From Gonapodya prolifera JEL478 (taxonomy: Eukaryota > Monoblepharomycota > Monoblepharidomycetes > Monoblepharidales > Gonapodyaceae), in NCBI GenBank assembly GCA_001574975.1, contig KQ965799.1, positions 186,001-250,000 on the forward strand: a stretch of DNA of 64,000 bases, given 5' to 3'. Below are positions 1 through 64,000 of this stretch, one piece after another. The position numbers were made by a program, and so were the translations under genes. Position 1 is the first letter of the stretch; each line of letters opens with the position of its first letter. Under the pieces are notes generated by a model. It made no database searches and was not told where the DNA came from. It saw nothing but the letters and a program-made list of their open reading frames with translations.

Positions 1-922
1 TACATAGTGAATAGGATTTGGCGGGTGGGAGAGTGAGCCGTGTTTTGCTGCATAATCAAAACTCGCAATTGCTCATAAGGCCTACCTGAGCTTAGGCTGT
101 TGAACATCTCTCCACTTTTCCAGCAGCAGTTTCCTTCCATTCCTTATGCTCTTGCTACGATTGTGTCCGTGTTATCAGCACCTGTTCCTTTCTATAGAGC
201 CTTGCATCCTCTCATCAACGGAAACTCAACATCTTCGCGCACTGCAAATTCTACATTGCACCCTCTACCGGAAAGTACCACCGGACAACACTCGATTTCA
301 ACAGCGTCGACGTCAGCCTTCGGCCTCGATAATCCAGCTGTCCTTCTCGAAGTTCTGGTGTGGCTCCTTCGTCGGGGTGTGATCACGCAGCTGAATATGT
401 ATGCTTGCATCAAGGTGCCAGCAAAAATTCAATTGCGCGTTCTCAAAAGGCGTGCACCATCGTCCATCGGGCAAGAGACTGCTACCACGGAAACCCACCA
501 CACTGGCGGAGAACTCTCAGCGTCATACTTAGGTTCATCTTCCGTAGAGGTGCCTTTATTTTCACGAGGTGCAATCGAAGGGGTGGACTTGGTGTCTGAG
601 GAAGAAGATGCTCACGATGACACCCCCGATTTTGTTATTTCGAATCCAAGCGAAGCAAGTCCAGTAGAACGCGAATGGATAAACGAAATCGCCTTGACTT
701 CACCTGAATTTGGTGACTGGTTTCTGAGGTGAGTAACCGAAACTAGACGCAACTGACTCGGTCAACGCTCATTATTGTTGCAGAATTGCCGACCGGCTGG
801 ACGCCAAGTGCCACCTCGACCAAATTATGTTCGAAGAATGTGTTCCACGAAACATAATGAGACCCTTGTTACTTGCGTTCACGGAGTATCTTCTGATAAC
901 GACAGCCGAAGAAGCTATATAA
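1..922 (+). CDS. NPR3: NPR3/NPRL3-type GATOR1 subunit, C-terminal part (left end cut by window)
   Basis: Npr3 (NPRL3) is a subunit of the GATOR1/SEACIT complex, which restrains TORC1 at the vacuole/lysosome when amino acids are low. The visible coding exons are about 124-728 and 784-922, joined by a 55-nt intron with a GTGAGT donor and TTGCAG acceptor. Family landmarks are the FPSIPYALATIVSVLS block, the LLEVLVWLLRRGVITQLN segment, and the C-terminal block with HLDQIMFEECVPRNIM and LLLAFTEYLL, which match the conserved end of NPRL3. An acidic, low-complexity insert separates the blocks. An upstream exon probably ends within the first ~24-32 bases, but its donor is ambiguous. The gene is convergent with UTP10: the two stop codons are 16 bp apart. 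The family assignment is based on recalled motifs, not on a search. Confidence 0.8.
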
Positions 923-938
923 TGTGTGTGTATAAGCT

Positions 939-3900
939 CTATTTATTGAGATAGCCCATAAGGTCTTCTCCCAGCACATTTTCGATTCCCTTGCAGACCT
1001 CTCGGCAAACCGCTTCCACTGACTCATCTTCATCCTCCAACAGCTCTGCCAAGAACGGTACCGTTTCTGGAAGCAATGAAAGGAAATCCTCGCCGTGCCG
1101 AGAGTAAAATTGCTGGATCGTACGAATGGCGGCGATACGCACGTGGGGCAATGGAGAGCGAGTTTTGAGCAGGACACTGTGGTTTAAAGGTTTCCAATAA
1201 ACATCGCCAGTCGCGGCGAGAGAGAGTTGCGCGATTGCAGGGATTAAATGTCTGTGCACCGCAGACTAAATAAAGTCAGATTGGGATAGGTTGGGATGAA
1301 TGTTCACAATCAAACTATTTCAAATTTAATTTTAGCTCACCGAATACTCATCCTGCCCAGTGAGTGGAAGCTCAAGCTGGTCCACAAGTGGTTGCATCAG
1401 ACGGTCAAAAATTGGCTTGTCGACGAACCCTGCGATAAACAAGACGAAGTAACAACGACATGTGGTAAAACGGAATGCTGTGGCGCTCACCATTAGCATC
1501 GTACTGGAACGTTTTTTGGAAACAATCCACGATGCAACACCAGAGTGCGTCCGGGAGCTTCCCGCTTCTGTACGCTTTCAGAGTATTCAATGCAGGATCT
1601 AACGTGTACCCAACGAACGGCACAAAAATGGCTTGTAAATTCAGCAGAAGCTGATCGACCAATTTGAAGAACACAAGACATCGCGCATGGGCTGTCTCTT
1701 TCAAATTTAAAGGATGTATCACAATGACATATATGGACCACCTCGGATGAATGAACTCACCTTCGTTTTTGTTGATTTCAGTGACCCATTGCACCAGTTT
1801 GAAGTACAATGGACGGAATTGAGATTCATTGAGCCTCATCACAAAGGTCAAAAACGTGGCAATCGACCGTTCTCCCACAGGACCAAGACCCTGCAATCTT
1901 GGGGGTTAACCAAACGAATGTAAAAGTGCAAGGTGGTACCAACATCGTCAACATTGGCTTGTGTGCACGCAGCATTCAAAGCGCCCATGAGGAATTTAAA
2001 CAGAGACTTGACGAGCTCGTCAAGGAGGTCGTTGGGAATGCTGCCAATGGCCATTTCTACGAAGTCCAGCAGGGCAACCAAAGACTGAGCCCGAGGAGTA
2101 TAATCAAACAGAGCAGAGAATGAATTCGCATATGAAGAACCTACATCACTTCCATAGTCAGAGCAGAGCTTCCACTGTGCACATAGCACTGGCACCAAAA
2201 TCCGCGATGGGACTTCCGCTGCGACTGCCTTCCTAAATTCAAGAGCTTTCGAACGAACCTGTCAAAATAAAATGCCTTCGTTTAATATGAGGGTTTAAGA
2301 CCTTAGAACAAATACCACTGACTTGAGAGCCACCGTTTTCAAACAAAAGTGACTTGTGCAAAGACGATTGCACTAAATCTTGCAAATAAGGGCCCACGAA
2401 ACGAGGCAGCGTTCGAACAGTGACTGTCATCGAGCCAAGAGCGCTCAGCTGCACCATGGTGCTGTTTGAGGAAGAAACTGAAATTTCGCAAGTGTAGAGT
2501 TTCACATGTAGAATTTTCATATGTAGTTGGTGGAGTGTTCAGTGTTTCACCTTCAGATGTGACGAGAAGCTTTGTCAAACCCACCAGTTGTGTTCAGGGA
2601 CGCCCGAAGATGAGAGACAACGACGGGTAGATATTTTCCCACGAAGGGAAGAACGCGGGCTTCAAGTTCCATTCTAAATAAACAACGAAGAACGAAAATA
2701 ATAGTCATGACCGACTTCCAGCTTCCTTAAAGCACTGTTTCTCTCACGTAAGCGCGGCGATTGCTACCATCGCTGAAGCTACAACTTGGTCGTTTGGTGC
2801 AGAGAGAGCTCCTGGACCAATAAGCGACGGTAATGCATCGAGGAACATAGAAGGATCAACTTTGGCCATCTTTGTAGCCATCGTGGAGACACAAATCATC
2901 GCAACTTGTTTGCTGAGAGCAACCTGGCGAGAAATGGAAAAGGGACGTTGATAAAACAATACAGAAAATCGAACAACGGAAAGAGCGGTGGAGACGTTCA
3001 CTGATCCTCATCCCAGTATATGGACGGAACTTACGTTTTGATCAATCGCACCCTCATCTTTAATAATCTTCATCACTTCATCAAAAACCTCTTGGAAGAC
3101 TTTAGCGCTGGCATTGGAAAATCGCATTTCGTCTTCAGCGATTTGCTCGCTGACAAGTGTAATGGCTTTCCTCCGAATCTAAAAAGTTACGAATGAGTCG
3201 TAACACAGTCATGTTGAGACAGTGTGCGCACGAACCGTTGTGTTTTCATGACGAATAAGTCTGGAAACTACTTTCAAAAACGAGTTTGGTGACAACAACC
3301 GATGAGCTTTGTCGAGAAGGCTTATCGTTGTCTTCGACACGCCTAAAGAGAACAAAATGGAAAACAAAAAACGTGAAGCATGCATTACTAGGCCGCAACA
3401 ACAGCAACCTCACCTTTCCAAAATCGAACCACCGTTCCATCGCTCCCCTTCAACGATGAGAGGTGCTGTTCTACCGCTGCAATCAACGAAAGCAAAACCT
3501 CAACGAGGCGCAAAACGATGGGGTCCATTTCACGTTCGGACCCTTTGCTCGCTCCTCGCTCCGCTCGAAACTGCTTGATGAAAGTTTTGTCCGAAAGAAC
3601 CTTGGAAGAGAAATTGGTGACCAAATTCCGAAACTCTCGATAGTCTCTGTCGTCGTGACTTCGAAGATCGAATAACAGCTGCGGCAAGGCATCTATCTCT
3701 TCCTCGGACGATGGCTTCGCGCAAGGAATCACGTTGAGCTTTTCCAACAACGAAACGACTCCCTAGAAGCAAAGATGTTTAAGGTGACGTCGCACTAAAT
3801 GAAGAAAAATTCGTCAACTGACATTCAACTGAATTCTGACATCGAACGATGCAGCCAATGAACTAGCGAACTCCGAAAGGTCGTCATTTGCTGCGTTTGG

Positions 3901-6900
3901 CACCAGAACTTTTGCGTTCCACTTGAGTGTGTTCTTTTCTAAAAGCATTGTCAGAGCAGGTTCCAAGAATGTTATTGCACCAAGTGACGTTACGAGGAGA
4001 ACAAAAAGCCGAAGACGTCTGTGTTTCGGAATAAAAGCTAGTGCGTCAACGAAAACTTTCAAGATAGGTTTAAGCTCTAGTCAAGGTTGGATTGAGTGTG
4101 TCATATCATGTCGTTTGGTGAGAATGTAAAAATGAACATACTGAAAACAATGTCTTCCCATTCACTGGTCTGAGCTTCTCTGGGTTGGACCAAGGCAGGA
4201 AGGACGGTCTCAATAGTCTGCCATGGGTGCAATTCTCAGTTCGTTCAGAAACTACTTATCGTCGCACTCAACGAACCTTATGAATAACGTGAAAACTGTA
4301 ATCATCATCCTGTCGCACAAGGTTCGTTCCGAGGAACGTAAAGACAGGCATCACAGTATTCAGAACACGATGTGGATTAAGCTGCGCCAACCGCGCCAGA
4401 AGGAGCAAAGCAGAGTTATGGGTTTGAGGGTTGTCAGTCACTAGTCCATAATGTCATTAAATCGAAGAATTAAGATCCAATCGTCACGTAAAGTTCCTCA
4501 CCTCTTAAGCTTTGCACAACAGTGTCCAGACGAATGGCACTATCGCTGACGTTTTCGACAGTTCCGGGTGCTTGAGAGTCCGCCAAAGTAAAAATGGCAG
4601 ATAGACAAAGCTGTCGACAGTACTCTATTGATATAGAGTATTGCGATGGTTCCGCGATCACCAATGCAGCCAAAACATCGAAAAGCGCAGCAAAAATGGG
4701 AGTTGGATCCTCGTCCATCGTAAGAAAGTTGGCGCATTCCAGAGCAGTTACTAACTGCTCCGGAGATCGCGATGAGCTACCGACGGTAGCATTGACTCCA
4801 CTAAAGCGCGGTGCCGTGATGAGAAGAGGCTCGGTGGAAACTTTCGTAAATGATCACCCGCCTTTCTTTCCGTTTCTTTGATACCTGAAGCTGAACCGCG
4901 GGTAAAACACTGAGGCAAGAGACAAACTCCGATGAAATAGTGTCCGACGATAGAGGAAGATCTTTGAGAACACGCTTTGTCAATTTTGTTGTGTTTGCGT
5001 CACCGCCCCAGGTTATAACGTTGAGCAATGTTTGATAAATGATGGTCTGGCCTTCGGAATCGATTTCCGCGAAGAAAATCGGTGATAAAATGGATATCGC
5101 ACACTGTTGCAACGCCGCGGCGGGACCTGCGAAATCTACGTTTTGAGATTGAACGCGAGTTAGAAGTGCCACTAAGGAAACGTACTCGACGGAACACGTT
5201 CACGCCGCAGAATCCTGCAAAACTCATCCAGAAAAGCGCCATCGTCTGACACGTTGAGAGAGCTTGGATGGACGCATTGTAGTATAGCCACCAAAAAGTC
5301 TATGTCCTGAGAGGAATACTGCTCTTGTGACTTGAGTACGTGTGACATAACGGAGTACAGTGAGTTGAACTTTTGTAACGAGTGCGCCTTGGATAAAGTA
5401 TCAAGCAACTTAAGTTGTGCCATGCGACTTGGAAAGTGTACCAGGTGAGATGTAAGGAAGGCAAGAGTGTGTCGGGCCAGCCTGATTCAAGATTTTAGTG
5501 CTCTTTAAGGCCGGCAAATAGCGACTGAACATAACGTACTTGACGTCGTCACCAGCCTTAGAGGGAGACAACAACCCATGCATCGCATTTTTCAGATACT
5601 GCGAGTCTAGGATTATCTCGGAAGATGCAGACTCGATCCAGGTAATGATACGAATATACTCCTGGGTCGTAAGATGAGAAATCTGGTGGTCGCTCTCATT
5701 TTTGCCATACATCGAGTTCAAACCATAGACACGAGAAAGGGAATTAGCTTTTGAAGAGCCTTTCCCTGGAAGTGTCAAAGTTTTGAGTGCGTTCAGCGTA
5801 GAACCGATGTTCTTGACACATGAAATAAACGCAGTTCTGAGGGTCTTTAAGAAAGAGGGAAAGGAAATGAAGATCGTAACTTGAATTCACAAGCTAAGAT
5901 GCTTACTTTGATTTCGCTTGTTGCGAAAATCAGAAGCCACGGCACGACCATCTGATAATCGTGTTCGGGTTTCAGCGACACATAGTGGGACACGATTTGG
6001 AGACACCGGGTATGGAGAAGAACGGTCGCATCGTCCACATCATCAAATCCTATCAAGAAAATACAGCAATGCTGGAGCAAGCAATACACCGAGCCAAGAA
6101 ACATTCACTCACCACCGTGAACGAGGGACACATGCACAACAAACGACACCACGTCAGCGGTCCCAACGCACTCCTTGAACAACGTTTGGAGCAGTAATTC
6201 TACTGATTTGAGATATTCAAAGCGCATAATGGCTTTGAATACCACAACAGCGATAACATTCTCGGAAGCATTCGCATTTCCAATGAGCGATCCCAGTTGC
6301 TGTATCATAACCTTTGATGACAGCAAATACACCACTCGGGAATCGAAAGGTTCCAGTTTATCAAATAATTCCGTTAAGGTGCTTTCCATCAAAGCTGCAT
6401 CAACCTGAAAAGCGGCGCCGGCAACAATTTCAAATCTCCCGATAACGCTCGGCAGGGTCTGGCGGCTGAACGTAAAGCCATGATCTGAAACATCGACCGA
6501 GTTAAAAATAAATAACGAATACAGATGCCTCAGGTCAAACTCCAGTACCTCGAGATCTCGCACAAACTGAGACTGCACATTTTCCCAACACCAAACTGGC
6601 GAGGCAAGACAAGGGAGTATTCGTCCCTTTCAAGCACTCGAGGTACATGTTTGTGGCGATTTCGAAGTCGTTGTTCCCAATCAGGCCAACTAAGTTCTCT
6701 GAAAGTACATCCGTCACTTTGTTGTTGTACTTCGATGTTGAGGTTGACAGTTTTCCAGTCCCAATCTTCCTGTTGCCATCATCCACGTCTGACGAGGGCT
6801 TCAGAAGGGATGCATTACGCGACACCCCTTTCATAAGCTTCCAAAAGAGACCGGACTCGTTCTCATGAGCAGATAAGCCACCCAACAACTTTATTGCTAT

Positions 6901-8951
6901 TTTGCGACTCTCTTTGTCAGTGACCAATAGATGCCTCAAGATCAAATGACTGTATTGAAGGTAAAAGTTCTGGGGAGCCACCGCCAAAACCTGGAGAATT
7001 ACCGCGAGCGCGAGGCTGGGAACGTTGGGCGACCCCGCACTTGCTTCCAAGATCGTCGAGAGCGACTGCATCAACTTTTCGCGGTCTGCTACCAAGCGGG
7101 GGAGGTTGTCAATGGAAAGAACAGCTTTGACAACAGACGAGTCCGAGTCACTGAGAAGACTCAAAAGGGCATCCTCCACAAATTCTGGCTCCTGTACTTC
7201 TCCCTTCCCCACCAAGCCATCAAGTTGCTTGACGGATATGATGCGGACAGATGGATCAGGATGGCGAAGTCCAAGAAACATGGGAGTTGCTTCGGCAGAC
7301 CCATTTTCAACAGGAATCATCCCGGCAGCGTAACGAGTTCCGGCAAGGGTTCCGCCGAGGAACTTGAAAATACGATTTTGTTGTGACCGATTATCGGGTA
7401 TATCCAGAACAACCTTCAAAGCCTCTTGGAGTTCCTCGGGATAGCGGGTGTTGAAAAGATGAATCAATGTGGGAATAGGCTCCGAAAGAGTAGAGCCGCC
7501 TTCCTCTTCTGTTTGAGAAATCAAGTCCTTTACGACTTGCTGAACAAATGACTCCATGACCGAGCGTGGAAAGTTTGGGAGTTGGAGCAAATTGACGAGC
7601 AGCTCGGTCCGACGAGTCTCTTTGGCAAATCGATAAAGCTGAGCAATGAACAGCTTCAGGAACCTTGTTGCATTGTAGGAGCTAATGATGGTACCGATGC
7701 GCTCCACGAGTGACCTTGTTAAAGGGACGAAATCAGTACCCACCCGTACAAAGGCGCGATGCTGAACGCGCCACTCACTCGACCCTGAACAAATTTCGGA
7801 GTGCAACCATTGGGAACACATCTAGACCTTCTTGGTTCTGGCAAACATGGACCATTGCCAACAGCGCTCTTCCTTCCACTGGACCCTTCGATTTGTGCTT
7901 GGACGCACTCTCCAAAAACGCCACCAACGTTTCATTGCTCAGAGGTGTCCGCATTGAAATGGTCGAGAACACCACGTAAGCGCCAGCCTGGAGGTCTGGT
8001 GCCACCCTGGCCTTCATGAACGCGAATACGTGCGGAAGAATGGTCGCCAGGATGTTGGTGGTTATCTGAGGAACTGTGCGGGCGTACGAGAGCATCGTGG
8101 CTGTCCAGAAGTTCCACAGGAGCGGTTGGTCTCGCTTGACCTTGTGGTGACTTTCACCGTTTGACAGGGAGCGTGTGACGACTGTGCAGATGTAGTCAAG
8201 TAAGGATATATCGGTGATGAGGCGCTGGACGAGGATGGGCCGAGTCAGTGGTGCCTTGGACTTGGATATTGTGCTCAGGAAAGACCACCGCGAGTTGCTC
8301 CTGTCGAACAGATTAGATTCATTTGTAAGCAGTGCGGAGCATGTCGAAAGATGCTATGGGAAACGAAACCAACGATATTTGTAAGATGGATACCACTTTA
8401 ACGAAAAAGTCGGTCTCGTGGAACGGGAGTACACATCCAAGAAACGCTTCCACATTATGTTCGTGAATTCTGTACAAAAAAACATCGATAAATGGCTGCG
8501 AAAACCGGTCTACTTGTTTGATCCCAACACACCTGAACCTCCTTATCAACCATTCCAACGCTTTCCACGCCGACATGTCCAAGCAGTAGGGCGACACAAG
8601 CTGCAAAAAGCTCGTGATACCGGCGTCCAACTTGGCATTTTCCTCCTTGGTCTGCTTGGAGCGGTCCACGTTCTTCAAGGCCAGCGAGAACAGCGTCGCC
8701 TCGAACGCGCCGAACCGGGGCGTGCCCGGCGCGATCAAGACGCTGGCGTCAAGTTCTTGCGGATCGTACTTTGACGAAAGCTCCTGCAGCCCGGCAATTC
8801 CGACAGCGTAGACTTGGTCAGTGTCCATGTCCGCAGCCTGCTCCACGGAGAAAAGCAGCGACGCTTTCCCGCGCCCGCCGCCACCATGGTGGAGTGATGT
8901 CCCCGCCCGTGAGGCTGCAGCGACGTTCCTCAGTTGTTTGGCGAGACTCAT
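939..8951 (-). CDS. UTP10: UTP10/HEATR1, U3 snoRNP-associated HEAT-repeat protein
   Basis: Utp10 (HEATR1) is a nucleolar HEAT-repeat scaffold of the t-UTP/UTP-A part of the SSU processome, needed for rDNA transcription and 18S pre-rRNA processing. I place the start at ATG 8951 (MSLAKQLRN), which matches the family start; the frame stays open upstream to 9023 but without an ATG. Conserved points are the N-terminal ALEWLIRRFR and LPFHETDFFVKV, the central ALLLLARLAQLNPHRVL and FTFLGTNLVRQDDDYSF, and the C-terminal LLKTRSPLPHVR and LPETVPFLAELLEDED. There are about 22 exons. Junctions read with confidence include exons 8374-8951, 7779-8300, 5907-6049, 5540-5844, 5186-5481, 4885-5126, 4502-4800, 4277-4440, 4142-4217, 3823-4076, 3414-3762, 3236-3342, 3035-3178 and 2758-2923. 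The junction near 6600 is unresolved. Estimated length is roughly 2,200 residues, as in HEATR1. Several donors are GTTCGT or GTTGGT rather than GTRAGT. Confidence 0.93.
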
Positions 8952-9086
8952 CCTCGCAATCTGGATTTTTTCCAATCGCCCGGGTAATTGCAAGGTCGGC
9001 TCATTGTTGCTTCGGTCATCCAAAAGTGTAGAAGTACATGCATAACAATACTACATTTCCGCGTTTTGGTCACTGGACAAGGATCG

Positions 9087-9681
9087 ATGAGCGGGATACT
9101 GGGAAAGAGCATCTTCTACTCCGTGTACAGTTTTCTCACCCCTTTCGCCGTCCTCGATGCTCTTTCACAAGCTCCAATTTCCCCTCCCTTCCCCATCTTC
9201 ACTTCTCAACACATCATCCCCTTCCTCTCTCCTTCCTATCCACCCGGCACCGCATGCATCGCTTTGATTAGGCTGATCATCGGCGGCGGATACACGCTCA
9301 TGCGCGCCACGGCGCCGTCCGATCAGTGAGCGCGTCGCGGTGCACATGTGTGTGTTCCTGGTTCGGTCGCTCACAACCACATCCTCCGCTCGTGACAGGG
9401 AAATCAGGACCGCGCTGGAGAAGAGTCATATCAAATACGTACGTTCCTCTCGACTCGGACTCGAGCAATACGTGTTTTGCATCGGCGAGTTGACACAAAC
9501 GTAATCCTGCAGGATTCCCCCGAAGTGAACCGACAGAAGAACGAGGCGCTCATGGCGGCTTTGAAAGCGGCGTCGGAAAGGGACTCGAAGTGGGTATCAT
9601 TGTGCGGCTTCTTGTGTGTTGTATTTATGTTGAGTTTTGCCTCGCAGACCGATATGGCTCGAAGATACGAGGCGACGATAA
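9087..9681 (+). CDS. CBP4/UQCC3-like cytochrome bc1 assembly factor
   Basis: This is a small single-membrane-span protein of the CBP4/UQCC3 type, mitochondrial inner-membrane factors that help cytochrome b enter complex III. Spliced exons are 9087-9325, 9399-9438, 9513-9589 and 9648-9681. All have GT-AG introns, and the short last exon ends in PIWLEDTRRR. The core is RLIIGGGYTLMRATAPSDQ (one TM helix followed by the T/A-P-S/T motif), then EIRTALEKS, then NRQKNEALMAALKAA, the same order as in UQCC3. The usual family length is about 80-90 residues; the in-frame ATG at 9087 gives about 129. The C/T-rich stretch before the TM helix may therefore be 5' UTR or an unrecognised intron rather than coding. 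Its start lies 135 bp from the divergent UTP10 start. Assignment rests on motif order in a short protein. Confidence 0.6.
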
Positions 9682-9807
9682 GAAACCCTTACCAACATTT
9701 GTACATAAGGCGAGGCAATAATATGAACTTCACAAACGCGAACAATCTTTCAACCCGCTCGTCATGCGCTCAAGGTATGTATGTGCACCCGTCTAAATAT
9801 CTACACC

Positions 9808-11493
9808 CTACACCCACACCATCTGCTTCTCAATCTCGAGCAACTCGTCAATCTCATCCCAAATCAAACTCTGCAGTATCCGGTCGAAATTACTGGTCCC
9901 CCTCATAATCGTCCTTACTGAAAGCGGGGCAATGTACTTGTCGAAACTCCGCGACTCCCACATGTGCACCGCGAAGTTTTCGGCAAAGTCCCACGAGCCG
10001 GAGCCCGAGCCGCGGAAGAGGGTGTGCAGGCTCGCGTCATCCCACATGGGGTGGAAGAACCGTGTGTGTTTGAGGATGGTGATGTCGTCGGGGAAGGATT
10101 TGGCCATTTTGCCGGGCAGACTGGTGGGGACCAAGGATACAAGCCCGTGAAACACATGGGAAGAGGAAAGGTACAAGCACATCAAACAAATCAGGTCCAT
10201 TGAAACCGCAACAAGTCAATGACTTACACGACGCTATGGTAGTTCCAAAGTGTTCTACAAAAACACGGTGGATGTGCGATGTGTGTCAGTCAATCGGTTC
10301 TCGGCGAACAAGCCTCGTTCTCGAGTTCTCGCAGACGAAATTTATTCCGCTTCGCCTTTGCGGTGGATAGAGTATTCCACTTTGAGCACTTTGAGGGATC
10401 ATTCGCCTTCGGCGGACACCCTCGTTCAATACTCGCTCCGCAAGAGTATATTCCGCTCCGCTTATTCGCCTCCAGCGGGAGTATGCGCTTCGCGCCGTCT
10501 CATTCGCGCTTCGCGCAGATCACTCGCGTCCGGCGGACAACCTCGGTCCAATACTCTCTCTGCGCTGTCTCATTCGCGCTTCGCACAGATCACTCGCCTC
10601 CGGCGGACTCCTCGGTCAGCACTTCTTGCTTAGGCCTCGACACACGCTCTGCGTGACGGTCTCGGTCAGCGCCTTGCGGCGCCTAGGCCTCGGCGTCCTC
10701 GGTCTTGGGTGCTTCGCACTCCAGACCTCGAGGGGATGACTCACTGGTTAAAGGTCCTATACGACTCCAACCACCGCTTGACAAACGGCGATCCCTTCTT
10801 GGAAGCCATGATGGCATTTGCCAGCCCCACGCGCCCACCTTCGCCCTCCTGTGCCATGACAAAGTCATGTCTGAGCAAAGGGTCAAACGGCCTCAGCACG
10901 AGGGCGTCAATATCGAGGTAAATCCCGCCATGCTGCTCCAACGCACGCAAGCGGACAATATCCGCCTTGTGCGCAAACTTGTCCACCGGGTTGCCCCATA
11001 TTTCATTCACGGGCTCGACGGGCGCCATGTGCAAGTACCTTCGCGACCGCTCAAACCAAGGACCGGGCGGTTGGTGCACGTGGTGGAAGAAGATGGCTTC
11101 GGGGCGGATGTGCTTGTGGGCGGCCTTGATGATGAGGTAGTGCATGATGCCGAATGGTTTTGTGCCGTAGTCGGGCGAGAGGCCGAATATGAAGTGGACC
11201 AGGCGAGGGATTTGGGCTTCGGCGTCACAGGACAGGGCGTCCTGTCGGGATTGCCATCAAGGTGAAGAGACCCCGGGCAGGACGAGCGAATCCAAGCCGT
11301 TTTCGAGGGACACAGACGTCGGTGGTGAGACAAAAAGGCAGGGATGGCACTTAAGACGCATGGAAGGACGACTCACGCTGGGCTGCTCTACGTCGCAGGA
11401 CACCACGCTTGAGCATCGCTGTGACCATCGGGAATGGAGGAAAAGCAGGAAGTTGAGGAGGCAGAGTACGGCGAGAAGCGAGCGCATCTGCAT
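9808..11493 (-). CDS. GT32-type glycosyltransferase (DXD sugar-binding, Gly_transf_sug)
   Basis: This is a type II membrane glycosyltransferase, probably in the Golgi. Exons are 11377-11493, 10745-11241, 10228-10254 and 9808-10120. Exon 1 encodes MQMRSLLAVLCLLNFLLFLH, an N-terminal signal anchor. Exon 2 carries the hallmark of the DXD family: IPRLVHFIFGLSP, AHKADIVRLRALEQHGG, then IYLDIDALVLRPFD with the metal/nucleotide-sugar-binding DID. The 27-nt third exon supplies TLWNYHSVV, and exon 4 continues LPGKMAKSFPDD and FAENFAVHMWESRSF. The reading across all junctions agrees with the family. Intron 2 (10255-10744, 490 nt) is filled by the GC-rich repeat family, while the other introns are 107-135 nt. 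Donor sugar and acceptor cannot be inferred. The start is 155 bp from the divergent carrier gene. Confidence 0.87.
10290..10737 (-). repeat. GC-rich intronic repeat family, copy A (intron 2 of the GT32 gene)
   Basis: This is a tandem-modular GC-rich repeat inside a 490-nt intron. On the transcript (minus) strand it contains several units of the form GCTGACCGAG...GTCCGCCGGAGGCGAGTGA, interspersed with GCGAAGCGCGAATGAGAC-like and GAGGCCTAAGC-like modules. The repeat begins within about 10-20 nt of the 5' splice site at 10744. Long plus-strand reading frames here only translate the repeat. Confidence 0.8.
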
Positions 11494-11648
11494 TTTGGCG
11501 CGGTGCAACGTGCATCCACCAGCGTGAGCGAGTCGCGGAGTGCAGCGTGTGCAGAATGTGGCGAACTGGTGGTGGGGTGGGTTTAGCCGGGATAATAGCC
11601 GGGACTGTGACCGCAGCAGCGACAGCAGAGTGACACGACGTGGCCGCC

Positions 11649-13911
11649 ATGAGCGACTCGCCGCCCGCGCACACGCCCGCGCACGCACCCGCGCAGTCAC
11701 CTCCGCCACCGCAGACTCCGCCACAGAGAGAGCAGCGGACTCAGCCGCGAAACACAAGGAAAACGTCGTATTTCGGAGTCCACGCGCTGTCCGGCGGTGT
11801 GGGCAGCACAATCGCAGCGTCGATCACGTGTCCGCTCGAAGTCGGTGGGTGGCGAATTGCTCACCCTGGTTGGCACGGCGGGGTGGGACTCGACTTGGTT
11901 TTTCTTCACCCACCCAAACCCACACCACGCCCCTCGCTCGAAATGAAAAGTGAAAACGCGGCAGCAGGTGTGTCTAGCACGCCGTGGGCCTACATGATTG
12001 CCCCGAAACTCACGCTTTGCCCCCCTTGCGTGCCAGTCGTCGCTGTACAAGGAGTGGCGAGAAGCTCAGCGACTGCGGCTCAAGACGCCAACGCAAAAGC
12101 TGTTTTCGCCCTTTATTACGACGGGGAATGCATTGGCGTGAGTTGCTCCTGGCGAGACGGAACGAACGTGGCGCGAGCGACGGAGGAGCGAGTAGCCGAG
12201 TGATGTGGAGTCGAGCTGACCGAGGCCGTCGAGCGAAGCGAGACGTCCGCGGGAGGCGATTACCCCGCGAAGCGGGAGTGTCTCCTCATGGAGCGCATAT
12301 TCCCGCCGGAGGCGAATCATCCACCGGGAGCGGAATATACTCTCGCGAATCAAGTATTGGAGGACTCCGAGATACAGCGCGGAGCGTTATCGAAGAGTCC
12401 ACTGGGGGAATGAACGAGGCTGTATCGAATTCGGAATGATTTGTGTTGTGTGCTCAACGTTGGACCATCGTAACCTACCTTCAACTCGAACTGACCTCCT
12501 CCTCCTCCTCCTTCCACTCTTGCCATTACCACTGCCATTACCATTTACCATTTGCTATTTGCCATTTTCCATTTGGCATTTGCCGCCTGCCACCTGCCAC
12601 CATTTTTCCACCTCCAGCGAGGTCTACCACGAAGGCGGAATCCGCGCTCTCTGGCGCGGCCTTGGTCCCAACCTCGTCGGCGTCATCCCGGCCCGCTCAA
12701 TCTACTTTGGCATGTACGGCACCTCAAAGGCATGGCTGGCGGAACTCAACGGGCGCGAGGAGTCGTGGGTCCATATGGTTTCCGCGGCGGTTGCGGGGGC
12801 GACGAGTGCCACGGTGACGAGTCCGATATGGTGGGTAGCCGCCGAGCGGAGTGAGCGGAGTGAGCGAAGCGAACGGAGCGAGGTCTCCGAGGCCTAAGCG
12901 CCGCCCAGCGCTGACCGAGGCTGTTCGCCGGAGGCGAATGATAGTACGAGGTGGAATACTCTCGCAGAGTATTCTTCGAGGCCCCAGTTCCGCGAGGCGC
13001 TGACCGCGGAGTCCGCCGCAGGCGAATTACCCCGCGAACGGAATGCTCACGCCGGAGGCGAATGATCTTTTTCGGTGTGGAATTTCGGGACTTGATTTGA
13101 AGATACTGGATTGGAGTGCGTTGGGTGGGCAGAGCGGGGAGATACCTCTGTGCTGAACGTTTCGTTTTCCACGTCTACGTGCAGGCTTGTAAAAACGCGC
13201 ATGCAACTCCAGTCCGGCGGTGAACGACAATACCGCAACAGCTTCCACTGCTTCCAGAGCGTTTTGAAAAACGAGGGTGTCCGCGGCCTGTATAAGGGCA
13301 CTTCGGCGTCGTATCTGGGCATCTCCGAGTCGACCATTCAATTCGTGCTGTACGAGTGGCTGAAAAAACTGTACCGCGACCGCCGAAGGAGCGAGAAGCG
13401 ACCCCCTACAACATACTTTTCAGTTCAGGGTGAGCTTTCCCTGCATAGTGGTCTCGTGCATTTTAACCCATCTCGCTGCCCGGCCTGCAACCAATTCGTT
13501 TTTCATCCATCTCACTGCGCGCCCTACACCCACACCCACCATCAAGACTGGGTCGACTCCTTCGTCGTCGCCGCCACGGCCAAGCTGCTTGCCTCGGCCG
13601 CGACATACCCGCACGAGGTCGTGCGCACACGGCTCAGGGAGCGGCCCCCGGACGGAACGCACAGCAAGTACAACGGGCTCATACAAACCTTCCGCGTCGT
13701 GTACCGCGAAGAAGGCTTCCGAGGGCTCTACGGCGGAATGTCGACGCATCTAATACGGGTCGTTCCGAACGCGGCCATCATGTTCACAGTGTATGAGTTG
13801 TCGGTGAGTGCTTCGACGTTGAGGGTCGTCACGCGACCTGCGTAAATCTCATCCCACACACCCCCACGCCGTTACCTTCGCCAGGTGTACATGCTGGGCA
13901 GCAAGTCGTAA
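11649..13911 (+). CDS. RIM2: mitochondrial pyrimidine-nucleotide carrier (RIM2 / SLC25A33-36 type)
   Basis: This is an SLC25-family inner-membrane carrier, most like Rim2/SLC25A33/36, which exchanges pyrimidine nucleotides to supply mitochondrial nucleic-acid synthesis. Exons are 11649-11844, 11951-11967, 12037-12137, 12618-12830, 13185-13429, 13557-13803 and 13885-13911; all phases agree. The three carrier signatures are present: CPLEVVKTRQQSS (assembled across a 17-nt microexon), SPIWLVKTRMQLQ and YPHEVVRTRLRE. GLGPNLVGVIPARSIYF and GLYKGTSASYLGISESTIQ are typical of this subfamily. The N-terminus is Pro-rich. Introns 3 (480 nt) and 4 (354 nt) hold copies of the GC-rich repeat. Intron 3 also ends in an imperfect CCATTT/TGCCA short tandem repeat (about 12520-12605). 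The gene is convergent with SRPRA (157 bp). Confidence 0.92.
12150..12430 (+). repeat. GC-rich intronic repeat family, copy B (intron 3 of the carrier gene)
   Basis: The host-sense strand reads GCTGACCGAGGCCGTCGAGC, then CCGCCGGAGGCGAATCATCC and further modules such as CCCGCGAAGCGGGAG, a perfect short palindrome able to form a hairpin. The copy starts about 12-50 nt after the donor at 12138 and has the same orientation to the transcript as copies A and C-F. Confidence 0.75.
12500..12612 (+). repeat. imperfect short tandem repeat (CTCCTC then CCATTT/TGCCAT) at the 3' end of intron 3
   Basis: A run of CTC/CTT triplets followed by imperfect repeats of TTACCATT, TGCCATT and TGCCACC precedes the CACCTCCAG acceptor at 12617. 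It forms an extended pyrimidine-rich tract. It is probably a local replication-slippage product. Confidence 0.6.
12838..13072 (+). repeat. GC-rich intronic repeat family, copy C (intron 4 of the carrier gene)
   Basis: It begins about 8 nt after the donor at 12831. An initial array of GAGCGGAGT/GAGCGAAGC units leads into GAGGCCTAAGCGCCG and AGCGCTGACCGAGGCTGTTC, then GCCGGAGGCGAATGA twice. It includes ATACTCTCGCAGAGTAT, an inverted repeat. It has the same orientation to its host transcript as the other copies. Confidence 0.8.
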
Positions 13912-14068
13912 CAAAGAGCAGCAGGCTCGCCATGCCATCCATCGAAATACTGTTTCGGGCACTTTCGTTTGTTTTTTTCGCACGGGATACCCAATTCCCC
14001 TATGTATGACACATTGTAATGAACGTACTCATGCACAAGACACTACACATGAAAACAACATGCTGATA

Positions 14069-16924
14069 TTAGCGAAGGAGAGTCTGTACGATCGCCCGCA
14101 CATTGAGGCGCTTCAGATCGGTATATGTCTGGCCCGTGCCCACGAACAGGATGGGCTGGCCCGTGATGTATGTCATGGAGAGAGCCGCGCCGACCTGTGC
14201 ATTCCGGTTAGCAACGCAAAAGGACATGTGGTCAATCATGGTGCCCATCTCATCGGGACCGGCAGCAGTAAGAAATGCCCCACCTTCTCGTCAATGGTAT
14301 CGAACTTTGTCAAGATAATCCCGTCGATCTGGCGCGGGTTCTGCACGCCCGAGAAATCGCGCAGCGCGCGGTTGAATTTCGTGAGCTGGTCCACGGCCTC
14401 GTTCCCAACGAGGGCCTCGCCCACAAAGATGATCTTGTCGGGACTGTTCATGGTCACGAGCTGGTGGCAGAAATATCAAATCGGTTAGAGAACTGGAGCT
14501 GCCGAGGGTGGGGATGGTAACCACACCTTTGCGAGCGCCCGCATGAGCGGTTCGTTATCTTGCATCCGCCCCGCCGTGTCCACCAGAACCACGTCAAAGG
14601 CATTCGCAGTCGCTTCGAAAGCAAAACGATGAGTGAACGGCACACGCTTCTACACCAGGCGCACGGTCCTCACCATACGCAATGGCCTCCTTGGCAATCC
14701 CCGCCGGGTCCTTTCCGTAGCCCTTCTCGTACAACTCGACCTTGCCTCCACTCGACAGCGCGTTCAAATTCCGGGCATGCACCTTGAGCTGCTCCACGGC
14801 TCCCGACCTGAACGTGTCGCCTCCGACAATGAGCGGCTTGCACCCGTTCTGCTGCAGGAGGAACACGACCTTTGCCAGGTTGGTCGACTTCCCGACGCCA
14901 TTAACTCCACAAAACACAATCGTGTACGGCCGCCGTTCCGCCCGGGCGGCAAAGATATCGCGGAGGAGGTCCGTGGAGGTCTTTGGAGTCAAGATGCGGC
15001 GAAGAGCGACTTCGATCTGGTCGTTGACCACGGTGGCGATGCGCTGGAAGGACCCAATCTTCTGCCCCACCAGCGCCGTCGAGACGGAGTCGCACAGGTT
15101 CTGCGCAATGTCCGCCGCGACGTTCTTGGTGATCAGGTGTTCCTTCACTTTGGCCATCACGGGTTGCAGGTCCGCGTCCGTCAGCGTGCGGCCGCCCGAC
15201 GCGAGGTTCCGAAAAAAAGAAGATATTCCCGACGACGCCGTAGGAGCGGAGGCGGCGCCGCCATTGGGAGCCCCACCGTCCCCGTCGGATTCGGCCTCGT
15301 CGTCGGCGTCCGTGCCCGTGTGCGTGGACGCCAGCGGGCCCCTTCGGGCCGTGGAGGGTGCGGACGCTGTGAGTTCGGCGGCGTCGTACATGCCGTCCGC
15401 GGTTTTGCGGCCCATGGACGATTCGTCGATCTTGATATGAACGGCATTGTTTAGGTTTCAATGACAGCGTGAGAGCCGCACCAGCAGTAGTGTCCACTCA
15501 CCCACTGACTCCGCAGCACGGTGCGCTCACGCTCGTCCAGCTGGTCGACGTCCAAGTCGGACCCTTTGCTCCTGTCCAGCTCGCGCTCTTGCTCCTTGGT
15601 CAGCTTGGTGTCTTCCCAGACCCGAGGCCCGCGCTTCTTCCTGTCATTGGGCAAGTTTTCAAGTTTTATGAGTGAATGGAAGGGGACGTAGCACGGGAAC
15701 GGTAAAGCTCACTTGTCAATCTGGGGTGACGCACCGCCGCGGTTGGCAGTGCCCCCGCGACCCCCACGGGTGGCCCCACGTCCTCGTGCCGCGACAAGCC
15801 TTTTCAAGACGCTGGGTGATCCGTTGGCGGAGCCGGAGCCGTGGCGGTCCTCGGGGTCTGAGACGGATTCGGTGTCGATGTTGTTGGTGGAGCCGTTCAG
15901 AAAGGAGGAGGAGGAGTGCGCATCCCCGCCGGGCGCGAGGTATCCTTTGGAGTTGCGCGTCTGTAGGGGGAAGCACAGAAGTAAGAAAGTGGGTTCACGG
16001 CAGGTGAGTAGGGAGAAGGGAGCTTGAGTAGGGTGTGAACGCTGCGCTCCGCTACGTATCATTCGCGCTCCGCGGTTCACTCGCCTCCGGTGGACAGCCT
16101 CGGTCAGCGCTGCGCGCTTGGGCCTCGGGCTCCGCGGTTCACTCGCCTTCGGCGGACTTGTCTCGCTCCGCGAGGAACATACCACTCCGCGGATCACTCG
16201 CCTCCGGCGGACAGCCTCGCGGCGCTTAGGCCTCGGGCTCCCCCACAACACACCTCCAAGTCCTTGTGCTCCAGGCGGGCCTTTATCTTTTCAAACTTGT
16301 CATCAAACGCGGCGTGGTAGTCGTGGAGAGCGGCTTTCGCGGGTATTTTCAGGCGCACGTCGGTGTAGATGGTGGAGAAGGACTTTCTGACGGATTCGAG
16401 CAGTTCTTCAATGTAGGTCAGGTAGAGGGATTTGGCGTAGACGGCCTGTCGATTGGACATGCAGAGGACTCGTTACGTTTGCCGGCGCGGCCTTCAGTCC
16501 TCCAGTGCTCCACCAATTGACATTCAGCATCGACAAATGGGTTCAGGGGCAGCACACCAGTCTCCTGACAGAAAATCCTCCTCGGATGGACACCTCTGCC
16601 GTCCCCACATTCACCCTCCCGCCCACTGCGTCGCTACTGCTAACCCCTGCGACTCACCACAAAGAGCAGCCCCAGCTGGTTGTCCGCCTTCCACCTGAGC
16701 TCGTAGTTTCCGTTCTGCGGATGGAATATGTTTGCGCCCCCTTTATCCTCTATGAGCACGTTCTGGATGAGAGCCGTGATTGCCGCCTTGACTGCGTTCG
16801 CAGCAGCCGAGTTTCCGGGGAATGCGAATGCGGACGACGCGAGTGCTGGTGCGACGTAAAGTGTGAACGGCCACGCCCACAGCACGAATCCACCGCGCGT
16901 GATGATTGCGAATGCCTCGAGCAT
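14069..16924 (-). CDS. SRP101: signal recognition particle receptor subunit alpha (SRPRA/SRP101)
   Basis: This is the SRP-receptor GTPase that docks SRP-bound ribosomes at the ER membrane. ATG 16924 gives [18 protein letters not shown], the SRX (longin) start; the upstream open frame is not needed. Exon 1 is 16658-16924 and exon 2 is 16254-16445; together they complete the longin domain, which binds SR-beta. Exon 3 (15713-15960) is a charged, Gly/Ser-rich linker. Later exons hold the NG domain: P-loop [51 protein letters not shown] and the final GTGQTYTDL. About 8 exons end at the stop at 14069. The 293-nt intron 15961-16253 carries repeat copy D; the others are short. All G motifs look intact. 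Confidence 0.95.
16030..16252 (-). repeat. GC-rich intronic repeat family, copy D (intron 2 of SRPRA)
   Basis: On the transcript strand three modules occur: GCGAGGCTGTCCGCCGGAGG, GTCCGCCGAAGGCGAGTGA and GCGCTGACCGAGGCTGTCC followed by ACCGGAGGCGAGTGA. They are separated by CCGCGGAGC/CGCGGAGCG blocks and GAGGCCYAAGCGC. It starts about 15 nt from the donor at 16253. Confidence 0.8.
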
Positions 16925-17897
16925 CGTGTTGGCAGTACGAGTGACCGCAGGACTGACCGCGGGTGGTTCGTTTGTGCCGCAAATGTGGTGCGCATTGGCC
17001 ATGTCTACCCATCTGCACTCAAAAACTTATTCGAAGTGGAGAATTTTCGGATTCGTACATCGATCACACCGGTTGTACGAGCTGCAGCCCCCACAATCAA
17101 GGCTTCCCCGCTTTCTTGGGGTGGGAAAGTCGAGGCGAATGTCAAAGTATCATGTCAACCAACGATTCCAACTAAATTCATTTCAACCAGAACTTTTCTG
17201 GGCATCGACCATAGTACAACAATGGATGTAAGCCTGGAAACGTGAGCCCCCCTTACTTGACCTTGTCGTGCGGGTGATGCAGACACCTTTGTGAGACAAA
17301 CAACTTCAAGTAAGGAACCAAGTAAGTTTGTTAACGTGGTACAGAGTCCAGTATACTTGTATATTCTTGCACACAGTAACGTGCAAGCAGCTCAATTTTG
17401 ATGTACAGTGAATTGCTTGAAATCTTGTATCCCCTTCATCCTTTGCCCTACAAATTTGCCATCTCATTCACGTCTGAACATGAATGACAGTATCAGCTCG
17501 CACGGGCAAGCTCAAGGGCACAGTTCCAACTATGCTATTCGAAGGTCGGTCGTGCTGGACTGACACAAGAAAGTATACAGTCAGCGGCCCAAGAAATATA
17601 TTGGAAATGTATTGATCCAAGCAATCTGAAACTCTGCCGTCCGGCGGTCAGTCTTTTATATTGGTTTGGCCGTCAGGGACGACGTGGCGAGGCAAGTACA
17701 AACAGGTCATTCTTAAAGCACGACGAGCTCCTCGCTGTCGAATTCTCCGTGCTTTTTTTCTCACCCGCATCACAAAACGGTGAGTGACACACATCGTCTC
17801 CCTTCGTCATCCTGTTCCTCCTGAGGCTCACACCTGCCCTCCCTTTTTGGGAGCAACTGTGATCAGTCACCATCATCCAACATCCCACCCTTCGAAA
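16925..17897. other. intergenic region between SRPRA and the next plus-strand gene
   Basis: About 970 bases hold the divergent upstream regions of SRPRA and of the gene at 17898. Short open frames here lack family motifs and do not continue by convincing splicing. No RNA gene, repeat or mobile element was seen. Confidence 0.5.
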
Positions 17898-18559
17898 ATG
17901 TCTCGCACCATGCTCTTTGTCTTCTACGGCCCCAGCGCCGTGACGGACCAGGCCATCCTCGACAAGATCGCCACCGCCATCGACACCAAACAACGCTTCC
18001 AGGTCACACCGGACAACTTTGGCGGGGACACTGCCGTCGGAATCACCAAGGCCGCTGTCGTGTACTATAGCCTGAGAGTCCGAAACAGTCCTCTGAGGTG
18101 CCGCACCGCCGTGGACTTTGAGTATTTGGAGTTCGCCACGGACATTACCACTGTAGCGTACGGCGAGACCCTCGTTACCGACCCCAGCGTGTACGAGAAC
18201 ATGATCCAAGCATTCAGGAAGGGAGAGTCGTTCCAAGTCACCAACACTTCGATGGCAGGCTCAAGTCAGCCAGAGTCACCGACTTCCGTGCCGGGGGTGC
18301 TTCCGTGGAAGAAACCTGTACGGAGGGGGGTTCTTTCACCTGGAACTCCACCATGCCGGCGCCGCCAAACCCTCTCGCCGTGACCGGCCCCTGCGAGGTG
18401 CAGATTCCCGCCAACTTCGAAGCTCAGTTCGTGGCTGCGGTGCGGTCTACTGTGCATCAAGAACTCGCCATTTCCGTCGAGGACGGTGTGAAAACGTTTA
18501 CGGGCAAAGGGGAAGCGGAACAAATGCGACTCAATGACGGCACAGAAGACGACACGTAA
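17898..18559 (+). CDS. unrecognised protein with an internal duplication; coding continuity doubtful
   Basis: I do not recognise this family. From ATG 17898 the product begins MSRTMLFVFYGPSAVTD. Two stretches resemble each other: FYGPSAVTDQAILDKIATAI...FQVTPDNFGG near the start and AYGETLVTDPSVYENMIQAF...FQVT about 85 residues later. This suggests a duplicated module of about 85-90 residues. A C-terminal part with Cys-containing TCTEGGSFTWNS and CEVQIPANFEAQFV is in a different frame, and no ordinary intron joins the parts, so the gene may be decayed or misassembled. There is no signal peptide or TM helix. The 5' side is C/T-rich, as at other starts in this window. Confidence 0.4.
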
Positions 18560-18594
18560 TCGTCGGGGCCAGGCCCCCGGATCACACGTGAGCC

Positions 18595-19313
18595 ATGAAG
18601 CTCAGATTTGGCAGCAATGCGCAAGGATGGACTAGCGGAACAATGCAGCTGCCGGTCATCGCCAGGGACAGATCTACCGTCACTATGATCGATCAGGGGA
18701 ATGGTGGTACAGGCGATTCTGATGATATCGTGGCCTTGACAATATTCTGCACCAATGTCGGTAAACTCGAAGTGGCACCAGAACCAATTATAAACAACGA
18801 TGGTGAGCAATGGCGCAAGAGATCTCTTTCAGTTCATCTCTTGACGTAAGCTTCTTCACATAACAGGGGACAGAATGGCAAGATCAGACGCCAAAGTTTA
18901 CATTAACGCCCCCGCGATGGATGGGAAAGGAGACGAATTCTATTTCCATGTCAATGTCACAAATATCCGCAAGGTGGGTACTGGGTTCTTCGCCTTCAGT
19001 TATCACACGCATCTGATTGATTAGCCTGTAATCATTCCAAAAGGGATTTGACCAACTCCCATGCAGGCTTACTTGCACCAGCTGGGAGTCGAAGAAATGC
19101 AAGGCGTTAGACCTGCACCATCTCAATCCCATCTTCAACTACGTCCGCATCGTTGGCTGCTTTGCTGACAACGTCAATCCGCAACTCGAAGGCGCCAGGC
19201 TGACCTTGTCGGGGTACTTCCGTTACATATTCTCGTCTCTGGAGAAGTGTCACAGCACGAGTGGGAGGCGGAGTTTTCGGGAACGAGTTACAATATTACG
19301 AGAGTGACGTACT
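18595..19313 (+). CDS. unrecognised reading frame(s), possibly a decayed gene
   Basis: An open frame from ATG 18595 (MKLRFGSNAQGWTSG) runs to a plausible GTGAGC donor near 18803. It could continue after CATAACAG (about 18867) with GDRMARSDAKVYINAPAMDG and FYFHVNVTNIRK. A further open frame follows downstream with FNYVRIVGCFADN. The final part changes frame without a clear intron, so the 3' end is uncertain. The composition suggests a soluble beta-rich protein, but no family is recognised. It lies only 36 bp behind the preceding frame and may once have been part of the same locus. Confidence 0.3.
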
Positions 19314-19437
19314 AAGAGTCGGCGGGGTTGAATCTTGCAAGTAAAATGGAGCATTGACCCCACGTTGAAGTCCAGAATTGTAGCTATTTGAAATCTGAAC
19401 CCAATTCAAATAAATTCGAAACGTAACGTGAGAGAGA

Positions 19438-20490
19438 GTGGATTTTCGGTCTGGGCCCCGGTTTAAGTGCGTCGAAGTGCATCTGCTCCACTCACGCCCG
19501 GTCTTTATTATGAGTCGCCCCATTTGTCACTTTCCGGGTTCTTTTGACCGCAGGACTTTGTGGCTTCACCCAAAATGCCAGAGTGTCACGTCGATGGCGA
19601 TGCCGGTCTCTGCTTCTTCAGTTCCACTCTGCATCGGCGGAATTTCAGCGAGATTCTCAAAGTGCGGTTCCGCTTCGAGAAGTCCTCCTTCATGGTCATT
19701 CGAGGTTGGTGTGGCACTACAACAACACGGGGCCTTCTTTCGATCGAAATCGGATTCGTCGCATTTCCGATGTCTCACGCTTCTCTCTCTTCTCGCAATC
19801 AATCAGACTGCGGCCTTGCATAGTGTGGTCTCCAACCATTCGGAATCTCGTTCCGAAACAAAGAAACGAACCTCCAACACCCACTTGACGGCGTCTGAAA
19901 AAATGCGGGACATTCTTAGACCGTATCTCCGAGTTCCACTTCAGTACTCCTGGGAGATACTACCATGGTGAGTCGTTCACCTGCCGAGTGTGTCGTACGG
20001 AATCTGGGACTCTCCCCATTCCATCACTTCTCACGGTGACCATGCGAGTCCCTCGGTGGCAATTTTTGGGGGGGCTTCATGACCAACACGTTCTCTGGCC
20101 TGTGGCGGGAAAAACAGATTCCGTTCCTTTTGTGTTTTTGAAAAGGGAGAACGCCACGCTAATTTCTGCACGCCTGTCAACATACCCACAGGGCGTCGAT
20201 TTCGCATCTCGGATACGCTACAACGGTGAGTCGTTCCCCCAATGCATGCATCCGACGGAATCGGGACTCTCCCCATTCCATCACCCTTTGCGGCTACCAT
20301 GCGAGACTTCATTGCCTTGCGTTGACTGGCTGGTGGTGGGAAGAACGGATTCCGGTTCTGTCGTGTTTTTGAGAAGGGAGAAACGCCACGCTAATAATCT
20401 GCACCTCTCCCAACACACCAAGCACCACAATGACGACGGCGAGACATTTTGCGCCTTGGTCGATTGTGGTGAGCGCCTTTTTGGATGAAG
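19438..20490 (+). other. unrecognised plus-strand frames with tandemly duplicated exon-intron cassettes
   Basis: Frames at 19438-19971 and 19988-20488 are open but match no family I know. Three equivalent GGTGAG donor-like sites occur at 19967, 20225 and 20468, spaced 258 and 243 bp. Each of the first two is followed by the same block, including ACTCTCCCCATTCCATCAC and then AGATTCCG/GGATTCCG plus GGGAGAA(A)CGCCACGCTAAT. The cassettes have diverged and differ in reading frame, so a functional product is doubtful. Confidence 0.4.
19967..20474 (+). repeat. tandem duplication, period about 250 bp, two diverged copies
   Basis: Copy 1 (about 19967-20224) and copy 2 (about 20225-20467) share GGTGAGTCGTTC at the left, ACTCTCCCCATTCCATCAC in the middle, CCATGCGAG, and GAGAACGCCACGCTAAT-like sequence at the right. 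Divergence is substantial, so the duplication is not recent. Confidence 0.7.
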
Positions 20491-22398
20491 TCATCAAAAT
20501 GAAATTTTCGAAATGAAGGTTCGGACCATGTGGAACTGTTGTACACCCTCAAATATCAAATCGGTAGCGCCCCATTGCGACACTACTAAGGTTTCCACCT
20601 TGCTCAATGAGGGTTGCTTGTTTCTGGGCTACGATCCAACCTAAATCATTCTGGATTCCAAATGAACCTTTCCTGCTGCCAGCAACTACAGAGCAAGCTA
20701 AAATTGTCTACACGCCACAAAAACCCCCTTTTTTCAAAAAAAAATATCAAGATTCAAAAATGGTGCTTGGGATTTTGCCCATTCTGCAGAACCCGTCTTT
20801 CATGCAACCAGATGATGCTGTCTTTCCAATTTGAGCAAAATTGCCAGCACCCTTTTGGAGGAATGAGTGGGATCACTGGGGACTCATCAAAAAAAATCAA
20901 GATTCAAAAATGTGTGCATGTGACTGTCAAATAATTTCCCTGCCTGCATTCCTAGTTCTTTCAAATCACTTGTTGCGGCAAAGTGGATTTAGGTACCACA
21001 TGTATCCAGGGAACCACTGCAAACTGGGCCAAAATGCAGCATCCATACATTCACATGCAACTGTCAAAAACAATCACACATGGCACACATCTTGTTCTTG
21101 CAGAGCAACCCAGATCCTATCTCAGCCTGAGAAATGGGAGAAAAGACTGAAGAAGGCAAAAGATACATTGTGGGCTTGCACTGTAGGAAGGCATTCTGTG
21201 TTTTGGTGGGTGGAAATGGAGGGAAGAAGGGTGAAGCATTGGGGTCTGTTGTTATGGGGTGGTACATTCTGACGTTGATATAAGTGTGCCATATCTCAAA
21301 GAAACCTATTTTTAATGCGGGATATTCGGGTTGTTTTATGGATCATAGAGTGCAATTCGTGCAAGAAACCAATTCTTATTGGGGGAGATCCAAGTTGATA
21401 AGGGATTATCGAGTGCAATTCGTGAAATTGCGTTGGACACGTGTATCAGCTTGAAAATTGATTTGACTTTATTCTTTAAGCATTTTCGCCATTAAATAAC
21501 GAGAAATGGAAAAGAAAATGTTGGAGGAAAATGTCTGAAACACCCTATCACTGTCCTTCATCGCTTCGCCCGCAAAGCGAAGACGCAGGTCCCAGCCAGC
21601 TACACCCCGACGAGCTGCATTACGTGGATAGAGTGAAGTGGGGGGAGCGGGAAGGGGCATAGGGCGGGAACGTGTTCGTGTCTTACATACATCTACCAGA
21701 TTTGCGCTCCTAAATATCCCGACTATCCCGGGATTAAAATCACCACTAGAAGGCCGCAGAAAGTACAAGCGAGTCGGACCTAGCCTTTAAAATTGATCCT
21801 TCTTCGTCGATTTGGATGGTCGATTGAAGTGAGGTTCGGACGGACGCCGTGTTCGAATCACGTGCAATGCTTCCACCGTCTACCTGTATTTCAAGCAACA
21901 CACTTCATTAGACGTTTCATCGCTAGTTCCGTGCATGTGTGCCCATCTGCCTGCGAGACTACTGCGATTCAATACCCATCGTCTAGTGGATCAGAAACTC
22001 CGAGCCATCATTGCAACGCCTCTCAAACTTGAATGCTGTCCCCAAGTTCCGCCTTTTCATTCCTTTGCGGGTGACTGATTCGGTCCAACAATTGCTTGTC
22101 CAAAACGGGAAGCTCTTCTGAACACCGAGCCGCCGATCAGGCATGTCAATGGAAGACGCTCGTATGACAAGGCTGCGCAGGAATCCAAATGTTTTGCACC
22201 CGGTAGTTGTTAAAAAATGCGTGGCCGTTTTTACTCGGCATACACGTGTGGTTCGTGAACTGACATCACACGTCATCACCAATCAAATTATCACATATAA
22301 AATAAAACGAACAGAAAATACCCTAAACATTATCACAAATCAAAACGGAAATGAAAAACGCAAGTGATATGTCGTATGATAAGCTTCTTTTGAGCCTT
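20491..22398. other. gene-poor stretch with short duplications
   Basis: No convincing gene was found. The region is less GC-rich than its surroundings. It contains duplicated fragments: ATCAAGATTCAAAAATG at 20745 and 20896, and a ~62-bp unit duplicated at about 21298-21426 with GAGTGCAATTCGTG in each copy. The minus-strand frame 21469-21768 and others match nothing I recognise. It may be relics of mobile DNA. Confidence 0.5.
21298..21426. repeat. diverged tandem duplication of a ~62-bp unit
   Basis: Each copy runs AAGAAACC...TTATT/TTTAAT...GGGATAT or GGGAGAT...GAT(C/A)...GAGTGCAATTCGTG. The copies lie at about 21298-21362 and 21363-21426. Confidence 0.55.
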
Positions 22399-24424
22399 TT
22401 ATGCACTCGCACGCGGAGGAGAAATCCACGCTTGTGGTGAGCTCTCCTCGCCGCTTTCCGACTGCGAGATGCCCGAGAGGAGTCCCTCCTTGCGCCAGCC
22501 CTGGAAACAAAGCCAAAGAGGCATCATCACGCTGATCAATTGCTGTCCCAAATATCACCACTGGTAGGGAACTCACGTGCTGGAGCACTGTCGTCACGAA
22601 CCCGAGTGGCATTGGTCTTGCAAACCTGCGCTGCACTTGCACGAGCGAATTATAGATGGGATCAAAGTGCGTCACGTCCACGTCAGCAAGAACGGCGTTT
22701 TGTTCTGGGATTGCAGTTGCGGATTTGTCGTCAGTGTTACACATATCTTTGAGTGGAAAACGAAAGTGTTGCTCACTATATGTGTTCGTCTCGCCCCCCT
22801 CTGTGTTGAACGGAACATGACCCTTCCAAGACACAAAAAACCAATGAGGGTGTGGAACGAACTTTGCGACAAGCAGAACATACCCGCGTCCACGCAACTC
22901 TCTGTCTCTCCCAATGCGACACTCCCGTCTCCTCGACACGTGCCTCTGTGTCGTCTCCACCCTCGTGATCGACACCGCCACCACCACCGCCGTCCTCCGG
23001 TGCACCTTCCATCACAACCTCGGTTCCCGACGTGGGATTACTGATGGTGCTCCGCGTGCTTGCCCTGGACACTGACAGCGGCCCACGGGCGTACGGTGTG
23101 GCAACCAAACTAGGCCCAGCGCCCAGCTCCTCATCTGCAAAGCTCAATGACACTGGAGAAGAAGTCGTTGCGAACATGGACGGGCTCAGGTCGGGGCTCC
23201 TCGACCCTCGCAGACTACGTGCCCCTATTGCGCCCACGACGCGCGGCGATTTGGGTCGCGGACGACCCGTTCCTACAGGGAATGTGGACGGGCGAGGTGG
23301 GATGTGCAACGGGCTACGAGCACGGGTGGGTTCAGGTCCAACCGCAAGGTTCGATGGGTAAGGTCCTGAGTAGTACCGAGCGCTTGGCACGGCGTCCGAA
23401 AGGGCTTCCGGAGAGGGGAGAGCGTGTGCACTTTGCTGGTTTGAAAGCCCTAGGTCCAGCTCTATTCCAGGGTACCCCATACTTGACCACGCAATATGAG
23501 GACCAGACCCACGTGCCGCCGTTTCCGCGACCGCATCGCCACCCATCGTTTGCGCGAACTCAGGTGAGGCACTGGATGCTGGTCTTAAGGCATCGGACCT
23601 GAAAACTGTCGCGCCAGCCTCTTCCCCCGCGTTGCCGCTTTGAAGAGTGGCGTCAGCGGCGCCAAAGTAGGGCGCTAGGTGCACGGGGGGGTGCGTCTGT
23701 GTGGTCGTGTGGATTGGGTCGCCAGGGTTCGGTGAAGTGTCAAGTGTGGGGACGGGAGAGCCCATCATTTGGAATTGTAGTTGGTAGTGCTGGTGTTGGT
23801 GGTGTAAATACTAACGAGGTAAAATCAGGCATTGAGAGAGGGGGAAACAAATTGTGGTCACGCAAAAGAACGTACTTGTGCAAGCGAGTATGGTATTTGA
23901 GGAGGCATTGGTGGTTCGAATGGATACGCCCGCGGGATCTGATACGTTGCTGTTTGGTGCGAGGCAGGAAGGGAGAAGGCATGGGGCAGTGCTGGGACGG
24001 GATACGTTGAGAGTGGCATCGTGGAGAACATTGCAGGGTGCTGACGGTCCATGTGGAGGTCTCCAACGACCGAGTGGATGTCCAGGATGGGGTGAGAATT
24101 ACATGAAGGAGGTAAGCCGGAGACAGTAGACAGTGGTGGGTATCCCAGGCTCTCCTCGTCCACGTCGGGAGGGGGCGACCGTTCCTGGACATAAGGGGCT
24201 CGTCCAGGCAGTTGGAGGCAACTCTGCGAGGCAGGCGAGTGCGCGGCGGGAGTCGGAACGAGTTTCTGCGACTGGTCCGCCATGTGTCCGCCGGGGTCTG
24301 GTGGGATGGAAACACCGACGGACGAGGGAGGGAAGAAATGGTGTACGACGTGGTGGTGGACGACGTGGATTTCCGTGGGGAGTTGCGGCTGCTGCGGGGA
24401 GTGCGACGGAGAGCCGGACGACAT
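22399..24424 (-). CDS. proline/serine-rich protein of unknown function
   Basis: I do not recognise the family. ATG 24424 gives MSSGSPSHSPQQPQLPTEIH and an N-terminal region rich in Pro, His and Ser. A GTACGT donor near 23873 and a TTAG acceptor near 23808 lead to a second long low-complexity exon ending near DTEARVEETG. Further exons give FDPIYNSLVQVQRRFARPMP and GFVTTVLQH, then GWRKEGLLSGISQSESGEE, ending at the stop at 22399. Only this C-terminal ~60 residues looks folded and conserved in style. The long disordered region suggests a scaffold or regulatory protein. It starts 141 bp from the divergent SUZ-protein gene. Exon joins between 22,780 and 22,930 are uncertain. Confidence 0.55.
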
Positions 24425-24565
24425 GGTGCGTAGGCAGTCGCGCGAGCGTGCGAGGCTGCAGTAGGTGAGGTGGTGGGAGAGGATTTGGGAAGAATTGGAG
24501 CTGTGGTCCGACTACTGGTATCGCATTTATTATTTGTATATCCATCGGGAAACCAAAGGACAACG

Positions 24566-24945
24566 ATGGCAGACGACGAGGAGGATTGGGAGAAGGCAGC
24601 GGAGATAACGCCAAAGAGTCAGAAGAGTGACACGAAGGCTCCAAAACCGTCGTTTGCTGAAACAATGTGAGTGTGCGACAAATGGCCGAGTGTTGCTGTG
24701 AGTTGCTCATTTCGCAACGGGACAGCGCCCCAATCCAGATAAAGATCGCGGACGGGTCGCAACAGATTGAAATTCAACCGTCCGTGAAGCTGCTGAAGCG
24801 CAACGCAGACGCCAAACCGGCCACCCCCCCGCCGGACCGACAAACGCCCCCGCCCAAGTCATTGGAGCAGCGCCAGTTGGACTACGTGACTGCACGGAGC
24901 AAGATATTTGGAGAGTCAGGTCAGCCACCCGCGAAATCTTCATGA
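24566..24945 (+). CDS. SZRD1-like protein with a SUZ domain
   Basis: This is a small acidic-start protein (MADDEEDWEKAAEI) of the SZRD1 type. SUZ domains bind RNA and occur in R3H-SUZ and CARHSP-type proteins. Exons 24566-24666 and 24726-24945 join across a 59-nt intron (GTGAGT donor, GGGACAG acceptor), giving AETIAPIQIKIADG. The central LLKRNADAKPATPPPDRQTP is followed by the SUZ signature PPPKSLEQRQLDYVTARSKI and FGES, as in SZRD1 (PVKSLAQREAEYAEAR). The product of about 106 residues is shorter than human SZRD1 (~150), ending soon after the SUZ motif. It is convergent with the SWT1-like gene. Confidence 0.75.
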
Positions 24946-25249
24946 TATGTATATTCCCCCCCTCCACTCTGCATCTCGCGGACTGTAGTCGAGCTCAGTA
25001 TCTTCTCGCACATTATTGTCATTGTATTACCACGAGCCAATGTATCAGTGAATGAAACACATGATGATGTAGTTCCCTCACAACGCCCCAGGGACCAAAA
25101 TGTCTGGCTCAGAATCGTATCTCACACGTCGATGATGTATATCGTCCACCTTCCACAGTCCATATGTCTATAAAGCTCGGAATCATATCGCAAAGTAAAG
25201 TCATAATGTCACCAAAAGTCAATGTATCAGCGAAGAAAAGTCTTCATCA

Positions 25250-28100
25250 TCAAATACCCCCTATCCGCATCCACGACCCCAACGCACTAGGTAGCGACAT
25301 CCCGTCCCCCGATGCCGCCACCGTACTCCCCACCGGCGGTGGCGGTGGCGGATCTCCCGTCATCAGTTCCCTGAGCTTGGCAAACCGATGCCCTCCATCT
25401 ACCTTGTCCATCCGATCCAACTCGGGAAGCATCTCCTCAACGCGCTCCACGAGCGCCACGATCGAGTCCACTAGCGTTCTGGCCTTATCCGCGTGCCGCT
25501 TGAGTGTGTGCACGCCGTTGAGCCCCTCGGCCTGGTTCCGCGCGCTTGTGACCCGGGTGGCGATGGAGTTGGACAGCTTGGTGGTGTGCACGGACGTATC
25601 TGTGAGAAAGTTACCCAGCGTGCTCTGGCGCGGTCAAGCAGGAGTGGAGTGGATGTTTGGGGATACGGGGGAGTTCATATGAAGCCTCGCACAGCACACA
25701 CATAAGAGTGCAGGGAATCCCAAATGGGCTACGCACCTGATCGTTGGACACGACCTCCGCGCACGCCCGCATATGGGACTGCAGCGCAGCTACGATGTTG
25801 AGCATAGGTTCGGCGTCCAGGGAAACTGGCCAGTGCAAACAAGCGCAAGGTCAGGACGGTGTAGAAAGAGAAGTACAAATGGGAGATCAACAAACATGGG
25901 AGGTCGTCCTGACTCGAGCTCGACGCTTGTCTCAAAAATGCAGGGAGTACCAGTGCGGACTGCGCGGAGGGGCGGATGATGGGCTCGAACTGAATTGAAT
26001 GAAAAGTGAAAAGGACGTAAGCATTCAAACAGCCGACCAAAACAAACACAACCACGAAATAAGCCGCCTGATAAAAGCAACATACTGACAGCCGGAACCT
26101 CCTTTAGCAGCTCCAACACGTCCCTGTTGTCCCGCCCGTCCTCGGACGCGGACGCGGACGCGAAAGCAGGGACGACCGTGCCGTCGTGAACGGTGACAAA
26201 CCCACGTTGCTCCAACGTCTCTCTGGCCTTATCCCTTTGCGCTTGCGCCTGTGTCTGCGTCTTGCCGCCCGCTTTCTCCGCTGCGGACAGCTCCGGAGTA
26301 AGTTCGCCGCGCGGCTGGGAGCCCTCGCCCAGAGGATGTTGCAGCCCGAACACGTCAAAGGGAGCGAAACTAGTTTTGGAGGGAAACCATGAGGCGAAGT
26401 TGGAGAGCGAGAACAGGTCTGTTTGGGAGGGTTTCACCGCGTGCGCGTGCGATGGGGGATCGACAGTATCATGGGTGGATGGCTCGCTCGGTGGAGATAG
26501 CGGAGGCTCGTCCTTCTGAAGGAGTTCGTCTGCGTCGTCAGATACAATCAATGTTGGGGCAGGGGTCAGAGGTTCGACCGTTTCGACTCCAGTCTCTCCG
26601 GTCTCTGTCCCTTTCTCTGTCCCCGTCGCCGTCGCCGTCGCCGTCGCAACAGCAGGCACCGACGTCCCCGTCCGCATCCCCACAGCAGTCTGTGCCGTTC
26701 CCGCCGCCGCCACCACCTCGCTCTCACCCGCCGTCCTCACATCAAGCCCCCTGGCTTCCCTCCCGCGAGCCTCACCCTCGGGCGGCGACTCGGGCGCGGT
26801 AACGAGACTGTCCCCGTCGCTCGCCTGTGACACCGTATCCTCCGCCGACGCCGTCGATGGCGGGCGCTCGGGGCGTCCAAACATCCGGCGGGGTACGAGT
26901 GCGGTCGGGGAGGCTGCGGCTGCAGCTTGGCTGCGGCGCCGCCCCGTCGTCAAGCCACCGTCCGGGGAGTCCCGCACGCGGCTCTTTTCATTCTCGTGCC
27001 ACTCGGCCAGAAGGCGGTGCAGTGTCTCGGGAGGCATTGTGGGAACGCCGCGGGAGGAGGCTTTCTTGGCCAGTCGCTTGTCGCGGGTCAGGAGGACGGT
27101 GGGAGGCTTCGAGTCTGCGTCGGCAACGGTGGCGGTGGTGGTTGTGGTGGAGGGTGATGGTCCGAGATGCGAAGGCCGCCTATAGAGTGGGGCTGACGAG
27201 CACACGTCCAGAATGGCGTCGTCGGTGGGTACGCTGGCGTCTTCGGACATGACGGCGTCCCAGGAGGGAAGGATCCGCGAACGGTACTGGATGAACAGCC
27301 CGCGTTGCAGCTGCTGCTGGGCGTCGGGGTCTCGGTCCTTCTCAATTTCCCGCTCGCGTTCGCGCTGCCGTTCTCTTTCTCGCTCCCGCTCCCTCTCCCT
27401 CTCACGCGCCGCCTCGCTCACCGGGAGTTTGTTGGGACTCACAAAGGCCCGCTTGAGCAATGACGACCCAGAATCGTCCCTCCTCCCCGCCCCCGGCCCC
27501 GCCCCAGCTCCCCCCGCCGCCGCTGCCGCCACCGCCGCTTTCCGCGCGGCAATCTCACGCTGCACGAACGCAAGCGCGGCAACGGCTGCCGGGTCGTTGA
27601 GGCGGGCAAGACCGGAGAGCTCCCGTGCGACGCGGGCGGGGATCGCGAGCGAGCGGCGCGCATCGAGGAGGAGGCGGATCGTGGGCAGGTGCTCGGTGAG
27701 CACGGTTGTGTCGGCGACGAAGTGCGTTTGGGGGGGTGGGAGGGTCGTGTGGGTGTGGACTGGTGGTAGCTCGTCGGTGGAGAGCGAGGCCGGAGAGGGA
27801 GAGGGAGGAGTTGGAGCGTGACTGACGACAAACGATGGCGGCGGAGTCGGGGGATCCCATGGTGGATCGGTGTCTCCCAAGTCCAAGCCGCCAATCGCGT
27901 CCGCGAGTGCAGCAGCAATGTCCTGCGAAACGGGGACGAATCAGGGATTTTCATAGTCGATAGAGGGCACGGCAGCACGAGCGTGGACAGAGAAGCGCCA
28001 TCTGGGGCACGTACTGACCGGGTTGCCGTCCCATATCGTCGGTGGGTTCATTTGGTTCGGTGGTCACCTGTCCGGTTGCGAAGATGGCCGACACGTTCAT
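25250..28100 (-). CDS. SWT1: SWT1-like PIN-domain RNA endonuclease
   Basis: Swt1 is a nuclear PIN endonuclease linked to perinuclear mRNP quality control. The probable start is ATG 28100 (MNVSAIFATGQ, exon 28068-28100), joined in phase to the acceptor at 27922. The PIN domain has the expected acidic residues: D in FVADTTVL, E in ARVARELSGL, DD in PTDDAILDVC and D in VLLTRDKRLAKKA. It is interrupted by a long Ala/Gly and (RE)n-rich charged insert, about 26 residues of nearly pure Arg/Glu/Gln. A long disordered middle follows, then exons with LDAEPMLNIVAALQSHMRAC and TRVTSARNQAEGLNG, a helical C-terminal domain as in SWT1. The stop is at 25250. Codon use is strongly GC-rich, and long opposite-strand frames are shadows. 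Confidence 0.72.
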
Positions 28101-28372
28101 AACATGGACAGCCACGGCAAATATAAATGTAATTACTACCTTTCGTGACGGGCAAGTTCTTTTTAAATCAAGCGGGGTGCCGCTCTCTCTTGTGCGAGAG
28201 GTCGAGAAACAGCAGATTTCATGAGGAGGACACGCAGCTGTTGCAGTGTTATGTCATGGTACACTCTTGAACAGTGGTGGTTGAATTTTTGGTAAGGAAC
28301 AGGCCTACTTGAGGGAGGGGGCCTCAGTTACGCCTGAGGCCAAGATCTGGCAAGGATTGCCCTTCCCACGAC
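28101..28372. promoter_or_regulatory. shared upstream region of the SWT1-like and LRR-TM-SH3 genes
   Basis: The 272-bp gap separates two divergent start codons (28100 on minus, 28373 on plus). It must contain both core promoters. No TATA box or other element stands out. Confidence 0.5.
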
Positions 28373-30064
28373 GATGAAGAGACTGGACCCGTTGTGCCTG
28401 ACGGCCATTGCTATTCTCTGTTTCAGCACGTCGCTGCCACGGACGTTTGGCCAGACCCATGCCAGCGATTGCGCGCCGTTCGAAAATATCTTCGACCAAT
28501 CGGGCAAATCCCTCCCGTGGACACGCGGCTCCTGTTGCGGATACAAGTCGAATGCCATCGATCCACAAAACAACGCTGATCATGGATTCTCGTGCCAAGG
28601 AACCCGGGTGGTCGGGGTCTACTTGTGGCAGCTTGGATTGTCCGGGACGATACCCAGTCTGGCAGCGGTCTCTCGCTGTTGACGAATCTATCAATTTCAA
28701 ATAGTATGTGCTGTGCGACATGGAATCGATCCGCTCACTGTCATTTACATGCCTCTTCGTTTGTGTTAAGACGCGAAGTCGGGCCCGTTACCCGACCTGT
28801 CATCAAATACCGCACTAAGCTGGGTCTGGCTCTTCAGTAATGCGCTGACTGGGAGTATTCCCGACTTGTCCAACTTCAGAAGCTTGGTAGTGAGTCTCTG
28901 CAATGTCTTGTTTTTCTACATCTTGGTTCAAAACTCACTACACACAACATCAGGACCTGTCGCTTTCCAAAAATCAACTCTATGGCAACGTCGACGGGAA
29001 GATCCCGTCCACCATCCAAACATGTTCGCTTGTTGAAGGCCCCTCAAACCCCGACCTCTTCTCTTGTGTGAACAATGTGCCAAGCGCCTGTCTCCTTAAC
29101 CAACGATACCCATCCGCAATCCGTGTCCTGTTGCTTCAGCTTCCTCGAGTCTTGTTCCCCAAATCACCGTATCAGGCACAGGTAGCACCATCCCCGCAGT
29201 CTCGGCCCCGAGTGGTGGCAGCACCACAATTTCGGCAACGGGTGGTAGCACCCCCGCAGCTGCACCACCTGCCACAGGTGATACATCTGCACCATCGTCC
29301 AGTGCCCCGATTGCTTTCATTGTCGGAGGGGTGGTCGCGGGCGCTGTTCTGGTGGGAGTGACAGGGGTGGCGATGTGGTATATTGGATATAGAAGCGGTA
29401 AGAGCCCATCGAGAGCGAAAGGTGAGTTCGAGGTTGAGTTATTCCGGAGAAAGAAGCTTTTGACACTCGTGCAGAAGACCCCTCCCACCAGTGGCAGCCT
29501 GATCGGTCTCAAATCCAGTACCAGCCGCTCCCAGTCCCGAAAGCTGAGCCCGTCAAGCAAGACGTTGCGGCTGCTGTGGTGCTCCCCATCCCCATAGTTG
29601 AAAATGCCGTACCATCAAAGCAGGTTCGTCTTGAGATGCGTCAGCGCGATTCCGTCTGTCAACGCCTTCACGGATTTCAAATTTGGCTTTTCTTGTTGCT
29701 AGTCGCATTGGTGAGTTGCATCCATCCACATGATTTGCACAACTGCAAAATAGTTGAGACGCCGAGCTTTACCAGGTTCTTCAACAAAATTGCTGGCCCT
29801 CAAAGCCTCCTGAACAGCACGAGCACTCTTTACTACGGTGAACGCTTGGTCGTGTGTCAAGATGTGAGCTCACACGTCTGAGGTTGGACAATTCCCACGG
29901 GCCACGCACACTGCTAATAAATCTCCCATCAGTTCATTCCATTCAGTGATGATGAAATTGCGATAAAGTATGGTGACGTTGTCAGCCTCAAAACAATCTA
30001 TTGCGATGGCTGGGGAATAGTGGAGAATTTGCGAACGAACGAATATGGCGTGGTTCCACTGTGA
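28373..30064 (+). CDS. secreted-LRR / transmembrane / cytoplasmic SH3 protein
   Basis: ATG 28373 gives a signal peptide (KRLDPLCLTAIAILCFSTSL). A Cys-capped LRR N-cap follows (WTRGSCCGYKS), then LRR segments LGLSGTIPSL, LLTNLSISN, NALTGSIPDLSNFRSL and LSLSKNQLYG. A Ser/Thr-rich stalk leads to a TM helix (AFIVGGVVAGAVLVGVTGV). The cytoplasmic part ends in an SH3-like domain, ERLVVCQD plus FIPFSDDEIAIKYGDVV and DGWGIVENL...GVVPL, assembled over an intron (donor GTGAGC near 29860, acceptor CATCAG near 29931). No kinase domain is present. Such a layout would couple surface recognition to SH3-dependent cytoskeletal partners. The reading near 28660-28690 between the first LRRs is unresolved, so the model is approximate there. 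Confidence 0.65.
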
Positions 30065-30908
30065 TCGCTGTCATTCGCCTTGTCTGCACCACCTCTGACC
30101 TCACCATGCTTTGAAAATATGCACGTATCAGCGACTGTCTGAATTTCGACACTTCCACGTACCCTCGTTTCGTTTCGGCCCACTCACTCCACGCATGGAG
30201 TCTGGACTCTCCGAAGTACGAACCCAGGTGCTCAGTGATCGACTCACCGTGAATGGAGGGTCCGCCTTTCCCTTTCCCTCGTCTGATGGTCCGCGAGCCA
30301 CCCCGCACGAGTATCAGAGCTCGAATGAGAGTTGGGGCACTCAGGTAAACATGGAGACTTCTGGAATTCTGCGACGTAATATTTACGACGTCGACTCGTA
30401 TAGGCTCTTGATGTTGGTTGTCCTGTCACGCCTGGGGACCGCGGTTGACGCCATGCCAAAGAATTGTGCAACATTTGAACAAGTCGTGCCTCGTACGTAA
30501 AATGCAACGAATTACTGGAAAATTATGTTACCCGTGGGAGAGGAGCATATCTAATTATTAATTTAATGACTTATTCGGGAAAGTAGAATCCAAAGTGTTC
30601 AATGTTCAAAAGTTTAGCGGGGATGTAATTGCTACCCAAGGTGCTCAATATAAAAACACCTCTGGCAAGCGTGGAAAGTGAGTCGGGAGGCGGTCTACCA
30701 TTTCTTTCACCTTGTCGACTCTCACGTCTGCACGTCTGCACGTCTACGCCAAGGACGAAGGACGTAGTTTCATGGGCAGGTTGGTGTTTTAATAGCAAAG
30801 TGTGTACACGTGTATACATTCGACCACCGTCGACGCTCGACACTCGACACGGCTTGTCTGGTGCTCTCGACTCGAGCGCCTTTACACTCCATGACCCTCC
30901 TCGCCAAC
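30065..30908. other. intergenic region
   Basis: About 840 bases lie between two convergent genes. I see only a short CACGTCTG(C) triplication near 30723-30745 and no gene or mobile element. Confidence 0.5.
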
Positions 30909-31505
30909 CTAGTGCGCGTGGGCATGCGCGTCCTCACCCCCGGCAGCCTCAGCCTTTGCCCTCCGCTCGACCAAGCGAAGTCGCTGGGCGTCGAGTCTCG
31001 TCAGCTGCCTCTCGCGGTACGATCTGACGTTGTAGCCGATGAGGACTGCCAGACTGCCGGCCAGGACGTGCGTGTGGGGTCCTAGAGGATGTTGGAACGG
31101 GGTGGGGAGGGGCCGGGTTTGTGTGCGGGTAGGGTCAGCGTGAGAGATCGCTCGAACAACGGAGCACCGCGGGGGGCATTGCAAGACATCCGATGGGTGG
31201 AACAGTGCCACGGATGGACCTCTGGCCGTGCCTTGCGTGGTGCAACCCGCCCAACGTACCGTCAAAGTAGGGTCTGCGCTGCAGAGCGAGGGAAAACGCG
31301 CGGGTAAAGACCTGCGACACAATATCCGCGACGGAAGAAGTGAGTGCGTACGGGGATGGCGCGCGGGGGGGTGAGAGTGCGGGTTGAGTGCGACAGGTCA
31401 GCAACACAGCGCGCAGTCGCCCACGCGTCTCCCCTCAGCGCCACTCACGCCCGTCGCGGCCCACGCGGCAAGGTACAGCGTGTTGTCTCGCTCGCCGGTC
31501 GCCAT
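30909..31505 (-). CDS. small two-helix mitochondrial-type membrane protein (possibly complex I B14.5b/NDUFC2-like)
   Basis: Exons 31449-31505, 31260-31311 and 30909-31081 join in phase to a protein of about 93 residues: MATGERDNTLYLAAWAATG, VFTRAFSLALQRRPYFDG, then PHTHVLAGSLAVLIGYNV and a basic helical tail ending HAHAH. Two predicted TM helices flank an RRP-type basic loop. This resembles the layout of NDUFC2/B14.5b-type accessory subunits (a helix, RRP motif, G-H-x-L, second helix, charged tail). The similarity is topological and weak, so another small inner-membrane protein is possible. It is divergent from TRA1, 239 bp away. Confidence 0.45.
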
Positions 31506-31744
31506 GATCACTGCTGTTCCTTTGTGCTGCGGTCGGAATCCGTGGCCGGTGCCCTTGCGCACACTCGCGCACTCCCTTTTGCCGCATATTTTGTGCACCC
31601 TTCGTCCCGCATTCCTCCACTCATCCGCGCATCACTCTGCGATCCTGTCCGCCGCGCGCACTCCCGCGGTGCTGAAGTCGCCCTGCTGACCGTCTGAGAA
31701 CGGGTTGCCGCCTGCTTCCCATCTCTCCTACTCGCTCCGGCACA

Positions 31745-34700
31745 ATGGTTTCGGCACGTCTGACATCGCCCGCAGACCTGGCAAATGCTGCATCAAAGCT
31801 GGCAGACCCTGCGGTCGGTGAGTGTGGCACTGTCTTGTCCCGCTTCCGTTTGGAATGGCCGACGACTTGGAGCTCGCTCTTACCTTTACCATTCCTACCC
31901 CCATTACCCCCCTCCCCCACCTTCACCAGACATTTCCGTCAAAATCCGCATCGTCAGCGACATCAAAGAATCCCTCGAGCTCTTCCAGTCCGCCGACTTC
32001 CTGGCCCTGCTGGACGTGCTCGTGCCAGCCTTCGAGTCCATTCTCACGTCCACCGTGCCCACAATCAACACCAACACCGAGGTCCACAGGCTCCGAAACC
32101 AGACGCTCGAAGTCCTCTCGCGCTTCCCCCCGCACGAAGGGTTCAAGGACCACGCTCTTCGCCTCGCAAAGACGCTCCTCGATGTCCTCAAGACCGACAA
32201 CGAGGACAATGGTGCAGTTTGTCTCAGGACGATCGTGGAGATGCATAAGACGTACAGGCAGCTGCTCGAAGAGGAGGTCAAACCGCTTATGGACATTGTC
32301 CATACAATGTACGAGAACATGGTCACAGCGGTCAATGATACCTTCGACATCACGTGGAATGCAAACTCGCCCGACGTAAGCACCTTCCCATTTCTTCATT
32401 GCATTGCATTGGAATTCCCACTCGGTTTTACAATTTCTTCCATTTCTGCAATTGCATTTGAATTCACTTGACCTTGAATCGACATTGCCATTTCTTTCTT
32501 TAATTCCATGTGAATCCAATTTTTCTCACTCGTCTACTTCTTGATTTCATTTCAACTCACTTTACTCCTTCAATTTTTGATTGCATTTATATTTCACGTT
32601 ACTCAAATGTTCATTTTGTTACATTTCTTCTTCGTTTGTATCTCTATCCACTTTACTCCTTCCTTCCATTTCTTTGATTTCATCGATTGCATTTGAATCC
32701 ACTTTGCTCTTGCTTCCATTTGTTTGATTTCGTCGATTGCACTTGAATCCATTTTACTCTTGCTTCCGTTTGTTTGATTTCGTCGATTGCACTTGAATCC
32801 ATTTTACTCTTGCTTCCGTTTGTTTGATTTCGTCGATTGCATTTGAATCCTCCTTTACCCCCACCTCCACGTCACCAGCCCCCACCCCAAGGCACGAACC
32901 CCCAAAACATCGCCTCGACCTCCCCCGGTGAATCCGAGCACGCGCAAAGCACAGCCGCGCAACGCATCTCGGAGCGCGACCGGGACAAACCCAACTGGCT
33001 CGCGCACAGCCTGTTCAGCTTCAAGGTCCTCAAGGAGTGCCCCATCAATATCGTCATGCTGCTCCAGGTCTATAAGAAGCTCACGCTGTCTACGATTGAG
33101 CAGTTTGTGCCGCTTATTATCAATGTGAGAAGATTGTGCTGTTTTTTTGTGGAGGGGGGGGGGGGGCGCCGGGTGATGGTGGTGGTGGTGGTGGTGTGAG
33201 CCGAGCCGGGGTCGTTCACTTCCGCGACCCCTCTTTTGTTTGCATCTTTTTTAAACCGACCTCCTCCCTCGACCGTCCTCTCACTTTCCCATGCCAACCC
33301 CGCATTCGCAGGTCCTCGCCCTGCAACCCAACGCGCAAAAGATCGCGCACGACGAAGCCGCCGAGCGGGGCGAGATCTTCGTCGGGGTCAGCCCCAACAT
33401 CAAGAACCGTGGCGCGTATGGCGAGTTCAAGAGCATGCAGATCAAGGTTCGTCCCGTCGCGGTCTCGCCCGCCGTCCCTTTCTCGCCTCACGTACACCCT
33501 CACCTGTCGTGTCAACCAACCGCGTCATCGAACCACGCCAGACCTTGTCGTTTATCGCCTACATCCTGCGCAACTTTATTCAGAACCTCAAACCTTACCA
33601 GCAGAAGATCGCCGAGGGCGTCATGGCGCTCATGAAGGACTGTCCGCCCGAGATGTCTGCGATCCGAAAGGTGGGCACTGCCTTTCCGCTGTTTTCGACT
33701 CAGGAACATCGTGTGACACAAGACACAACGTGAACGACATCCAGGAACTCCTCGTCGCGACGCGTCACATCTGGGCAAGCGAGTTCCGCTCCTCCTTCGT
33801 CCCGCACATCGACACTCTCCTGAACGAGAAAGTCGTCGTCGGGACAGGCGTCACGTCGCGGGAAACGTTGCGGTACGTTTTTGCCTTGACCCCACAATCC
33901 CTCATTTTTTGTTTTGGTGGGGTTCTAAATGCGCCCGACCCCCACCCCACACCAGCCCGCTGGCACACAGCTTCCTTGCGGATTTACTCCACCACGTGCG
34001 GATGGAACTGTCCCCCGTCCAGCTATCTCGCATCGTGTACACGTACGCGCGCAATCTACACGACTTCAGCTTCGCGCCGCAGATCCAGACCATGTGCTCC
34101 AAGCTGCTCCTGAACCTGATCGACTGCATCGATAAGCACTCGGCCTCCAAAGATGACAGTAAGGACGTCCCTTTTGCCTCGCACAACGCGCGTGTATCTT
34201 ACCACACGTGCGCCTTCCTTTGTGTTACGTCAGGTCGCAAACTGTTCATCAAGATTCTAGACGCCTTCGCCACGAAGCTGACGTCGATCGTCACGGCATA
34301 CCCGCTCATTTTGAAGTATAACAGTCGCAAGAAGGCACTCTCCAACAAGCGCACTGAGGACGAAAAGTTTGTCCCGGAGCCTGATATGTACCTCGAGCTA
34401 GAGTTCTTGCATCCGATCAAGTCCTATCAGGGACCATTTGATTCGTCGCAAGATGTTGTGAAAGGTTCGTTTTTGTCCTGCTTATTGAGGTTTCTGAACG
34501 CTGTTTTCTAATTGGCTCTGCCATTCCGAATATCACACGGCTCAATTCAGAGATGAAATTCCTCTTCCGAAACCTCGTGACGGGGATTAAAACCATCCTC
34601 ATCGCGATCCGAAGCAGCAACCCGCCCCCTCCGGAGCACATACAGTCGCAGAACGAATTCGACGCCTGGAACAGCGTGGCCCGTGGATTCACCGAGAGCG

Positions 34701-37700
34701 AGTCCGCGATATTCAACCAGATTTTACACGACGGCGTGCGCTGCTTCGACCTCTTTTTGCTCGATGGCGACACAACGGCCGCAAGGTCCATCGACAAGTC
34801 GCCGCTGAATATCATCACGGTGAAGGAGGAAAAGGAGGTGCTGGAAGCCTTTGCGAGCATCTTCACACACATCGAGGCGCCGATATTCTTGGAGGTCATG
34901 TCGTGCAATATTGGGTTCTTGGTCGATCAGATTTCGGTCAACGCGACCTTGTTGGCGTTGCCACACTGCTTCTTCCTCAATGCTGCGATATCGCCGAGCT
35001 TTTCGGGAATTCTTATCCGCTACCTGGTGGATAGAATGGACCTCATTGGAGCCGGAGAGCCAAAGTCGTCTGTTATGATACGGCTGTTCAAACTCATTTT
35101 CCTGGCCGTGACTGTGTTCCCCGATAAGAACGAGATTGTTCTGCAGGTGAGCTAGTGTTTTCATCTCTCGAAACAAACAATCACTGATTGCATCGTCCTG
35201 CATCAGCCCCACCTAGGGAATATCATCCGTACATGTTTGAAGATGGCGGGTAGCGCAAAGGACCCCTTAAATTACTTTATCCTTTTGCGTCAGCTGTTCC
35301 GGAGCATTGGGGGTGGTCGCTTTGAGTTACTCTACAAGGAAGTTCTTCCAATGTTGCAAGAGCTGTTGGAGGTATTGAACAGTCTCCTCGCCAATGCTCA
35401 AAAGAGCCCGTTGCGCGATCTGTTTGTGGAGCTCTGTCTGACAGTGCCTGTCCGACTATCAGTGTTGCTGCCTTACCTCAACTACCTGATGAAACCGTTG
35501 GTGCTTGCGCTTGGGAGCAGCGAACTTGTCAGCCAGGGCCTCCGCACACTGGAGTTGTGCATTGATAACTTGACGCATGAGTTCCTGGATCCCATACTAC
35601 AGCCTATAATTGGAGACCTCATGACCGCGTTGTTCCGCCACCTCCGACCAACGCCGTACAACCCAAGCCATAGTCACGCGACGCTGCGGATTCTTGGAAA
35701 ACTTGGCGGGCGGAATCGCAGGATTCTCAAGGAATCGCCTGTTCTGCGGCAAAAGCCTTACGCAGACGTGTATGGACTCACAGTGGGGCTCCAATTCGAT
35801 ATTGGCCAGACACTCAGCGCTGTGCCCACTTCCAAAGACGATCGGCTGAATATCGATGCAATCTTGGATTTGTCGCTGCGTGTCCTGAGCAATCAAGTTT
35901 CGTCCAGGGAGCACTCGTCCTCAATCCACCACTACAAAGAACACGCACATTATTATAAAGAGCAGGTACAGTTCTCATATTCAAAAAGTTTGAAAACACA
36001 CTTTGATCACCAACGTTCACTCCATTAGGCGTTCAATTTTCTCAAAGGGTGCCTCCCATTGGTATTCAATTCGGACTCTGGAGGTCAGGACGGGGGCGAT
36101 CGAATGGCAAATGCTGTTAGTCGCTATCTGCTTACATTGGAAGCGAAACCACAGGATCCGACTGCGAATTCTGAGGGTAGGGATGAACCTGGAGCGAGCG
36201 ATTCCATGGATATCGATATCCAAGAGCAATTAGCCCCACAACCAGATTCATATGATCCGAGGGCATCCCCGACTCAAGGAATGTCTCGGAGTCAGCGAGA
36301 GGCACAAGAACGCGTCGTCACCAAAATCATGACAGGGCTTCTGTTATCGGCGGGTATTGAAGATCTTCGCGAACGAGCAACGCCTCTATTGGAGAATGTT
36401 GTAAGGCACTTTGCGTTATTGCATGTCGAAGAGAAGGTGCTCCGGACATTGGCTCGGGGAAAGAAGAATTATGGGCCGTCGAACCTCGAAGTGGATCTGG
36501 ATGCTGCCGCACCGCAGATGGAGGCCTTCGTGGAATCGTTTGTTGATGTCATGACTTCCGAGAACAAAGAAATGCGGACAATCGGGACATCGATTCTCAA
36601 ACTTTTCTATGACACTGCGCTGACGGCATTGCTGGGTCGGAAGAATGCGGTCGACCAACTTCCCGTATTCAAATCGCTCGCGTTGAGGTTCTGTCTGTAT
36701 TGCTGCAAGCAGGAATGGTACCGGAAAAGTGGTGGATGCTGGGGTATCTCGGTGCTCAGCTCGCAACTCGATCTGGGTGTGAGGTGGACTTACGATCACG
36801 AACTCGACTTCGTCAAAGCATTGTTATATGTCCTGAAAGATACCTCGGAGTTTGCCAATAGCAACGTGGATGATGCCAAACAGACTTTATCACAAGTCCT
36901 CAAAATTTGCAATCAACCAGACAATGCAGATGAACCTCAGACGGATAGACAACACAAGTTCAACACGCTTATTAGTCTTTTGGTGACGGAACTCTCTCAC
37001 TCCAACAGGTATGCTGCTCTTTCTTGCATTTGTGCCTGCCCTGTCGTTTTAATTTGCTACCTTCAGTACTGTTCGAGAGACAATCCAATCGTCTTTGCAG
37101 CTTCTCCATGACCTCACCGGTATTGAAATTACGGAGCTTTTGACGCCAGCTCGAGAGCGACTTCTTACTCCGATATTCACGAAGCCCTTACGAGCGCTTC
37201 CAATCCCACTCCAAATTGGGCACATCGATGCGATCACGTATTGTTTGTCTCTGAGACCACACTTACTTACATTCAACGAAGAGCTGGTTAGACTTCTCCA
37301 CGAAGCTTTAGCTCTTGCGGATGCTGAGGATCAAGCATTGGCGCAAAAGGGTACCTCTTATAAGAGTATGGACCACCTCACGCAATTGAGAGTTGTCTGC
37401 ATCAGGCTTCTTTCATCGGCAATGGCATGCCCTGACTTCGTTAACCCAAAACCGAACTTGGTCAACGCGCGCGCTAGGTGCGGTGGTTCCCAAGAGTTCA
37501 TTCCAGGGCTCTCACTCATTCTAGTTTTTTTCTTGTTGTTGCAGGATCACATCTGTTTTCTTCAAGTCATTGTACACGAAATCACCAGAAGTTGTTGACT
37601 GCGCGAACAAGGGTCTCCACCAGGTCCTTCAACAACAGGTGAAGTTTTGGCTTATGCTTCAACCTTGACTGACGATCACAAGTAACCTTAACTCACCTAC

Positions 37701-40700
37701 TTCCTGCCTTTACTTTTTGCAGAAACTGCCGAAGGAGCTTCTACAACAGGGACTCCGACCCATATTGATGAACCTGGCGGACTACAAGAAGTTGACTGTT
37801 GCAGGTCTTGAAGGGCTTGCCCGCCTTCTCGAACTGTTAACAAATTATTTCAAAGTAGAAATCGGCCGAAAGCTCATCGATCACATGAAAATGTGGGCCG
37901 CACCACCATTGGAGACATATGCCAGCAAGCCATTGTCGGAAATTGACGAAGTCCAGATTATTGTTGCAATTCTGGAAGTTTTCCATTTGCTGCCTTCGAA
38001 GGCTGACATGTTCCTGGAAGATTTGGTGCACACTGTTATTGAGCTGGAAGCAAGACTTCGAAGGACTACTTCAAGTCCATTCCGAGCTCCTCTCGTCAAG
38101 TTTTTGAATCATTATCATGTGGAGGCCGTTGTTTTCTTTTTAGATCGTGTTGCGGATCCTCGAGTCGGTAAACTGTTTGTGGACCTTTTGAAATTGGAAT
38201 CAGCGACCAAGTTCCGAGCAGAACTGATGGGTAAAACAGATTTGCTGGTTGAGAAAACCTTTAACGCGGAAACGGATAGTGAAGAGGAGAGTCGGATACG
38301 ACGGGAGCAAGGAATCAGGATTGTTCGAGACATCGCGTTACTTTCTCCTGAATGGCTTCTCCAGAACAGGTGAATGCCCCTTTGAGTGGTTCCATACGCC
38401 TTGCTAAAATTCTGATAACAACATCTGTGTTTTGCTTTGTAGGAACATCTGGGAGTGTGTTTTGCAGACATGGAGGTCCCCCAATCGTAAAAGAGATGTT
38501 CTCGAAGAAGAAAAGCTTGACTTGGAGAGCCTGCGGCAGTCGCGTTTTATTATGGACATTCTCATTGCATACAATACCAAAAACCCCAGCGAAACCAGTC
38601 TCCTTTTTGATATGGTCGAGGTTTTCACGAACCCAACAATAGTAGACTTCTCCTTCTTAAAGAGATACTTGTGGGAGGAAGTTGCTCTGAAGTATTCCGT
38701 GGATCTTCGTCGCCAAATAATTCACCAGTTCCTTGATATGCTGGACGACTCGACTATATCTCAAGACCTGAAAGTCCAGGCACTCCGAATGCTGATAATT
38801 CCCATAACCCTTGTTTCGTTCTCTAAACCTGGATTCGACAACACAATTGACAATGACATTGTTGACAGGATACACGCGAAACTCTGGGTTCCTTGCTCCG
38901 AAGAGAAGGCCTTGTACCCAGATGACTTTCTGAAAATCGAACTTCTTCAGTTGACCACCTTGCTCGTGCAATATGGAAAGGATATCATTGGGGATCATCG
39001 CCGCAAAGCCCTCATTAAGTACGAGTGGAATCTGATAAAAGTGGAAGATCCTACTTGCAAAATGAGCGCGCACGTCGGGATAGCATGCTTCATTGAACAG
39101 TTCGATACGCCTGGTCGTATTATGATATCCAGCTTTGTTGCTCTGTTGCGACAGTATCAATCAGAAAACAAAACGTTAGTCCGCCAGGCTCTGGATATCT
39201 TGCTTCCAGTGCTTCCAAAACGTCTCGATACCCCACAAAATCAGTCCGAGAAGAAGGGTGATCCTCCCTGGATTCGGTAAGTGAGATTTCAACACTTAAT
39301 CTTTGTTCCTTGTTGTTAAAAGTTTTTGTTTTTGGGTGGTAGTTGGGGCCGCAAAATTCTCGTGGACGATGCAAATAACATCCCTCAACTTGTCAACATC
39401 TACACTTTAATTGTCCGTCACAGTCATTTGTACTACGACAACCGAGGAGATTTTCTCCCGCTCATAATTCAGAATCTAGCCAAACTAGGGGTAACACCAA
39501 ATGCATCGCAGGACTGGAAAGTACTCTCAATCGATCTCGTCGAGCTTATTCTAGATTGGGAACGCCAGAGGATTGCCGAAGGGCGCATGGATATTGAAAT
39601 GGATTCACCAATCGTGCAAACCTCTGGCAAGCGGAGTGCAAGCGCAGCACATCTGCAAACGGGACCTCCCGCAAAAAGGCAACAGCTGGAGGGCGGTACC
39701 GCACAAACTTCTGGGCCGTCTGATTCTTCGCGAGATTCACTTCCCTTGGGACTCAAAGAGACGGTCATTTCCTTTGCAACACGTTTCTTGACCACACTCC
39801 AAGACCCAGTGTCTAAAAAGGGTTTCAGCAACCGAGTTGCAACGCTAGTAAAAGATCTCCTTGCAATCTGGCCAGATGTCAACTTCAATCCAATGACTTT
39901 CCATAAAGTTTTTGCACAGGAGCCATCCAGTGACCAGATTGTCATGGTTCAGTGCAATGCTCTGGAACTTTTGTATTGGATCGTGGAGTCCAAAGACGCT
40001 TCATGGTTTATGGCCAATATCGGCCACCTCCATGGATGTCTGGGTCCTCTCTTGCGAAGTGAAAATCCTCGCATTGCGTCTTGTATCGAACCGATCGTGC
40101 AATTGATCTACCTCAACTCGCCGGCATTACAGACAACAAACTCTGCGGATTTCTTGTCATTCACTAAAATGGTTGACGCTTTGATTCAAAATGGATTGAC
40201 GACCCAGACGAATCCCATCTCAGTAATCAGTCTTCTCACTGCATCTGCAAAGGGACGACCAGAAACCCTCGACACGCATATACAGAGCCTTTCAAAAATG
40301 TTCCAAAACCTCGTAAAGGCTCATTTATCACCGCCGCCTCCGGCACCACCGAAAGATGCAGCTCAGCCTCCACAAGAACAGCGTGCTGCATCGGGTGCAT
40401 CTACAGCGCAACCGCATTCCGTACCCACACCAGAAGCTTCTGGGCCTGTGGTGATTGCACTTCTAAACCTCCTGAAGCTACGAGTGTCATCCATGGCATC
40501 TGAACATCGAAGGTCCCTTCTTATCTCGCTCATGCAGCTTATAGAGAAGTCTAGCGATGTTGAGATGCTTCGTGCTATCTTGGATTTGGTGTCCGAGTGG
40601 GTGATGGCCAAGGCAGAGTCATTCCCTACCATCAAGGTGACTGTCCCCCATGTTTAATTACGACTTGTGCTTTTATTGACCCTATCAATCTCATAGGAAA

Positions 40701-43700
40701 AAGCTGCATTGATGCTGAGGCTGATGACAATTGAGCAGAGGCGTGGGGACAAACTAGATCATCGAGGGGACAAAACTCTCATGGAGCGTTACCTCACGCT
40801 GGTGGCCGACATTTACTCCGATCCTTCCTTTGCAAAGTCCGAACTCACTGTGAAGCTCGAGCATGCCTTTCTCACGGCGTGCCGAAACGAGAACCCGATT
40901 ATGAGACAGAGGTTCATCAGACTGTTGGATTCAAGTGTGAGGTAAGCCGACTTGTGCATCTTGTTCCTTTGATATGAGATTAAATCACCTTCGTTTTATC
41001 GCCCATGTCATCCAATCACACTTTCAGGACTGCTCTCTTTCCCAGGCTCAATTATATGCTAGGAGTACAAAATTGGGAAGCTTTGGCTGATTACTTTTGG
41101 ATACACATAACGACGGACTTGTTGCTCAGCTCCGTTGGACAGCACGGAAAACTGAGCAAAACTCCAACGTCTTCGAGAGTTATGTCACTTGCCTTAATGC
41201 AACAGCTACCTTATGAGCCATCTGTGGATCCTGATCTGGCTCAACGCGAATTCCAAAAGCTGTTCCGTAATCATGCTTCAAGTTTCCTAACAGAGCTTGG
41301 AGCTATTTCGATATCAGAATTAATCACGCCCTTACGGAACCTGCTTCATATTGACACCGCATCTTCTTACAAGATGTGGGTCTCTCTATTCCCGATCTGC
41401 TGGGGGGTACTCAGCAATAAGGAAAGACACGATCTTGTGAAAGTTTTCGTTCCAATTTTGGCGAAAGATTTCCACGCGAAGCAGAGCCAAATTCGTCCCA
41501 ATATTGTTCAATGCCTTCTTGAAGGTCTTGCCCGATGTGTACCTGCAGCGCAACTTCCGCCAGCGTTAATCAAATACCTCGGCAAAACTTACAATGCATG
41601 GCACATCGCCATTTCATTACTGGAGAACTTGACGATATCCGACACGAAGACTGCTGTTGTCAACTCATCAAAGGAGGAAGAAAAAATACGAGAGCTTACT
41701 CTGGACGCTCTCGCAGAGTTATACAATGGGATCAGTGAAGATGACTATTTCTTCGGACTTTGGAGAAGACGGTTTGTGCCTTTGATGCAAATGGATAGAG
41801 CGCTTTCTTCGTCTGATCGTTGACCGATGTGTTCCTATTACCCCTATGTAGATGTATTTACTCGGAAACAAACGCAGCATTGTCATATGAGCAAATGGGG
41901 ATGTGGCCACAGGCCCAAGGACTTTTCGAGGCCGCACAAGAGAAGGCTAAGATGGGCGTACTGGCGTTTTCAGAGGGCGAATACTATTTGTGGGAAGATC
42001 ATTGGGTCAACTGTACACAAAAATTGCAGCAGTGGGACATTCTGGCGGATTTCAGCAGGGTCGAAGGAAATGTGGAACTTCTACTTGAATGTGCATGGCG
42101 CATTTCAGACTGGACAGCGGACAAAGAAAATCTACAGCAGAATGTCATGGCGCTTCCAGACTCAGTCCATTCCAGGAGGAAGTTTTTCGAGGCTTTTTTG
42201 CTGTTGCAGCCTGAGAAAGCTCACGATTTCCAGAAGAGTTACGAAGAGGTATATTGACTTGGTTTACATGCTTTTGCTTTTGAATTGTCACTGTTTTGCC
42301 AGGGAGTGCAACTTTCCCTAAGAAAATGGATCTCCCTCCCAGAAATAGTGTCAAATTCACACGTGTCTCTTTTGCATCATTTTCAGCAACAGGTTGAGTT
42401 GACAGAAGCTTTGCACATACAAAGCAATCTGGCGGCTACCAATGAGACAAACATTGATGCAAAATCGCAGGAGCTTAAAGGATTGCTGCAGACATGGTAA
42501 GCTTCATTGCTTCAATGGTTTTGAAATGAATTTCGCACACAATGACACTCCTTTTTAAAAGGCGTGAGAGACTTCCAAACCAGTTTGAGGACATCAATAT
42601 CTGGAGTGACCTTGTGTCTTGGCGGCAGCATATCTTTTCGACCATAAATCGATCGTATCTCCCTTTACTCCCTCTTTTGTCGCAAGGCGGAGGTGGAACA
42701 AACCCATCAAGCTCTTACGGGTACCGTGGATATCACGAGACTGCATGGATCATCAACCGATTTGCGCACGTTGCTCGCAAACAAGGCCTCACAGAAGTTT
42801 GCATCAGCTCGTTGAGTCGCATCTATACACTTCCCAATATTGAGATTCAGGAAGCTTTCTACAAGCTTCGGGAGCAAGCCAAGTGCCACTTCCAATCGCC
42901 TGCAGAGTACGCGTCTGGCCTCGACGTCATTAATAACACCAACTTGGTGTACTTCAACTCGAACCAAAAGGCAGAGTTTTTCACACTGAAGGGGCAATTC
43001 CTCTCAAAGTTACAACTACACGAAGAAGCAAATCAAGCATTCTCGTCCGCGACACAGATTGAGATGCAGGCTCCCAAGGCATGGGCTGCCTGGGGACAAT
43101 ACAACGACAGGATGTTCAAAGAGCAACCAACTGAATTGAAATGGGGTGCAAATGCTATTAACTGCTACATGCAGGCAGCCGGGATTTACAAGAACGCGAG
43201 ATCACGCAAATTTATAGCCCGAGTTCTTTGGCTTCTCAGCTTTGATGATGGAAATGCGGGCTTGTTCAAGGCTTTCGATGCCTACAAAGGGGAGTACCCC
43301 ACGTGGTTCTGGATCATATGGTTTGTGTCTGTATCGATTCTGGATCCAGACGCGTTTTCGCTAAACGATTATATTTGGCCAGGATACCACAACTTTTAAT
43401 GTCGTTGTCGAACAAAGAAAATCGACATGCAAGCACCATATTAAAACGTATCGCAAAACAGTATCCTCAGGTAAAAAATCGCCTTTGCTTATTCATCATG
43501 TACACCCAAAGACGAGACGTCACACCTCCTTGTAGGCACTCCATTTCCATCTTCGGACAGCACGTGAAGAGCATGCACTCAATAGGAAGAACGCTGCCAC
43601 CGCACAAAGTGCACAAGCCCAATCTACTGGAACCACCCAACCATCGGGTGAGAACGCAGCAAATACTTCTGCAAACGGATCAACACCACCGCAGAACGGA

Positions 43701-46197
43701 AACTCCGATGAAAAAACAGTTACAGGTGGTCAGAATCAGAACGGAACGGATGCAGATTCTGGCCAACAAGACTTGTCCCGGAATCAACCAATGGAAACTG
43801 ATGTAAGCTCTTCACAGAGTTGATTTAGTCCTTGTTGTCCTCCTTTCTACGTGTCTATCCCCAATAACAGGAAGTGGCTGCTCAGCCGGCAGTGAAGAAG
43901 CTTCCCTGGGAACTCATCGAAGAAATCCATTCCATGCTCAAAACGGCTTTTCCTCTGCTGGCGCTATCGATGGAAACTATGGTTGACCAAATCATCCAAC
44001 GGTTAAAGCCTACTGCAGATGATGATATGTATCGACTCATTGCTGCTTTGTTGAATGATGCCGTGACTGTTGGTGGTCGTTGTTGTTTCCCGCACACTAA
44101 ATCGTGACTAGTAATCTTTCGTTGCCTTGGATTAGAATCTCGCGCAGAAAGCTGGAACGGACGACTTTTCCCTCCCCAAGGTCATGGAGCAGAATTTGCA
44201 GAGACTGGCAGGGGGCATGAACCACATCTCGCATATAAAGGTACTTCTGAGTCTGTAATGAAGTTCTTACATGCTACCAATCCCGCACCTATTTCAGTAC
44301 AAAGTAGCGTTTGAGCAGGACTTCATCAAGACAAAGCCTACCTTGGTTGAAGTGGTTGTGAAGTTTCGTGACTGGAGAGATAAATTGGAGCAGCTACTTG
44401 ACAGCCGTTCTCGCCGAGCTCATCTTGAACATTACTCGCATTATCTTGTTGAATTCGAACACCAAAAGTTCGATGAGATAGAAATTCCCGGACAATATCT
44501 TCTGGTTGGTCGAGGTTGTGCCGCGGAGATAATTTCCTGGACTAACGTATCTTTGCGTTGCCTTTCAGCATAAGGACAGCAGTATGGACTTTATTCGCAT
44601 TGATCGATTCCAGCCGGATGTCGAAATCGTTCGTTCTTACGGATCTTGCTTGCGGAGACTGACCATTCGGGGTCATGAGTGAGTCAGCCTGCTTGTTCCT
44701 TGACGTAACTCCTCGATCGTTTGCCAACCTCCAACACGGCGTCTTTCCAGTGGATCACTCCATCCTTTCTTGGTGCAGAATCCCGCAACTCGGCAAGGGC
44801 GTCGCGAGGAACGGATTCTGCAGCTCTTCCGAATTTTGAATACGTACGTTTAAGTCGTCTGCATGAGACTGAGTTGTGCTTCTCACACACTCTACCAAAG
44901 TGTGTTGGAGCGAAAGAAGGAATCACGGCGACGACGCCTCTACTTCCATGTTCCCTGCATTATCCCGCTTTCAAATCAAGTCCGATTGGTTCAGGATGAT
45001 CCTTCTTATCACTCTCTTTATGAGATCTACGAAGACCACTGCGAGTCTGTACAATTGTACAAAGATGAACCCACGGTCTACTATATAAAGACCTTGGTTG
45101 AAATGGCGAAGAGTCAACCTCCAGCCACTGATGGATCTAGCCTGAAGAAACAGGTTTGTTGCTGTCGATCTGTTATTGCATCGACGTTGACTGAAATTTT
45201 TTTGTCACCCCAGAAAGCGGAGTTGACCAATTGTAAAATTGAAATTTTGGATCACATTGGTAGCAAGATGGCGCCAGACACAATGCTTCAAAGGGTAAGT
45301 ACGTTGTCTTTTCAATGATGAAAACCAATCTAACCTATTTTGTTGGTCATTACAAAATCACACATCAAAAGTTCATGGCCTCTCGAATGGAGACGTATTC
45401 AGATCTTTGGGCGATGCGGAAACAGTTTACTCAACAATACGCTTCCATGACTTTCATGTCATATGTAATGGGGATCAGTCCACGATATCCGAGTCGGATC
45501 GTCATCTCGTGCAATACTGGAAGCATATGGGCGGCTGAACTGTATCCTGGTGGGTCCCTTTTGCGTTTCCTGTTTTGAAAGCTGCTTTAACACATATTGG
45601 GTACGCAGCTCATGGAGCGAATGCACTGTTAGGTTCCAGCGAGAAAGTACCGTTCCGCTTGACACCGAACATTCAAACCTTCATGACACCAACTGGTGTC
45701 GAGGGTGTCTTCACGAGCTCTCTCATGGCAATTGCTCGATCGCTTACCGAACCTGAGGTGCGTGGCGAGCATCCGTTCATGTATTTTGAACTACTCACAA
45801 TATTTATAATCTTGCGTAACCCTACTGCTAGTTTGACGTCGAAGATTACACCGGACTTTTCGTTCGAGATGAATTGTTGATTTTGGCATCTAACAACACA
45901 TTCACTCACAACAAAGCGCTCGCAACGGAGCAACAATTAAAAGATGCCATCGCCAACAATGTCGATCTGATCTCCAAGCGCATTTCCTCGCTCTCATGCA
46001 GGATAGAAAGAGAGAAAGTGAGCTTCTCGTATCCATGGTTTCTGTGGCCTTTTTTTTACGTGCAAATGTCTTTCACCCTCCAGCAAAGCGCGGAGGCCAG
46101 CATACCCGTCAATCAGACAATAATAGACCTCATATCAGCCGCATCGAATCCGCATAACCTTGCACAAATGGATATCGCGTGGGTTCCGTGGCTCTAA
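31745..46197 (+). CDS. TRA1: TRA1/TRRAP, pseudokinase scaffold of SAGA and NuA4
   Basis: Tra1 is the giant PIKK-family scaffold that lets SAGA and NuA4/TIP60 acetyltransferases contact activators. It starts at ATG 31745 ([17 protein letters not shown]; exon 1 to 31817, exon 2 31930-32375, exon 3 from 32879). More than 30 exons give roughly 3,700 residues, the family size. N-terminal HEAT helices include [20 protein letters not shown]. The FAT region lies at about 41-43.8 kb ([16 protein letters not shown], then an Asn/Ser-rich insert). The PI3K-like domain is at about 44.2-45.9 kb ([53 protein letters not shown]). The FATC ends [16 protein letters not shown]. The catalytic HRD-like and DFG motifs are absent ([13 protein letters not shown] stands in their place), as known for this pseudokinase. 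Intron 2 is expanded to 503 nt by a minisatellite. Confidence 0.96.
32650..32852 (+). repeat. 50-bp minisatellite, about 4 copies, in TRA1 intron 2
   Basis: The unit begins TTTTACTCTTGCTTCCGTTT, continues GTTTGATTTCGTCGATTGCA, and ends CTTGAATCCA. The last two copies are almost identical and the first is the most diverged. Looser TTCATTTGAATCCA-like relics extend back to about 32390. The array accounts for most of the 503-nt intron. Confidence 0.85.
33151..33197 (+). repeat. poly-G run followed by (GGT)n microsatellite in a TRA1 intron
   Basis: A G-rich run near 33155-33166 is followed by GGTGATGGT and six GGT units. It lies inside the intron after the exon ending FVPLIIN. It could form G-quadruplexes on the transcript strand. 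Confidence 0.75.
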
Positions 46198-46234
46198 CAC
46201 GTGCATGTCTGCCTTTTGCTTTTTGAGTCATCAA

Positions 46235-48312
46235 TCACAACAACTTGTATGCGGTCATTACTTGTAAACATGTAGATTAGTCGATATACCCAAATGGAAT
46301 GATTTAAGGGAGCTTCGTGCACACCTTTCTCGTAAAACACTATAGCAGCTTCAATTGCTTGTTTTGACATACCGAAACGCACATAATGGTGAACATAAGC
46401 CTGGTGGTAGTACATCGTGTGTACTCTGTCGCAAATTCGCGTCATGTCCGGCAGAAATGCCTTTGAATTGCTGGTACAATATGACGATCGACTGGTTATT
46501 AGAGCACAATTTTGAAGCTCAATGAGAATGACGCGCACCTGAGAAGAAGCGCCGACTTCTCATAACTTATTGAATCTCTTGCACTCCATATTTGAAGTGG
46601 GTGCTCCACCGATTGCGGAGAGCAAAATTTTGTGGAAAAATCAACCATGTCTACAGATTCGCTCTGAGGTAAGCCTCTCAATATCAAGATTTGAGCAACG
46701 CATAGCTGAGCACCACTAGGGGAACTTCGTGCGACAGCTGTAGGAGGATCCCAATTCAAATTTTCATCAATTGGCACGTCCGTCAGTTGCATTTGGGATA
46801 AATGCTTCAACAGGCTCGGCCATGTGAAAACAGAGAAGGGAATCGCTTTGGAAGGGACCTGCAAACGATAAAATTTTCGAGGACGCTTCTCCACATTACG
46901 TATAGGCACCAACCTGCGGTGTATACCGAAGGGTGACCAACTTAAACGCACGGTGCTGGCACAAATGTGCAACCAATGCTTGGAAAACAGTTGTGCATTC
47001 TTTGTAATGTGGCGCTACTTCTGTTTGAGATGGCGTTTTCCGGGACGAGGCATCGATTCGCCCGACAGCAGAGACCGTCCTCCGGATTGTTGTGTGAAAC
47101 ATGTTCAATAACATATATGCAACAACATGATTCATGTCATCGAGTGAAACTGTATCCAGGCCCAGTCGCTTGGAGCATATTTGGTGCAAATCGTCGTTGC
47201 GAAGTACCAGAAGAGCATCCGAGACCTTTCACGATAGCAACTCTTCACGTAGGAATCCCTCATGTGACCATGGGTCTCTTGACATACCTTGTAAAGACTT
47301 GAGATAGTGAAAATTATGTTGTAATTTTGTACAATAACCTCCCCAGTGCGGAAAGGCCACACGACAACATTGACGATACGTGCATCGGGAAAGTCCTCTC
47401 TCATTCGTTCTGTAACAAAGGAGCCTAGGAAACGCACATGTCAACCATTTATTAAGCACTCCAGGGATGCCAGTTCGGAGCCTGTCCCACACACCGAGGC
47501 CTGATCCGGTTCCACCCGCTAAGCTCTGAATCACGAGGAAACCTTGGAAGTTCGTGCAACGATTGACCTCGCTTCGAAGTGCAGTGGATACATTTTCGTA
47601 GGTTCCAGGGCCATGACCATAGTACCTGACGAACTAATTCAGCTTTCTGAGACGAGCGGGTTAAAGTTTTGCCCACCCACCCAAACGCCCAATTATTTGC
47701 AGCACCCGTCTTTGCTGAGCATTGTAGATTGTATTCTGCATATTGCCAGGTCTTGCTTCGGCTAGCTTTCTCTGAAATGGTTTTCAAAACTTTCGCCTCC
47801 GTGTCAATTACGATTGCCCTAGCAGTGAAGGGAATTGCCCTTAAAGGGGCTTGTTGCTTGCGAGACTGCGACGCAGAAGCTTTGGGAGTGTCTCCGTCAG
47901 ACAAAACTAGGGAGCCTTTCTGAGATGCGCGACCTGAGGCAATCGACGGTTCCCCCATCCCGTGCTTCGTAGGGTGAGATTTCGAATTCATCCCTTCCGT
48001 AGCTCCTTTGCTTCGCTGGCGAGGAGATTTCATTGGTGGTTTTGCCCCGTCTGTACTCGTTCCTTCCACAGGATGGCCATTTTGCTCCAATTTGGGTCGA
48101 GTCTTCATCTGCAGCTGCGGCGTTTCTCGAAAAAAGCGCGACACTGCTCCAGAGATTGCTGGAGGTGCATTGCTTGGTGACGTGGAAGAACTACGAGCTT
48201 TGGATAGCCCGTAAAATGAGGCGAGCGCATCCAGGAATGCAAAGCCGATTTGATTCCCGCACTGCCCAATGCACACCGTGACGATCTGCTCGGTGTCGGT
48301 TGCTTCCGCCAT
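46235..48312 (-). CDS. TUBD1: delta-tubulin
   Basis: Delta-tubulin is needed for triplet microtubules of centrioles and basal bodies. ATG 48312 gives MAEATDTEQIVTVCIGQCGNQIG; IVTV.IGQCGNQIGF is the delta-type start. After the first helix there is a disordered insert of about 110 residues, then PFTARAIVIDTEAKVLKTI. The T4 GTP motif AGGTGSGLG is formed across an intron, and IVNVVVWPFRTGEVIVQNYN is diagnostic of delta. Further matches are YPQVG-type ARFTVRYTP homologue KLVTLRYTPQVG, WPSLLKHLSQMQL, YEKSALLL and QAYVHHYVRFGMSKQAI. The last exon is 46235-46260, joined to 46325, giving FYEKVMTAYKLL, which matches the short family C-terminus. The stop lies 37 bp from the convergent TRA1 stop. Confidence 0.92.
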
Positions 48313-48432
48313 TCATGTCCGGTAGATGCCAGGCAGGGGCAGCTTTAACGTGCAAAATGTACATTATATTTGAATGTATGAATGAGACCTTCGTTCCTAC
48401 TCCTCGTCTTCCTTCCCTTTCCTATGCACTAT

Positions 48433-49927
48433 TCACGTTTCGTCTTCGGAAGGGGCAAGATCCAAAGCATCGAATTTACGAACGGGATAGTACGTTGCCG
48501 ACACCGCTGGACCCAGTTGTATGTGAAGCTACACACAAAACCGACACTTAACAGAATGGCACTCACGTCTGCCACCAAAGAAACGACCATCAAAGGCAGC
48601 TTTGGCTACATATGTGGTTCGTAATTGTGCAACACGAAAGTTTAAGAACGAGTTCACCACAAACCTTTTTTGGCACCATCCAAATTTGAAAACTTTACAA
48701 AAACGCGAACCGCCTCTTCCGGGGGGGTGTTTCCTCCAGGAACTTCGAATACAAGGCATCGTTCAACCTCTGTGAGACGACACGTGAAGTGGATGAAAAA
48801 AACATAAATTTTGTTCGAGTACCTACTCCCAAACTTTTCTGCCTCTTCCGCAACATCTTCGTGGAGGTGATCATCCACTTGCCCGGGGCCTACCATATTT
48901 TTCAGCAGTACAACGGTGGTGGCTTCGAGAGGGAGAACAATTGCAGCACAACGTCTGATCGAAAGGTCAGTGCAGATTCCTCACCGGTAGCACTATAAAG
49001 TTCCCATTACAATTCATAGGCGTCATCATTAACAATGTTAACAGCGTGACAGTCACTCACCCATCGTGAGACTCAGGCGGAGCACCACCAAAACTCAGTT
49101 GCCCTCTTCGAAGATAAGCATCCTCCCCCGATACATCCAGGTCGATTGCGTTATAGGGAGCTTCAGGTTGGCTTAGTCGCCCACGACGCAGGAATGCCTC
49201 CTCCCCAGATTCAGCATCTACTGCCACACTAGCTAATGGTGGTGGAGCGTGGAAAGAAGTCGCAGGCATAGAATCGGAAGGTGCTGAGAATTTTGTCATT
49301 AGGCCACCATTCTAGCTCCTCGTCGCGGATTTTATGTCAATAAAGTTTACTCACTTGGTGATGCTGTTCCAGGTCCTCGAAGAGCCTCCGCAAGCAGTCG
49401 TTGCTTCTCCTCCTCCTTCCGTCGTCTATATTCCATTTTCATGGTATCGAAGTCGTTGGGTCTGGCAGGGTCATACTCTTCGTCGACCTGGAACTGAGGG
49501 ACCTTCTTCCCCCGCTTCTGAAGGGCGTGTGAGCATCGTTTCTCGCAACCACAGCAAGAGCCTCGGAGATGTGGCGACGGGTTGAACGCACCCTCTTGCC
49601 CCCCTTTTCTCGGGGAATATCGGATACAGTCGGAGATGTTGTGAAGATGCTTGCAGGGGGGAACGAGGGTTGTGGTATCGCAGACGTCTGAGGGTTCTCA
49701 TTTACGTCGCGACTGGTGGCCGGAAGAGGTTGGAATGAAGGAAGGAGTGAAGCAGTGGGTCGGCTGGGAGGTGGTCGTTTGACCTCTGCCTTCTTCCTCT
49801 TCACAGCTTGCTCCAGAAAGCTCGTAGACGCAGACCATGCTCCTGTAAATACACCAGAAGTCCTGATATCTTTTCATTTGATTCAGCAGCAGAATCACGC
49901 ACCAGAAATTGGCTTCTTGAGATCCAT
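48433..49927 (-). CDS. RBM17: splicing factor 45 (SPF45/RBM17) orthologue
   Basis: SPF45 is a U2AF-homology-motif splicing factor acting in 3' splice-site use. The probable start is ATG 49927 (MDLKKPISG, joined to AWSASTSFLEQAVKRKKAEV). A Pro/Ser-rich region follows. The family core ALQKRGKKVPQF and VDEEYDPARPNDFDTMKMEY is then clear, followed by two SGEEAFLRRG/SGEDAYLRRG motifs. The C-terminal UHM/RRM includes LRNMVGPGQVDDHLHEDVAE-type sequence, LVFEVPGG, EEAVRVFVKF and GRFFGGR, then ATYYPVRKFDALDLAPSEDE to the stop at 48433. The usual G-patch could not be placed confidently in my reading; it should lie just before the RRM. The intron upstream of ALQKRGKK is unresolved. Its start is only 51 bp from the divergent RBM26/27 start. 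Confidence 0.85.
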
Positions 49928-49978
49928 GTCAATTTGGGATAAATCAACCGGGCGGCAGAACTTCCGTTCTTCGACCTT
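49928..49978. promoter_or_regulatory. 51-bp gap between divergent SPF45 and RBM26/27 start codons
   Basis: ATG 49927 (minus) and ATG 49979 (plus) are 51 bp apart. The promoters and 5' UTRs must therefore overlap each other's transcribed or coding DNA. Both products act on nuclear RNA. The minus frame stays open through the plus exon 1, so a longer SPF45 N-terminus is possible. Confidence 0.5.
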
Positions 49979-52900
49979 ATGCGAATTACCGATGGTGAAG
50001 CGGAGTCCCTCAAGCCTTGGGTGGCTGCAAAGATAACGCCCTTTGTGTGTTGACGCTGGTCTCCGTGCGAGTGCGCCCGTGTCGCCGTGCTTATTTTCTC
50101 CCTTTCGACATACGCCGCTCAACTCCTCAACCCACGCATCTGGACGCTCTTTTTTCAGTGTAATGGTCAGCCGGACTTTGTCGGTGCGTGGATGTGCTCG
50201 AGAAACGTGCCCGTATCCTTCATTCCAACTGACATACTCACTCACAGCGGATTATATTGTCGCCTTATTGAAGCCAGATAAGGCACGAGACGAGCTGCAG
50301 AGACTGTGTGAGAATCAATTGGAAGACTTTCTTGGGCAGAGTGAGTGATAAACTCAAAGAGTTATCCATGATAATTGGCTCGTAGCAACTTTGTGCGAAT
50401 AACTTCTTCGATTCATCTTACAGATACTTCGTCCTTCGTCAATGAACTATTCAACCATCTGAAAGATGTCATCCCGGACCGTCAAAGGAGCCAGTCTCCA
50501 GCGAATGTGCTTCCTGGTATTGGGCACACTCATCCTCCGTCTCCAATGTCCCACAGCCCTCAGCGAAACTCTCCGGACAGACGGAGTCGTCAATCGGAAA
50601 CTGAAGATACCCGCTACAATCGAGGATCTCCCATGGATAAGGACAATGATTATGACCAGCCATACCTTGATGGGAGACGTGACTCCCGTGACCAGTGAGA
50701 ATCGTTCCCTTTTTTGGGGATACACCTCGAAACACCCGTTGCTAACCGCCACGTCTTTGCTTTATATAACTCGCAGGGCCCGCCAAGCTGGGTGGGACAA
50801 CAAACAGGACGAGCGGTACGGGAGTTCGGACCGCAAGCGAGGTAGAGATGATGACGATTCGTATCCGGAACCGTCACGCTCCAAATCTCAACGCACTGAG
50901 ATGTTTCCGGGAGGGCGCGCAACTGGAGATGACCGCAAGAGGGACCGCCGAGATCAATTTGAATACGAGGAGCTCCCCAATAAACGACCATATGGAGACC
51001 CGTCAACTGACAGAAGCAGATACAACAGTAGCAGGACATATGGCAGAGACAATGGACGTCCAGAGGTTGGGGGATACAGGAGGGAATCGTTCCATCCCGG
51101 CGATTCAGCAATGATAATGCCCGGTGCAGCGAATGGACGTTTTCTGGCAAGTGGTCGACCGCCCTGGAATATTGGCCTCACACCAGGACCTATGATTCCC
51201 GGATATGCACCACCCGAGTGGATGATGAGCGGTGCTGGTTACAGAGGTCGAGGTGGGCGTGGAGCTGGCTACGGACGAGGAATGTTAAGGAAAAGGGGCC
51301 GTTGTCGTGATTATGATGGTATGTTCTTCGTCGCCGCGGTGGCGCATTCGCTTTTCGTGAACTCATTTTGAATGTAGAGAAAGGTGTTTGCCTACGCGGT
51401 GACATGTGCCCGTACGATCATGGTGCGAACAGAATAATCCTGGAGCAAGGAGTTGGTGGTTTTGAATTTCTGAATGGAGTACAGGGAATGATGAATGAAG
51501 GAATGCTGTTACCGATGGCCGGTCCAAATTCATTTCCCATCGCTGGAACGCAGCCGGACATGGCTGCAGCCGGGCAGGATATCCGGCAAGTGCAGGAAGC
51601 TTCGGAAGGTTACGATCCAGAGTTGGTGGTTGCTGCACCACGACCCGTAGAACGGTGGAATCTTCCGAATGAAGTGCAACTTCCAGACCCAAGCGCGACC
51701 GCACCGCTGGCGAATGGAAAGGACCAATCAATCCACTTGCCTTCTGCGGAAATTGCGCCCAACGGCGCTCATTTGAAACCATTTGGGAATGGGGGATTCC
51801 CGTCCGGTGGTCGCGGGAGGGGAAGTAGGGGCCGAGGGGGTGGTCAGGGTTATCGGTTTGATCCGTCACGGACAAGCATTGTGGTCGAGCGGATTCCACC
51901 TGAACATTTAGGAATCGAAGACGTGACGCAATTCTTCAAGAAGTTCGGTGCCGTTGTTAATGTAAATTTGGATCGTCGGCAGTCTCGGGCCATCGTGCAG
52001 TTTTCCAACGCCGAGGAAGCGCATGCGGCGTACCGCTCACCGGAACCGATTTTTGGAAACCGCTTCGTGCGTATTTTCATTCACCGACCCGAGCAAGAGA
52101 ACATTGCGGTATCAAACGGCACTTCTCATCTTCCTGGGGATGCTTCAACTGCGGCAGGTGGACCGGCAGGCCTGCTGCCTGCTAAACGAAGAGCTCTGCC
52201 CGAGGATCCAACAACAACGGACACGGAAATGAAGGAGCGATCTCCCCACCGCCAGCCGCCCGAGGGAATTCAGAAGCTTGCTGCTAAGGCGACAATGCTG
52301 CAAGAAAAACGTGAAGAACTCTTGAGAAAGATTGCAGAGAAGGAGAGAGCTTCAGCTAGTGGTGGTTCAACAACTGTAGGACCGGGAGTCAGTGGAAACG
52401 ATGCCACCAGTATCAATCGGGGGGCTTATTCCACCACATCAAATGTAGTGGAACAACAGGAGCGGCTACGTTTGGATAGAGAGTTGGAGGATTTGTCGAA
52501 TCGCGGGCCAGAAGAAGGACAAACACAGTTGCCGACTTCAGCCAAAGCTCAACGGCTGAAGGACAAGGTTGCTGCACTGAGGACCAAGGTGAGTGTTTCC
52601 ATAAATCATTCCAGTACCCAGAGTGAATCTCTATTTACCATCGACTCGGGTTCAAGGTAGCTGCGAGCGGATTGGATCCCAACGAGGTTCTTGGTGGTCC
52701 TCCTGGAGGTCCCCGAGGTCGTGGGTCTATTTATCCGTACCAACCACGAGGGGTTGCTAGAGGAGGAGGCCGGGGTGCCATCCGTGGTCATGGAAGGGGC
52801 GCGCCACGACATCTGACCATTGATAATCGACCTCGTACACTAATTGTCAAAACCAATCCCCAGAATGTAAATCTTTCGGATCACTTTGAAGTACGTTGGT

Positions 52901-53302
52901 GTGTTTTCGTGTTTGTGGAAGCGGTGTCACTCATTTTCGTTTGTCTTAGAAATACGCGCCTGTTGAAACCGTTACGTTGGAGGATAGCAGCGTTGCGATA
53001 AGTTTCGGAACGCGCCGAGAAGCGGAATTGGTATGCTTCTATCATTGATTGTTGCACTGTCTTCGTTAACATTTGCATGACAGGCGTATCGGAACGAGTC
53101 CCCGACATTTAGCATTGTTTGGGACAACCAACCTGCTTCCGGAGCGAACGTGAGACCTGATGGGGAGATACCCGTTTCCAAGGGGGTTGATGGTGAACTG
53201 CAGTCTGAATCCGCAGCAGGTCGAGAGTTGCAAGGTGGACGTTCTGTGGACCTTTACGATGATCAGGAATCAGACGACGATGAGAGGGCGTGGAAACGCT
53301 AG
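49979..53302 (+). CDS. RBM26/RBM27-type protein (PWI-like, CCCH zinc finger, RRMs)
   Basis: RBM26/27 (Rmn1 in fission yeast) works with the nuclear exosome in polyadenylated RNA decay. ATG 49979 gives MRITDGEAESLKPWVAAKIT, matching the N-terminal PWI-like fold. It continues in the exon from about 50248 with DYIVALLKPDKARDELQRLC and NQLEDFLGQ. RS/RGG-rich linkers follow. The zinc finger RGRCRDYDEKGVCLRGDMCP-YDHG is assembled over an intron near 51320-51376, with C-x6-C-x5-C-x3-H. RRM1 is TSIVVERIPPEHLGIEDVTQ with RAIVQFSNAEEAHAAY. A coiled-coil basic stretch (EELLRKIAEKERA) and a second RRM-like domain (TLIVKTNPQNVNLSDHF, AISFGTRREAEL) precede an acidic tail. The first intron junction is not fully resolved. 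Confidence 0.87.
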
Positions 53303-53352
53303 ATTTAGTTCATGATGTTTTTGCATACAGCCACGTAGACGTGGTCCAATTA

Positions 53353-55797
53353 TTACGATCTCAATTCATTCAATGCTTCCTTGATCGAGCGCTTCAGCTC
53401 CCGGTAGGACACAATCAAAAAAGTACGCTCATCTCTACTCATAAGGCCTATTTTTTCATCGACTCCTGCATCTAACTGTTGTTGTGGGGAGAAAGTCAGG
53501 TCGACGAGACTTCCCAACTTGCTTCGTCACATAAATACCTTATTCAACGTGGCAATGACGTGGGCGACATCCAGTGAAGGACGGCCGTTCTCATCCTCCT
53601 GATGAAATAGGTAATCCCTAAACAATTTCAACAGGTAACGATCTCCCGTCTCCGACCATCGTGGATCGAGCGAGAACCTAATAAAACGTTCATGGTACAT
53701 AAACCCGAGCACACTTCGAACTGCGCGCTTACTCCGGTCGCTCATTTATAAAGCCAAGTTGAAAGAGCAGCCGCGTGATTCGGCCGTTTTCGAGCTCCTT
53801 GGAGAGTTCTGTCTCGAGGAAGTCATTGTAGTGATGTGCGCTGTTGATCTCATGCAGAATGCGGGGACCCATCATCGTAATAACATCATCGACATTCTTC
53901 ATTGGGCTCGGTTTGCTGAGGAGGTAGAGCGTGACGTTCTTCAAGTCGGTGGAAAAGTTGCGCGAAAGGAAGTCGATTGATTTGGGCAGGTTCTGCGCCG
54001 CGGTCAAGGAAAGACACGCCAGGCATGCAATCAGTTGCCCGAACCGTATCAAGTCTTCTTGCTGGTGCCCGAGAGAGTATGATGAGATTCTTGCGGAAAG
54101 CGTTCTTCAAGACACGTAACAATCCAAGTACCTGTTGTTGCGGGAGCGCCTTGCCAACGTCAAACATCAACATATCCAACAACCCACAACAGTTGAGCCT
54201 GAATCTGAAGAGAGCGGCCACATCAGAAAACTTTTGTTTGACAGAGGGTCCAGCTTGCCCTTACCGGTTTTTGCCGGTCACGAGGATTTTGCTGGCCTCC
54301 AGGCTCCGAACCGACAACCCGGCAGAATGAATCGTTTTCAGCGCACTCGCAACCTGGCAGATGAAGCTCCAGATGGTCTTTTCTAGCGCTGGGCCCGTTG
54401 GGGGAGTGGCACCGGGAGCGAAGTAGTGGTCGGCCAGTGTTGTGGCAAGGGGGTGGTAATCGTAGACGAAGGCTAGAGCTGCATCGGAGGTATTGATCTG
54501 TTAGAAAGTTGGACATCTACATGGAACAGAAGGAATAGAAAAGCCTACAGTAATCTCCGAATGCCTTTGTCGTGAACGCTTCTCGCACCGAAACGATATT
54601 TACATGGCGAAGGCGTCTCCAGGGGTCAATGGTGGACATTGCCATTTCGTTCATCAGCCTAAAACCTTTCCATAAGGTAAGAGATGCTATCGAGGAGTGA
54701 AAGAGACGAGTGGGGAAAGATTACCTTCTACCCGCCGCAGTACGTAAGGTTTGCCGTCAACGGAGCCCGTCACGCGATAGACGCTGGTCATGTAACCGAA
54801 AGATCCGGGAATCATCTTGGGCTGCTCCAGCGGGTAAACGGAATGGTAGTTGTACAGTTCCAAGGGGAGGCTCTGGGCGATTCTTGCTGAAACAGGGCTT
54901 GGTCCGGTCACTTTTCCACACCACCCGAGCGCGCACGCAACTCCACCCCATCGAGCGAGAGGAAACTAACCACTCTCATCCAAAGAATGGTGCACCGCTT
55001 CATTCCGCTTTTGCAGTTCTTCACGCAGGCGGTCCGACATGAAGAAGGATTGGATCATTCGTTGGTGCGGGTGCAGGTTGCTCACGTGAGGCAGCGGGGG
55101 AGAGTACAGGTGGTACTGCAGCTGGGGAGCGTATGTGCAGTGTTATCGAGTTAGCGTCACATCTGGAGTCCGAGCAAAGTGCCGAAACACGGCCCACGCC
55201 GAACTGTCAACTGCTAACCGGTTGAGCAGGAGTGTAGGTCACTCCGTGGGCGTTTTGTGGGTAAAAGCCGCCCTCGGGAAGAAATCGGTTCTGGTTCTGT
55301 GCCTGTGTCTCGGCATATGGATTCACCGTGCCGACGCCGAGTCGCGCTGTTTGAGGAGCTGTTGGTGCGGGTGGGCCTGTGTCGAAGGAATGCACCTGGT
55401 GGGACAGGGGAGACGTGGGCGGCGGGAACCCTCCAAATCCATCCGCCTGGCGATTGCGTTTGTCACGCGAAAACGGGCGGCGCGGGTACGGTGGCGTCGC
55501 CGTGCGAGGCTCGTGGTTGACATGGCCGTCTGCGGTGGGTACTCCCAACCCCACGCCCATTCCCGAGGGCACAAACTCGGGGAAGTCGCTGAGCGCGGGA
55601 GGAATCGACCCATCCAGGGCTGTCTCGGCCCTCTTGGTGGGCGGCGGCAAGGGGGACACGCTTTCCGGGTTAGCGGTGGCGAAAGTAAATTCTGGTGCAT
55701 CTGCGCTGAGACTGTGCGATCGTGGGATGGAAAACTGCGGTCTTGGACTCGTGGGAATGAATTCGGGCGCGGCGGGGTTGTGTTGGTGCGATCCCAT
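53353..55797 (-). CDS. PAN3: PAN3, regulatory pseudokinase subunit of the PAN2-PAN3 deadenylase
   Basis: Pan3 dimers recruit the Pan2 nuclease to poly(A)-bound PABP for the first phase of mRNA deadenylation in the cytoplasm. ATG 55797 opens a disordered N-terminus with two PAM2-like PABP-binding motifs, [12 protein letters not shown] (about residues 7-18) and FPEFVPSG. The pseudokinase domain runs from [12 protein letters not shown] and [20 protein letters not shown] through [25 protein letters not shown] and [20 protein letters not shown]. The C-terminal knob includes [44 protein letters not shown] and [17 protein letters not shown]. The stop is at 53353, 50 bp from the convergent RBM26/27 stop. 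The CCCH finger found at the N-terminus of many fungal PAN3 proteins was not seen, unless an unnoticed upstream exon encodes it. Confidence 0.92.
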
Positions 55798-57141
55798 CGC
55801 GAAGATGCGGTGAATGTGGAGGGCGGTGTTTGAACTTTTTGTTACTAGTCAATATTTGAATTGATTGTCCCTTCATAACCTTTCCAATCACACCCTATGC
55901 CAACCAGACCTTGCCCTGCCCAATCCCTCTTTTCTCTCTCATTTTATCTTTCGCCTCCTTCAGATCTTCTAGTTCGCCCTTTTCTTCTTGTGTCTCCCAC
56001 CAACCCACATGTAACCCACCTGCCAACTCTTTATCGGGCCCTCTGTAGGCCAACAAGCAGCTATTATAACAGCACATAAGCTCGCTCAAAGTTGAGATTC
56101 AGAAAGATGTGGACGTTGTTTTGCGATATTCTGGACAGGTCCCTCTGTTGTATTGGACTTTCCGTCAAACATTGTGAATGTAAAATCCTATGATCTCTTT
56201 TATTGTACCTCGTGCCACCATTGATAAGCGAGTTTCCTTTAACGCCAGAATCAGCAATAAACTCTCCTGGTTGTTCGGTTCTTGAGAATGGGTGAACATG
56301 GGAGAGGACACCGAGACACGCGGGGAGTGCTGCGTCAAAGTGTACAGCCGGTCTGTGTGCACTTCTCATCTCGGGTCTCATCTAATGCGGAATTGCGTGT
56401 CTTCGGACCATGGCGCGCGTGGGCGATGTGACGAGTCGCCTTTTGTGCGGGCGACACTTCAGCGGAATCCTGACCACAGCCTCCTGCGACCACACCTCCT
56501 TCAACGAACAGAGGGAGGAGTTCGATCGTGCAAATGGAAATCGCCGCGTCCATTGATACTCGCTGCTCTCTCCCCACCTGTCCTTTCAAATCCGCTCACT
56601 GCATTCCGTTCTCCGTTGCGCATCAGCATATCTGGCGTGCTCTGGCAGTCAGTTGTCAACCGTCAGCCGTCACTGAGAACCGTCTGAACATGCACTTGCA
56701 CTTGCACTTGACTCGATTGGCCGTCGACGCGACAGGTGCGGTCAAGTCGGCGTTCACTATGCTGCACTCTGCAGGTGAGACGTCAAACGTCACACGCGCT
56801 TTCATTCGCTCCCACATTTGGGGGATAGGGTGTGAGTGAACAGATCTTAGACTTGTTTTGTGGTTGAATGGGTTAGTTGGGCCGACCTTCCAAAGTGACG
56901 ACATCCCGGCATGAACCACGAAATAAAATCACATCCGGCGACGACTGTAATTACATAATTGATGTATATCTTCAGAACATGCACCGCCGAAAGGGGGAAA
57001 AACGAGCACGTCCGCGACCACGGGCGACTGAGGCGCCGAGGCCTCCAAGCGTCTCCATGCATTGATCTACGGCCAACACACGCGTTCCTGCTTGCCATCC
57101 GCGCTCCGCCATCGAAATCACTTAACCTCGAAACCGCCACG
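55798..57141. other. intergenic region upstream of the Cys-rich membrane protein gene
   Basis: About 1.3 kb holds no recognisable gene. A C/T-rich tract lies at about 55910-56040 and a triplicated TGCACT unit near 56690-56708. Short frames on both strands look random. Confidence 0.5.
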
Positions 57142-57632
57142 ATGACCGACAATGGCCCTCACGGCCTGAAGGGTGCAGATCCAGCCGCCATCTATGATCA
57201 TGCTCCCCCCAACCCACACCCACACTCCCCCCGCCACCACCGCCACCGCACCATTCTCATCCTCATTGGCGTTGGCGGCGCGTCCATCCTGCTTGTCCTC
57301 GCTCTCATCCCCGGCCTCGTCCTCGGTCTCCGCGCCCGTTCAAATAGCACCATCCCCCCTCCCCCCTCCCCATCGCTTCCCATAGAACCATAGAAATCTT
57401 TGTTCACCAACCCTGTCCGCCCAGTTCGGGCGGCTGCCCCGCCCCACTGACATGCAAGACGTACCATGACTTTTCCGGGCGCGCTGATTCGCTGTGCGAA
57501 TACGCGTGCAATAGGACAGAGGATTGTCCTGCGGGGTCGGGGTTGAGGTGTCTGTTTGCAAATGATGGGCCGTGGGGGGCGTGTTATGCTTGTCAGCGGC
57601 TGTGGGCTCCATTCGAGGCCAAGGTGCAATAG
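57142..57632 (+). CDS. small membrane-anchored protein with a Cys-rich domain
   Basis: I do not recognise the family. ATG 57142 opens a Pro/His-rich cytoplasmic stretch (NPHPHSPRHHRHRT), then a strongly hydrophobic helix (ILILIGVGGASILLVLALIP). Exon 1 ends at 57337; a 56-nt intron (GTTCAA donor, ACCATAG acceptor) leads in phase to exon 2 at 57394. Exon 2 encodes a Cys-rich module with about ten cysteines: QPCPPSSGGCPAPLTC, SLCEYACNRTEDC, LRCLFANDG and GACYACQ. The arrangement predicts a type II membrane protein displaying a disulfide-bonded domain. Homopolymeric C runs sit inside the intron. The stop is followed at once by repeat copy E. Confidence 0.55.
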
Positions 57633-57792
57633 CACAGACCGAGGCTGTGGAACAGTGTGAGAGGTCTGCCAGAGGCAAATTACTTTTTGCGAAGGGTCTA
57701 GTGCGCAGAGCGTGCAGCGCATAATTCCCGTTCGCGCTCACCGAGGACTCGGCCCGAGGGGAATGAATCGCTAAGCGGAAGACGCCCCCACT
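57633..57792 (+). repeat. GC-rich repeat family, copy E (just behind a stop codon)
   Basis: A diverged copy starts directly after the stop of the Cys-rich gene: ACAGACCGAGGCTGTGGAAC, then TCTGCCAGAGGCAAATTAC, with GCGCAGAGCG and CACCGAGGACTCGGCCCGAG blocks after it. It has the same orientation to the upstream transcript as the intronic copies. It may lie in the 3' UTR or in an untranslated intron. Confidence 0.55.
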
Positions 57793-58170
57793 GACCAGAT
57801 CGGATTTGAACGCTCAGTATCATTAATTTCTGTTCATATGTTCTGTACATGTATGTCGAGAAAGAAGAGAAAGTTTTGCACTTGTTTTCTGTATCAATTT
57901 ATCATGAGCAGCCGCAGGTGGGTGAAACGTCCACAGAGCGAGGACTGGGACTTTCGCCAAGCATTCCTCAAAGCATGGCAAAGGAAACAAACATGTGAGT
58001 CATGCCTCTCTTGGAAAGTGATGGAGGAAGCTACACGTCGACCGTTGCCCAAACCCACCCAAGCCCGCCAAAAAAGAACCAAGCCCTCGGAGCACACCAC
58101 ATTCCGTTTTTGCCGTCTCCGGGGTCCCTGCACACCAACAAAATACCGCTTAGGAAACTCATCACCCCCT

Positions 58171-58580
58171 GCCACGGAGATTTGCATAGTTGTGGATGAA
58201 TCTTTGTGGCATTGGGCTGTTCCTGAGCTTGATCAAATATCCGATAATTTGTCGAGGCGGGGGGACCCCTCAATTAGTTTGCCACGGAGTTCACTCGGTG
58301 TACCCCCTCGATCTCTGTGGTGAACTGATTTGAGGAGCTGCCTTGGACTGGATTCAGGCACCCCTGATTTAGTTCGGCGCGGAGATTTGGGGGTCAGCCG
58401 ACTCATCTCCGTGCCAAACTAATTAGGGGTCCTTGTGCAGCGACAAGCACCTCTGCCACGAAGATTTGAGTAGTTTTGAATGATTCTCCGTGGCATCGGG
58501 CCTTTCCCGACCTTGGCCAAATATCCAACAATTTTTCGAGGCGGGGACCTCCAAAATGTTTCTCGTTGAGAGTTCATTTC
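58171..58580. repeat. direct and inverted repeats at the left side of the recombinase fossil
   Basis: A ~120-bp block GCCACGGAGATTTG...CAAATATCCGATAATTTGTC (58171-58295) recurs at 58455-58575. The motif ACCCCTCAATTAGTTTGCCACGGAG (shortened here) at about 58263 occurs again at about 58359 and inverted at 58407-58432. These may be terminal or subterminal repeats of the neighbouring element. Confidence 0.55.
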
Positions 58581-58584
58581 ATGT

Positions 58585-59693
58585 TTGACAAACTTTGTTG
58601 TTTTCCAGAAGCCTCTATTTGCTTTTCAAATGCGAACAATCAAGAATGGCCAGCAGGATGTTTACAATACACTGTTTGCCAAGCACGGCGCAACCAAAAC
58701 ACAAGCAATGCTCGTCAAATACGCAAATCTTGTCGGAGTTGTGCGGGAAGCGCTGGTCAGCGCCGGGACGCTTGAGCCTTTGACAGAAGACTTTACAAAT
58801 CACATGTGAATTGTAAATACCATTCACGTTTCATGGCTCGTCACAAGCATGTACTACAATCCAGAAACTCAAACAACCGTGTTTGCGGCAATGACTGTTT
58901 TTGTTCAAGCACTCCCGGAAGCTATTGCTGGCCAGGAGGTTGTTGACGTTTACAAAAATAACATGTCTACGCGAATACAAAAAAGCATCACAAGATACAA
59001 TACCCAGCTTGCAAACTCAAGAGAGGAGACAATGTGGATGTCTTGGTGTGACGTTAGCAAATGTGTGGAAAGATATATTGTTCAAAACAAGATTGAGACT
59101 CTTGCCACTAAAGCCCCCTTTCATTTGCTGAAGAGTGAGCGCTTCAAGATGCTCTTGTGCTCTTGGTGTACACAAAGCTCCCCCCTGTGCGCGCCAAGGG
59201 TGCCTTGTAAAGAGGTGTGATTTTGATACAGAGCAAGACAACTACATCGATACCCAAAACATAACGTGGTGTTCAACAAGTACAAAACAAGCAAAATATA
59301 CGGCAAAAATGCTGTCCAACTCGACAAGAGCAAGCTCTTGTGGAAACTTTTGCGCCGCGTTTCCACAATGTGTTGCGATCCGAGTTGACACGCTATATTG
59401 TGCAAATTTCTCTTTTACACTCGCCTTGGAGAAGCCCTACGTAAACAAAGATGCCTTTGAACAGCACGTTATGGACATTCTGCACCGCGTTACAGGTAAG
59501 CGTCTCGGGGTCAATAGGCTCCGCAAAATATTCATTACCCACTTTTTGTCAAAGGCCCCACGCAAAGCAGAATGTGATCTTGTTGCAAAAATGCGGGGTC
59601 ATAGCGTTTCAACCCAAAGCACGTACAGAAGGTACTTTTCTTCGTTTGTATCGGGCCTTGTTGAAGACATGGTCTTGTGAGCGCCATTCATAA
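58585..59693 (+). mobile_element. fossil tyrosine-recombinase element (Crypton-like or Polinton-like-virus type integrase)
   Basis: The segment preserves parts of a tyrosine recombinase: N-terminal helical frames, a central part with the YKTSK-IYG style of YR integrases, and a C-terminal part with NRLRKIFITHFLS, a GHS motif and TYRRYFSS as the likely Tyr region. It is broken, with at least two interruptions of the reading frame. The composition is more AT-rich than the neighbouring host genes. Cryptons (DNA transposons) and Polinton-like viruses both carry such enzymes, and I see no capsid or polymerase gene here to decide between them. Divergence of the frames suggests an old insertion. Confidence 0.5.
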
Positions 59694-60960
59694 GAAAAGG
59701 AAAAGCAGGCAAGATTCAAGATTTTTTATTTGATCCAGAGGGTATGAAACATGACTCAGCAAAGATATTCTTCCAAAAAGAGGGTTGCCCGCACCGACAG
59801 AAACGTATCAAAGTTCATGATCAACAAACCTGCCACGACCCCCCTCTCTGTGGGAGTGGCACTGTTACCATGATTGGTGCCATTGCCCTGGGACGGTACA
59901 TTCGACATCATACTGGACCGGAAAGACGGGCAGCTCGCGCTTGCCTGGGCAATAAGTAATAGTGTGCCATTGTTGACTGATGTTGTAATCATCCAAGTAC
60001 AAGCATAGCCTCTCTACCTACAGACAATTTGTCTGGTAAAGCGCATAGGGAAGCGATATTTTGGGGCAAAGAGGCGTGTGAAAAGGTTTTACATGGCAGC
60101 TTCCAAAATCCACCAAGCTCTGAAACCGTTTGAGGGCAAAGAGGAAATGAGCACCGTGCGTCCGAAGCATGTGTGTTGGGGGTGTCATGGCGAGCTCTCC
60201 ATTTTTTTCATCTCTCGGTAGCTCTCAAGTCCGAGAATCATAAATTTTCATAAATTTTCAGGAGGGCTAACTGTGATGGCACGTATTTCTTGCGACGCAA
60301 TAGTTTACATTCCTCGGTGAGCACAGGGCCAATATCCCCATACCAGACTCAATGATCGTCATTTCCTCGTCGGCTCCGTCTCAATGTGGCACAGAAAGAA
60401 TGGTACAGAAAGAAAACACACCAAACTAGCAAAGAGCTCGCCACGCGCCTCGCCAAGTGGCTGCACCTGCCCGCGAGTTTCGGTCATCGCAAAGGATTGC
60501 ACAGGTCTAGATTAACTTGTGGCATCTCTCTGGGTTCAATTCGCTCCATGAGTGTCCGGCATCTCTCTCACCAAAAGAATCTGATCGCTACATCATCTGC
60601 TGACCCTGCAGCCACAAACTCGGGATAATGATTTTTGAGGGTTGAAGTGGGTCCAGTCCAGTCCAGGCCTAGCGGTCTTGAGTGATCTAATCCCAATCGC
60701 TTTTGTGTCGAAAAGGTATCGGAAATGCCAGTGGACGACAGGTGGCTCGAGTTCGAGCCCCTCGGAAGCACACGAAGACCGATAAGAAAGGGGGCAAAAT
60801 GGGGCAAAGGCTCCAGTCGGCGGGGAGGCTGGTTCCGAAGTGCGAGACAAGCTGGTTAGGAGTCGTCCAGTTGTGAGATGGTTGTGGCAATGATGGAGGG
60901 CACTCGACGGGAGGGGACGAAACGCGTTGACGTTCTGTTCGACGCCACGTCCATGCCCCA
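59694..60960. other. gene-poor stretch right of the recombinase fossil
   Basis: A minus-strand open frame at 59756-59992 matches nothing I know and may belong to the same old element. ATAAATTTTC is directly repeated near 60239-60260. No complete gene was found. Confidence 0.45.
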
Positions 60961-60967
60961 GTTTGTA

Positions 60968-61262
60968 CTGAGGTCCGCCGACACTCTCTGTTCAAAGGCA
61001 CTGCGATACTCCAGTTTACATCGAAGAGGTGCGCCAGCACTCTCACTTCGAAGCACCAATTGCTCGCTCCCGTTTGCAGCGAGGAGGTCCTCCCACACTT
61101 TTTGCTCGAATCCAGTTTACACCGAGGAGGTCCAACAATTCTTTTCTCTGGTCGAAGCCACTGCATGCGCCGGTTGGAACCATGGAGGTCCGCCTACACT
61201 CTCTGTTCGAAGACAATTCCTCGTCCCGTTTGCTCCGAGGAGTCCCACCAACACTCTTCTGT
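60968..61262. repeat. degenerate tandem repeat, about six copies of 43-59 bp
   Basis: AGGTCCGCC-like anchors occur at 60971, 61026, 61085, 61128, 61186 and 61238. Each is usually followed by ACACTCTCTGTTCGAA-like sequence and preceded by CCAGTTTACACCGAGG or similar. Open frames on both strands here translate the repeat and are not taken as genes. Confidence 0.7.
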
Positions 61263-62350
61263 CGTCTGTTCCCTTGCAACTTGCCACCCTGTTTCTCACC
61301 CTGTAATCGATTGCCCGAGAGTAAGGGGAAGCTGACACTCACCGGAACGACGCAATGTGATGTGTCACAATCTGGTGACACAAAGGACGATCGTTCTGCG
61401 CAGGAGCAGGCGTTTGTTTTCTGCCGGGGAGGGCGGTATATCGTGATGGCGGCGCTCAAACCCAGATGTAAGCAAATTGCGCGTTGAAGCACATCCACCA
61501 TTGGATCGCCCCGTGCCACTTCACCATCCCCTTGATTGAGGGCCCAAAGTCCCTGTTAGTACTTGTGGACAAAGACGGATGGTTCTTCGCAGTTCCCGGA
61601 GAAGGAATCGTAGAGTAAAGTTAAGACGAAAGCACGCATGCGGATAGATATATGCTTAGAAACGCTCGCTGATACGTGGGTAGAGCGTGTTGTCGAGGTC
61701 AAGGAACACAATTGGGTCCATACAGGATGGGGATTCGTGGGCTGCGTTCTGATGGAGATCAGCGAGATGTCTTGAAAACGAACATGGCTAATACGCTCGA
61801 CGCAGAGAGGCGCAGTAGGAAAGAAAGCCGACTCAGTTGTCGTCCGATTGGTATTCTTTCGCACATGCACGGCTCAACAAACATAGCGACCTGCCGTGCA
61901 CTCTCGCGCCTGCAATATCCGCCGCCGTCTCTGCACGCTGCGGTCAGTCTGCTGCGCATGTCCAAAGTAGCGCGTCTCTTCCGTCTCTTCCGCGACTGGG
62001 TGCTCGTGTGCCCTCTGCGGCCAGTCACGCTTCTCCCTGCGAGTGGAAGCCGCTGGCGTCCATTGATGCTCGCTGCTCTCTCCCGCGTGTCCACTCCACA
62101 AACACGATTCACAGGTCCACGCCCAAAGCACAACGTAATGCTGCACACCTGCTGTGCCAATCGACTTTCGACCCCACTCGGTGACAATCAGGTCGAGGGC
62201 TCAACGTGTTTTCGCGCGACGCGTTTTTTTTTTGCACAACTCAGGTTCATTACAACCCCGCAATGATTACCTGGACCCTGAAGGTTTCCGTGGCATCGCC
62301 AAGATCTCTCGCTCCATCGAGTTTCCATTCACGCACGCCACCGAGATTGC
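61263..62350. other. intergenic region upstream of the EXORDIUM-like gene
   Basis: Several open frames on both strands (for example 61676-62266 plus, 61759-62187 minus) overlap one another and lack family motifs. No gene is called. The last 150 bp must contain the promoter of the gene at 62351. Confidence 0.45.
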
Positions 62351-63960
62351 ATGTCTCGTGTTTCTTTCGTGCCCTTCGTGGTTGCCTTGGTGGCGGCGGT
62401 CCTCCTCCTCAATCTCACTGGACCTGGCAACGCTGCTGCTTCTTCTTCAAACGCCCTGATACACACAAAGAACAACATCACTTTCACGCCCGGCAGGAGA
62501 TCCCTCACAAAGCCCCTCACAATCTATATAAGTGAGTGTCCGAGAACGCACGCCCGGTGACCGTTGTATCGAGACGCGAGCGCAACACAGATCAAAGCGC
62601 GAGGCTCAAGCGCGATAGCGCTGACCGAGGCTGTCCGCCGATGGAGAATGACCCGCGGAGCGTATTCCCGAGAAAGAAGTATGATTGCCCGCCGGACGAC
62701 GGCACGACGCGGCCACTACGAAGGCGAACAGTATCGAGCATGGATGCATCGCTGAGTCAACTTCGCAACTCCACTCCACGTTATAGTCTGGTATGGCGCG
62801 TGGCCCGACCCCGACAAGGCCATTATCACAGACTACATCGGCGGTCTTTCCACAAGCGATTTTTGGAAAATAAATACCATGTGAGTCTCTCCTCTCTTCT
62901 CTGGATGTCTGCCATCCATTCTCAATATCAATTGCCATCGGCATCATTCTCTCGCTGACGTCAACGTCAACCGCCATCGTCATTCTTCGCTTGCTGACGT
63001 CAACCGCCATCGGTGTCATTATCTCACCGTCACCAACCGCCGTCGTCGTCGACCTGTGCCGTGTTAACCCCGTCAACGTGTGAACAGGTACTACTCGGCC
63101 GACGACACGAACCGCAAGCACATCTCGTCGTCCGTATCCCTCGGACCTTCCATCGTCGACAACTATTCCCTCGGCAAAGTCATCGATGGTTATAACAACT
63201 ACGACATCTCCAGACTCGGTAGGTGCCACTTTCATGTCCCTTCACCCTTTTCCATCGCTGCAAATGAGAAACGTATGCTTGATGACTTGCGCCGCTCAAT
63301 GACTTTTCCCCTTCAGTCTACACGTACATCTCGCAAGGAAAACTTCCCGCCGACCTCGACGGCGGCGTGTACCTGGTCCTTCTGGACAAGCACACCATCG
63401 AGGGCGAATACTGCAATTTCGGGTACTGCGGGTGTGAGTCTCCCCTTCCCTTTCGACCGTCACGTGTCCAAGGTGGCAGGTGGCAGGCGGCGCAACATGC
63501 TAAATCGCTATTTATTTCGTAACGCCGTAAAGTTCACACATCGGTCCAGTCAGACTTCATGGACGCGCGAAACAACAACCGCACCGTCAAGGGAATCGAC
63601 CCCAACTTCCCAGGTCTGTTCCTGTGACCCACCCATTCCCACTTTCCTCTTGTCATCACTCACCTGGCTCGCACTCCCCAACTCGCGTACACAGACTACG
63701 CCTATGCCTGGATCGGTCACCCCAAATCGTGCGGGTACATAAATGGCATGGCCTCGTGTGCGTGGCACAACATCCTCACCTCGCCCAACGGGAACCCGCC
63801 CGTGGACGCTATGTTGCCCCACATTGCACATGAAATCGCGGAGTCGGCGACGAATCCGGTATGTGGTGGTCGGAGGGTTGTCTTATTTATTGGGGCGAGA
63901 CTCGAAGCGTGCCGTGATCAACCTACTAGGACATATTTTTCCCGGGGTGGATGACGAGCG
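62351..63960 (+). CDS. EXORDIUM / phosphate-induced protein 1 (PHI-1) family secreted protein, 3' end outside window
   Basis: ATG 62351 gives a signal peptide (MSRVSFVPFVVALVAAVLLL). Exons 62351-62531, 62787-62880, 63088-63218 and 63317-about 63434 join in phase, then 63537 onwards. EXO-family motifs are in order: TIYIIWYGAWPDPDKAIITD, DFWKINTMYYSADD, GGVYLVLLDKHT, CNFGYCGFHTS, YAYAWIGHPKSCGYI and PHIAHEIAESATNP. The last aligns with the HELAE..TNP block of EXO/PHI-1 proteins, whose HExxE-like site looks like HEIAE here. In plants these are apoplastic growth-related proteins; their biochemical role is unknown. The gene runs to a GTATGT donor at 63859-63864, and the final exon(s) lie beyond or at the window edge. 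Intron 1 (62532-62786) carries repeat copy F. Confidence 0.82.
62560..62725 (+). repeat. GC-rich intronic repeat family, copy F (intron 1 of the EXORDIUM-like gene)
   Basis: It reads GCGCGAGGCTCAAGCGCGA, AGCGCTGACCGAGGCTGTCC, then GCCGATGGAGAATGACC and CGCGGAGCG on the sense strand. It begins about 30 nt after the donor at 62532. Orientation to the transcript matches all other copies. Confidence 0.75.
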
Positions 63961-64000
63961 ACGGAAATGAGAATGGTCGGTAGACTCTCAATGCTTTCGC

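What the first reader, a model, noticed from the sequence alone, without database searches (positions are those of the whole stretch)
10255..62786. Oriented GC-rich repeat family that occupies introns (possible introner-like element)
Six copies (10290-10737, 12150-12430, 12838-13072, 16030-16252, 57633-57792, 62560-62725) share GCTGACCGAGGCTGTCCGCC plus GGAGGCGAATGA, GAGGCCTAAGCGC and CGCGGAGCG modules. Five sit inside introns of four unrelated genes on both strands; the sixth directly follows a stop codon. Every copy has the same orientation relative to host transcription, which for six independent insertions has a 1-in-32 chance. In introns the repeat begins about 8-50 nt after the 5' splice site, and these introns are 255-490 nt against the usual 50-90 nt. 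Short palindromes suggest folded RNA. This fits an element that either creates introns (introner-like) or spreads into introns with strand bias.
Basis: partly seen in the sequence, partly recalled or inferred. Interest (0 to 1): 0.8.

Follow-up and report, generated by a model that had tools for sequence, protein, structure and literature searches.

The report
Hairpin repeats confined to introns
A family of short DNA repeats built from tiny hairpins was found almost only inside introns of this genome, nearly always facing the same way as the gene and just after the start of the intron, which points to a way of spreading tied to transcription or splicing.

Summary
One 11-mer of the family occurs 422 times in the 47.6-Mb genome. 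Of 49 copies examined, 48 are sense to their gene and placed in introns (two of these, L009 and window 57633, weakly) and 1 is antisense in an intron. For 36 of the 49 the strand rests on a Pfam match (35 sense, 1 antisense). Genome-wide, two modules have a GTGAGT donor within 60 nt upstream 84 and 49 times in sense, 9 and 0 times in antisense. The repeats are tandem modules of about 50-90 nt made of mini-hairpins with C(GNA)G and C(GNNA)G loops on the sense strand (85 GNA against 2 in the mirror class), the loop class known for extraordinarily stable DNA mini-hairpins. Copies start close behind the 5' splice site. I found no target-site duplication, no shared 3' intron end and ordinary intron phases, so intron creation is not shown; insertion into existing introns fits better. 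Selection alone is hard to square with the lack of clearly intergenic copies in the sample. No relatives, RNA data or annotation were at hand; the organism was not identified.

The parts
10255..10744 (-). Host intron of a DXD glycosyltransferase gene (donor GTGAGTCATCC at 10744, acceptor at 10255)
   Evidence: By eye; donor + head recovered as C69:196719-196744:-; Pfam Gly_transf_sug on the minus-strand exon. My gene finder alone leaned the other way by 0.6 units.
10343..10729 (-). Repeat copy 1, several tandem modules, sense to host
   Evidence: Segmenter score 130.2
12138..12621 (+). Host intron of a mitochondrial carrier gene (donor GTGAGTTGCTCC)
   Evidence: Gene finder (loss 17.5 if forbidden); Pfam Mito_carr for the gene. 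The acceptor may instead be the CAG at about 12618.
12154..12423 (+). Repeat copy 2, sense
   Evidence: Segmenter score 71.2
12831..13184 (+). Second element-bearing intron of the same carrier gene (GTGGGTAGCC ... GTGCAG)
   Evidence: loss 13.6; the Pfam Mito_carr match (46-133) runs across this junction
12844..13068 (+). Repeat copy 3, sense
   Evidence: Segmenter score 72.2
15961..16253 (-). Host intron of the SRP receptor alpha gene (GTGTGTTGTG ... CTACAG)
   Evidence: loss 57.1 if forbidden; Pfam SRP-alpha_N 49-302 runs across the junction
16040..16241 (-). Repeat copy 4, sense
   Evidence: Segmenter score 90.5
57624..57817 (+). Possible intron around the degenerate copy that seems to follow a stop codon
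   Evidence: By eye: AAG|GTGCAATAG ... CTGAC ... CGCTCAG|TATCATTAA; inference; gene finder says intergenic
57633..57792 (+). Repeat copy 5, very degenerate, sense to the upstream gene
   Evidence: Modules by eye; not reported by the segmenter
62532..62786 (+). Host intron of a Phi_1/EXORDIUM-like gene (GTGAGTGTCCG ... TATAG)
   Evidence: By eye; Pfam Phi_1 on the following exon, 26.8 bits against a cut-off of 25. The gene finder preferred a minus-strand model by 12.8 units.
62610..62672 (+). Repeat copy 6, with the exact 20-mer at 62620

Best explanation
A non-coding, modular repeat family that spreads into spliceosomal introns, in the direction of transcription, just behind the 5' splice site, and is removed by splicing. 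SHOWN: genome-wide repeat; near-exclusive intron residence in the sample; strong sense bias; closeness to the donor; tandem hairpin modules whose loops on the sense strand are of the C(GNA)G / C(GNNA)G class. INFERRED: (1) it is spliced out; (2) it enters existing introns rather than making them; (3) because copies are both intron-confined and sense-only, the insertion step itself is tied to transcription or splicing, not only to later selection; (4) because the loops are those of stable DNA mini-hairpins (GNYA more often than GNRA) and stems decay without clearly favouring G.T over A.C, the folded form that matters is more likely single-stranded DNA than RNA. The route I think most likely is capture of hairpin-folded DNA on the exposed coding (non-template) strand of transcribed intron starts, for example in R-loops near G-runs, followed by tandem duplication of modules.
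For: 48 of 49 curated copies sense, 1 antisense (binomial p 1.8e-13). Introns are 46-49% of the non-coding bases in tiles (L040 and L044 left out) and element loci, so all 49 in introns by chance is about 1e-16, or about 2e-15 by hand without the two weak ones. Whole-genome donor counts 84 against 9 and 49 against 0 (reversed-pattern controls 0, 1, 3 and 1); about 6 expected by chance for the first (422 x 60 / 4096, by hand). Donor-to-head gap median 12 nt over 49 matches, not uniform (KS p 1e-7). Intron minus element: median 86 nt against 68-75. GNA triloops 85, TNC 2, against 3.8 and 1.4 in shuffles; element-free introns 11 against 9. H1 hairpin: triloops GNA 13 of 16, tetraloops GNNA 36 of 42, of which GNYA 26 and GNRA 10. 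Sense strand folds more stably than antisense in 38 of 43 copies with DNA and 30 of 43 with RNA parameters. GNA/GNNA DNA mini-hairpins are described as extraordinarily stable (PMC4686876, passages). G-run of 5 or more in intron nt 7-45: 17 of 36 against 6 of 144 and 14 of 31 against 5 of 87 in the same loci. Tandem units: median spacing 86, 62 nt at 100% in L052, 86 nt at 81% in L029.
Against: Whole copies fold no better than dinucleotide shuffles: mean z 0.14 and -0.18 (RNA, sense and antisense), 0.21 and 0.17 (DNA). One clear antisense copy exists (L008, MAGE gene). Element introns are G-rich at the head and C-rich at the tail beyond ordinary introns of the same loci (p 1e-10 and 8e-4; the head window overlaps the repeat), which could mean the repeat unit includes the intron ends. 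Four of 36 residual introns are under 45 nt (two of these, L011 and L032, have doubtful acceptors). R-loops, single-stranded intermediates and splicing were not measured. The sense RNA and the coding DNA strand have the same letters, so strand alone cannot separate them.
Confidence: 0.5

Rival explanations
1. Introner-like elements: the repeat creates the intron on insertion into coding sequence and brings or recruits its splice sites; old copies have diverged at their ends.
For: Similar introns in 30 Pfam-typed host genes of many families; sense only; head very near the donor (median 12 nt); intron ends G-rich/C-rich beyond the locus; in the antisense copy L008 the called intron is nearly all element (residual about 5 nt). 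Introner families without TSD or TIR are known (PMC9860276 section 7).
Against: 3' flanks not shared, no junction repeats and ordinary phases, residual near an ordinary intron, no long near-identical copies among those compared (best pairs 90% over 124 nt and 100% over 60 nt). PMC9860276 demanded similarity at the intron ends so as to exclude most insertions within existing introns (passages).
Confidence: 0.27
2. Random insertion or spread followed by selection: only sense copies in introns survive, because antisense copies damage splicing.
For: The place between donor and branch site is where an insert should be least harmful (inference).
Against: No copy of the 49 was clearly intergenic although intergenic DNA is about as abundant as intron DNA. 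In my crude scoring antisense copies do not offer better cryptic acceptors (mean best score -0.19 against 0.61 in sense) or donors (-0.22 against -0.10).
Confidence: 0.15
3. Functional intron RNA structures kept by selection on pre-mRNA (splicing aids or regulators).
For: Sense orientation; hairpins; G-runs near the donor resemble known intronic splicing enhancers (recalled, no call); sense RNA folds more stably than antisense in 30 of 43.
Against: Whole-copy folding z near 0; G.T and A.C mismatches in H1 stems 17 against 13 (summed by hand); loops GNYA more often than GNRA; no Rfam match in the window; copies are rare in random tiles (3 in 20).
Confidence: 0.07

Closest known systems
Introners / Introner-like elements (Micromonas, Dothideomycetes, 175 genomes of Gozashti et al. 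2022)
   Same: Dispersed sequence-similar introns in unrelated genes; families enriched in genes tend to prefer GC-rich motifs (PMC9860276 passage); some families lack TSD and TIR (section 7).
   Different: Here the shared part is an inner modular array, not the intron with its ends; copies are diverged, whereas ILEs are described as hundreds of near-identical copies (PMC4457414 introduction); intron creation is not shown. The only fungal group named with introners in the passages I read of PMC9860276 is Pezizomycotina.
Short palindromic repeats of Volvox organelle and nuclear DNA
   Same: Small hairpin repeats with loops of 3-5 nt that invade introns and spacers (PMC2670323 passages).
   Different: Volvox repeats occur in both orientations, fill intergenic organelle DNA too, and have TTTA-type loops.
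Mitochondrial double-hairpin elements and repetitive hairpin-forming elements (fungi, sponges)
   Same: Hairpin modules without genes that multiply (recalled; PMC2800124 seen in a search listing only).
   Different: Organellar, not confined to spliceosomal introns (recalled); a COX1 search found no mtDNA here for comparison.
Intronic minisatellites
   Same: Tandem units of 50-90 nt, local expansion.
   Different: The same units are dispersed over hundreds of places with a fixed strand.

Membership tests
Introner / introner-like element | Highly similar introns in non-homologous genes | tested here: met
   Modules shared among introns of 30 Pfam-typed host genes (L015 and L017 are the same family); best pairs 80-100% identical over 60-180 nt
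Introner / introner-like element | Similarity reaches the intron ends, splice sites at or next to the element edge | tested here: inconclusive
   5' edge near the donor (median gap 12 nt), 3' edge a median of 63.5 nt before the acceptor with unshared flank; L008 nearly all element
Introner / introner-like element | The intron is new at that position (absent in relatives) | not testable with these tools
   G000 has no relatives held (header)
Introner of the DNA-transposon kind | Target-site duplication or terminal inverted repeat | tested here: not met
   Junction repeats: 0 of 28 with 7 nt or more; element-edge repeats of 6 nt or more 3 of 30 against 10% in mismatched pairs; head-tail pairing no better than between introns, p 0.91, n 26. 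Element edges are fuzzy.
Structured RNA family | Conserved fold beyond composition, covariation or GU tolerance | tested here: not met
   z near 0; G.T 17 against A.C 13; only local mini-hairpins are conserved in loop class
DNA mini-hairpin (GNA/GNNA loop closed by C-G) | GNA or GNNA loop on a stem of at least two G-C pairs | tested here: met
   85 GNA hairpins with stem of 4 or more in 48 segments; H1 GNA 13 of 16, GNNA 36 of 42; definition from PMC4686876 passages. Sequence match only; no melting data.

The most novel reading that the evidence does not exclude
A new class of mobile sequence that multiplies as folded single-stranded DNA on the coding strand of transcribed intron starts (R-loop or splicing-coupled capture), which would explain intron-only, sense-only, donor-near residence and DNA-type hairpin loops in one step and would be a route of intron lengthening distinct from transposition and from introners.
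Probability: 0.2. Interest if true: 0.92.

Novelty: new variant of a known kind. Interest (0 to 1): 0.72.

Why it matters
Where new intron sequence comes from is an old open question. From general knowledge (recalled), mobile repeats in introns usually occur on both strands or avoid the sense strand, and also fill intergenic DNA. A family that is intron-confined, sense-oriented and placed just behind the 5' splice site argues for a spread mechanism that reads transcription or splicing, and its hundreds of copies make that testable by comparing relatives, by RNA-seq and by R-loop mapping. The coding-strand DNA mini-hairpin code is an unexpected clue to the intermediate.

Tried and rejected
Simple transposon with TSD: no repeats at junctions or element edges. 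Terminal inverted repeats made by the G-rich head and C-rich tail: own pairs fold no better than mismatched pairs, p 0.91. Local hopping: nearby copies are not more alike than distant ones (18 near pairs, 1110 far pairs, p 0.82), with one clear exception, L020/L021 (90% over 124 nt, 1.6 kb apart, in divergent genes and both sense). Cryptic acceptors in antisense as the cause of the bias: not supported. Global RNA or DNA stability: z near 0. Known RNA family: none in the window. Organelle origin: not testable, the COX1 search found no match in the assembly.

Rows and their fate. The gene finder's own table has 52 rows: 38 sense intron, 5 antisense intron (L008, L024 twice, window 10343 and 62610) and 9 intergenic (edge segments of L006, L015, L020, L021, L022 and L024, then L019, window 57633 and L046). 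I dropped 3 rows (L003 1152-1193, a bare G-run; the L020 and L021 edges, which repeat each other's main copy), leaving 49. I kept L008 as antisense and re-assigned the others to sense by Pfam (window 10343 and 62610, L019, L022 edge/L051, L024 twice, L046), by a donor match (L006 edge) or by eye (L015 edge/L052, L024 edge, window 57633). Thirteen of the 49 strand calls rest only on the gene finder, a donor or the eye: L006 edge, L014 two copies, L015 edge, L016, L021, L024 edge, L025, L028, L030, L032, L035, window 57633. The proteins sent to Pfam were picked because they looked recognisable. The 36 introns still include the bare G-run of L003 and some acceptors that look wrong (L011, L032). 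Of 61 H1 matches 3 of odd length were set aside. The 30 seed loci are the first 30 exact 20-mer hits in contig order out of 335 hits at up to 3 mismatches, so diverged copies are under-represented. One notebook entry (L044 as a low-GC island) was wrong: it is a run of 4269 N.

Searches for prior description: (open-licence PMC papers only, long lists cut at 10-22 rows; one search found none). No title or abstract start that I saw describes an intron-confined sense-only hairpin repeat; most subscription journals are not in that library.
Full report
What was checked. The window is G000:C69:186001-250000 of a 47.56-Mb, 207-contig genome. The family is real: the 20-mer occurs 335 times with up to 3 mismatches against 3 for the reversed pattern, a second 23-mer 300 times against 1, and the exact 11-mer GAGGCCTAAGC 422 times against 18.

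Sampling. I took the 30 loci of 3 kb cut around exact 20-mer hits, 20 random 10-kb tiles from 21 contigs of known length (195,689 non-N bases), two small extensions and the window. I wrote a strand-symmetric gene finder trained on tiles and window and a segmenter for the repeat, trained on the 30 loci. In the tiles the segmenter found 3 copies and in the window 5; on the same sequences read backwards it gave 2 hits scoring 16-18, against 34.8-130 for the real ones.

Location and strand. With repeats barred from being exon, each segment was classed as sense intron, antisense intron or intergenic, with the loss in score for each alternative: 38 sense, 5 antisense, 9 intergenic of 52 rows. Doubtful cases were then settled by protein homology, donors or sequence by eye, as listed row by row under Tried and rejected. 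All 30 host proteins submitted, and two of the three peptides, have a Pfam match (one, the L046 acyl-CoA dehydrogenase fragment, below the curated cut-off). They cover 36 copies: 35 sense and 1 antisense. The profile match runs across the element intron in, for example, ribosome recycling factor (L001), EXOSC1/CSL4 (L006), MAGE (L008), MFS (L010), WH1 (L011, junction set by eye), gamma-glutamyltranspeptidase (L015, L017), adaptin (L020), glycosyl transferase family 3 type (L027), aldo/keto reductase (L051), the mitochondrial carrier and the SRP receptor of the window. With the 13 copies placed by gene finder, donor or eye only, 48 of 49 are sense and 1 is antisense; L009 and window 57633 are the weakest as introns. 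Intron DNA is 46-49% of non-coding DNA in these regions, so intron confinement is far from chance.

Whole-genome strand test without gene models. A GTGAGT donor lies within 60 nt upstream of GAGGCCTAAGC 84 times in sense and 9 times in antisense, where about 6 are expected by chance (by hand). The 9 antisense matches fall on 8 modules, and three of those modules (on C13, C36 and C53) are in the sense list as well. For the head module GAGGTCTGGAG the counts are 49 and 0. The donor-to-head gap has a median of 12 nt. In the 30 loci 9 of 29 exact 11-mers have such a donor against 84 of 422 genome-wide, so the genome as a whole is compatible with the sample, though a minority of copies elsewhere could still be non-intronic.

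Anatomy. Element introns (n = 36) have a median of 322 nt; the repeat starts a median of 18.5 nt after the donor and ends 63.5 nt before the acceptor; the rest has a median of 86 nt, against 68 in 144 short introns of tiles and window and 75 in 87 of the same loci. A G-run of five or more in nt 7-45 is found in 17 of 36 element introns and 6 of 144 others. The unit repeats with a median spacing of 86 nt, with a second group near 51; L052 holds an exact 62-nt tandem beside a run of N. Heads come in a few types, seen by eye, for example TGCGAGGTCTGGAGTGCGAAGCACGGAAGACCGAGC, which reads as GGTCT-GGA-GTGC-GAA-GCAC-GGA-AGACC.

Hairpin code. Perfect stems of four or more pairs carry GNA triloops 85 times and the complementary TNC class 2 times, against 3.8 and 1.4 in shuffles; all the GGA and GAA loops have a C-G closing pair. 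Element-free introns show no such bias (11 and 9). In the best conserved hairpin, between GAGGCCTAA and TGACCGAGG, the loop changes between GNA (13 of 16) and GNNA (36 of 42), of which 26 are GNYA and 10 GNRA, while the C-G closing pair is mostly kept. DNA mini-hairpins with GNA or GNNA loops and at least two G-C pairs are described as extraordinarily stable and nuclease-resistant (PMC4686876, passages); RNA tetraloops would favour GNRA or UNCG (recalled). Stem decay shows 17 G.T and 13 A.C mismatches (summed by hand), no clear sign of selection on RNA pairing. Whole copies are no more stable than dinucleotide shuffles on either strand, although the sense strand is more stable than the antisense strand in 38 of 43 (DNA) and 30 of 43 (RNA). 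I read this as a DNA-level signature, with the caution that sense RNA and the coding DNA strand have the same letters.

Insertion or creation. For insertion into existing introns: residual length, unshared 3' flanks, ordinary phases and no junction repeats. For creation: the head lies almost at the donor, heads are G-rich and tails C-rich beyond ordinary introns of the same loci, and in the antisense copy L008 the called intron is nearly the element itself, its G-run read backwards giving the pyrimidine tract and CAG (sequence). I lean to insertion; only relatives can decide.

Neighbourhood. Host loci have GC3 of 0.61-0.79 (mean 0.71; L019 gave no value), higher than most genes in the tiles. 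Copies cluster: 10 further copies in 81 kb around the 30 seeds (counted by hand), against 3 in 196 kb of tiles, but neighbours are in general not more alike than distant copies, so the cluster seems to reflect the region, not local hopping. Gozashti et al. 2022 report a GC-rich preference for gene-enriched introner families too (passage).

Verdict. A genuine, unusual repeat family: intron-confined in the sample, sense-oriented, donor-near, built of DNA-type mini-hairpins. Closest to introners in behaviour, not proven to be one. The mechanism proposed (transcription-linked capture of folded coding-strand DNA) is inference.

Noticed in passing
L008 (G000:C8:603760-606779), element 1396-1623: The only antisense copy of the 49: in an intron of a MAGE-domain gene, with the called intron almost identical to the element; its G-run read in antisense supplies the pyrimidine tract and the CAG acceptor.
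   Followed up: partly
L001-L030 host genes: Element-bearing loci have high GC3 (mean 0.71) compared with most genes in random tiles, and copies cluster in such regions.
   Followed up: partly
L020 and L021 (G000:C26:11944-16520): Two copies 1.6 kb apart in divergent genes are 90% identical over 124 nt and both sense to their own gene, as if one had turned over on moving.
   Followed up: no
window 59477-59682 (+): AT-richer open frame whose translation looks by eye like the end of a tyrosine recombinase; no Pfam match at 0.001.
   Followed up: partly
L044 (G000:C8:356972-366971) and L052: Runs of N (4269 in L044; a shorter one inside the tandem array of L052), so some arrays may be collapsed or unassembled.
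   Followed up: yes
L040 (G000:C1:500953-510952): 10-kb tile at 45% GC with no gene predicted, unlike the other tiles; not examined.
   Followed up: no
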